Assembly: GCA_964036045.1 (NCBI GenBank)
Contig: OZ038389.1
Location: forward strand, 65,104,453-65,168,452
Length of the DNA stretch: 64,000 bases
Direction of reading: 5' to 3'
DNA from: Eutreptiella sp. 'Long Island Sound 2002'
Lineage: Eukaryota; Euglenozoa; Euglenophyceae; Eutreptiales; Eutreptiaceae
Positions 1 to 64,000 of the stretch are shown here, piece after piece (positions within the stretch are counted from its first letter, which is position 1; each line of letters starts with the position of its first letter). A program made the position numbers and the translations under genes. The notes beneath the pieces are model-generated. The model did no database searches. It saw nothing but the letters and a program-made list of their open reading frames with translations, and was not told the origin of the DNA.

Positions 1-84
1 CCTAGGAGGAGGGGTGTCCCAGCCAGACCCCCCCCCCCTCCCCCCCCCCTTCGGACTCCCCCCCCCCTCCCCCCCTTCTAATAC
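1..84. repeat. MITE-like C-rich element, truncated by window edge
   Basis: The stretch begins with an AGGAGGAGGGG-type motif, runs through C tracts and ends in TTCTAATAC (76-84). The same order is seen in the complete copy at 7664-7740, where GTATTAGAA opens and TTCTAATAC closes the element. The left terminus lies outside the window. Confidence 0.5.
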
Positions 85-655
85 ATGGCTGCCCCCCCCC
101 CCCCCGCCAAAGAAAACCCTCGACCTCCATGTCCCCCTCTCCTGGGTCAGTGGCTGAACCCCCCTCCCTGACCTAGCCCACCCCTCCCCCCCCTCTGGGT
201 AAAAGTGCAGGGGGGGGGGGGATAGAAACGCTCAGACCGGGTTCGCATGGTATTTGTCAATCGTGGAAATGTCCATCCTGCAAAACAGAGTGATGAGCAG
301 ATTTTATTGCCACTGAACCACCTTGAGGTTCTGCGAAAAAGGCTGGGATTCGACGCGATTTACAGTTTGTAAGGAAATGCCATAGTTTCGTCGCATCTGC
401 AGTGGGTTCTTGAAGCTGAAACAGTGGGAGAATCACGAAGAGCCACCTGTGGCAAGGGGGGCGTGTGGGGGCAGTTTGAGTGACTTGCAGCCCAACTTGA
501 GTGCAGGGTCCGAAAAGGCCCCGCAATGGACCATTTTCTAAACCAAAAGTGAAAAGTGGGTCTCAACTGCGTTTTTTCAACAGTGATGCTCAGCTGCTCA
601 GGAGGCTCCAATAGATGGTTTTGAGCTGTTTTGAGCCTTGTTACAGAGTGGGAGT

Positions 656-717
656 TGTGGCAACAGCCAACGGTTCATGAGCTGTGAACAGCTCATGAAC
701 CGTTGTCTGTTGCCACA
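656..717. repeat. Long near-perfect hairpin (29-bp arms)
   Basis: Arms 656-684 and 689-717 are reverse complements with a single mismatch (667 against 706) around a TGAA loop at 685-688. The inner 16 bp of each arm (AACGGTTCATGAGCTG and its complement) pair perfectly. It lies inside the first intron. It could be a stem-loop in the pre-mRNA, a small-RNA precursor, or a compact inverted-repeat element. Nothing else in the window shares the arm sequence as far as I can see. Confidence 0.75.
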
Positions 718-1083
718 TGACGCTATTATTTTGTGGGCTCTTATGGTGTCTGCATGAACTAGCCGGCACTGTCACGAGGCTGAAGCTGTAACCAGCCCCC
801 AGCCTTGCGTTTAAAGTAGACGGAGGCTACAGGATAGCGTGGCAAACGCTTGTCAAACCGCTTTGCCAGGCTTGGGAAAGCGGTTGGGGAGGCGGCGGTT
901 ACAAAACTGTTGCAGCCGCACTTGGAGGAGGAATGCAGCTGGAGCGTAGCTGACAGCTGATGTTGGGGGGGCGGGGGCCTTCTTCGAGTTCAGTCTCCCT
1001 ACCCCCAGTCACCACAGTCAGGCTACTCCCCTCCTCTGATACGTTGTGTCCTATTTCCAACATGTTGCGGATCATGTCGTCAG

Positions 1084-1254
1084 GAGCCGCTGCCCCTCAG
1101 TGGAACGGTGCAGCTCAGCACCATCTTCGATGGCACTGGCCACTACTACACGTATGCAGGCAGTCTGACGACCCCTGGCTGCAATGAACTTGTGACGTGG
1201 GTTGTGATGGAGACCCCCAAGGTTGTCAGCCAGGCCACGTTGGACAAATTCAAG
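1084..1254 (+). CDS. CA repeat 1, exon D
   Basis: 57 codons, phase 0 at both ends. The acceptor is TCGTCAG before 1084 and the donor AAG/GTACTG after 1254. It encodes the alpha-CA core strand [12 protein letters not shown], where the first Thr corresponds to the gatekeeper Thr199 of human CA II and the Cys to the partner of the N-terminal disulfide in secreted alpha-CAs. VTWVVMETP and the closing LDKFK motif follow. This is the first exon visible; exons A-C of this domain must lie left of the window. Confidence 0.92.
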
Positions 1255-4200
1255 GTACTGCCTCTGTAGCCCAGGCCCAGTCACACGCCTCGAAACCCCT
1301 TCGTGACCAGCAGCACCCTTCAATAGCTCCCAGGAACCCTCTCCAACCCTCAGTACTCCTCTCCAATCCTCAGCAACCCTCAGTACTTCTCTCCAACCCT
1401 CAGCAATCCTCTCCATCCCTCAGTCATTCTACCCACCCCTCAGAAATCCTATTCAACCCGCAGTAGTCCTCTCCAACCCTCAGTACCCTCAGAAATCCTC
1501 GTCAACCCTCAGTAATCCTATCCAACCCGCAGAGATCTTATCCAACCCTCAATGATTTCTCCAACCCAACCCCCAACAACTCTTTCAACAAGTCACATAT
1601 CCTCATCATTCAGCCTGTGTGCTTGGCGTGCTTGCTTTCGTTCTGTGCCCTCCATAGACCCACATGTAAGGCTCTTGATGCCATGCTTGGGCCCCGGAAC
1701 AACCCTTAGGCACCCGTACTGTCTATCACACAATGCCCACCCTTGCCACACCACGTCTGCTTGCGCCCATTGGCTGCTAAAAAAACTAGCCCCAGTGTGG
1801 ATCCCATGTGCACCCCCCGGAAAAACTGTCTTCCTGGAACCTCCAACGCTCCTCCTTCACACGCTGCCTTTTGTTACGGTTGCAGGCCGCCTCCGCCAGA
1901 CCCCAGGCTGCTGCTCATGGCTCAGTGCTCATTGCAGACTACGGCAATTTTCGGCCATTGCAGCCCCGCGGCAGCCGCAAAGTGTACTCCTCCAGCGCCA
2001 CATCTGCAGCTCTTACCGCGTGTACCACTGTGACAGAACCTGTGTTTGACTGCGCAAGTGTGTGCCATTCCCGGGGGGGGTGTATTGTCAGGTGGGGGAG
2101 TCCAGTGTCTGCACGTACCCAGACCCCCGGACCCCTGAACCGGAGCCCCCCTCCAGACCCCCCAACACACGCCTGTGGGGAACAGCAGTTTCCTGGCCTG
2201 CACAATGAATTAACCCCGAAGATCGAGCCCACAACCTTTGGTTTGTTAGTCCAGGTGTTTGGTTACTGGATTGTCCTCTGCCAGAATTGAAGCATCCTTT
2301 CCCTATTTCGGAGCAGAATGTCAAGAAACGGGTCAAAAAGGTTCTACAAGATTTTTTTGCCAAATCACCAGGGGGCAGCTGGTGGGATTTGAACCGCCTT
2401 GTTGGACCATGACAGCCCAACCCTGACTTACTGCAGACGTACTGTATCTGCACCGGGGTTCGAAATTGGTCGGACATGCTTGTTTTCCCAAGGCTTTGCT
2501 TGATTCATTGATATTGAGTAGCTGCATTACGCTAAACCCAGGTAATTGACAAATCCAATAGCGCGGCGGCGGGGGAGGGGGGGGGGGGCTCAGAGCCACT
2601 TTCTGCTAAAAGGGGTAGCTCCACTGCACGTGCAGCAGGGCGGTCCGTTGACAACGAGATCCTTTTTTTCGTTTAATTCAGGACTGTCCCTTGAGGACTG
2701 CCATCTGGACCGGCGGTCAACCGCCAACCGCCGGACTAACCGTCAACCGCTGGGAGTTGACCACGAACCGCCGGATTTTTATGACCAATTTTTCTTCATG
2801 AAGCACCGACTGGTTGAAGGTTCCTTACCAATGGCGCATTTCAAACGGATGTATTACTGGATGATTTGCTGTGTGCAGTGCCTGGCTGCCTTCTGCATGG
2901 CGGTGTGTGCATTTGTTGGGTGAGCCGTACATCAACGAGTTCTTTTGTGTTAAGGACCGCTCTGACGTGCAGTGAATATGGTCAGCATGTGGAATGAGCC
3001 AGAGGGTACACTCAATGTGTGATGCGCGATAGTGACACGAAGAGAGAACCTGTTGCGGGCATACCACGCCCCTGTCTTTTCCCCCACGAGGGCCTCTGTC
3101 CATTCCAAACAGGCACCGGTGCCCACGAAAGTGCCGCTTATCGGGCCCATTCACCCGATCACTGGTCGTACGACCGGTGCTCAACGGATGGCCCAAGCGG
3201 CTGGAGCGGCACGTGCAGCGGCTCCCAAGGGTCTCCTATCGACGTGTGTGGGGCTGAGACGTATCCGGGGGGCCTGCCTTCGTTCGTCGTGGCGAACTGG
3301 AACGTCTTCCGCAGTTTGCACATCCTGAACAACGGCCACACAGTGCAGGTCCGCTTTGGGCAGGGGGGCAGTCTGGGATCGATTGGGCGCTGAGGCCTTT
3401 TGTTTGTCATTGCGGCCCTACCAATGTGAGCCTTTCACCCCCAGCCCATGCCTGCAGCACCACTCTGGCACCCCAGCTCTCTGGCACCCCATCACTATGG
3501 CACCCACATTGCAGCAACCCTCCACTCCACCACCGGACACTCTCCCTTCCACTATGACACTCCATCACTGTGGCATCTGGCACCCACATGTGTGCGCCTC
3601 GTCACCCCTTCACCCCCCCACTCCGTCACCCCATTACCACGGGGCCCCCCAGATCGTACTTCTTGCCCTCCAGAATGTTGTTGCCCTTCACCCACGGATC
3701 TCACTCACCTCGTCCAGCGGGCAGCGAAAGGACTTGTGAGTGTCATCGTTTCGTGACTGCAATTTTCCGTAGGTCAACGTGGCATCAAATAGACCTTCGA
3801 CCCGGATTGGCAACCTCCACAACGTCGTCGGCCGTGGCAGCAACAGCTCCACTCAAGAGTGGGTGTTGGAGCAGATCCATTTCCATTGGGGCCGAACAGG
3901 CAAGAGCGACGAAGGCAGTGAGCATTACATGCTGGTGTGCGGGGTGCTGTGCAGGCCTGTGCTTCGTGACGAAAATACGGGGAAATGGGGTCGCCGGATG
4001 AAGGGGTCGGTCGGTAGGTAAATGGGTGAGTCGGTGGGTGAAAGGGTCAGCTACCGTTATGTGTCTTTGAGTGGTCGCTCTCGGTGGGTGGCTGTGTTAC
4101 AGAGGGTACCCCCATGCCCGCTGACTTAGGGCACACGCGGCAGACCCAACTAGCGACACCACGGGAAATACCTGGAACTGCAGCGCACCACGCCACAACG

Positions 4201-7200
4201 TCCGACGTCTTTTGTGGGGGGGCAGCGCCCTCCAACGCGGTCTGCGAGTGACCGAATGTGAAACCCGTCACTGGCGAGGGAGTGAACGCCATGGGGGCAG
4301 TGGCTGCAGTTGTGAGCAGTGGGACAGATATTCCACCCTCACCCACACAATAGCCCCCCGCCTCCACACTCCCATAGAACCGACCCCTCCCCAACAAGCA
4401 GGTCGCACAATAGACATGACACTCGACACCGGGTGTTTTGCCGGGCCACCTCCCAGCGTTCATTGAACATCACCCCTCGCTATGAACCCCCTGCGTGGCC
4501 AGGGGTGCATGGTGGTGGCCCAGTAGGAGCAGCATTTCTAGCCTGGAGCCGTTTCCACCGTCCCTCTTCCCACTGTGGGGTCGCCTGTAGGCAGGGGATG
4601 TGCAGTTTTGGGGGTCTTTGTGCACGGAAATCAAGTCCCAGTCAAGCCACGATACCCGCCCATCCCAGTCACCATTCCGGGGCCGGCTCAGGGTCAGCCA
4701 AAGACTTCGTTCACACTGCCCTTCTGCCTGCCCGATGCAGTGACCTGCCCTGAAGACGGGGCTTTGCACTCGTGCAGGGGGCTGCATAGACAGGCTGCCT
4801 CTTTTGCCCTTGTGGATGATCCCCCTTCCCCCTCCCCAAAGGCCCTTGGGCTGCTGGCTGTTGGTGGACCGGCGAAGGGGCTGTGCACGGATTTGATGCC
4901 TTGGGCCACATGGCGCTCAGCCCTGCGCCCCATTCCCCCCTCATTGAGGGTCAATTTGCGGATGGACAGTGCAGGAGGCGCTTAAGTTTAGACCTGCTGA
5001 TGGCGGATTCCCATGTCTACGCGCAGTCTCAAATGGGCCACCCAAGGCCAAGGGGCAGAGCAGTGATGTATTAGAACGGCCGTACACCGTAGGAGGAGGG
5101 GGGGTACCTCTCCTAACCCCCCCTCCCTCCCTCCCCTTGGACCCCCTTCCCCCCTCCCTCCTCTTCTTGTAAAGTTTGAGGCTGACAGCCAAAATTTTGC
5201 TTCGGCGCCTTCAGTGCCAAGAGGATTTAAGCTTCAAAATTTGTGGCCCGCCTTCGGCAGGGACCATAGGGGGACCATAGGAGGAGGGACGGTCTGGGCG
5301 AATCGCCCCCCCCCCCCCCCTTCAGACCCCCCCCCCTCCCCCCCTTCTGGTGCTTCCCTGGGGCAGAGTGTAGATCAGTGAGAGGAGGTCCATGGCGGTT
5401 TGTGGCGGGGGGTGATCCATTGCGGGTCTTGGGGGGGGGGGGGAGGTGTCAAGTGCAATTTGTAACGGGGCGGAGGGGTTCACCCTACACCCCTTACCGA
5501 AAAGGCCTTAACCCCCCGCCCTGCCCCGCCCCGCCACTCGGCGGGTGTTGGTGTCTGGAGTTAAACTGCCAGCAGTATGTAATTCTTCTCCAAGTTGTAG
5601 CCTCGCCTTCTGTCGGAAGCTGACCATCACCCTGCCAGCACTGTGTTGCGGTTCAGGGGAGACGGTACCCGTTGGAGGCCCATTTCGTGCACTACAACGC
5701 CTTCCGTGGGAGCAGTGTGGCTGAGGCCGCCGGGACCGGGCAGCCGGACGCGCTCCTTGTGGTCGGCGTGCTCTTTGAAGTCGGGGTGTCAGGGGAGCCC
5801 CAGGCACTCACCTCTATCGCTGATGGTGTGGCGCAGGCGGCACAGGTGTGCACACTTCCATCCAAGCGCAAACACCGATTGGGGCAGTCCCCCAGCAATG
5901 CCGGGGGGCGGTCACGTGGCTCAGCTGTCATAGCACATGACGCCTGACCAGGAGGGACCGAGTTCGAGTCCCGGATGATGCAGAAGTACTACTGCTAAGG
6001 GGGCGTCTTGCGCGCTGTGTGCGCCCTGTGCACAAATTTTGTACAGGACCATACCAAAGCTGCATACTAGTGCCTAGTACCAGTAACAACGAGCCTTGTT
6101 ATGCATTTATATGAGTTGCTTGCATGCTTTGCCCTCATTTCTAGTGCATTTGGGTGTGTTGTTGTGCCCTAACCTGTAGTTTCCTTAGAATTTGGATTTG
6201 GATTCTGAGTACGAACTATGGTGATACATTCGGGTCCCTTTTCCGGGGATATGAACCGGCCTACAAATTTTTGCATGCTCGAATGATACAAATCTGTACA
6301 ACCCTCCACGTTTCCTTTATGCATGTGAATGTTGACAATTTCAAGAACGACAATGTCCTGAGCTGCAGCAGCGAACATCTTGGTCTTCTGACAATTAGAA
6401 GGGACCTTGATGGTCCACGAAGGGGTACGGCACCCCTAAAAACCAGGTTGGATATGTACAGGTTTGAAGAAAATGTACATAGCATGTTGCTGGAGCAAAC
6501 AAACACTACACCAACACCAAGCACCACATCTTTCTGTCTGTTTTGGTAAGAATATTGTCAGTTGTAGCAAAAACCCCCAAGTTCTCTCTGTCATATGCGC
6601 GCTGTGCACGCGCTGTGCCAGGACGCCCCCTAAGACGTCCTCGGCGCGAGCTGGAAGGGGCTAATACTGGTTCGCTGGTGCCTAGAGATGGCCTGGGTAT
6701 TTTGCGTCCACATCGACCATCAGCGTTGCTCGTAAAACAGAAAATCGTTGTGGAATGAGACGACTGGCAAGACACACGGGATCGAAAGGGGCAGGATAGG
6801 CAGCGCTTTGATATCACGGCGAACATGTGCGTGCGCGGCCCGCGCGATGACAGAGGATGCACACATCTTTGGCTGCTGGCAACAGTTTTGCGCCGACATG
6901 CTGACATGTTCCCGTCGCATTTTGCAACCGCCGGCAACACAAATGCGCTCGTGGGCGGGGGGCAGGGCGACCACCCCTGGGGGCGTAAGGGCCGAAGAGA
7001 GTCCAGACAAGTATTGGGCGCCATCACCCCCATAACGTACCGGAGGCGAGCAGCAGCGGCACAAGCGACGGGATCGACCCCCCAGCCCACAGATACGACG
7101 GGGGGATGGGGCGGGGCGGCGCCCCGTGACGCAACGCGCTGTCGATGTAGGGGACAGGGGTTTGCCCCGGGACAGCATCGGCGTGTGGCACTGCAAACCA

Positions 7201-10200
7201 CCGCTTGTTCCACGCTTCAGGAGGCCTCTCTTTTGGCCGACACCGTCCGGCTCAGCACCATCTTTGATGGCACTGGGTACTACTACTCGTACCCGGGCAG
7301 CCTGACGACCCCCGGCTGCAATGAGATCGTCACGTGGGTTGTGATGCAGCGGACAAGGATCGTGAGCCAGTCCACGCTGGACAAGTTCAAGGTGCCGCTG
7401 CCCCCACCCCAACCCCATCCTCCCAACGTCCATTCATGCCTTGGCCATTCCAGCGTTGCCGACAGTGTCCAAGGAATCGCCATCAAGGCGCAGGGATGCC
7501 AAGGGGCAGAAGCAGTGGGACAAGTCCCACACTCTCCCACCCACCGGCTGTGAACAAGCAATGAAGACAAGTTCCTCCTGAAATCCCTAACCAGTGCGCA
7601 CACTCGGCAGCACCAATCGGCAAACTTGCTCAGCTTTTATGGCAACCCCACCCCCCAAGAGAAGTATTAGAATGGCCGTACACCACAGGAGGAGGGGGGT
7701 ACCCCCCCTGGACCCCCCCCCCCATCCCCCCTTCTAATACCCCCCCCCCCCTCCGTCCTGATGTCTGACTGACAGCTACTGACTGTGATTGTCTGACTAA
7801 TGTAGTCAGACATGATGTTCTGTTTTCTGTTTCAGACACAGTGTGTGTCTTGAGGTTCAACCAGGTTTGGCATAGAGAATAAAGATGCACTTATGCCTGA
7901 CTGTGGAGTGCATTACCTCTGGTTTGCATTTGTCTGTTTTTAATTAGGTCACACCCCCCCTCCGTGTACGCACACAGTCACAGGTACGTGAAGAGACGTC
8001 TCAGCGCACCCGGTTTCCATTGCTGCTGACGCTTCGGGCCTTCCCCCCCCCCCCCCCCTCGGAGCAGTCTTGCCTCAAAGTGGCCGGTGCTCAGGGGGGG
8101 GGGGGGGGTCACCCTGCGGCAGCAACACCGCGGGCAAAATGCCTGGAAATGCAGAACGCCGCTGATGGGCAGCAATGGTCGATGCCGGGCCTCCAGGTCG
8201 TGTGTCACGTCGGGGGAGGTCGAGGGTACCCTCGGCGCCTCACGCACCGGCAGCGGAGTGGACCGCCACGGGGGTTGTGTGCTGCCGTCAAGTGCGATCA
8301 GCATTCCGCACTCATCCACAACACTGAGCGCTTCCGCTGTTCTCTCGGGAGGCACAGACAACGCATGTCACACAACAAATGTGGCAGTTCACACGGCGTG
8401 CATTACACCGACTGACCAGCCTTTGTGCACCCCGTCCCCCCCCCCCCCTTCTTCTTTTTCAAGTGCGCCAAGTGCTGTGCCTCAGGCCAAAATTTTGGGC
8501 AGTGCCATTTGATTCCAGCCCCGCGCCATCCCCCCTCCCCCCCGCCCGCCCATGTCGCTCAGTGCGGACCCAGATTTGGGTTTGTTTTACAGTCAGGACG
8601 GTACTGAAGGACGCTCCTCTGGGCCGGCGGGTACCGGCGAACCACCGGCGTTGACCGCCGACCACCAGCAGTTACCACCAACTGCCGTGCTCACTGGCCC
8701 AAAGTTGTTAGTGTCGCACCAAACGCCGTGTCGAAACCGCCACATCTTGTCAGCCAAGTTCCTTTTGCTGTTGGGTAACCGCCAATAACTGTGGGTGACC
8801 GGTCAATGGTTGCGCTGTTGGCGGACATGCGCCTCCCCGTTTTTTTTTTTACGAGGCGCAGCCGAACACCCGAGCTTTGTGTCCCAGTGTTACCGAGAAG
8901 GCCTGGGTGGTGAGTTTACGGTCGCCCTGTCTCAACCTTCGGCTCTCCTCGTGCCCAATGCCACAGGCTGCCTCCGCCAATCCTCCGCTGGTTAAGAATT
9001 TCGGCAACGGCAAGATTGCCGACTGGGGCAACTTCCGCCCCTTGCAGCCCAAGGGCAGCCGCCGAGTGTACACCTCCAGTGGCAGTTCCGCAGCAACAAT
9101 TCCCTGTGGCACCCCGGCAGAACCTGCTTTTTCCTGCACAGGTCTGATGGCACGTCGGCGGGGGAGTGGTGTGGTAGCGGAAGGGGGTGGGGCAGGGGCC
9201 AGGGTTGTGCTGGGAAGCCCAAAGGGGCAGGAGAAGGGTCACCCCCGTAGGTCTGGGAATGACGGAGTGCAAGGTATGTCCCAGTGCTTGAAGGGGAATG
9301 GACGCCAGAGGGGCAGTAGCTGCAAGCGTGAGCAGTAGGACATACACTGCACCCTTACCCACAAGAATGCATTTCTCCCCCCCCCCCCCCAACCCTCCCC
9401 CCCCCTGTGCACATTGCCCCTCCAGCTGACCTCAACCAACATCCAGGTCACACAACAGACAACAAAGACATTGCACTGGACATTGGGTGTCCAACTGGTG
9501 TGTGCTACACGGTAACCGACCATCCTTTCTGGAACGCCCCCCCCCCCCCCCTGCGTGTACTACCACGGTGCGGTGAGAGCATCCTGGACACCGAGCCCTC
9601 TTGGCATTCCTGATCGATGCCCAGGCCTGCCTGCAACCTCTTTATGGTCCGTCGCACTTTTGCTTGATGCGGTCGTGCCTGACAGTGCGGCAGCGGGTTG
9701 GGTGCCCCGCTCCTGCAAAGCTGAGGACAGCCCCAAAAAGAATAATAGGACCCGTCAAAAGCCGCTTCGTGCCCTTTGTGCATTGTGCTCTGAAGTGTTT
9801 CTTCACCTGAATGGACACCTTTTTTGGGCTCAGCATTACGCTCCTCTCCCTCTCCCTCTCCCTCTCTCTCTTTCTGCTCACGCTTTGTGATCAACAAACA
9901 CAGAACGCCGCAAGCGCCGTTTCCAAAGTCAGAAAATGCACAGCATCTTTGCGCGGAGTGCATCGGCTTCTGTGGCAACAGTTCCCCGTTCCACCCATCA
10001 CCTACCACAGGCACATCGATGAATACATCATATGTGTGTACGACTTTCCTGTGTTTCCTGCCCGTGTGGTGTCGTCCTGTATCGTGTGGTCCATACAGAG
10101 TGTGTTCCCACGTTTTTGTCAAGGAAAAGCCACACGGATGCACAGCAGCCCACACGCTGTGCCACTCGGCATCAATCGCCAGCAGGTTGGAGGGTTGCCC

Positions 10201-13200
10201 TCCCCACACCCATAACAGAAATGCGTCATGGCGGATGTTGTACTGATCTTTATGCTTCCACCTGCTTCACGACGTGCCCTGACAATCGGTGGATCAACAC
10301 ACTGTTACGCCCCATCCTGCTACCCAGTACCCCCCGGAGGCGAAATGCAGGTGGCCAACATAGCACCACCGCGTGATAATAGAAAGGGGAGCGGACTGCC
10401 ACTGCCGCTGCCACAATCGCTGTACCGCTGTCCACTCAACCCCCTCAGGGGGTCTTTGGGCCCTTTCAGGATGGAGGCTAAAAACATCTTCCACGCCTAC
10501 GGCGCATTCGAAAGGGAGTAAGAAGCGCACCACTCTGTTCTAGTGCTCTCCAATACCCAACCCCCCAAGGCGGAGGTCCGGCTTGTAGCCACCTGCACTC
10601 AACTCGGGGCACAAGGGCGAGAGTTCACCTGAAAAATTGGGAACACTGTCAATTGAGCCAGCCAGTCCTATGACCCCCACCCGAACCCCTCCACCAGCAC
10701 ACCGGACATCCTCCATCCCACAGTCATGGCATGCTCCATGATGCAATGATACTGAGATGCCACCCTCCCCCTTCTGGGTAGCAGGGCCCGTCATGATTGA
10801 CGCCCCCGCCCGTTCCCCAGACAAATACATCTCTTTGGGATTGCTGTCATCCAGACAACACACGACAAAACACGTCCCAGTGGTGTGTTTATCCATTGAA
10901 AAACAATTGTACGTGAGCCCATCAGCCCACGCACGGACGTGCATGTCATCAACCAGCGCGTGTGTCTTGTTGGGTGGTTGTTCTGGGCGCTCCCTCAGGG
11001 CGCTCAGGAGAGACAGGGTGATAAAGGAGCTTCCTGACCAGAGGCAACAAACGACCCCCTTGCACGGGAATAACAGCGGGGATGAGAGGAGCAAGTGAGT
11101 GGAGAATCGACCCCAACACGGCACACAAGACAATGAACTGTGGCGCATGATATCATTTTGATGCATGATATTGTGGGGAGGGGGTTGGGGTTTTTACGCA
11201 GTTCCTCAGCCCAGCAGTCCGCCGCAGCACAAAGACTCACAGTGGGAAGTAGCAGTGCGCGGTGCTGTGGCCGGAACTCTCTGCAAATCCTCCAAACGAC
11301 AAGCGCCGGGGTACTCGGCCCCGCGGTGGTATGCAGCCGTGCACAGTTGCTCAGCTCAGCAACACGAAGCAGTCGCAGAGGAAAGCGGTACCCAGCAGCA
11401 CATGTGCCGCTGTAACCTCAGGCGCGACACCCTGGTTTGGCTGAGAACGGGAGGGGGACGGGGACTGAGGGTTTGGTGGAGGGGACGGAGGCTCGGGGGC
11501 AAGGGAAGGGGATGGCACACCCACCCGCTCCTGCAATCCAATCTCCAAGGCATTCCCATTTCATGTTGAGTCAGACACCCCCCCCCCCCATAAAAAAAGA
11601 AAGGGGGTCTTTTTTGGGGATGTCGCCCAACGTCAGGGTTCCGTGCCAACGGCGCAGTGAATGTCATTTAAGTCGCCAAATACAATGGGCTTTTCGTGGG
11701 GTGTCGCATCGCTCCCCTGCTTCTGTGGTGCAGTTGGCAGCCATGGTCACGATGACCACCACAAAGTCCATGTGTCCACTTGGGAATACGACCGCTGCTC
11801 CGATAAGGCCCCAGACTACTGGACCTCGGGTTCGTGCTCAGGCAGCGAGGGGTCGCCAATCAACCTTTGTGGCGCGGAAACGCACAGCAGCCTGACCAGA
11901 TTCGTCACCAGCAATTGGAATGCGCAACGAAATCTGGAGATCTTTAACAATGGCCACACTGTGCAGGTGATGTCTGCAAAGGATGATCATGATGAGACAA
12001 GAAGGATAGTGTCAAAGGCGAGGTGACTAGGATGAAATATTGGGGTCCCAATGGGTGGGTACTTTCAAAAGTAGGCGACTTGGCCTCTCATCCGAATTAT
12101 GGCTTTTTGAGTACGTGCATTCTCAAGCCATCCCAAGACAAGGCTCTTGCTATGTTCAACTATTTTGCCTGGGTTGACTGCGACATATCATGCAGCAATC
12201 TGACAATTGTGGCTGTTATCTGTGTGCGCCTGTTGCCTACGAACTGTGGTCCGGGATGTGGATGCACATAATTCTCGCGGTGCGGGGATTCGGTGGAGGG
12301 TGGTGGCGAGAGCCATCCCATCATGGCGGCTGGACGGAATGAACAGGCGGTACCCTCGGCGGCGGTTCGGCTCGGCCGGTTAGGTTCCGGCGGTTCGGCT
12401 CGGCGGCCGTGTCGGCCGGCCGAAGTGCCACCCGGCGGTCCGGCCGGCTGATTCAGCCGGCCGAGACCGCCGGGCCGTTCCGATGCACCCCCCCCCCCCC
12501 CTAAGCATCCCCAGGTTAGGCACCCCTTTTTTTCACCCACCTTCACCTGTTTTCACCCATCCTTTGCTCATTTCCACCACTTCCACTCCTTTCTAGGTTG
12601 ATGACTCGCAATCCACGCTTTGTACGCGGTGCACACACAAGGCGGTGCACACAAAAGGCGGTCTATAGCCACCGCAAGAGTCATGTTCTTTAAGGGGCCT
12701 CAAGCAAGGCGGTACACACAGAACGCGGTGCACAGACAAGGCAGTGCACACAAAAGGCGGTCTATAGCAACTGCAAGAGTCATGTTATTTAAGGGGCCAC
12801 AGGCAAGGCGGTACACACAGAACGCGGTGCACACACAAGGCGGTGCACACAAAAGGCGGTCTATAGCCACCACAGGAGTCATGTTATTTAAGGGGCCACA
12901 GGCAAGGCGGTGCACAGAGAACGCAGTGCCCACACAAGGCGGTGCACACAAAAGGCGGTCTATAGCCACCGCAGGAGTCAAGTTATTTAAAGGGCCACAG
13001 GCAAGGCGGTACACACACAGAACGCGGTGCCCACACAAGGCGGTGCACACAAAAGGCGGTCTATAGCTACCGCAGGAGTAATTTTATTTAAGGGGCCTAA
13101 GAGGGGTATTTTGCTTTTTCAAGAGGCACATGGGGTGGGGGGTGTATCGGAACGAGCCGGCAGTTCGGCCGGCTGGCGGTGTCAGCCGAATTTTCGGCCG

Positions 13201-16200
13201 AAATCCTCGGTGGCGGTCTCGGCCGGCCGGACCGCCGCCCGGCGGTTTGGCCGGCCGACACCGCCATTGGCTCCTTCATTTTCGGCCGAGCCTCACCGAC
13301 GCTGAGCCTCACCGCCGTTTCATTCCGATGAGCTCATCATGGCGATGGAGGATCCGGATGAGCGTCAGGGTGAGAACATGGGTGTGGGCAGGGGCGTGCA
13401 CTGTGCTGCCCTGCTCTCTGCTGTGGTGTGGTTCGCTGTGGTGTGCGGTGTTTTGCTGTGCCAGAGTTGTGCTGTGCCGTGCTTTGGCAAGCTGTCCTGT
13501 CCTGTGTGGTGTGGCGTTGTGCTGTGCTGTGCTGTGATGTTTTGTGTGCAGTGCTGTGCTGCGCTGTGCTGTGCTGTGCTGTGCCATGCTGTGATTTGCT
13601 GGAGACCCGATTCGATCGACTCTTTATGTTGTCATTTCGGCATTGGTAAGCAAGGGCGCTGTGAATAGTGAGATATTTCTTCTGTTGTTTTCCACTAAGG
13701 GCAGTGTGAGATCTTGGTGGCTGCAATGCGGTCAAGCGACGGCGGTTGCCCGGTAACCGGCAGCAGACTCTGACCATCTGGTGCACTGTTCAGGCCCAGG
13801 CGTACTGGAGTCCAGCAGTTTTTGTTTTGTTTTGCACGAAGGACAGCCCTGCTGATGGTGTTCATCCCTTTTGTTGTAACGCGCCTGTTCTCCTTTTCCT
13901 CCCGCTGATCTCCAGGCCACTGTGCTTTCAAACAGCCCCACCACACAACTGGGCAGTCTACATTTCCTCGTGGGACGTGGCACCGACTCCAGCATTCAGA
14001 CTTGGGTGATGGAGCAAGTGCATTTCCACTGGGGCCGAACAGGGCGTGACGATGAAGGAAGCGAGCATTACATTCAGGTATCTGCAAGGCTGGTACCCCG
14101 GCACCTGCAATCCGCCAGTCCCCCCCCCCCCTTTTGCAGCGCAGGATGGAGTGGTGGTCTCAAGCCTCGGATCCTGGACTGTCTGTGGCAGCAAATGGGG
14201 GGTAAAGGAGGTGGTATGGCCGGGTCTGGGGGGAAGCAGACGGACAGGTATCCAGGGCTGTCTCCGTGCCTCAGCCCTGCACCACACTGCAGCACAACAA
14301 ACCATGACACATCAGAAGGCAAGGCAGGCACAACCACAACACACCACACCACACCACACCACACCACACCACACCACACCACACCACACCACACCACACC
14401 ACACCACACCACACCACGCCACGCCACGCCACGCCACACCACACCACACCACACCACACCACACCACACCACACCACACCACACCACACCACACCACACC
14501 ACACCACACCACACCACACCACACCACACCACACCACACCACACCACACCACACCACACCACACCACACCACACCACACCACACCACTGGTGACCTGGCA
14601 CCAGTCTAAAAACCCTCAGGATGGTAGCTGTGGGACGGATTGCCCACACGCACTGCCACGCTCGAAGCCAGTCGTGATACGTCTCGATTTCTTGTGCGTC
14701 TTCCCTGTGTCAGGCCGGGCCCACCCCGCCCGCCAACCGTCCAGGACCCCTCCCTGGGCCAGACATGCAGTCCTGTGGGGGACAGATGCACATACGTGGC
14801 CTCCCCCCGACCGCCAGACGCCAACGTGGCGCTTGCCCCGACAGCTCTGCGCCGACATGGCGCGGGCTCAGTGGTAGGGCACCATCGTGGTGCCGCGAAC
14901 GTACCCGTGCGCCGTCGTGGCGCGGCCTTCTCGGCAGAACGCCGCCGCGGCGCCGCCCAAACAATCCAGCGCCAACGTGGCGCCACTTCAGTGGCAGCAC
15001 ACCACCGTGGTGCAGCCAACGTGCACGTGTGCCGCCGTGGCGCAGTGTTCGGGGCACGGCGCCGTCGTGGCACTGCCCAGACAGCCCTATGCCTCCGTGG
15101 CGCCAGTTCAGTGGCAGAGCGCCATCGTGGTGCCGCCAACGTACACGTGCGCCATCGTGGCGCAATCCTCAGGGCAGAACGCCACCGCGGCGCTGCCCAG
15201 ACAGCCCTGCGCCGACGTGGCGCCAGTTCAGTGACGTGGCACCACCGTGGTGCAGTCAACGTACACGTGCGCCGTCGTGGCGCAACCTTCAGGGCAGAGC
15301 GCCACCATGGCGCTGCCCAAACGGTCCAGCCTGGCCATGTTGTGTCCTCCAGGCCAATACTTGAGGCACCATGGCGGGGTCTGCACCTGGTGCTCCGCCA
15401 CCCTCCGTGACACCCCGTGCAGAGGTGACGAGTCATCGGCGGTGCTCACCGCCTCACGTGCCATCGGTGAACGTCGCCGTCTCGCTCGGGCACCATCGTG
15501 GTGCCACCTTCTCGGTCATGTGCCTTCTCGGTGCACGTATCGTAGGGCTCGTCGTTTGGGCCCGGCCCTTGTGGCCGGGCGTCCTCAGTGATCTCCATGG
15601 CGGTGCACCACCGTGGTGCTATGGCTGTGACGCACGTCCCGCACTCACAGAACCCGGGGGTACCCAGGCCACCGGCGGTGCGCGTGATCGTGTAGCGTGA
15701 CCGTACTCGCGACACCGGCGGTACTCAGCCCGCCGGCAGTGCGCATAGTCGTGCTGGGCCGCGTTCTATTTAGCCCGGCGACGTTTTCAAGTCGGGGGTG
15801 ATGCCCCGGGAGACCCACACCTTCCGTGCCCGTTGATCCTGGGACGCTACCTCGGGTGGATCCAGGACAGTTCGGAGCGGTCGGTGGCCGGGACCGGAGA
15901 GCAGATCGGACCGTAGCGTTGTCGTACACCGGCGCTTAGACCCAGACGGCCTGCTGGGAGGGGCGTTCTCAGGTGTGCGACGAGATTCGTCTTACTCTAG
16001 CGGAGGTAAGACGGAGGACTCCCTCGGCTGTGCCTGCGTGGGGCCCCCGGGGGACGACGCCAGGGCCCATCGTCCGTGGGACCGCGGCATGCGCTCCTCC
16101 TCCTCCTCCTCCTCCACACCACACCACACCACACAACACAACACCACACAACACAACTGCATGCAAGCCCCAGACCTCAAGGAAGCTGCTGAGATGCTTT

Positions 16201-16568
16201 TGGGCTGCGGATTCCTATGGTTTGACGCCGTCTAACCCAAACTGCGTAACCCGGGGAACAGAATGGGGAGCCTTGGAAGGATTTTCGCTTCCGAAAGGCG
16301 AGCCTGAACTTGCGGAGGAATGAAAAGGGGAAGGGGGGAGGGGGGTGGATAGACCCTGGGGTACATGAATGAAGGTGGAAAACGGTACACAGGTCATTGC
16401 CTGGGGTGAACCAGCCCGAACCCCCAGCACACACACACCATTGACACGAGACGAACAAGCGAGCAATACAGCAATACAGTAGCCCACTAAACGAATCTCG
16501 TCGGGCTGCAGGCGTCACGTAGAAGAAGGAGTGAAAGAAAAGAGCACGAGTCGGCCACACACACGCGT

Positions 16569-16619
<51 letters not shown>

Positions 16620-17162
16620 CACAGCAATGGATGTACCAATACACACTCATCAATGGGTGTTCTTGTTGGAGACAGACCAGACATGCAGCAGGCAGAAACA
16701 GAGGCAGAATCGTGTGGACAGAGCCTCTGGCAGACGTCCCCTGTTGAACGGGGCCATCCACCCGGTGCTGACTGGAATCGGTTTACTAGGTGGCACATAA
16801 GTGATATATATGCTGATGTCTAGCGCACGCAAAGAGCGAAGAGCTTGTGCCTACACGTCCGCCTGTGATGAACTGCATGGGAATGGCAACTGGGTTTTGG
16901 ACAGAGTTCAGAAAATGCTAAGAGATATCTGACACTCTGAAACTGTGGTTGGCCCGAAGGCCAATATGGTGCAGTGTGTGCTGCCCGCCATGAGCTGCAC
17001 CTCAACACCATAGAAAAGACAAAAGCGATAGAGTGTGTGACACCGTGTTTAACACACGCGCGCCCGCGCCAAGGCAATCGCCAAATTGAGTAGGTCATGG
17101 GACCTGCCCTGCGGGCGCCTGTGATTCTGGGCAGGGCTTTGCGACAAGGGATACATACCTCG

Positions 17163-17240
<78 letters not shown>

Positions 17241-17264
17241 TTGCGAGACAAACGGGCAACACAA

Positions 17265-17325
<61 letters not shown>

Positions 17326-20300
17326 GTGGGGCACAGGCATGAAGCGTAAATCCCCACAGCATGGCGGGTGTTTTCAGTGTAGCTCTGCAACCTCGCACCC
17401 TTGGGGTGAGGGGGTCCGGGGGTCCAGAAGGGGGGGGTGTCAAACCTTTTCGATTGCTTTTTTTTCCACCCTTGAATTTCCTCATTAAATGAATTTTGAT
17501 CACACATCTGTGGGAGTAAAAAACCTGTTGACCACTCACAATAATTTTCACGAACAAAGGGAACTCTGGCATATATCTTCACAAAGCATCCAACGAGCCG
17601 TAATATTGGCGCCCCCACTGTGTGTAGGCGGAAACACGGCTGCTCCCCACGGGCGTAGGTCCGGGTCCTTGCTAACACGCACCCGTGCCCCACAGTAAGC
17701 AATGTTGATGGTACAGTCCTCCAACCGGTTTGTGCCCGTCAGATATTCCCTTGCAAACCGCTTTTTTACCCGCCGGTAACCGCTTTTGCACCCATTCTGG
17801 AGACCCCTCTTCAGCCTCTCCACCCCCCAAGCGCACCCCCGCCGTCGAATCTGATGCATTTCTCCTTCAGGGACAACGATATCCGCTAGAGGCCCATTTC
17901 GTGCACTACAACTCGAAGTACGGGCAGAGTGTGGCAGAGGCAGTTGCATCCGGGCAGGCCGATGCGCTTCTAGTGGTTGGGGTGCTGTTTGAGCTGGGGA
18001 CGTCCCCGGAGCCCGCGGCACTGACCACCATCGCCAACAGCGTCCGCGCTGCAGCCAAGGTACGCCTTCAAGGGGACGGGCACGAAGAAAATGTGTCATT
18101 GCACAGAGCAGAAGGGAATACCCCCCTCCCCCCTCTTCCCCCATTGCCGTCTGCTCGGGCACCCGCCGGGCGGGTGAGGGGTTTGCCATGAGGTTGGAAG
18201 CCCCCCCACCCCTCCCTCCCGCCCAAAGCGGCAGGTGGTCCCGGCGCAGGTGTTGCATGTTGCTGCTGTAGACAGCACTCACGACCGTTTTCAATTGAGA
18301 CCCTGGCATTGACGCAAATCGAGGTATGTCGGACCCAACATAAGCAACGCACAGTTGTCCGTGTGACGTGGCGATCATTTTGACATATTATATGCCGTGG
18401 CCCTTCCCCCTTGCCGGCTGCAGCCCCCCTCCGCCCCGGCTCCCGTTCGACCGATAGTTTGTGGGTGGACCGCAGTGGAGTCGGTGCGGACAGGGCTGTT
18501 ACAAGTGGCGAGGGTTGCAGTGCCACTTGCCTCCGTCTGAACCGGTGCATTTGTGCGATGATCGCAGGTCGGCTTTAGTTTGTGGACTATTCGCTCGCCC
18601 TTCCGCTGCAGTTGTCGGCCCCACGGCCTGAGGGGGCACCCGTTTCGGGCAGGACGGTGATTTCGGTATCAATTGTGGTGGGGATGTCGTGGTGCCGTAG
18701 CATGACCAATGTGCTCGTGCCCACAAGCGCCCCTCACCAAATGCATTCCGCCACCGCCCTTCAGAGCAAAATGGACCCCCTCCGCCCCACTGCAGTGCGT
18801 CGCACACATTGGGTCAGCCGAGGACGCAGGCTCCCCCTCCCCCACGCGCCCTCCCCACCCCCCGCCCCCGACTCGGGCTCAGAGGTCCACTGACCCTGAG
18901 GGCAGTACCGCTGGGAAGCGCCTGGCCTATGGCACAGGGGACACCGGCATAGCGGCACCACCGGCAAGTGCCAGGCATTGCACCGCCGATGTGTCACCCT
19001 GGCCCCGAACCATCGGTCCTGCCCCGTGTTATCGTTGGTTGTGGGGGAGCACCTTGGAAGCTTCGCGGTCCGGAGACGCTGGCCTAACACGCGATCCACT
19101 CCGTAGCAGCTCATGCGTATGATATCTAATGCGTGTATTATCCGCCCTGTCGACACCGTGGACAGTCTGTAGACACTGTGCAAACCTGGTGTACAACGCA
19201 CACATGTTGTGGACACTGTGCACATGTTGTCGATGCAAACGGGTGGTAGTAACCGCAGCGCCCCAGAAGGAGTGGAACGGAGTGGTTTATTGTCCAACAC
19301 GCGCATGAGATCTAATGCGGATTGGATCGCACCATCAAGTTTTTTGTCTGCCATTGAAGCCTGCCAGTGCTGAGGTGAGTGGACGCCATGGGGAGGGAGG
19401 GGGGGGGGCAGTGATGCCGCAGTGATGGGCAGTGGGACAGACATTCCCCTGTCCAGGGTGCATGCACACAGCCCATGAGCACGGGGCCATGCAGACAGAC
19501 ACGCCGATACGCTCGGGGCTGTGGCATCCCTACCCAACCGCCGGATCTTGTTTGCCGGAGGTGTCTGAGAGGCTGCCGCTGAATGCGCCGGAAGTGGAGC
19601 AGCTGCAGCGCTGTGCCGCTTGACACGCCGATGGGGTGCAGTGCATACATCGGGTGGCACCCGTCGCTGGCCCACCCTGCCCAGACCCGTGGGGGGTGCT
19701 GTGCCCCACCCCTTCGGAACTGACGGTCCGCCCCACCCCAACCGCTTCCGGTCGTCCCCAAGTGACCCTTTTTGACCCTTCGGGCCCTCGCCCGGTTGTT
19801 CCAGCCGCCAGTACCCGCATTTGCCACCGCTTGAGATGTCCCCTTTGTCTCCCTCTGCTTCAAGCGCAGACCTGACCCTGCCCTGACCCAACTCGACGCC
19901 TGCGGTGTGCCCGGGCCTTGTACCCTTGCATTTCCTCAGACGCCCGCTCCGATGACGGGAACTGTGCAGCTCAGTACCATTTTCGATGGCACGGGCGCCT
20001 ACTTCGCGTACGCGGGTAGTCTGACGACCCCCGGGTGCAATGAGGTGGTGACATGGGTCGTGCTGGAGTCACCCCTCGTGGTGAGCCAAGCCACTCTCGA
20101 CAAGTTCAAGGTACTTCCCCCTGTTTGAAAGGCATGGTCTTCCCCGGGGTTCTGCAACGCGTTAATGAATCGTGAAAATGCCAAACCCGGCAGCAGAATC
20201 CGCGTCTATGTCCCCTACGATATCGCCATCACCATCTCCACTTCCATTGCCATCTCCATCCCCTTCTGCATCCTCGCATCCCCACCCCCATCAGCACCTG

Positions 20301-23300
20301 CATCTCCGTCACCATGCCCATTTGCATGTCCATCCCCATCGACATCCGCATTGCCACTGCCGCCCACATCTCTGTCATGGTCCCCATTCATATTCCATTG
20401 CAACCTGCACCCCCGTCCCCATCCCCATCAGCATCCCTATCCCCGTCCCCTACATGGTCCCTGGATGGGGATGGGTAGGACTCCTAGAGTTTTGGGATAG
20501 GCTTTTTTCAACAGAGCAATGGTCTCTGTCTTTAGAGCCCCCCCCCCTCTTAGTTTTCTGGTGAATACGTACCACAAAACCCCCTACTGACCGCCCCCCC
20601 CCCCCCCCGGAATGGACCCCCCCAAAACCCCTGGAGGGGCCGCCCCTGTCACCGACTCTGTTCTGTAACCCTGTCGCAACCCTGCGTCCACTTGGTCCCC
20701 AACCCACACCCCCATTCTACACCCCGTTGCTGAAGCACGTCCATCCAAACCCTGTCGCAGCAATGTGAAACAAAACACTGCACTGGGCAGCAGCAGACTC
20801 CATTACCCGGCGGGGTAAGTCACAAAGGCTCCCGGGCCCTCAGGGCCAGGGGATGTGAAAAATTTATTGGCGTGGCGCGGGGGGGGGGGCGTTCAATTAA
20901 CCCGACGGAGTGTCACACAGGGGGGCATTCGAGCCCCTCCAGGACAACGCGTCAGAACCGGGCGAGAAAACATGCGGATGAGGGGGCAACGGGGGCACTC
21001 CCCGCGCCAAAGCAGGACGTTCCTCAGGGCACGGCTTTGGGTTGTCGTTTGTCATGAAAAGTCCGGGACCGCCGCCGGCGGTTGACGCGATGGCGGTTGT
21101 TGGCCGTTGCCTCAGGGCATTCGATGATAAAACGGCTGTTTTTGTCCGCCCGCCGCTTTGTATTGTACGAGGGAGTCGCACTGCGAAGTGATGGGACGGG
21201 GTTCGGGTTGTGTAGGTGCATTCGGGGCAGTCCTGCATCGGTGGGTCTGATGACATGCAGAGGGCCGCAATAGGCCTCCACGGGTCACGCCCCACCCCTG
21301 CCCCTCGTCATATTGCAGGATGCCGATTCCTCACCGCCCGAGTCTGCGGTCTCCGCGGACCCCATCGAGCACCTCATCGCAGACCATGGCAACTTCCGCC
21401 CGCTCCAACCGAAAAACGGCCGTGTGGTATACTCCTCAAGTTACACGACGACCGCCTGCAAGACCGTCACGGAGCCTACGTTTACGTGCGCAGGTGTTGG
21501 CCCCCCCATCGAGTCCGCGCTGCTGTCATGTGCATTTGAATACAGCGGACAAATTCCTGAAGTCGTACAGGGGGTGACGTCATCCCCAGCGCACACAACT
21601 GCGCGCGGCTTTCAGGGGTAACCGTGCGCAACGGTGTACAGCCGGAACATCTTACGCGTGCACACCCGCACACGCACATCTATAACCGCATGCCTGATTG
21701 GCGGCTGAGCGTTGGGGTGAGGGTCCCCGAAGGTGGGGCCCGCACAAAACGTCACAGAACGTCCCATTGCCCGTTCCGCTGCGCCCGCACACGCGCGTGC
21801 ACGCCCTCCTCGTCGGCCACCTCCCAATGCCTTAGGGCAACGGCTCTCCCAAGGCGCGTTGTTCGTATGGGGCGAGTCGCGGGGACGGAGGAGCATATCG
21901 CGTTCCATGTTCACGTGTGCGTGCACGTCGCCCTTGTCATCGCATCCCTTTCTTCACAGCCGGCAGCAGCCATGCCCTCGGGGAACCGCACTCTTGGACG
22001 TATGATCGGTGCCCCAGTGCAGGCCCCAAGTACTGGGGAGGAGGTTGTTCGGGCAGCCAAGGCTCCCCCATCGACATTTGTGGGGCCGTGGGCTTCCAAC
22101 TGCCGCTATTCCAAACCGCCGCGTGGGACCTGCTGCGGCCCGTGTCCATCCTCAACAATGGCCACACCATTCAGGTTTGGCATTGCCTTCTCTGCGCTGA
22201 CAGATGTACCCGCTGGACGCCCAGTGGGGGCCTGGGGGGCGCATAGCGTGTGCATTGTGGGCAGAGTGGGGGCATAGACGACGCATAGAGGGTGCGTGGA
22301 GGGCGGATCAGTAAGTGCCTGGACCTGCGGTGGAATGTATGTACATGTGGTGCGTGTGCACGGCCTTGTGTGATGCGCGGGATGCGTGCGACCGTCGATG
22401 TCCCTGCCCTGGGCCGTGGGTGTGCGACTGCGGAGCCGCTGATCAGCGGAAGTGGCCGGCAGGGGCTTCGGGGGGCGTGGGGCCCTCTGCATAGCGCACA
22501 TGGGCGTGGCCAGTGCCCTCCGGTGTGGGTCTGGAGCGCGTGGCCAATGCAGTCCTTTCGCGCAGGTGAACATCGGGTTTGACAAGCCGACGACCGAAGT
22601 GGGCGGTCTGCACACGCTCGTGGGGCGCGGCACCAACAGCAGCACCCACCGCTGGGTCGTGGAGCAGGTGCACTTCCATTGGGGCCGCAAGGGGCGCAAT
22701 GACGAAGGCAGCGAGCACTACATCCAGGTCCCCTTGTGCTCCTGCCCCCACCAGCGCTGTCCTTTGTGGACGGGGCCTCTCATGTTCCCCGAGGACAGCC
22801 CTTCAGGACCTCCCTCCCCCAATGCCGGCGTTTACCGCCCGGCCGCCGGGGGTCAGCCACCAACGGTTGGCAGTCAGCGGCTGACGTTGGTCGGGTGAGC
22901 ACCGACTGCCGTCGGTTAAGTGCCAAGCTGCGGCTTGGCCAGCAACTGCGGTGGACTGCCGCTCGTTGCGACATTCCTGTACCCAATTCGGATTGAAATT
23001 CACGAGATTGTTTTTCCCAGAACGTTCACAATCAGAGGGCGCTGAAGGCACCGCAGTTATTTTTCTTGCCCCCCCCCCCCAAATTCAAACTCCAACCCCA
23101 CCCCCCCCTCATTCACGCTGTAGAAGAGAGATTTTGTAAGCCCCCCCCCCCCCTCCCCCGGGGCAGCCCTCCCAGCCCTTCCCCAGGGACGGGAGGTATA
23201 AATGGGGAGTTCAAGAGCGTTTGTGGAAGCGCGTACTGGCGGTGCTTCGGCACACCATATGTAAGCTGACATCCAATGCCCCCCAGCCCCCCACTTGTGT

Positions 23301-26300
23301 AATGCCGGCAACCCCCCCCCCCCTCCGGACCCCCTGGCCCACCCCGAAGGGGTTGGGGTCCAGAACTGAACTGAAACGCCCGGCGGGGGATGAACTGTGC
23401 AGTAAACATGCTGCAGCAGCCCGTTGGGCGCGGTTCAGCGGCACGAGGAGCAGCAGGTGGTGGTGGTGGCTGTGGTGTTGGGAGGCTCTGGTAGTCCTGC
23501 GGTGGTGTTGGACGGTCGTTCCTCTCTTCCGCCCTACATTCAGCCCCTGACCTGCACACTGCACTGCGACTGAGCGCCCCTCACCCACGGCCACGTGCGT
23601 GTTCAGGGACAGCGCTACCCTCTGGAGGCCCACTTTGTGCACTACAACTCGGCCTACGGCAGCAGCGTGGCCGAGGCCGCCGCCAGTGGCAAAGCCGATG
23701 CCCTGCTGGTCATCGGGGTGCTGTTCGAGCTGGGCCTTCAACAGGGCGAGCCCGCGGCGCTGACGGAAATCGCAAAGGGCGTTGCCGCGGCCGCCAAGGT
23801 ACACTGGGGGCTCTGGGCACGCGCACCTGGTCGCGCTGTTGTGCGGGATCGGATTCCAACGCCATCCCCCGTCGTGTACAACGCTCCCACTACTCCCCCA
23901 GTTCTGTAACCTGAATTGTCCGTCAGCAGTGAATGGGCCAGAGCCGGGAATGTCCGTTTGGTCTGCCAAAGTGTGCCAGCAAAGCAAGAGCCCTGTTGCA
24001 GGCCCGAATTGGAGAGTTGTTTGGGCATCCGTGTCGCCCCTCCTCCTCACCAAAATAGAGCGGGAACATGAGTTTACTTCAAAAGTTTTTGGGCCATTTC
24101 TGGTTTTTGAGGTTTCAGACACCCCTGCCTCAACAACAACACCCTGTCCAAGCTCAGGCCTGGTCCTAGACACCCCCCCCCCCCCCCACAACAACACCCT
24201 GTTCAACCTCAGGCCTGGTCTCGCAGATCCATCATCATGTACATTGTAGAGTGCACAGTAGCTATTTGCCAACCGCTGGCAGTTAATGGCCAATTTTTGT
24301 TCACTATGTACCGCCTACGGGTGAAGCTTCTCTTCACCAGTGACAACTTTCAGGTGGATGTATTACCGCATGATTTGAAACTTTGCGCTGTGCAGTGCCT
24401 AGCTGCCATGTGTCACTCGTAATTCGCTTATTTTTTTTTTTTGGCGTAAGTCGCGCTTTTTTGGCATAAGTCAAATGTGGGGAAGAAGATTTGAAAATGT
24501 TTGGCACGTGACTTATGCTTTTTTTGTGACGTGACCTATGCCTAAAACAAACCGCGATTTACGCTTTAAAACAAAAGTACGTGACTTACACAAAAAAAAA
24601 AACTCTCCCCCGCTTTGAAGTGCTAGGGATCCCCAAGACGGCAGGGGTTAAGTAGCCAATGTGCCCTTTTGTGGGTCACTGCTTATTTTGTCCCCTGATG
24701 TGAAGTCTTGTTGCGCCCTTAGAGCGTAGGGGTTATGTAGCCAATCTGCTTGTGGGCCATTGCTGAGGAGGACTCCCCGCCTAGAGTAGCTGAGCCGTCG
24801 GATGCCGGCACTCCGGAGCAACATACTATTGTGCCTGTCACTCCCTCCAAAGTAGCCGAGCCGTTGGGTGCCGGCATTTCTGCCCTTTTGTGGGTCATTG
24901 CTTATTTTGTTCCCTAATGTGAAGTCTTGTGGACCCCCAGAGGGTAGGGGTTATGTAGCCACACTGCTGAGGAGGACTCCCCGCCTAGAGTAGCTGAGCC
25001 GGCGGATGCCGGCACTCCAGAGCAACATACTATTGTGCCTGTCACTCCCTCCAAAGTAGCCGAGCCGTCGGGTGCCAGCATTTCCGAGGAGGAGGATACT
25101 GCTGCTACTCCTGTCAGTGTAGCACGGAAGGTTACCCATCGTATGCCTATGGATGAAACCAAGCCTCTTGTCGTGGGAGATTGGTTGAGCGACAAGGATA
25201 TTATTGCATGGCTTAACCACAAGTTGTACCGCAATGAAATCGGTGAGCCACGGGTATAGACTACTACGGTGGCATACATTGTGTCCCAGCTGAACACCAC
25301 AAAGAAGTACGAAGGTCGTCATGGAATCAATCACACAATTGGTGGTTTGGCTTGGAGGCACTGCCACATCTTTACTGTTCAGAGTGATGATTGCGAATGG
25401 TTTGTAGAGTGTCAGTTTGGGCCTTCAAAGTCTGGACTTGGGAGCCATTTCCTGATACTTCCTTGGTCCGGCCAATGTTGAAACACCTGAAGCAAAAGGG
25501 TATTTCCACACATGCTCGGGCTTTGGGTTTTCAAAAGGATGGCTGGTCATGTGGCTATATGAATCCTTGCATCTTTGTGACGAGGTTGGCCATCAGCGAA
25601 GCTTGGAAGGCATTGATATTATTTTGGCGCCTTTGCCGAAAGGATTCATCAAGCAGGCATTGCGCATCATCAATGCAGCTTCGTCTAAGTCCCCGGCACC
25701 ATCCGGAGAATGGATGGGAGGAGGGAGTCAGTTTGTGGAAGCCTGGAGAATCTCATCCTGCCCCAGCCTCCAACTCTGAGTCTCCGCCCCCATCTACTTC
25801 CCCTCTCTTTTTTGATGAAGAGGATCCTCTTTTGCAACCTGAGGGCACCTCCTCCTCGGAGCAGAAAGCTAGAGAATCTCCTACCTACCTAGCCTCCAAT
25901 TGTGAGGATGTGCCCCCACATGGGCAGCCAGTGAAGGGCCATGTTGGCGCCCCCCCAACAATCTCGCAGTCCTCTGACTCTTATAACCCCCCCCATGTGA
26001 TGACGCCCGTCCATATGTGCTCATCCGTGGGAAGCGATTTGAGGTCCCCAAGGCGTATCCAAAGGGCATAGAGGGTCGGTTGGTGAACGACCAACAATTT
26101 ATTGATGACTTGAACAAGTACCTTGTAAAGGATATCTCTGACACTTGTGCACGCAACAGCAATCTGCGTACAAAGCCGAACACAAAGTCTAATTTGATCC
26201 ACAAGTGTGTGTTCGCCGACTCCTTGTAGTTGGCTCCACGCCATTATGGTCACATGTGAAGAATGTAGTTGGCCCGAGGTCGTATCGTTGGCTTGAGCTT

Positions 26301-29300
26301 CGCAACCGGTGGCACCGGCAGCAATATAGTTTGATACTGCTTGCCAAAGGCCGAAGGGCAAAATGCATTTTCGTTTGCGATCATGATGAGCACCGCATAT
26401 GGGTGTGCTCCAACATTATTTCCTTCTTTCCGCCATCTGCAAGCGATGAGTATAAAAACCACCCTTCACGCCACAGCTCCATTGCTTTACCTGTGCCGGA
26501 GGTACCCCAAATGTCCGTGGGGGCTATATGCTTCACCTCCTCCGGTAGCAATGGTGGTTGTTGGGTTTTTTCTAGGCAACCTCCTTTTTCTTTTCTTTTT
26601 TTCGAAAAAAAATTTTCCATACGCGACGTCCGCCAAAAAAATTTATACAGCTTATGCCTAAAAAAAGGTTTTAGTCGGAAAAAACATACGACTTGCGCCA
26701 AAAAAAAAAAACGCAACTACCGCTTATTTCCGCAATCAAGCTACACTTTCCTCGGCGGCCATCTCCAACAGCGGTCTGCGGATTAGTTGGGGGAGGCGTG
26801 GGAGACGCGGTAGTGTTTTTTTTTTCTGCATCAAGCCCCCCCCCCCATTTCTGTTGCAGACCCCATCTCCGTTGCACACGAATGTGAGGCTCAGCGACAT
26901 CTTCGAGACCGTGGGCTCGTACTATGCGTACGGAGGCAGCCTCACGACCCCTGGATGCAATGAGATCGTGACGTGGATTGTGATGGAGACCCCGCGGGTC
27001 GTGACCCAGGGCACTCTGGACAAGTTCAAGGTGCCCTGCTGCTCGTGCTGCGTGCTACTCGTCAACGACCTCGCTGATCCCCCTGATCCTGCTTCTGTGG
27101 GAAGGCTTTCCGGTGGCACCAGCAGCATGCCCATGGCAATGCGCCTCGAGGGTTGGGTACCAGAGTCATGGGGAAGGCGCAGATTGCCTGAATGAGGGGT
27201 GAAGCACAGTGTCATGGAGGAGTCCATTGTTTTTTGTGAAGGACTGTCCGGAATTGAGGGTTTTTTTCGTTGCCGAAGAACCAACTTTGCGGTTACCAGT
27301 CAACCGCCAGCAGTTGACCACCAACTGCTGGCGGTTGCCGGCTGATTTTTTGGAGTAACCACCAACTGCCATCGCCAACCGCTGTGGGGCCGGGCCAGGC
27401 GCTGTTGTTTGACTGCCGCTATTGTTTTCCTTCCTGCATGAGGACAGTGCAGTTGGGCTTCTGGCAACAGTCTTGCCACTGGGCGCCTCAACTTCGCAAT
27501 TCTGGACCCAGCAGCATTTTTCTAGGGTTTACTGGTGGCTTCTGCATTGTGGGCGCGCCTCGCTTGCACCTGTGCCGCAGCTGCTTCGGCGGCGCGATGT
27601 CCCAGGCCTTGCCCGAACCTCGTGCCCTGTTGCCCGGGGGCAAGTGGGCCCATCCCCAGGGCCTGCCCACGCACCCGCGGCGCGCTGGAGGCGTTCTCAG
27701 TGTTGCAGAGTGGCTTGGGTGCCGAGTCGGCCGAGAAGTCGACTTTTCAAAGGCGCGGGCGGCGGGGCAGGGGTTACAATAGAGCAGCCCCAAAATGGGG
27801 GGATGGGGGGGCAATGGGCCGGGGCCATTAATTAGTCATTGTGAAATCCGGCGCCGAAGATATTTATTCTTCAGTCAAACGTGGTGAAGTATTTGCCAGT
27901 CCCTTGGGCCTCTCGGCATTTTTGCTGTCGAAGTGTGTCATCCGTTATTGCGGCCTCATTGTTTCTTTGTTGGCCCGCGTCGTTGTCGTTGCACAGGACA
28001 TTGGGAGCAATGGGGCATATCTTCCAGTCTCCCACTCCCCCTGGTTCCCCTCCGCCCGCCCGTCTTCCTGCCCCACACCCGCAGAACTGACTCCCCCACA
28101 ACCCACAACCAGCAGGTCACACAACAGACATTTCACTGTGCAAGACAGACACGCCACTGGTGTCTGTACCCATCTGTCTCTCAGTCAGGCCTTTGCTTTG
28201 TGGAGGCGTACACCCCCCCAGGAGGGGGCTGCCTGCCATCAGGAACGTGGGTGCCTCTTTCACTTTGGACCCCTCCCCCCCATTGGGTTAGGCCAAGTGT
28301 TGGGGGGTGGGTGGGCAGGGGGCGGGGGAAGGTGATGGGTTTGTTGGTCCCTATTTTCAAGGTGCCGGAAGAAGATTTGCTTCACATTTTATTCACTCTG
28401 AGGACTTAGTGGGTGGGTGCCTGCCGCCTTGGCTGAGCCCCCAGCACCCCAATGGTCCAAAATGTTTGTGTGGTTTCATCGATGGTTCGTGCCAAAGGCG
28501 CGAGGAATTTTTTTTTGTTCTCCGTGTCGCAGGCCTTCCAAGAAACGCCACGTCAGGATACTCTGAAGTTTGAGAAGTGGATGCAGATGTTCATTGGGGT
28601 TGCGAAACCAGCCGCCAGAGGGGAGGGGGGGGGGGGGCAAGTGGTGTGCCTCAAGCCAAACAGTGGGCGCCTGCCTTTTTCATCTCATCCCACGCTGCCC
28701 CCCCCCCCCCGTGGCTAAGGCAAGGCCTGCACTCGGTATCACTCGCTCGCTTCGTATACAGAACTCAGCAAGTGTGGTGTACAGTGTCCGGTGCGTCCGG
28801 GGTCTGACTCGGTAGGACTCAGCTCCTGCGGATCACGCCTGCCTTGGCGGACGCCAGTGGCAAGCGCTGGTCTGGAGGCGTCAGGCAAAGGGGTGTGTGC
28901 TGTGTCCTGTGCACTGCAGTATTAGGACACTGCCCAAAGCCGGGGAACCGATCGGAAGCTCCTCCTCTCGATGCTGCTCTTTTCGTAGGCTGCCACCGCC
29001 AACCCCCCGGAGACCGCGGTGTCAGCTCATGGGCACGCGGGGCTCATTGCGGATTTGGGCAACTACCGTCCGCTGCAGCCCAAAGGCCAGCGGACCGTGT
29101 ACTCGACCAGTGGGACCACCACAGCCTGCACGGTGGTTGTGGAGCCCTCGGTCACTTGTGCAGGTTTGGCTCGCCGCGTTTTTGTGTGTGGAGCTTGGCT
29201 GGCGGCCCATCTGATCGCATGCCTCTGAGCCGCCCCACCCCCACCGCACCTCCACATTGGATGCCCTGCAGAGGCTGTTGCTCAATGCTGACAAGCCCCG

Positions 29301-32300
29301 CCCCCCCTCCCCCGTTCCCCACGATGGATGGGTGGGTGGTTGCAGAGCAGTGCGTTGGCGTGCTTGCGTTCCGTTTTTTTCGGTTTGGCAAACTCCTTCA
29401 AAGTAGGTGGCCCACACATGTGAGGGCGAACCGGCAGATTTCAGTGGTTCGGAGCGGTCCACACGCCTGCCATGTAGCCCCAACGAGCACTTCGGAACTC
29501 GGCCAAAGCTCTGATTGGGGATCCACCGTTGAATAACGGCGATATCAGCACAATACTGAAAACCGCAGTGTAGCAAGAGACGACTTCCCTGGCGGGCTAC
29601 GGCGATAGGTGATAAGAAAGACGAGGACCATGGCTGTGGCCGGCCATCGGGGTACCTATGCATCGCATGTACAGCCTCACGGGGACCTCTGCATGCGAAG
29701 TCCCGTGCCGTGCTGTGCTGTGCCCCAGTGCCTGAGGAGTGCCTTGGCACAGGCCAGACCAGTGTGGCACGCTCGCTCACAATGCAGTTGATGGCCTTGG
29801 GACAGCGGTGATACATCCACGCAGGAGCCTGGGAGGTTGTCTTATCTTGTCCTCCGTGACTGGAGGTCTCCAAGTTGGCAAGTGGTCGTCTGCTTTGGAG
29901 TGCATGTGCTGCACACAGCGGAGATCTGCTGGCTGATCTCTTCATCCAGGGTGCCAGACAGCACGTGGCTGTTGGTCACTTGGGGCAGCTGAAAATGTTT
30001 TTGTTGGGCAGGGGGTTAAAGAGCCCCCGAATGTTTTGTTTGGGTGGGGGGGGGTCCCAGAAAGGGGCTCTTTGGGCCGGCCCTATGTGAGAGCCCCTTT
30101 CTGTGCGCAGTACATCATACAGGGGATGGGCGACCGGATGACCACTGATAATTCTTGGCGTGCTCTCAATGACCGCTGTTAATTGACGGAAGGTCTTGGA
30201 TGACTGGTGTGATTCCCAGAGAGTTTTGACTAACTGCTGTTAACTGCGAGGGAGGGTTGTGGATGATTATTGTTAATTCTGGGAGGGGTTCCCCCCAGAG
30301 GAAAGAACCCCGCCCCCCCCTGAGGAGTGTAGGAATGCCAACCAGAGGCCCCCTAGAGTGCAGATTCACGCTCAAAAGTGTAGGAATACCCTGAGAGTGC
30401 AGGAAAATCTTGCCCTTGCCACAGGTATACCCCTTCCAGTGCAGGCATGCCCCCCATCCGGACAGGGCAGGACATCTCCCCAAAGTGCAGCAATACCCAC
30501 CAAGTGAAAGGGCAACAAAAATGTTTGTCCAACAAAATATTTGGCAGTTTTGGGCTCAGACCGATGACAAAAGGGCTATTTGGGTACTGGCCCAAAGTGC
30601 CCCCTTCGTGGGAGGGAGGGTCTCTGGTAAATGGGCTGTTTCAGCAGCCAGCCAAAAAACAGCCCCAACCCAAGGTGGAGGGGGTTGCAAACAAAGGGCC
30701 ATGCTAAGGGCTCCGCCCCCCCAACATTTAATTTTTCGCCCTTGGCTTGATGAGGGGGCTGGTACCCCATCACTCTGCCTCTGCACACAGGCTTGATCTA
30801 GGGCCCAGGGCAGAGCAGCAGGGGCCCGGGGCAGAGCAGCAGATGAAGGCTCAAGCCACACAGGAAGCCACCACGACAATGAGTTGCGAGCAGCAAGCGC
30901 CAAATATACACATTGCACGCAGCCTCATTCGCTCCCTCCCTCCCTCCCTCCCTCCCTCCCTCCCTCCCTCCCTCCCCTGCTTCTCTCCCTTTCTCGCTCT
31001 CCCGCTTTTTCTCTTCTCCCTCTCTGTCCCTTGCTCACTTCGCAGTGGATACACACGGGAGCAAAGGCCATGGAGAATGGTCGTATGACCAATGTACTGC
31101 CACTGGGCCCTCATACTGGTCTGCCACATGTTCGAGTGGTACCGAGGGGTCTCCAATCGACATCTGTGGGGCAGTGAGACTGAACGGCGCCCCATCGCTG
31201 AGAGTCACCCGATGGGACCTCGAAAGAGATGTGAACATTCTGAACAACGGCCACACCATTCAGGTCTGCTGGCCACAACAGTGGGGGGGGGGGGGCGGGT
31301 GTTTGGGGGGGTGCATGGAATGGGGCGGACTAGGCCTGTGAGGGTCGTCTGTTGTGCAATGGACTCCCTTCGTAACAGTCCTACAGTACCACATTAGAGG
31401 GTCTGTGGGTCTGGGGGGCGGTTTCTTGTTGTTTTTTTTAGGACCCCCCACCCCCGCCCCCTGGGCCGCACCCACCGTCGGTTGCCTGCCAACCGCCGTC
31501 GATGGGCAGCCAGTCCAGAGACCAACAACCAGACGCAGTTCCCCCCACCCCCCGCCCCCAACCCCTGCTCCCCTGTTCCGCGTCCCGCTGTCACCCAGTG
31601 GCCCAGACCATTCCTTCACTAAACAACTCAGCGCCAATTTTTTTGGGGGGTCCCAGACCACCCCCCTCCCCCTTGGACCCACACCTCCCCTTTAGTGATT
31701 GGGGCAGAACTTGTCTGGGCCTTTGGGCAAACGAAAATTTTTTTCCGGCGCCTTCGGCACAGGTCCATTTGGGACAAAACTTTTCTTCAGCGCCGATCAA
31801 AACTCAGGATCAGTGGGGGGGGGGACCCGTCCATTCACCCATTCACCCCCCCGCATTCCCACTGGAGCCCCCAATGGGGCACATGCACGTCCCCTTGCAC
31901 ACATACGCCTATTGCCCGCAGGGGCACGGGTACCGCTTTCCAACCCCGTTCCTGAGAGTCCCCATGCCACACATGTCCCCCGCATACCGCACCCGCACAC
32001 CAATGTGCCCTCCCCCCCTCCAGACTCCCCCCTCTCCCTCACCAACTTTTTTTTTTTTGGGGAGTGGGAGAAAATGAAGTGGAACTGAAGGGCACATTTG
32101 TTTGGGCCAGTTGTGGTACACAAGTTTTGGGTCCCAGATACCCCCCCCCCCCCCCACAACACCCCCTTCAAGGACAGCCCTGGGGGTTGGGAGTGGGGGG
32201 TCAGGGGAGGGAGCCGGGGGGATCCAGAGGCATTGTGTGCCTTGTAATCCGAGGGGTCAGCTCTGATGCAATGCCCTGTGCCCAGAGCCCCGCCGCCCCC

Positions 32301-35300
32301 GCGCCATTCCAAAGTCCTCCCAACCGCATGTATTGCCGAGATTTTGTATGACTGCCATTTTCAGGTATCGGGTCATGGGGCGCGCTGGGTCTCCTGGTGC
32401 GAGGGTTTGGCAATGTCCCCTGCTCCTGTGGATGCTCGTGGACGCTCTACTACTCTCATACCTGCATCCCACCACACCACATTGGGGGATCTGCATTAGT
32501 GGCACATATCACATCTATTTTTGGCAGTAAAAGCCCTCGGACTCTCTGTTTGTCTGTCTGTCTGTCTGTCTGTCACACACACACACACACAGGCCTCAGA
32601 AATACCCGTTTCCGGAACGTTACCGTGCACTTATCCGAAATGGGCTGATTTAGGAAAAATGGGGGAAAATGGGGAAAAGTGTGGGAAATTGTGGATGCTC
32701 GATGCAAAATTGGGGAGTTTTGGGGCTAAAACGGTCAAAAAACATGGTTTTGATTGGCAACAAGGCTATGGGGGGGTGCATTGGCGAAAGCTCCCAAGAA
32801 AAAATGGGTAAAAATGGGTAAAAATGGGGAAACCAAACCAGTTCACCCTAGCCCCACACTTTTTGTTATTTGCCCCCACCTCCCCCCATAACACCCCATT
32901 CCCCCCCATTTCCTCCCATTTCTCCCTCATTTCCCCCCATTTCCCCCCATTTCCCCCCATTTTTCCTGGTACTGAGTACATTATGGGTACGTTGTTGGGT
33001 ATATTACCACCCACCTCGTCCGGGTATTTCTGAGGCCTGCACACACACACACACACACACACGTGCACACAGGCACACCTCCACACGCGCGCACCCACGC
33101 ACCCCACCCCCCCACACACACACAGCGACACCCACAAAGAAGTCGTCAGTATGGCATCCACTTGCCTCCTCGTTGCGGCCAATGGGTCTCCGTTGGTCTG
33201 GCGCGCACACACCTACACACAGGCACACGCACACACACCGCCGCTGCCCCACACTTGGACGCTGATGCTAACGGCAGGTGAACATGATATCAAACAACCC
33301 CATGACTGATGTGGGGACGCTGCACGCTACCGTGGGCCGTGGGAGCAGCGGCGCTATTCAGTGGGTGTTGGAGCAGGTTCATTTCCACTGGGGCCGGACA
33401 GGACTCACCAACGAGGGCAGTGAGCACTATGTGCAGGTCCGCATGCCCCTCGTGCTCTGCCAGCGCTGGTGCCTCTTCCTACTTCTCTACTGAACGAATG
33501 GCTGTGGTATCGTCCCGTACCGCCTTTTTCTGTGGCACCGCGGCGGATGAGGGACGGACGAGGCAGCACCCCTGAGCCCACAACAGGGGCTTTGTACACA
33601 ACGGGCTCGACTCCTCAGGCTGAGACGCCCCCCCCCCCAAAAAAAATAACAGTGGCCAGAGGCCCCATTTGGGTGATGACCCGGTTGCGGGAGGAAGAGG
33701 GTATCAACTGCAGCGGGGCGGGCTGTTTGTGAAAGGCGCCTGGGGTCGAGTCTTGGGCCCTTGACGCGCTTTGCTTTCTCTCTTGTGCCTGCGTGTGCCA
33801 CTTGTTGTGCCGACAGTGTCACCACCGCCACATGCGTGACAGTCCACACGTCACCAGCTGGAGGGGGGGGTGGTCAGGGTGAGGGGTCAGTGGTTGTCCT
33901 GTGTGCACACACCCCAAGAAGCACCGTACACTCTATCATCTGAGCAACATGTGATGGACATGCAAATGCGTAAATGGCCGTTGTTGTGGGACGCTTCCAC
34001 AGACAAAAAGTTCCTTTGGGTGTGTTGGGCGCCTCTGACCAAGTCAGGCCCAAGCCCGGCGACCTTTGGTGACTGTGGCCAGAGGCCAAGGCCGGGGGGG
34101 GGGGGGTCCGCGTCCCCAGACCAGAGGAGTTGAGCCCCCCCCCCCCCATCCCCCGTTGGGACTGATTTTGTTGTCAGTGCCACAGGAGGGGAGGCAACAT
34201 CACCAACCACAACGCTGACGCCACTTGGAACAGACACCCCCTGCCACACCCCAACAACAACGGCATCAACACCAACCACAACGCCAACGCCACAGCAACA
34301 CCGAAACCAGCAGATGGCAGCCCAGGACAGCCCAGGGCAGCCCAGAGAACATGCCCAACAGAAAGTTGAGAGGGGATGGGGGGAGGCCGCGGGGGGAGGA
34401 CTCCCCCCTTGCCCCATCTGCGGGGATGTGTACGAAGGGGAACTAGCCCCGGTCCTGAACCCTTAGTCTGACGGCGGGTGCTATGTGCATGGTCTACCAC
34501 CGCCGCGCCAGCTAAGGCCTTCATGCCAGCAAACAGCATGAAACTACGCCCAGGACAGACTGGGATATGTAGGCCAGCAGAACCACCAACACCAAGTACA
34601 CCGACACCAACAAGGAGCCCCCTGGAGCCACAGCCTTCTTCCAGGGGAAGGAGGGGACAGGGCGCAACGGCCACCACCCTCCCCGCCTGCACCCCCCCCT
34701 CCTTCTCCCCTACCCCCTCCCCACAGCAACACGTTGTCCCGCCGCCCCTTACCCCCAGGACAGGACAAATTGGGAGCCCGGATAGGGAAACACAAGGGGA
34801 GGTAAAAGAGCAGGGCGGACCGTGCTCACCAAAATTGGTGCAGAGCGCAGAAGGAGGCAAAGGAAAGGACAAAAGGAAAATAGTCATTGTGGTTGTTAGA
34901 AGCCCCTGTCAGGAAAACTATCCTGCAGATGCACACACCGGCGCGCACAAGTCAGTGCTGGAGTTGGCAAACCTAGCATGGAAGGGCATCCAAGGGCTCC
35001 GTTGACACGACCAAAACACTTTCGGACCGACAGAGGGTCAGAATGTGCAAGGGTGAGAGGCCAATAGGCGCCGCCAAAGGCAAACAAATTAACACCATGG
35101 CCTCGTCCCCCCCCCCCCCCCAGTGGCTTTGCACTTGGGCCGGCACCATCCGCCACACCATCTCGCAGGCACCCCCAGTGGATTGCGACATCACTATGGG
35201 GCACCTTGGGGGGTTGGTGGGGGGGGGCTAGCACTGAAGGCAGGGACAGGGCATGCCATGAGCGTCTGCTGGGTCACACACGCAATGAAGGGGCTGGGGA

Positions 35301-38300
35301 ATCAGACTCGGGACGCATCTGGTTCCTGCTGAGTTCCAGGGGCGACGGGGGCAACTATTATTGAGCGGCAGAAGGATGTCCTGGTGAAACTCAGTTCCCC
35401 TGCCAGACACCCGCAGTTGCCCACTGGTGTCAAAGAAAGCCCATGAGAAGAGCGCGTCGAAGACACCGCAAACATTATTGGGGCCCGCCTGCCTGCCCCC
35501 CGCCCCACCACCACCACCTCTTTATTTACCCCAACTCTTTCCTCTCAAAATGGTCAGTGATCGTTTTGAGGTAATTTTTGTGGATCTCCCCCCTTTTCGG
35601 TTGGTGACAGGTGACTGACTGCCTTAAGAACTGTATGACACATGCTCACGGGAGACCTTGTGGAGGACCGTGGCGCTGGTGGATACCAGAGCTCCCACTT
35701 GATACAGGCCAGTGATTAGCAGAAAGGCATGTGCTGCAGGGGTGAGGCCCGTACTCCCGGGGAGTGTGTGGAGACGTCTGGATTGAGGGGGGCAGGCGAG
35801 AACCGATGCGGAAAGGTTTCCAGCCCCAGGCTGCGCTTGGAAGCAAGAGGCCAAAGGAAACAAGTGCCCGGGTATAGTCTGTGGACACTGTGCATACATG
35901 CACAGACTCCCTATTTAGAGATGGTGTTAGTATATGCGTGTATGTATATGCATGTGCACGCATGTATACGTGTTTACATATCTCTCGATGACGTTGAGAA
36001 TTGCGCCAACTCGGTGGGTTTTCGGGGGTCGCTGCCATTGTTGCCTCATTTGTGCCCACTGAGTGTTCCGGAGGTAGGGTATGTGGGGTATGTTCGGAAA
36101 GCCCTTGAAAAGGGCTATTCGGAACACCCCGGGTCTGCATGCTGCACTGACGACATGTTCGAGATTTTTGTCCTTTTTGGACACTGCTTGTGTTGCTTCC
36201 TGCCTGTTTTTGTCAACAGGCAGCCATGTCCGCATATGAATTCACACCATGTTCTGCCATGTTCCGTTGCATCCCCGGATGCAACCCAGAAACCTCTAGT
36301 TCGGAAAAGAGCACGCTCCGGCGGTGCAAACTGGGTGCAGGTTACTCATCAGATGTCCCCTAGCACAGCAAAAAGGCCTCGTACAACCGGTTTGCAGCAA
36401 CCTGCATGCACCCACGAAGAACACCAGATTCTGTCCACCGTAGAGGCCGCTTCTTTTGCAAGCCAATTTTGAGATTGTAAAGTACACCCCATGAAGGCTT
36501 CACAGCAGGAGTTTCTGGCCACGTGCATTGATGTTGATTTGGAGAAAAATGTCAAGCATGCACAACAGGAAGGGAAGTGGAAGGGAACAACAATGTGGAC
36601 AACTCGGATTCGGAATAATCAGCGGTCCCCTGTGCATTGCTCCGTCCTGTGCATCGTCAAGTTTCCGATCCCCATAAACCATACATTCCTGGGATGGCCT
36701 TTTCTCACAGATTTCAAAAAGTATACACATACCCCCCCCCCCCCCCCCACCCCAAGGGAACGATGTCTTGGCTCATTGGACGAAAAATTCAAAAACTCCG
36801 GGAAAAATGCCAAAATCCACCGAGTCGGCGCACAATGAATCTTCCCAAGAGATATATGCACATACATGCACATACATTTATATGCGATACGTACACCTAC
36901 ATAACTGTTGGGGGGCTGCCGTAAAGGGGGAAGCATGTGGGTGCCGGCATTTTGGGTGTGAGGGTGCCGGCATTTTGGGTGTGAGGGCGCCAAGGGGTAG
37001 AAACAGCACTTGTGAGCAGAGGGATAACTGACCGACTGTCACCATTCATGGGAATAGTAATCCTGCAGCATGTGATTTAGGTAATTATCATGAAACAGGG
37101 GAAATTGTTCCTTCTTTTGTGAACTGTACTTTTGAATGGGGAGTGGTTATCACAACATTTTTGTCCGTTTTGAGTATTGTGCTTCGCCATTGTGCACTTT
37201 TGACCTATTTTCTTCACCCAAAATTGAGGAAAATAATGCGGTGCTAATTACCCCATAGCTAATTACCCTTCCCCTGCGGTGTGCAGGAAGCATTCCCAGT
37301 GGTATGGAGCAAGCAATGTAAACAATTTCGAAAAACTCATTCCAGTGCGTACACCTGGAAGCACCAACCGGCACACTTACTCAGCGTTTATGGCAAACCC
37401 CCTTTTCAACCGATGGTGGGTGGGTAGCAGTGGAAACCGTCGGGACGGATCCCCTGGGATTGTGTTGTGTTGTGTTGTGTTGTGTTGTGTTGTGTTGTGT
37501 TGTGTTGTGTTGTGTTGTGTTGTGTTGTGTTGTGTTGTGTTGTGTTGTGTTGTGTTGTGTTGTGTTGCACAGCCAACGCTTGCATCTGCCTACGTGTTCA
37601 CAGGGCCGGCGGTTCCCACTGGAAGCGCATTTCGTGCACTACAATCCCGCCTACGGGCCCAGCGTGAGCAGAGCCGTGGCCTCGGGACAGAAGGATGCAC
37701 TTCTGGTCATCGCCGTCATGTTCGAGCTGGGCCAACCGCAGGGGCAAGACGCCGCGCTCACTGCCATTGCCAATGGGGTGCATGGGGCCATGAAGGTACG
37801 TGCCAGCGCAGGCTCCTGCAGTGTGGCGATGGAGACAGGGCTGGCGCATCAGCGACGCATTGAGCACAGCAACCCTCCGTGGGAAGGGGGGTATTAGACC
37901 GGCTGTACACCAGATGTCTGGGAGTGCATTGATGTCTTCCTGCAGTTGTGCAAGGGTACTGCATTTGGAACTCCGCCTCACCAAAACCGCGGCATTCATG
38001 GATCGCTTGTGGGCTGTGGCAAAGGACGAGGGACGGGGGGTCTGCCCCCCCCCCCCTCCTTCCGCTTGGCCCTGTTACAATTCCCACGTCAGGGGGGGTG
38101 AGAACCCTTCAAACTTCACTGCCATGGAAATTACCAGATCTGAAATATGTCGGTGCTGGCGTGGGAGGGACGTCACAGGGGCAGCAGCACCTATGAGCAG
38201 AGGGACCACTGCCCCAGTCTCACCTGCCCACGATACTTTTCCCCACCGGCTGTGGACAGACAACAAAGACAATTTCCTCCTGAAAACCGAAACCAGGTTG

Positions 38301-41300
38301 TGCACCCACAAGTCACTTCCGTTGTGCCCACCGAGCCTTTACGGCAGCTGGCAATGCTCAATGGACAGTGGAAGATTTGTCGGGCCAGTGTTTTCCGGAG
38401 TGCGCGTGCAGTGCACCTGCGCCAAAAGTTTTCGCACGGAGGGAGGTCCTGAAATTGGCCCTCGGGGCCGGTCAGGCGGGCCGAGATGCGGCACCGCGCA
38501 TGTGCAGGATTGGCCCTGGGGGTCTTCCCGCGCACTGTGCAGTGTGCGCATACAAATCGTGCTCACCAGACACACACCGGATACGCACACCACCAACCCT
38601 CGGCCTCCGAGGGCGGTTCATCGCTGGGGTGCTGGCGGGCTGGCGTTGTATTGTGTGCGCAAACGTGTTCTTAGAGATGCGCAGTGTGTGTGCGGTGTGC
38701 GTGAGAGCCCGCGTTGGACCGGTCCTCAGGACAATGTACACAACAGTTTGAAACACCAACACCCGTGCGTTCAGCAGCGGTGTCCGATGGCGCTGAACAG
38801 AGGCAGTCGTGGAGTGTCGTGGAGTGAGGTATTGTAGGGGGCCCCTTGAGCGCAGTGCGCCTTCGGTGCGGTTGCAGTGCAACTATTTGCCGGTCGCTTG
38901 GTCTCTCTTGCCAAATGCTGAGTTGGTGGCTTGAAAAGCCCCACGCCCCCTATACTCAGGGATACCAAGTACACTCTTCCACCGTCTTGCCAGTGGCCTG
39001 CAGGACTGACTCCCAGTGTTTGACCAACGTGCGGTGTCCCCATGGACCCCTGAGTTGCGGTAGTGTCCTGGCAGTTCCGGTGTGCTCTCATTGATTAGCA
39101 TACCTCCTCTTGACGCGATATGCACCGCTGCTCATTCAGGACACCCATTGATAAGCGACCTGAGTTTGCCTAGTGCTCCGTTTGCACAGCAATGTGCTCG
39201 TTTGAGACGCCCTGCCCTCTCATGCAGACGCCATCTCTTCTCGGGACAAAGCTGCGGCTGGGCACCCTCTTTGACGAGCAGAGCCACTACTATGCGTATG
39301 CGGGCAGTCTGACGACCCCCGGCTGCCACCAAGTCGTGACATGGATCGTGATGGAGACACCCCGCGTGATCACACTGGAGACTCTGAACAAGTTTAAGGT
39401 GCCGGGCGACTCGCTGGATCGGTCATTGGGCTGTCTGAGGGCTCTGTTTAGCAGAGGGAATTTGATTTGATGTGCGGTGTCGAGCCAGGGCACTGATTGG
39501 GTGTGCGGTGTGTGTGTGGAAGAGGGGGCAGGGGGATGCGTGCGATCTGTATTTTCTCGGATTTGGCCGGTGTTCCGCATATTTTGGCACATTTTTCGGC
39601 TGCAGCTGTTCAATGAGCCAAAAATATATAGCAGTGTGGGTGTTGGTTCCACAATGAACATTCAAACGTGTGTCGGGCCCCCAAAGTAGCCCCGGAAGAA
39701 AAGCCCCCAAAAGGCGGGATTTTCAATCTGGCCTGAGGCTGCACTCCGCCTCTGTCGCTGGAGACGGCGCCCGGGAGTTGTTCTTTGGTTTGCTTTCTTA
39801 TTCTCTCTCGAATTGATTTGTTTGGCGGCAGAAAGCAACATTCATTGATCGTAATGTGCAAGTGTTGTTGAGCGGTTTGCAGAGGGATGGCGTAGCCGAT
39901 GGCGGAAGGCTGTCGCTATGGGGGGCGTTCAGACTCAGATCCTGACACCAACCCCCCCCAGCCCCCACCCCCTGGTCCAAAGTGTTGAGGAGGTGTGGAC
40001 TGCATTTGGCCTAAACCTGCTGCCGAAGGCGCCGGGAATTTTTTTTTTGACATACGACGGGGGGTAAAAATTGACTTCACCCTCCGTGTGTATGCTCAAA
40101 ATGCTCAGAATTTTATGGCGAATTCAAATATGCATGCAAAGCAGGAAAAAATTTTCACCCCTGACCTTCCCCCCTCAGCCCCCCCCCCCCCCAAATCTGG
40201 CTGCTGGGACCGGACCCCCAGTGGGTAAAATTTTGAAACCCCCACATATGTGTGTTCAAAATGATCAGCGTGACAAGGGGATCATTTTGAGGTACGTATG
40301 TTTGGGTACCCGGGATCCCCCCACCGGGCGCCCCCATCACCATCCCCACTCTACACCCTATATCCAATCGCCCCCCCCCCCCCCCCAAGTCCGGGTCCCC
40401 CACATGCAATCACCTCCATCCCATACCCCATGTTCAGCCACCCCCCTCCTCATTACCCACACCCAATCATCCCCCTGCCTCACAAGGCCAAACCGAAACA
40501 ACTTCGGGACCCACTAACCGTCCCGCCCGCACCTCTGCGGCCCCTTGACCCGCACCCTTTTGACTGAACCGTGGCCCTGACCTTCCTTCTCGGACCCATC
40601 AGCCTGGCGCACCAGTCTTGACCATCCATGGGGCTCGATCCTGCACCTTCCACACACTTTCTCGCAGATGGCCAGTCTGAACCCTCGCACGGGTGCCTAC
40701 CACGGCCAGGGGCTGATTGCAGACTACGGCAATTTCCGGCCCCTGCAGCCCAAAGGCAGCCGCACTGTCTACTCGTCCGGTGGGACGACCACGGCATGCA
40801 CATATCCGACAGAGCCCTCATTCAATTGTTCAGGCATGTTGGGCAGAGTAGGGCACGCCCGCCCCCGCCTCCTCATACCCTGCCCGACCCTGCGCCACCC
40901 CCTCCTCCTCTGTCCTCCTTCCCCTATCCCGCCCCTTTTTCTTGCCTGCCATCCCCTTACCCGTTCCCACTCCCCTCCCTCTCCTGCCTAACCAGTCACC
41001 CATCCCCCCCGTTGCCCCTGTTGCATGTATTCAAGCGGTGCGACCGCATGGCGGAGGCAACAGACGTCCATATTCTGAACTGCAGAGATATTAAGCATTT
41101 AACATGCATGCAAACACTGGCAAAGCACAGAACATGAGACCAGTGGCACGATGTAGAGAGAGGAGGGGGGCGGGGAAGGGAGAGACACTGGCAGAGTTTT
41201 GACAGAGGATTGCCCTCAGAAATAAGACTTCAGACTGTCATGATTCTGACAACTCATCTCATAATGCTGGTAGTGGCTGCTCGCCAATGTGGTGCCCGAT

Positions 41301-44300
41301 GTCCCTCGCAAATCCTGGCTCACGTCTGTCAGAAACGTGAAAGTCAAGCGTGGTCAGGTATTTGCGTTAACCTGACAACCCGTCCTCCATCAATAATGTG
41401 ACAGGCACACCACCATTAGGTTTTTGACAGAAGATGGGCTGTTATTTTTTGACGATGGCTATCAGAGTTCTGACACAAGTGGCCACGGGCAACAAAAAAA
41501 GTTGGCCGACGAGAGGTGTGGAATGAGAGAATCCAAATTCCGCCGAGTCTGCCCCACACACAACAACCAAAAGCCACCCAAGACTGCCCATGGGGATGCA
41601 CCAGCAACTCGGTGGGTTTCGACAATTTCCCCAATTTTCCTGAATTTTCGGTCCGAGGTGCCAAAATATTGTTCCCTTGGGGGGGGGGTATGTGTATAAC
41701 TTTTGAAGTCTGTGAGAAAAGGCCCTTTCACCGCACAGTCTGGACCACTCATCAGCAACACGGGCAGTGTCCAAAATGGACGAAAATCTCGAATATATCG
41801 TCAGTACAGCATGCAGACCCGGGTGTTCCAAATAGCCCTTCTTAAGGGCTTTCTGAATATACCCAACATACCCTCCCCCAACAGGACACAGGACACAGTG
41901 GGCACAAATAAAGCAACAATGACAACAACCACCGAAAACCCACCAAGTTGGCATAATCGGTGCCGTCAGCGAGAGATGTACGATTTTTGTCAAATGGTTT
42001 TCAGTTTTTTAGACATCCAACAGAGCTGAGCTTAGCTCTAAAGGAACAAACACACCATCATAGTATGTCTTCTTCTACCCGAGGTACCATCTTTTGCCCT
42101 AGCTCATTTGGATCTCCTGTCTACCCCCCCCCCCCCCCAAGAACAGCTGTGACATTCGAAAAAGTGTTCGCACCAACCACAACACGTGCCTCTGGAGGGG
42201 GCACATTGCAACCTGCTCAAACCACCCAAAAGCTGCAAAAATGCCACCTGAGGGGAGTGTTTTGGGACCGACCCGGCGGCTGTGGACAGGGTATGACGAA
42301 GCGGTACCGTACCAACAATTTGAGGAAGGAATCGGTAGCGGAGTCCATGTTCAACCTGCTCTAGGAGCCTGCCGTGTTTCGCACCGTGCAACACGAGGGC
42401 AAGTGCGGAAGGTCAGAATTTTTGAAAATTTTGAAGAAACGATTGAAAAATTACTGAAAAAAATTTGGACAGGGCAGCAGATGGGCATTGCTCTGTTGGG
42501 CTGCAGTGCACTGTCTGCGCTCTCTTTGCCCCAGAACCTGAGTGCTTCCTCACATTTTGCACAGATACTGGCTACTCCGAGAAGCATCACGGATCTTGGT
42601 CGTATGACCGGTGCTCTGATGTTGGGCCCAATGACTGGACCGGCTCCTGTGGCAGCGGAAATGAAGGCTCCCCCATTGACATTTGTGGGGCAGTGTCAAT
42701 GTCAGCACCACCCGCGATTTTTGTCCAGTCCTGGAGCCTTCAACGGGAGTTGCACATGCTGAACAATGGCCACACATTTCAGGTGTGCAGCCCCGTGCAC
42801 TTCCAACACAGCGCCGCCATCCTTGCACCCCACATCAAACTCAAACCAACAGCAGCGGGGCTCTTCAAATCTGTATTTTTTCTTCAACAGATGCGGCCCT
42901 TGGATTGGTAGGCAAGCGATGCCAGTGCGGGGGGGGGGGGGGGCGGGGGCTCCGCGGGTCCTAGGACGCCAACTACCCCCCTCTAGGGGGCCTCCGGCCA
43001 ACAGTTAGTTGCGAAAGGTGCCCGACGCTCCATGGGCACCAAAGACACCCAAAGAAAATTGTGCACCCCACTTTGCACCCCAACACCATCCTTAAACCCA
43101 ACCCTGACCCTAACGCCCACCCCAACCCTCAGCCTAGTCCTAACCCTAATCAAGACTGAATATTGGGACCGAGCTGGTGGGGGAGGGAACATTAGATATG
43201 AATGGTGAGGGACACCAATGAGTCACACATTGAAGGCCGTTGACAGAGTGGAATGGGCTAGCAAGTGATCCCCTTCACCACAAGGCCCACTTTCAAGGCT
43301 TTTGTGGACTTGTGAGGGGCCAAAATGCCCCAAAATGGGCTCAAAATGGGCTCATTTCACCCGTTTGTGCACCCCAAATGGTGTAGATGAGTTTTGGAAA
43401 AATGCATTTTTGACCCATTTTTGACCCATTTTTGGTCCCAAAACAGCGCATCTTCAAGGCATTTTGGGATTTTCGGAGGACCAAAATGGGCCACCACAAG
43501 CTCAAAACAGTCCAAAAACACTTGTTTTAGCATCGCACATGGTGTAGGATCATTTTTTGAGAAAAGTCATCTTTTTGCCCCTATTGGACCCTGTTGACCC
43601 ATTTGGGCACCCACCTGTTTGGGCTTGAGCTTGCAGCTTGCCGCAGCCTAGTGGGTCTAGGCGTCCATTTGGGCAATTCTGAGGGGTGGAAACCACAAAA
43701 AGTGGGGGGTTGTGGGTGGACTAGGTGCCCTCAGAATCGTATTTTGAGCCATGTAGCCAAAGATATGGCCTGTTCTTGGTTTTTGGCTGTCGCCAGCCAA
43801 TCTGCACAAAATTTGGGGCTTCTGGGGGCCTTTTTGGGCCGTTTCCGGGACATATGGTGGAGTTAGAGGGCCGCAAAGGGCTCGTTGACACAGGAAAGTC
43901 AAGCCGCACATGGAGTGTACCCACACTTTCCCTTTGTTTGGCCTTTTTGAATGGGTTCTAGGGCTGTTTTGGCCCAAAAATGGCTGTTTTTGGCCCTAAA
44001 TTGCAGTTTTTGAAACCGAGGTCCGCCACTTGCGACACCCATTCCCGGCCGCCACCGTTGAGTTTCTGGCTCATACTTTGTGTGGTTGTCCCTCACACCC
44101 ATAGGCATCCACCAAAATTTCAGCCGAATCTGAAGCACCACGACGGAGTTCTGATTTTTCCCCATTTCGCGCGTGCTGCTTGCTGCTTGCTTGCTGCTTG
44201 CTGCTAAACCTGGTAGGTCCACCCTAGACACTAAAAAGGGTTATAAAACCAAGACTGGTTCCACCAGCTCGGTGACCCTACACCTACCCCTATCCCTACC

Positions 44301-47300
44301 CCTAATCAAGACTGAATATTGGGACCGAGCTGGTGGGGGAGGGAACATCAGCTATGAATGGTGAGGGACATCAAGAATGATTCACACATTGATGGCTCTT
44401 GACACCGTGAAATCAGCTTGCAAGTGAACCCCATCACCACGAGGCCCACTTTCAAGGCTTTTGGGACTTCTGAGGGACCAAAATGCCCCAAAATGGGCTC
44501 AAAATGGGCCCATTTCACCCGTTTGTGCACCCCAAATGGTCTAGGATGAGGTTTGGAAAAATGCGTCTTTGACCCATTTTTGACCCATTTTTGGTCCCAA
44601 AACAGCCCATTTTCAAGGCATTTTGGGATTTTCGGAGGACCAAAATGGGCCACCACAAGCTCAAAACGGTCCAAAAACACTTGTTTTAGCGTCGCACATG
44701 TTCTAGGATCATTTTTGAGAAAAGTCATCTTTTTGCCCCTACTGGACCCTGTTGACCCATTTGGGCAACCACCTGTTTGGGCTTTAGCTTGCAGCTTGCC
44801 GCAGCCTAGTGGGCCTAGGTATTGGGGTCTAGGCGTCCGTTTGGGCAATTCTGAGGGGTGGAAACCACAAAAAGTGGGGGGTTGCGGGTGGAGTAGGTGC
44901 CCTTGGAATCGTATTATGAGCCATGTAGCCAAAGATATGGCCTATTATGGGTTTGTGGCTGTCGGTATTTGGAGCTTCTGGGGCCCTTTTTGGGCCGTTT
45001 CCGGGACATACCATGGAGTTAGAGGGCCGCAAAGAGCTCGTTGACACGGGGAAGTCAAGCCGCACATGGAGTGTACGCACCGTTTCCCTTCGTTTGGCCG
45101 TTTTGAATGTGTTCCAGGGCTTTTTTGGCCCAAAAATGGCTGTTTTTGGCCCTAAATTGCAGTTTCTGAAACTGAGGTCCGCCACTTGCGAATCCCGTTA
45201 CCGGCCGCCACCGTTGAGTTTCTGGCTCAACCTTTGTGTGATTGTACTTCACACCCATAGGTATCATCCACCAAAATCTCACCTGAATTTGAAGCAACAC
45301 GACGGAGTTCTGATTTTTGCCCATTTCGGGCGTGCTGCTTCCTTGCTTGCTGCTGCTGCTGCTGCTGCTTGCTGCTAAACCTGGTAGGTCCAGCCTAGAC
45401 ACTAAAAAGGGTTATAAAACCAAGACTGGTTCCACCAGCTCGCTGACCCTAATCAAGACTGAATATTGGGACCGAGCTGGTGGGGGAGGGAACATCAGCT
45501 ATGACTGGTGAGGGACATCAAGAATGATTCACACATTGATGGCTCTTGACACCGTGAAATCAGCTTGCAAGTGAACCCCATCACCACGAGGCCCATTTTC
45601 AAGGCTTTTTGGACTTCTGAGGGGCCAAAATGCCCCAAAATGGGCTCCAAATGGGCCCATTTCACCCGTTGGTGCACCCCAAATGGTCTAGGATGAGGTT
45701 TGGAAAAATGCGTTTTTGACCCATTTTTGACCCATGTTTGGTCCCAAAACAGCCCATTTTCAAGGCATTTTGGGATTTTCGGAGGACCAAAATGGGCCAC
45801 CACAAGCTCAAAACGGTCCAAAAACACCTGTTTTAGCGTCGCACATGGTCTAGGATCATTTTTGAGAAAAGTCATCTTTTTGCCCCTATTGGACCCTGTT
45901 GACCCATTTGGGCAACCACCTGTTTGGGCTTTAGCTTGCAGCTTGCCGCAGCCTAGTGGGCCTAGTTATTGGGGTCTAGGCGTCCGTTTGGGCAATTGTG
46001 AGGGGTGGAAACCACAAAAAGTGGGGGGTTGCGGGTGGAGTAGGTGCCCTCGGAATCGCATTTTGAGCCATGTAGCCAAGATATGGCCTATTCTTGGTTT
46101 GTGGTTGTCGGCATTTGGAGCTTCTGGGGCCCTTTTTGCGCCGTTTCCGGGACATATGATGGAGTTAGAGGGCCGCAAAGAGCTCGTTGACACGGGGAAG
46201 TCAAGCCGCACGTGGAGTGTACCCACCGTTTCCCTTCGTATGGCAGTTTTGAGTGTGCTCCGGGGCTTTTTTGGCCTAAAAATGGCTATTTTTGGCCCTA
46301 AAGTGCAGTTCTTGAAACTGAGGTTCGCCACTTGCGAATCCCGTTCCCGGCCGCCACCGTTGAGTTTCTTGCTCAAACTTTGTGTGATTGTACTTCACAC
46401 CCATAGGTATCATGCACCAAAATTTCAACCGAATCTGAAGCACAACGACGGAGTTCCGATTTTTACCCATTTCGCGCGTGCTGCTGCTTGCTGCTTGCTG
46501 CTGCTTGCTGCTGCTGCTGCTAAACCTGGTAGGTCCACCCTAGACACTAAAAAGGGTTATAAAACCAAGACTGGTTCCACCAGCTCGGTGACCCTAGCCC
46601 TAGCCCTAACCTAGCCCTAACCCGAGGCTAGGGTAAGAATACAATAATGGTAGAGAGTAACTGCATAGAGTAACATAATGTAGAGTTAGTCTACAGAGTA
46701 ACTGCATGGAGTGGCTGCATAAAACAACATATTCAGGAACCGTAGAGTACGGTATAAATGAGACACAGAGTAACGGGAAAGAGCAACTGCGTAGAGTAAT
46801 GGCAAAGAGTAACAATGGTGCAGAGTCACGGGAAAGAGAAACAGTTTAGAGCAACAGTATGGCATAACTGCACCGAGTAGTGGTATAGAGTCACAGGAAA
46901 GAGTAGTGGAGAGTAATGGAAGAGAGTAACAGGAGAGGGTAACTGCATAGAGGCAAGAGAGAATTGTATGTGCAAAAGGGGAGCCCCCAGCAAGAGGTCG
47001 GGAAATGCCGTTCGGAGAATGCACTGGCTACTACTGGGGTGGGGGGGCTTGGAGTGGGTTTCTGGGAGGGGTGATGGGGGGGGTCTGGGAGCGGCTCTTT
47101 TTGGGTGGGGGGGGGGGGGTCCGGGAGGGTCGATTGAGAGTGGGGGGGTGTCCAGGTGGGGCAACTGGGGGGGGGGGGGGCACATGCCCCCAGGGCCAAG
47201 CATTGGTCAATCACAGGCTCCTCTTACCTCCCCTTGCCCTCCCTCTAACCATACCATCACCCTAAACCTAACCCTGACCTTTGCAGCAAGCTGGTTCGGC

Positions 47301-48125
47301 CATGCCAGCCATTTTCATCAGGCTGAACAAGATTCCCTCAAATTTCGTTCATGGCTGCTTTTGCCACATCATTGCTCTCCATTTTGGACCCCAACACCTC
47401 CTTAGGGGGTCAAACGTGCCACTACATCCTTGGGGTGTGGTGCAAGAATACACCCGAGTGCATTGGAATGCTCTGTTTTGGGTGGATGGGTCTGTGAGGA
47501 GACCCCCCTCCCCCCTCCACACTCTTGCATTCCCCTTTATCTGGTGAACAGCCCCGTTTGTGTTTTGAGTACCAACCAATGCCCAGAGATGTACGCACAT
47601 CGATACATGCATGCATGCATGCATGTATCTGTGCATACATACGTGCTTGCAACAGACCGACCGACCGACCGACAGACCCACACACACACACACACACACA
47701 TACACATGCTTCATGCTTGGTGTGCAACTTTTGACTGCAGGCCACCACGAGCGCACCTGGAGGTCATTGTTAATTCTTGGGAGCAGTTATTGCTATTGGT
47801 CCCTTCATCCACTTTTGCCCACTGGAGGACTCAGGACTCCTGCGTGCCCTCGTTACCCAAGGAACAAGGCCAACCAAGCCCCTATCTCCCCACCGCCATG
47901 GGCTCCACCTTCTCACCTTTATCTGCGACTTAATCTCTGCAGCCCCAGACCACGCCTCTAGCGACACTAACACTACACACCACCTTCAGACCCACCGAAA
48001 CCGCCCTGAACTGAATGTCACCCCCAAGGCATCCTTCCTGCTCCTGCTGGCCAACCCCCCTGCTGTTTCCCAGCTTCATCTCTGCACCGCTCCTACGGGC
48101 CCCTGTCGTATTCACCCCTGCAACT

Positions 48126-48161
<36 letters not shown>

Positions 48162-51100
48162 ACACCCACACATACAGGCGTACATATCAACCCCAGCAGT
48201 GTACCAGGCTGGGTCTTGGGTCTGCCTTGATCCAGACATGTGACCCCGGCTCTGACGGTGCAACGATGGGGACCACAGTTGGGGATCAGGGCCCGATCCA
48301 TTTTCTCTCCTGGTTTGACAGCATCAGGCATTCGCAGCCCGTGCCCAACTCGCTTTTCTTCTTCCTCTGTGAAGCTTACCCATGATCTGCGGGGACGGGG
48401 GGCGGCCGCAGGTTACGCTTATTGTCGACACCTGAGCAGTGGTTTCATCTCTTGTCTCATGGCAGGTGAACATGGTGGCAGACAACCCAACAACGCAGAT
48501 TGGGAATATCCACCAGGTTGTGGGCCGTGGCACCAACAGCAGTACTCATCACTGGGTGCTGGAGCAAGTGCATTTCCATTGGGGCCGAACGGGACGCAAT
48601 GATGAGGGCAGTGAGCATTATCTCCAGGTCACCCTCCATCATCCCCCACCCTACAGTGGAGGTTGCTGCCGTATTGCGTGCCGGCCGGATAGTGTCGCTT
48701 TGTACAAGTCTCGCCCCAACCTTGTTGCACTACGTTTTGCCCATGGAGCTGTGACCGTAGTCTCTTCTGTGAAGATCTGTGTGTATGTGCACACATGTGC
48801 ATCTACGTGTGTTTGGGTGCATGTCGGCACATGTACGTGTAACGTAAGGGAGCATAAGATAATGTGATGTAACGTAATGTAATGTAATGAATCGCACCGG
48901 GGTGCAATGCGATACAATGTAATGCAGCGTAATACAATGTAGTGCAACGTAATGTCTTGCCACGTGATATTTTGCAATGGACAGTTGTAACATGCAATGC
49001 AGTGGGGGCTCTGGGCCTGTGACGCACGCCAAGCGTAATTCCGCCTGAGCAGGACGGTAGAAGGTTGGGATTCCCTGCCACGCTTTTGCTTGAGCTGCAG
49101 CTGTAGTGTCTCCTTTGCAGAGAGCAATGGTGTCAACAGATCAACATGTCGATGGTGAAAAGATGATATTGTGCAATTCAATATTTCTGGGCATTTGAGG
49201 ACTTACTCTTGAACTGCGGCGCCGATGGCGTCCATGCAGTGGAACGCAATTTCATGTTATGCAATGTTTGAATGTTTCGGTGTGTGCGTGTCCGTGTCCG
49301 TTTGTGTGTGTGTGTGCGTGTGTGTGTGAAAACATTGCATGTGTTCGGATTCAAAAAAGGTGCGCCCGAGGGTGTCTGCTTTCATTTGTGCTCAGGGACG
49401 GCGCTACCCTCTGGAGGCCCATTTTGTGCACTACAACGCAATGCACGGGAGCAGTGTGGCAGAGGCTGCAGGCAGTGGGAAGATTGACGCCCTCCTCGTT
49501 GTTGGGGTGTTCTTTGAACTAGGGGTATCGGGAGAACCTCAGGCATTGACCACAATCGCCGAGAATGTCATTAAGGCATCGAAGGTCTCGCCGCCCTTGG
49601 CCTTGCCCCCGCCCCTCTCTCCCTTTCTCCGTGCCCCTGCCCTTGCCCCTTTGCCTTTATCCCTTGTCCCTGCTCTTGCCCCCTGTTCTTTTTGTTCCTG
49701 CCCCTTCCCTTGGCCCTGCCCCCCTTTGCCCCTGCCCTGGCCCCCTGGGGTGCCTTCTGGCACTTGCTGGTTTGGAGTGATTGGCTTTCGTTTGGATGCA
49801 GGAAGGCTTGTCACTCCAAACGACGTTGGCGGGGGTTAGGCCGGTTTGAGGCCTCGCCTGCCCGTACCCCGGGATTGTAGCAGGTTCATGGCGCCTGAAT
49901 ATTTCATGGCTGTTCGCGATTGTCAGTGACTTTTATGGCAGAACGGCCGTGGCTCGCCTCCTCCCTTTCCAACAGCCATTGCTCCCTCTCCAACAGCCGC
50001 CGCCCCCTCGCTCCCTCTCCACTGGCGGTCGCCCCCTCTCCACTCATGCCTTTGGGGAAGGTGGCGCACTCCTGCCGTTGAGGGATACAATTGTGATGGA
50101 CACCAACAACAGAGGCGCACGACAAGAGCCTGTCAGTCGCAAACTACGCACCACACCTGAGGGCACTGCCTCTCTCCATATTCACTCAGTATCGAACCCC
50201 CAAGCCCTCGTTTGGGGCCCTCCCCCTGTTTGAGGAATGACGCCGCAATGGCGTGCCACGCAAGGCAGGGGCAGGCCGAGGGCAGGGCCAGGCAGGGGAC
50301 GGGGTGGGGCTGTCCATGTGCGGCCATATCCATCCTCCTGATCATCAATGATCAGGTCCATATCTGCATCGTTGAGGGCCTGCATCGTCCAAGGGACATA
50401 GAGCAGCAAGTCCTGAGCACTGGCCCATGCACATGTGAGGGGCAGGGGCAGGGAAGGGGAAGGGTAAGCGCAGAGGAAACGGCAGGGGTGAGGTAGGGGC
50501 AGCGGTCGGAGGCACGATGTGGGTGTGCAGGGATCGAGGGTGCCACAGGGCTACAAGGGCCAGGGCCCTCCCCAACCACAGACGCTTTGCTGCTGATGGG
50601 GTGCCCGTCCTTGGGCGCCCTCTTGTCCCCAACTCAAAAATGTGATTCGCACACCGATCGTAGCGCTGGCCTTTGCCCGTGCAACGCACCACGGCCCAAC
50701 TTCACAGGCGCCCACCCTCATGGCTGGCAAGGCTCAGCTGAGCACCCTCTTCAAACCCTTGGGGCAGTATTACACGTACGCCGGTAGCTTGACGACCCCC
50801 GGCTGCAATGAGCTCGTCACGTGGGTTGTGATGGAGACCCCTCTTGTCGTGAGCCTGGCAACTCTCAACAAGTTTAAGGTGTGAAGGAAATGGTAAAGTT
50901 ATTGGCTGACTGACGGACTGATAGGAGGGAGGGAGGGAGGGAGGGAGGGAGGGAGGGAGGGAGGGAGGGAGGGATTGGATTCGATTGGATGGGATGGGAT
51001 TGGATTTGGTTTCGGATTGGATTTTAGATTTTAAATGGTACCGTGGTTTATGCCTCCTCCGTGCACGTATGCCTTGGCAGAAGCGAGCGGGGTTGAGGAG

Positions 51101-54100
51101 AGAGAGGGAGAGAGGGAGAGGGGGTGGGTGAGGGGGAGAGGGGGGGCATAGAGAGGCGCCCGCGCGGTGTGAGACAGACAGACACGGACAAGGGACAAAA
51201 AGTTGAAAGAGAGGGGGCGACATTGAGTGGCGTGGAGTTGGGTTTAAGGTGTTTTGCGCAGCAAAGCACGGCACGCACACACCATCACGCAGCTACACAC
51301 ACACGCGCGCACGCACACCGCACTGCACGGCAAAACACACCACAGCACAGCACAGCACAGCTTTCCTCTGCTGTGCTGTGTGTGTGCGTGTGTGTAGCTG
51401 CCGCCTCCGCCCTCAGAGCCTCCCCCTGTGGTGCCTGGCCTTTCGTTGCAGGCGGCGTCGCTAAACCCGTACGTTTCGCTGGCCAATACGCGGCAGGGGC
51501 TCATCGCGGACTTTGGAAATTACCGCCCGCTCCAGGCCATCGGCTCCCGCACCATCTTCTCCTCCAGCGGCGACACGACCGCCTGCGATGTGGCTTCCAC
51601 GCCCGTTTTCAAATGCTACGGTATGAAGCCTTCCACCGGGGGCGTCAACGGATTGTTGGTTGTTTTTCCTACCGCCCCCCCCCCCCCCGAATAACAAATA
51701 GATACCGAGGCCTTGTGCCCCCCCCCCCCCCCACCGACACGCCGACGGTTACGGGCCAACCCCCGGTAAACCATCAATTGTTAGCAGGTACGTGCCGACT
51801 TTTGTCGGGTAACCGCCAACTGCTGTCCATGAATTGTCGACGCCGGCGGCTGCAAAATGCGACGGGAGCATGTCAAACTGATGAGACACGAAGACGCAAC
51901 CAGACGCGGCCGGGCTGGGGCGTGATCAGCCGTGCGCCCGCTTTCAGCACCCGCCCCCCCCCTTCTCCCCCTGAGGCGAAGCAAACGGCGGCCAGTCCAC
52001 ATTGGCCGTCTTTCCCACGGCTCAGGCCGAGTGGCTGACAATGGTCGAGTTGCTGATCCTCCGCTTCCTATTCCTCCTCCTCCGCCGCCGCCTGCACCTC
52101 CGCCTCCTCCTCCTCCTCCCGCAACTTCCCCTCTTCGCTGAGCAGTTTACGCCTGCTGCGCCCATCTTTGTCCCCTGTTCAGATGGTTCTGAGCCATGCG
52201 CAGCAGCGGAATGGTCTACGTACGACGAGATGCTCAACTGCGGGTCGGATACCGCGTGCAAAGATCGAAAGGCTGCAAACTTGACGCGGTCCTGCGTCGC
52301 ATGCGCATCCAACGGGACGCTGCAAACGTGCTTCCCCAAAAGTATGTCACGCCCACGATATCCGCACGACGTCCGTTTGCAGACGCGCGGTGATGAAGGG
52401 GGTTGTGTTGGGCAGGGGGATGGAGGGGAATGGCTTGGCCTGCTCGGTTGTGCCTCGCCTTCACAGATATATTTTCAAATGATCAGTGCTATGCGCGCCG
52501 TTTTTTTTTTTTGCAGGCGTTGCCCTTGTCGAGTTCCGAGTCATGGATTTTTTTTCCCCTACCCCACTCCCCCCCTCCCTTTGCGAGAACAACGCCAACA
52601 AGGTACTGCTTCCGCAGTTTTGGATTTCATTTTCGTGGTTCCATTTTCTGGTTGTCTGTGAAGATGAAGTGTTTCCTGCGATCGGGGCCAGGGATGGCAT
52701 TTCAGGGACGCCGCTTGCTGTTCTGCCACTTTTTGTCCGTCTCTTCAGTACGTGACTCTGATTCACCCCCATCGACATGGTTGCCTGGGCCTCAATGATG
52801 CGTTGCTTCACCGCTTGTGTCTTTTCGCAGTGCGCGCACACACAGCCCTTGTGAGAACAACCGGAGGTGTTTCCGTCATTTTCAGTGGTTGTGCCGTTGT
52901 TCTCGCAAGGGGCGGGGGGTAACTTGTCTGCATCGAAGGCAACGTTCTGTTAGTGGAATGATGACGCGTATATTCCAATGCTTTTGGCGCTCATGCGTCC
53001 GCGAACCTTTGCTTTACACGGCCATCCGCTGCAGTGACGTCGTCCCCGAAGTCCTTTTTGACAAGTGAGCGGCCTTCACCCCCACCCCCTCTCCGGAAGT
53101 GATGGGGCCAATGTTCCTTTGGCCCCTGCGGCCCGCATTTTCGATTGTGACTGCGTTTCGGCATCCACGGCACTCTGTGCGCCAGTGCACCATTCCGGTC
53201 CCTCCTACGCGCTACATGTGCGATTTCCCGAGAGCGCGGCCCCGCGGGTCGATGTTTCTGATCGGGAGTGCCCGGGCGGAACGGGCTGACCCGAACGGCG
53301 CAGGGGGCAGGGGTTGGGGAATGGCCCTTTCCCCTCCCTCGAGCACATGCCTGCAGTCCCCCCGCCCCGCCCTGCCCCCGCCGGCCTCCGAAGTATGATC
53401 CCCCAGACCCCCAAACTGCATTTTCGGCGCCACGCGTGTTCGCAATGCAGCAACGTGTGCGGTCCACGACATCCTGACGCTCCGCGACATTGCAATGTGC
53501 GGCTCCGACGGGCTCTGCACCCTCGCGGCGTGGCTGAGACTGAGCCCCGAGTGCGGCCTCTGCCTGTACCAGAACAGCATGGAAGAGCACCGCTGCATGC
53601 CCGAGAGGGACGCTGGTATCCGGCCTGTGCCCCCAATGTCCGCGCGTGCGTCGCACGCACACCTGCGGAGGGGGCGGGAAATGTACCCACACCTGTGCAC
53701 AGTGGGGGCTGCTGCGCCAGGGGGCCGCAGGTGCAGGTGTAGGCCACCAATTGGACGACCCCCCCCCCCCCCCGCCCCAAGTCATCACTGGATCACTGAC
53801 AGAGTCTGTTCTCGCTTTTCCTGGAGGACTGCCCTGTCCAGCACACCTCCCCTCCTCAACCCCTCAATGCCCTCAACTGATCGAGCGGAACCATCACAGA
53901 CCCCTTCTGGGCGGTCCCTGTCACCACCGATGTCACAGAGGTGCATCGGTGCAAGACTCCTGCGGCACATGACGAGGCGTCATCACAAGCGATGCGGGTA
54001 CCTGTAGGCCACATCGTGTATCATGGGGGGTGTCCCCCCCCCCCCCCCCCAACCCCCAGCCAACCTGTCCCACTCTCAGCCAGTAAAAACACAGGTCCCC

Positions 54101-57100
54101 ACGAGCTGAAGACAAGCAGTGCAAACAATTTCCAATAACTTAAACCAGTTGTACACCCGGAAGTACCCACCGGCACACTTCCTCAGCTTTTACGGCAACC
54201 CCCCCCCCCCCCCCGGGTACCACCTCAGATCCGACCGATTTTAGTCGCGCATTTGAATTACTTGCCCAGTGGCGACCAAACGAGCCCAGAAGAGGGGCTC
54301 AATTTTGAGGGGCTGACACCCCCCCTCCCAAAGCCCAACAATTTTTTTCAAAATGATCGGCGCCATGTGGCGATCATTTGGAGGTGTACGTGCCCTCCCT
54401 ACCCCCAATCCCAATTGACAATCATAACGCTGTTGGCGCCGGACACTTCCAATGAAATTGCATTGCGTCCTGTGTCCCCTTCAGTCAGTGCATGTCCGAT
54501 TTTTGTGCATTCATTGCGCCTCCCAAGCAGCGGTACCGGGGCGCATCATTCGGCATTTTATGGAGATACCCCGCTGCATTCAAATTTCAGCTTTCTGCAG
54601 TTGGGTGTGTTGTCTGCTGCATTCGAAATGATCCCGAATTCTTGACGCCCACACGGCATGTAAGTGGTAGCATGAGGTTGCGCTGATCCCAAAGAAGAGG
54701 TGCAAATGCAGCACAACGCGCTGCAGCGCAACAAAACGCAGCACAACACCCCCCTCCCCCCAAGACCACGACCATCCCACCGCAAGCCAAAGCCCCACGG
54801 AAACGACGAGCTGCCGCACCGCTACCGCAACTGAGTCCAAACTACCCAACCAACTGCACCGACCCCTCGCCCCTGCAACAACGCATCAACACAAGCCAAG
54901 GCACCAACGGAATACAAAATGAACCAAAACACGCCAACGCAACACGAACCGCGAGACCGCAAAGATTCGTTCCAAGCACAAACAACGCACGTCGTTCGAT
55001 ATCAAGCCTTTCTTTAGTGGCTTGGATACCCCCCCCAGGGGGGGGGGGGCTGCCTGCCTGCCTTTTTGGAAATTCTGGATGCCCTCAGCGGAATCACCCC
55101 CCGGTGGGCCAAGAGTGGGTTGGTATTTTTTGGGAAAAATATTTGTAAGCAAAATTTTCATTTTGCCCCTGAGCAGTGGGTTGCCAGATCTGGTCAGTAC
55201 CCTAGCGGTACTATGTTACATCTGCGGTCCAGAGGTCCTGGGTTTGAATCCAGGGCGCTGGGGTATTTAAGGCGACAGATGCAGAAGGCTGGGCCAGGCT
55301 GAGATTTTGTGGGGGAATAGATTCAAAGTGAAATATCTATTCCACCCCTGAGCTGTATGTTGTCAGAGGTGGTGAGTACCTTAGTGGTAGGACTCTGCCC
55401 TTGCAAGTACTGTGTCCCTGGTTCAACTCCTGGGTGTGGCAGCAGGGGAATAGGGAGGCTGAATATCTGGAACATGGTCCAAACAGTTGTCTGTTTTTTT
55501 TTGACAGCTCATCATGAAAGTACTTTGCAAATGTGGTATGAGGGTGGATGACCACCCAAATGCCATGTGTGAGCATCTGAAGTCCCCGGCGCATGGCGAT
55601 CGGCTGAGTAATGCCGCACAAGGCTCCAAGCTGGCCGCTCTTCTGGTTAGGAAGCCTGCTCCGCCAACACCCAGGCAACATCTTGAAGCAGCATCTTGAA
55701 GCAGTAGCAACTGCACAAGCATCAAGCAGCAGCTCTGCTAGGAAACAGGCTCCCCTTGCTCCGGCAGCATGTGTTCCCTGTGATTATGTTGATGTGTCGC
55801 CTGCGGGTTCTTCTACTGCTACGGCTGATGTTGTGCTTTCTCAAGGCAGCAGTGCTTCTGCCTTTGCCTTTGCCAATGCAGCTGGGTCACTCTCTCAAGG
55901 CAGTGCCCCCAATGCTTCTCAAGGCAGTGCCGCTGATGCTTCTGATGCTTCCCAATTTGGCTCTGAAGCAATTGGTTTTGAGAATCTGCACGACGCCATT
56001 CTGCTTCTGATGAAGCCCCCGAGGGCTTGACCAAAGGCCGGCTGTGGAATGTTGCGCAGCGGATGGCAAAGCGTGTGAAAAGGCGGCCCGCTGAAGAACT
56101 CCAGGAGTTGCTTTTGGCTGCCAAACAAAAAAGGCACCCACAGGGTGTATGGCCTTTTGAGTTGCCTCCATGGCATCCTGTAGCACAAGATTAGTGGTGG
56201 CGTGAAGATTCTCATGAAGACCAGAACACCACCCGAGTGGTAGTCAGTGGCAAGGCTATGGAGTGATTTGCGTTTTCTGTAGATGGTGGTTGGCTTGATG
56301 GACATAGCACATGCATTGAAGGTGGCTGAACAAAGGTTGCAGCCACATGACATGAGTTTTATTGAGCGCAGTCCCACTGTCTCAGATTTGTTGCAAGTCT
56401 TGAGGCATGATGTAAGACAAGGGGAGCATTTTTCTGCACTTGAGAAGAGCTTGAGGCAGGAGGGTGGCGGTTGCACCTTTCGTGGTATCACTCTAACCAA
56501 GGGAGGGAGTTGGTTGAATCCTTGCAGAAAATCAGAGCAGCCTTGGTGGACGAAATTGAGAAACGCTCGTTTAACCGTGAGATTCTGGACAAATTGGGAT
56601 GGTTGGATGTCAATGAATGGCCCCAAGATGATAACCTGACCAGCCATGGGAAAGCAAACCTAGAGGCCGTCTTTGAGCATTGGAAAAGGCGGTTTTCCCA
56701 ACTGACATGGGAGACTATTTGTACTGAGTTTGAGCAAGGTCATTTTTAGAAAGCACCCGAAACCCCTGAATTCCAGGCATTTTTGGAGTTCCATTGTGTG
56801 CCAAAAAGGCCAATTCCCCCAGTTCCATATTCTCCTTCGAGCTACTTTGGCTCTGACACCATCTGATGCTGCTGTGGAGCAAGCTTTCTCGCGCTTCACT
56901 GCTCTCTTGGCCCCTCAACGATTGTCTTTGTTCACCAAGCTTGTTGAACAATTCATGATTTTGGCATTGGATGCCCTGCCTTGGGGCAAGTATGACAACC
57001 AGCTAGTTTGGAGTTTGGTTTCTAACAACGAGCGAAGGGCACGATTCCGCACTGCACAGGCTGATCGGGGTGGCAAGCATGCTTCTCATAAGCGCAAGAC

Positions 57101-60100
57101 AACACAAGAAGTGGTTGGAGCTAAAAGGAAGAGGGATGTGGTTGTGTGTGAGGGAGAGTCTAGTGGTGATTCTTCCTCAATTTCTGATTGCTACAGCTCC
57201 AGCGACAGTGAGTGAGTAACATACATGTCTTCAGCAAGCAGTGGTGAGCCCTTCACGATTTGATGCATGGCGTGTGGTTTGATATTGGGTAGGTACTATG
57301 GACAAGGCGGTGAGTGGGTGCCTGCCTCCTTGATTGGACCCCCCCCCCCTAGGGTAGGGGTAGGACAAAAGCAGTGCCCGCCCTGAAAAAGTGCCTGCCT
57401 CCTCCAAGATTTCACCCCCCCCCCCCTCCCCCGTATCACAAAAAAGGCTTGTTCGATATGCCCGTATGCCCTGACCCTCGCCCCAACTGGGCTAAGTATT
57501 GGGACCAAGCTGATGGGGAAGGTGCATGTTGAGAACTCCTTGGATGTGTGATTGGCTGATGCTCCCACCGAGCTCCACCTGCAGAGGCGTGAGAGGGTAG
57601 AGCTCTGCTTTTATTTCATGAAATGGAGAGTACGCAGGTGCTAGGCAACAGAATCATGAGTCACGCATCAGGGGCTGATGAGTAGTGAAACAGCGCATGG
57701 GGGACTCTCCAGGTGGAATGACATGATTTGCTTTCACTAGACCCGCGTACTGCTTTGTTCCTTGGGTGCCAAGAAGGATCCCAAGCCACTGAAGGCCTGA
57801 GGTCTGCCTTTAGTGAATGCTGCTGCGACGTGGACATTCAGATTCGGGGGTGGGTGGCTGAGCGTGCCTCAGAGGAGTTGGCCTCACAAGCCCAGTGCCC
57901 CTCACGATGGTTATGGGTCATGCCGAATGGGCGGGAGGCACGTTTGTGTGATAGAGGACCAAGTGTGAGTTCGTACGCCTCCCGCAGGGCTCCGCTCCGG
58001 TATGGGCGGTTGGGTGCAGATCGACCATTCCTACAAAAACGCGTCGTTTTCGGGTCATTTTTGGGCTAAACACACAGTCACCAAACTTGATGGCCAAACA
58101 GGCAACATGAGGGCAGAGTGGGTTTTTATCATTTGGCCCACTGCACAGGTCCTACATCTTTAAAAGGTCTCAAAAGGGCGATACTTGGCCATTTCTGACA
58201 TTTTTTGCACAATTGGATTTCCCGCTCACCTTTTGTAGGATGCATCGGGGGTACCATCCACCGAAGTTTGCGCAACAACCAAACCCCCATCGCTGAGTTC
58301 TGATGTTTTGCCCAGTTTGCGCGTGCTTGCTGCTTGCTCCGGTTTCAGCTGAACTACCCCACGTCTCCAGAGGGCCAGACAGTGTGTGGGTGTGGGAAGG
58401 GGTATGAACTTGCTGAGACAGCATTCCTACGCCTCCCTGTGCCTCCGATGGCGACGTTTACGGTGGTGTTTGGCAGCAAATTCCCTTTTTTGCAGCATTT
58501 TTGGGGTCATTTACCCAAGGACACCCCCTCTGTGCAGCCTAATACCCCTTGAGCCCCCCCATCTTCTAAGTCGTTTGTGTCCATCGTGGTATCCCCTGAC
58601 TCCGATCTGATGTCCAGTGGCCGCAACCACCGTAGCCACCATCCCCACAATTGTCCCCTTGTCTGTCTGTTTACCATTGTTGTCCTCAGTGCACGTGTGC
58701 AACGCAGAAGACAGCCAGTTGATGCTCTCAACGTTCTTCTGCGATGCCCTCGGTCTGGCGTGTGATGTGGAGATGAACCGAGTCCTTCCATTCCTGCAGC
58801 CACCGTGCATGGCGTGCGTTGTTGCCAAAGAGGACCACTCGAGTAAATGCTTGATCAAGCCAGAGGGTTTGTTGTGGCCAAGGGCAAAGGATCGAGGGTT
58901 TGAGGTCATGATGAGAAGTGCACATTGCACTGCTCAATTAGTAGGACTGAGCCACTGCATCATGTCCGACGTGTCGCAGTAGGAAGCAGCCCTATTGCAC
59001 TGATGTTGCTCGGTCAGAATCTGCCCCATTGCCCATCATGTCTGCTGTGCCCCTGATTGACGAAATGAGGATCGGCTGCACCACACCACGTCTGTATGTG
59101 TGCATCTGCACCTGTGTGGCAAAGTTTTCATCCGCCCATTTTCTCAAGGGCTGGGCCATGCTCAGGTGACGTTGGGTGGCGCGCACGATTTCTGCCCACC
59201 ATTCTTTGCTCCCACTGGTCGTTCTCCGCTTAGTCAGCCTTTGCCCTGTCATCCTCCGAAGTCTTCCATCCGTCCGTCCATGCCATTGCATGTGCCATCG
59301 TGCATCAGGTATCAACAGCTGCAACACCAAAGACCATCAGATTTTCGCTGATTACAAAAAGAATTGCCCAGCGAATGACATGCCATGCCAGTTTGGCTAC
59401 GTGGTCTGTGTGTGTCGCTGTTTGTGGGGCTCTGTTGTGCTGTTTATAAGACAGGGCCCTGGTTTCTCGAATTTTTTTTCATTTCATTCAGGGCCACCCC
59501 TTAAGAGCCCATTTGAACAGTTTTTGTCTGAACGGCTCGGGATTGGGGGCTTGTGGCTGGGGGGATCCCCACCAGGGGCAGAGGTATGGCGGAAAGCGTG
59601 CGGACCTTCGAGGTTGCACGCAGGAATGGGGGGTCATGCTGTTTGGACTGTCCTGGCAGCATCCCTGTCCTGGAATGCCCTGGTGTTTCGGCCGGGGCGG
59701 CAGAGTAAGACCACATGGGGTAGGAGATTCCGGCGGACGTTTAGCCGTTGGGAGGCCGACCACGCAGTCCGACCACCAAAGTCAACTGCTGTGCACCATG
59801 CAAGTGCACACAAGCACCAGGGTCTGACCAGCCCTGGGGTCAGACCCTGTCAGGACACCTACGTGGCTGTTTCGCTGCTCCTGAAGAAGCCGGCGGGTTT
59901 TAGCCTCCCACTTTGTGCCTGCTTGCGTGCCTGCCTGTCTGCCTGCATGTGGGTTTTGCCGAGGGTCTTCTTTTCTTCTTTGCAGGTGAAATGGATTGAG
60001 TTGATCCTTGCTTGTGAACAATTGATTTGTTGAATAATGTTGTCAATGTGTCGATTCCTCTCTGCCCTTATTGTTGTGCGAGGCTGTGCAGCCGAGCCTG

Positions 60101-63100
60101 TGGCACTCGCCAAACGTCACACAAATGTGAGGCTGATTTTGGCAAGTGTCACAGGCTTTGCTGCGCGGGGTCCTGTGAGCCTCAAGTCAACAAGGGCAGT
60201 GATGGATTGACTGGTCAGCATATGTATGCTGCATATTAGAGACTGGACCCGACCTTTTCAACTATCACTGTTTTAAGGACCTTTGTTTGAAAGACCGAGG
60301 TTCAATTCCCGATGTGCTGAGAACAGAAATCCCCCATTCGGGACCTGGGGAGGGGGTTCCCCCCGAGAGACCGCTCGGCAATGTTTCACAACACTGGGAA
60401 CCAAACCCGATATTTTCAACTATCACTGTTTAAGGACCTCTATATGACCTCGTTTTGAAAAATGGAGGCTCGATTCCTGGTGTGTTGAGGTCAGAAATAC
60501 CCCATGTGGGAACCGGCGAAGGTGGTTCTCCCAATGGGATGCCGTTCAGGGGCCATAGTATCTCCCGATTCCTGACTGGGGGGCACTGATGGGCTGCTGT
60601 GAATCGCTGGGGGAACCTCCCTCCCCGGTTCCGAAACGTGGAATTTTATGTCCCCAGAGGACTTTTTTCCCTCATTCGGGAACCGGCCTAACAATGCTCC
60701 CCACAGGAGAACCCCCCTCCCAGTTCCCGGATAGGGGATTTCTGTCCCCTACCGTGAACCCCCCTCCTCGCCACCCGATTTGGGGATTTCTGTCCTGCGA
60801 GGACAAAAATCCCCAAATCGGGAACCGAGGAAGGGGATTCTTGCGAGCGGACAATTTCCCCAATCCGGGGAACTGGCCTCAGTGTTTTTTCGGCCTAGAA
60901 TGATTTTGGCCTCTACACATGTCCCTACCCCCTACACATGCCCATGCACCCGGATCCCCAACTGAAATTGAGCCTGATGTCCAGTGACAATCCGAAGGGT
61001 TGGGTGACTGTGTGTTTTCCCTTCCGCTCTTGCTCTTGTACAGGCACTGCTGAGTGTCAAGTGCGCCGTGTGTATGCTCCAGCCCGAGCACTATGGTCCT
61101 GCAGACGCGGCTGAGAACTGCATGCGCGACAGTATGAGCGTGCGTCTCAGGGGCAATAGGGTGTGCTGGGCGGTGTGCGGTGTGCTGAGCACTGCGTGAT
61201 GTGTGCTGGTTGATGAGGTGTGGAGTCTGTGGGGACGGAGTGCCCCTGTGCTCCGCAGTGTGCTGTGCATGGTGTCGATTCCGGCGTTTGCGTTGTGCGG
61301 TGTGCGTCCTCCGTTGTGGCAGTGTACGGTGTGATGTGAGGAACGAACGGCGCACCTCAGCCTCCCTCCCACCCCCTGCAGCGCGGTGCGCGTGCCCTGC
61401 TGTTGCCTTCCTCTAATCGTTCGCCGTTTACGCAGTGAACCAACCGCCAGAAACTGTCGTTGCGACCTCCAGCGCTCTGCAGCAGCAGGTGTTCGACAAA
61501 TACGGAGTGAGCATCTCGCCCACACGCCGCGTGCGCAGCCTGTCCCAGAACCAGCTCAGGGCCTTGGCCGCCAACATCCAGCAGACCGCGACCATCAGCA
61601 CAGACAAGAATTCACAGACGTTTGTGAAGGTGCTGCTATGCCTCGCTGTCTGGATCTTCGCACCGTTGCCCTCTCTTGTGTCACACGTGCCCATGGGACC
61701 CGCCGCAAGGCGTGGCCAACCAACGACCCACAAAGCCATGGGCAACCCCTTTCAGTGACGCGCATAGCCATGGATTGGACTGGGCGTACGCGCAGATGAG
61801 TGTTGTTGTGGGCGTGGCAGCACGAGCGGACCGGTTGTACCTCCGCCCACCCCAAAAGTGTCTGCCAAGACCCGTGGGGCTGTTTGCGGAAGGCGCCCGG
61901 AGTCGGCTTTCCGCTCTTGACACGCTTTTCTCTATCCCTCTTGTGATCTGCTCGGGCCGCTTGTTGTGCTGACCAACGCCACACACGTGACAGTCCACAT
62001 ACGGGGGGAGGGGGCGAGGGGGCGGATCCCCCGATGCCTTTGTGCGGACGCTGCAGAAAGTGCGCTTGAGGTCGACGAGCGCAGTGAGACCGGAAGGCGG
62101 CCGTAATGGACCATCTCGTGCGCCGAGTGGGAAAAGACATTGTACTGGTCATCACATCCGTCCATCCATCACTGCACACGCACGGCCCACACATCTTCTG
62201 GTTGGGCAGGACCTTTGCACTGCGTCCGGAGGCAAGTGGCATGATCCTACTTCTGTGCCTTTTTGTGGATCTTTTTTCACTTTTTGAGCCCCGAAAAGGC
62301 ATGAAAATTGGGTGAATTGACCTTTTTTGAGCTTCGGAATTGGTCCCAAAACCCCGTTAAGTGTTGCTCCATTTATTTGTATGCGCACAGTGTCACAATG
62401 TCGTCCCCCCACACGGACCCGTTGCACGGGCACTGTTCCTGCCGCTCCGAGCACCCAACGGAGGTGACGATCCACCATCGCCGGCAGGTCGTCCGTTGCG
62501 ATTGCATGGGGCGCTCGCTCGCTCCGGAGCAAATCGCGGTCCCCCCCTTTGGGGGGGATGGTTTGCAGGCCGTGTTCGGACCCAAGCCCCTAAACGAGCA
62601 CCTGACCTCCCTTGTGGCCCCGAGCGGCTTCGGCCCCTTTTGTCCCGTGACCCCCTGCCCCTTTGTGCAGATGTGACCCGTGTCCCTTTGTGCAGGTGTG
62701 ACCCCGTGCCCCTTTGTGCAGGTGTGACCCCGTGCCCCTTTGTGCAGGTGGTGGGCTCAGAGATTGTCTCCATCGCCGAACCCAATTCGAATACCACTGG
62801 GATCGCCTTCAGCAGCTTTGGGCCTGGGGTGACTAAGGTACGTGCGTTGAAGCGAAGGTCGGTGCCACTGATAGGGACTGACAGCGACGGGGGGGCAGGC
62901 ACGAGATGTGAAGGTAGTGTCCAAAACTGCAGGCCAGCAGGATCGGCGAGTGAACAAAGCGGTGGTTGCCGCCGTCCTCATCCGCCAGCAAATGTCCCAT
63001 AAGGATCAGTTGCTGAAATATTACGGGAGCGCGACAGAAGTCGCCAAGGCTTTTGCGAAACAGCGTTATGCAACTGTCACTGCATTGGCGTGCTACTGAT

Positions 63101-63557: not shown

Positions 63558-64000
63558 GTATTCCGCCCCTGAACTCGAATGCCGACGGGATGTGTCTGCA
63601 CGACGCGTGCCCTGGCGGACAGCGCGGCAGACCTTTGCCTTGTGCCATCCCCCGCGGCTCTGACCCTCTCGCCGCCTACGCCCTCTCACGGGACTGAGTA
63701 GCTCAGCGGTTGGGCATCTCGTGCCACTGGGCACGGCAAGTGTTTGATGGCAGGCGGGGGAGGGGGCACCACCCAGGAACGCCAACGGAAAGGGGGGGGA
63801 AGCAACACAGCCAAACAGGACACGGCAGCCACGCCAGAAGGGACAGGGGAGAGTGCAGTGGACAGGGAAGAGAGGGGCAGCGAGGCAGGGGAGGCAGCGA
63901 GGACAGCGGGAACAGGGCACCAGGAAGTGGAGGAGGAGAGAGCGTGCGCATGGGGGGCAGCGACAACACAGCGGAGGGCCTGGCCAGCCAGCCCCCGTCG
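63558..64000. other. Intron start at the right edge
   Basis: It contains a tRNA D-arm-like word (GAGTAGCTCAGCGGTTGGGC, about 63695-63714) without a convincing B box or acceptor stem, then a purine-rich stretch (AGGGGA/GGCAGCGAGG words) to the end. No further exon seen. Confidence 0.5.

Follow-up and report, generated by a model that had tools for sequence, protein, structure and literature searches.

A euglenid gene and its predicted secreted product, a chain of seven alpha-carbonic anhydrase domains

Introduction

What does a cell gain by joining several copies of a fast enzyme in a single polypeptide? For alpha-carbonic anhydrases (alpha-CAs), the advantage of even two domains per chain is termed enigmatic in a paper on giant clams (PMC5879104, in excerpt). 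The question returns on a larger scale at a locus of the euglenid Eutreptiella sp. 'Long Island Sound 2002'. The window, i.e. the whole stretch of 64,000 nucleotides analysed here, was placed at C12:65104453-65168452 in a search of the assembly (2.28 Gb, 2205 contigs) for the alpha-CA family, which also revealed alpha-CA exons to the left of it. An initial annotation had assigned six or more alpha-CA domains on one strand to a single gene, had called such a number exceptional and had suggested a possible role in extracellular CO2/bicarbonate supply or in mineral/wall chemistry. Whether this is one gene, how many domains it encodes and whether its product stays in one piece are considered below. 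Our reading is that a single euglenid gene probably encodes a secreted protein, 2152 aa or more in length, whose seven catalytically complete alpha-CA domains would make it a multi-site CO2/HCO3- converter outside the cell or on its surface.

Extent and splice structure of the gene

Model splicing joins 27 exons on the + strand, from 1084 to 51620, into a coding sequence (CDS) of 4936 nt and 1645 codons with 0 stops. Five complete domains and the end of another follow each other in continuous frame, as initially annotated and with exactly the same coordinates. Self-comparison of the open reading frames of the window distinguishes five exon types, A to E, in the strict order D1 E1 followed by five rounds of A-E. 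The exons are listed below in window coordinates. Exon D1 rests on the joined CDS and the PF00194 match, A and E exons on splice-site placement and the joined CDS, the remaining B, C and D exons on the motif scan and the joined CDS, and the tail exon on its acceptor score.

1084..1254, +, exon D1 of domain 1; partner exons A1-C1 are outside the window, to its left (C12:65101472-65103294)
1886..2057, +, exon E1, phase-1 donor A|GTGTGT
3113..3348, +, exon A2
3773..3934, +, exon B2, HFHWG
5657..5845, +, exon C2, EAHFVHYN
7221..7391, +, exon D2, GSLTTPGC
8967..9141, +, exon E2
11734..11966, +, exon A3
13916..14077, +, exon B3
17871..18059, +, exon C3
19940..20110, +, exon D3
21319..21493, +, exon E3
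21960..22174, +, exon A4, 466 nt past E3
22566..22727, +, exon B4
23607..23798, +, exon C4
26860..27030, +, exon D4
28989..29163, +, exon E4
31046..31263, +, exon A5
33278..33436, +, exon B5
37604..37795, +, exon C5
39228..39398, +, exon D5
40668..40833, +, exon E5, GC donor, the sole non-GT donor among 34 domain-exon introns
42565..42782, +, exon A6
48466..48627, +, exon B6
49396..49584, +, exon C6
50708..50878, +, exon D6
51452..51620, +, exon E6, the final one with domain sequence; phase-1 donor ACG|GTATGA, alternatively read-through to TAA at 51692
52517..52755, +, tentative C-terminal tail exon, low confidence, 79 codons including a split one, hydrophobic C-terminus

The gene begins 19.1 kb to the left of the window, where a tblastn search of 30 kb with the window exons located eight additional exons, comprising the whole of domain 0 (A-E) and A1, B1 and C1 of domain 1. 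The expectations that the array extends leftward and that the true number of domains is above six were therefore correct. The whole gene spans 70.7 kb (C12:65085326-65156072) and consists of 35 domain exons with 6457 nt, encoding 2152 aa with 0 stops. No extra alpha-CA exon was detected in the 10.9 kb upstream of domain 0 (tblastn, at its sensitivity) or in the window 3' of E6 (motif scan, self-comparison of open reading frames and family search, at their sensitivity), so the total stands at seven complete alpha-CA domains.

The 34 introns between domain exons measure 391-6557 nt (median 1.6 kb), and 33 are GT-AG with one GC-AG intron between E5 and A6. All six inter-domain introns run from a phase-1 donor to a phase-1 acceptor, and that between E3 and A4 is just 466 nt long. 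The five junctions that the initial annotation had singled out for transcript mapping (2057/3113, 9141/11734, 21493/21960, 29163/31046 and 40833/42565) have plausible splice sites, with four GT donors, one GC donor (40833), five AG acceptors and phase 1 on both sides. Exon ends were set by eye and the splice-site scores were derived from those very sites; 8% of all AGs score at least 5.

Three direct copies of a repeat of about 1.15 kb, with CCCTAA-like stretches at the copy edges, occupy 43119-46611 in the 5.7-kb A6-B6 intron. Further intronic tandem repeats are found at 12624-13097 (99 bp), 14333-14587 (5 bp), 14818-15330 (120 bp) and 37460-37567 (5 bp). Ten of the 294 open reading frames of the window, all stop-free (eight downstream of E6, two intronic), had no Pfam match at E 0.1, and the window has no tRNA and no Rfam family at the gathering score.

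Domains and catalytic residues

A motif scan of the + strand of the window found HFHWG and EAHFVH at five sites each and GSLTTPGC at six; the - strand has only two matches to an ELHxVH pattern, which lie opposite exons B3 and B4. Pfam PF00194 matches the 1645-aa protein of the window in six stretches (E = 4.1e-281), the number that the initial annotation had predicted, and domain 5 alone covers positions 2-253 of the 254 in the profile (E 4.7e-50). In the 2152-aa protein, seven domains were recognised by a home-made HMM trained on these same domains. HFHWG, E(A/V)HFVHYN, NNGH, GSEH, SLTTPxC and six Cys are kept in all seven. The six Cys columns are invariant over 13 aligned domains, and six of the seven domains have one N-glycosylation sequon.

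The three Zn histidines, the His64 shuttle, Glu106 and Thr199, named by human CA II numbering, are present in 7/7 domains. Domain 5 was aligned to the chain of a solved CA 7; among the best 60 of 242 matches, its best solved relatives are carbonic anhydrases 7 and 2 (best E 3.2e-28). By sequence, the seven domains are putative, catalytically complete enzymes, and their conserved Cys presumably form disulfides. Pairwise, the domains are 55-64% identical in amino acids. They differ by 0.32, 0.26 and 0.54 at codon positions 1, 2 and 3, a pattern expected under purifying selection, and the bias towards third positions argues that the array is no assembly duplication.

Ends of the predicted protein

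The first exon has an ATG and MRLTWLLFLSLVFDIQA immediately ahead of domain 0, with in-frame stops upstream. This N-terminal peptide was judged signal-like by eye; signal-peptide and GPI assignments in this study were made by eye and from hydropathy, without a trained predictor. Domain 0 is the only one of the seven domains with a start codon fused to such a peptide. An AG lies nine bases 5' of this ATG and could be a spliced-leader acceptor.

At the other end, reading through the donor of E6 would add 24 aa before a TAA, and reading through those of E0-E5 would add 21-77 aa. A translation stop by read-through after E6 is therefore unsupported. A tail exon was sought by hydropathy, with an acceptor matrix derived from the 34 introns of the model, and by tblastn with eight tails. 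The last filter left seven candidates, of which 52517-52755 has the best acceptor score (16.6 in phase, versus 5.0-15.7 for the 34 modelled acceptors). The tail of P0022, a single-domain relative, matches within this exon at E 0.05. This is at chance level, since chance matches elsewhere were equally good (best 0.013), and the tail exon is therefore only tentative.

Related arrays in the same genome

A search with P0022 found two further arrays on the same contig as the window gene, namely array X (C12:57374540-57415590, - strand, 42 matches) and array Y (C12:48984919-49000740, + strand, 14 matches). Counted by motif, Y has 14 units and X has 40; of the other two in X, one is without the motif and one is outside the stretch scanned. 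The units are mostly 933 bp and have no introns between them, and a signal-like peptide stands at the start of each array. The open frame of X runs for 7690 aa, through 24 complete units and the greater part of the next, to one TGA, followed later by two frame changes. Array Y has two TAG, at the identical codon of two units.

Forty-two full-length units (34 of 42 in X and 8 of 14 in Y) were compared, leaving out end units and those with missing letters or another length. Their mean identity is 98.7%, with 77 distinct changes: 41 non-synonymous ones over 717 sites, 35 synonymous ones over 216 sites and one stop. Changes found in at least three units number 10 non-synonymous and 21 synonymous, and singletons 21 and 6. 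From these counts, the older variation looks constrained and the newest unconstrained, or else the newest is error.

Array X seems to end with a likely phase-1 intron at the place equivalent to E6, followed by a GPI-like tail; no such tail was found in Y by hydropathy and tblastn. It is conceivable, if unlikely, that X is expressed besides the seven-domain protein and yields a GPI-tailed product in which tens of alpha-CA domains follow one another (at most 42, in roughly 13,000 aa), in which case array length would set the dose of carbonic anhydrase at the cell surface and could be changed by unequal recombination. At C6:94522879-94526637 there is a further alpha-CA gene, which has two domains, a signal-like peptide and no introns. 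Among the predicted proteins of other public contigs, P0024 matches the end of X and P0140 matches the C6 gene, as judged by eye. Contigs C19, C24, C25, C15, C8 and C22 have many similar alpha-CA fragments in two pieces (profile positions 37-116 and 120-223) separated by about 1.2 kb, and in most of them a TAA lies within the first piece; these are perhaps a mobile or segmentally duplicated pseudogene.

Phylogeny and database relatives

A tree was built from 41 domains or proteins, with 14 of its 38 inner branches left open. It includes one bivalve single-domain protein (P0065) and leaves out giant-clam DDCA, Dunaliella salina CA, P0002 and P0004. The domains of the window gene, all seven, make up one clade (99/93), with which three of the four array domains group (95/70); the first array domain has an unresolved position elsewhere in the tree. 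Six domains of the shrimp Palaemon carinicauda form a clade of their own (100/97), which points to an independent amplification. The simplest reading of the tree is one amplification inside the lineage of the window gene and a separate one in shrimp.

Outside this genome, the nearest relatives by sequence are the single-domain proteins P0020-P0023 and P0025-P0028, 43-52% identical to domain 1, followed by cryptophytes. They include P0022 (EG_transcript_5933) and P0027 (GGOE01065367), whose labels we take to denote Euglena gracilis and Euglena longa, respectively. These relatives and the spliced leader (see below) point to a euglenid genome, and not to a green, red, brown or dinoflagellate alga. 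P0022 is only 49% identical to its best place in the genome, so that E. gracilis itself is probably not the source. Seven of 11 related proteins (P0020-P0023, P0025, P0027 and P0028) combine a single domain with a signal-like N-terminus and a C-terminal tail that is hydrophobic.

About 8000 candidates were scored in each of two protein database searches. The 1645-aa query matched 19 proteins, and a 614-aa query gave 957 matches, the best 120 of which include several animal proteins of two- or three-domain size and no EG_transcript longer than 406 aa. The uncharacterised P. carinicauda protein P0001 (1569 aa) has six alpha-CA domains. The SLT-P motif is found seven times each in P0002 and P0004, six times in P0003 and four times in each of P0006-P0008. 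Predicted multi-domain alpha-CAs are thus already in the databases, with six domains in shrimp and about seven in unnamed sequences.

One chain, several enzymes or several genes

The main rival to an intact seven-domain chain is a polyprotein, in which one mRNA would give one precursor and cutting of the linkers would release seven single alpha-CA enzymes. It is a serious alternative, albeit a rather unlikely one, because Euglena makes RBCS, light-harvesting proteins and PGK as polyproteins. The euglenid lineage fits, and the window gene, as spliced by model, has tandem units in one open reading frame. Euglena RBCS is made as an eight-unit precursor from which decapeptide linkers are excised, and light-harvesting proteins and PGK are likewise polyproteins (PMC4938576, in excerpt). 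In two Euglena species, the decapeptides of RBCS are alike except for one residue (same excerpt), whereas the six inter-domain linkers of the window gene are mutually dissimilar in length and sequence, His-rich in places, and have no dibasic site. RBCS also has a tripartite plastid presequence (same source), but in the window gene the signal-like peptide leads directly into domain 0. Neither a conserved short linker peptide nor a tripartite plastid presequence is present in the window gene. The short His-rich linkers (e.g. in exon A3, from 11734 on) are possible metal-binding stretches.

Much less probable is a row of seven separate genes, each with its own transcript, which might be produced by trans-splicing of the spliced leader to the acceptors of the A exons. 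The domains do stand head to tail, and the euglenid spliced leader occurs in thousands of genomic copies: its pattern gave 3756 + 3664 matches with up to two mismatches (7420 in total), against 0 + 0 for the reversed control. Some of the 7420 are perhaps SL RNA genes. This leader has been reported in Eutreptiella, as identical to that of E. gracilis (PMC3621762, in excerpt), and euglenid trans-splicing could in principle yield shorter mRNAs that start at an A exon. The frame upstream of A1-A6 is open for 25-184 codons. One or two in-frame Met are found upstream of each of A1-A3, which might serve as starts; that of A2 is followed by no hydrophobic stretch, that of A3 by a weak one, and those of A1 lie more than 70 codons upstream. 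For three of the six A exons after the first (A4-A6), the frame contains no Met as far as the closest stop upstream, and none of exons E0-E5 has a stop ahead of its donor. The open frame, phase 1 at all six junctions, the 466-nt gap between E3 and A4 and the single signal-like start together argue for one gene, as had been proposed in the initial annotation. A decayed or unexpressed gene is most improbable, since the frame, the catalytic motifs of all seven domains and the 34 introns of the model are intact at 55-64% identity with a third-position bias, although the related arrays X and Y contain stops or frameshifts.

For the preferred reading, a single seven-domain protein, we infer splicing into one mRNA, secretion, activity, anchoring and a physiological role. 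The N-terminal signal peptide would take the chain into the ER, where seven domains with conserved disulfides may fold on short, non-conserved and partly His-rich linkers. The chain would then act outside the cell or at its surface, interconverting CO2 and HCO3-, and may be anchored at its C-terminus. Each export or anchoring event would thereby deliver seven active sites. The gene itself probably grew by duplication of a five-exon module with phase-1 introns at both flanks. The extracellular proteome of E. gracilis includes a "carbonic anhydrase 1" predicted as 'other' or chloroplast and not stated in the excerpt to be an alpha-CA (PMC10038220), which gives no support either way for secretion.

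Comparison with known systems

Seven intact domains, relatives with 14 and 42 units and a separate six-domain chain in shrimp suggest that tandem amplification of a fast enzyme recurs. The question of its use is thereby made testable, whether this lies in the dose brought by each anchor, in retention or in no more than the processing of a precursor, and it bears on the CO2 supply of euglenids and on whether the Euglena polyprotein habit reaches beyond the plastid. The described alpha-CA chains that were found have two domains, and the window gene has seven; the arrays on C12 appear to have 14 and 42 units, partly broken by stops or frameshifts. Among the papers listed, from a literature that takes in few subscription journals, none was found to describe an alpha-CA chain of more than two such domains. 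The word "exceptional" is weakened by the 14- and 42-unit arrays in the same genome and by the six-domain shrimp protein and the unnamed proteins of about seven domains.

P. carinicauda P0001 resembles the window protein in having six alpha-CA domains in one predicted chain, at about 30% identity. The unnamed JGI proteins P0002 (2012 aa) and P0004 (2076 aa) have seven SLT-P matches each but are 24% identical, with only four and three H-x-H matches; their N-terminus looks dinoflagellate-like. The single-domain relatives P0020-P0023 and P0025-P0028 share a signal-like N-terminus with the window gene (in those read) but have one domain and a hydrophobic C-terminal tail.

Several alpha-CA domains per chain are also found in the giant-clam dual-domain alpha-CA (DDCA/tgCA), a membrane or secretory chain with two domains that each have their own catalytic site, and in Dunaliella salina CA, cited as a double-domain sequence (both PMC5879104, in excerpt). 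These proteins have two domains and not seven, and are of animal or green-algal origin. The Euglena RBCS polyprotein is likewise euglenid, with eight tandem units per precursor, but is plastid-targeted, has conserved decapeptide linkers and is cut to monomers (PMC4938576, in excerpt). The zeta-CA CDCA1 of Thalassiosira weissflogii comprises three repeats with an active site each, and at full length it is about three times as active as a single repeat (PMC4413181, in excerpt). It shares with the window protein the repetition of active sites in one chain, but belongs to another CA class and fold and has three repeats.
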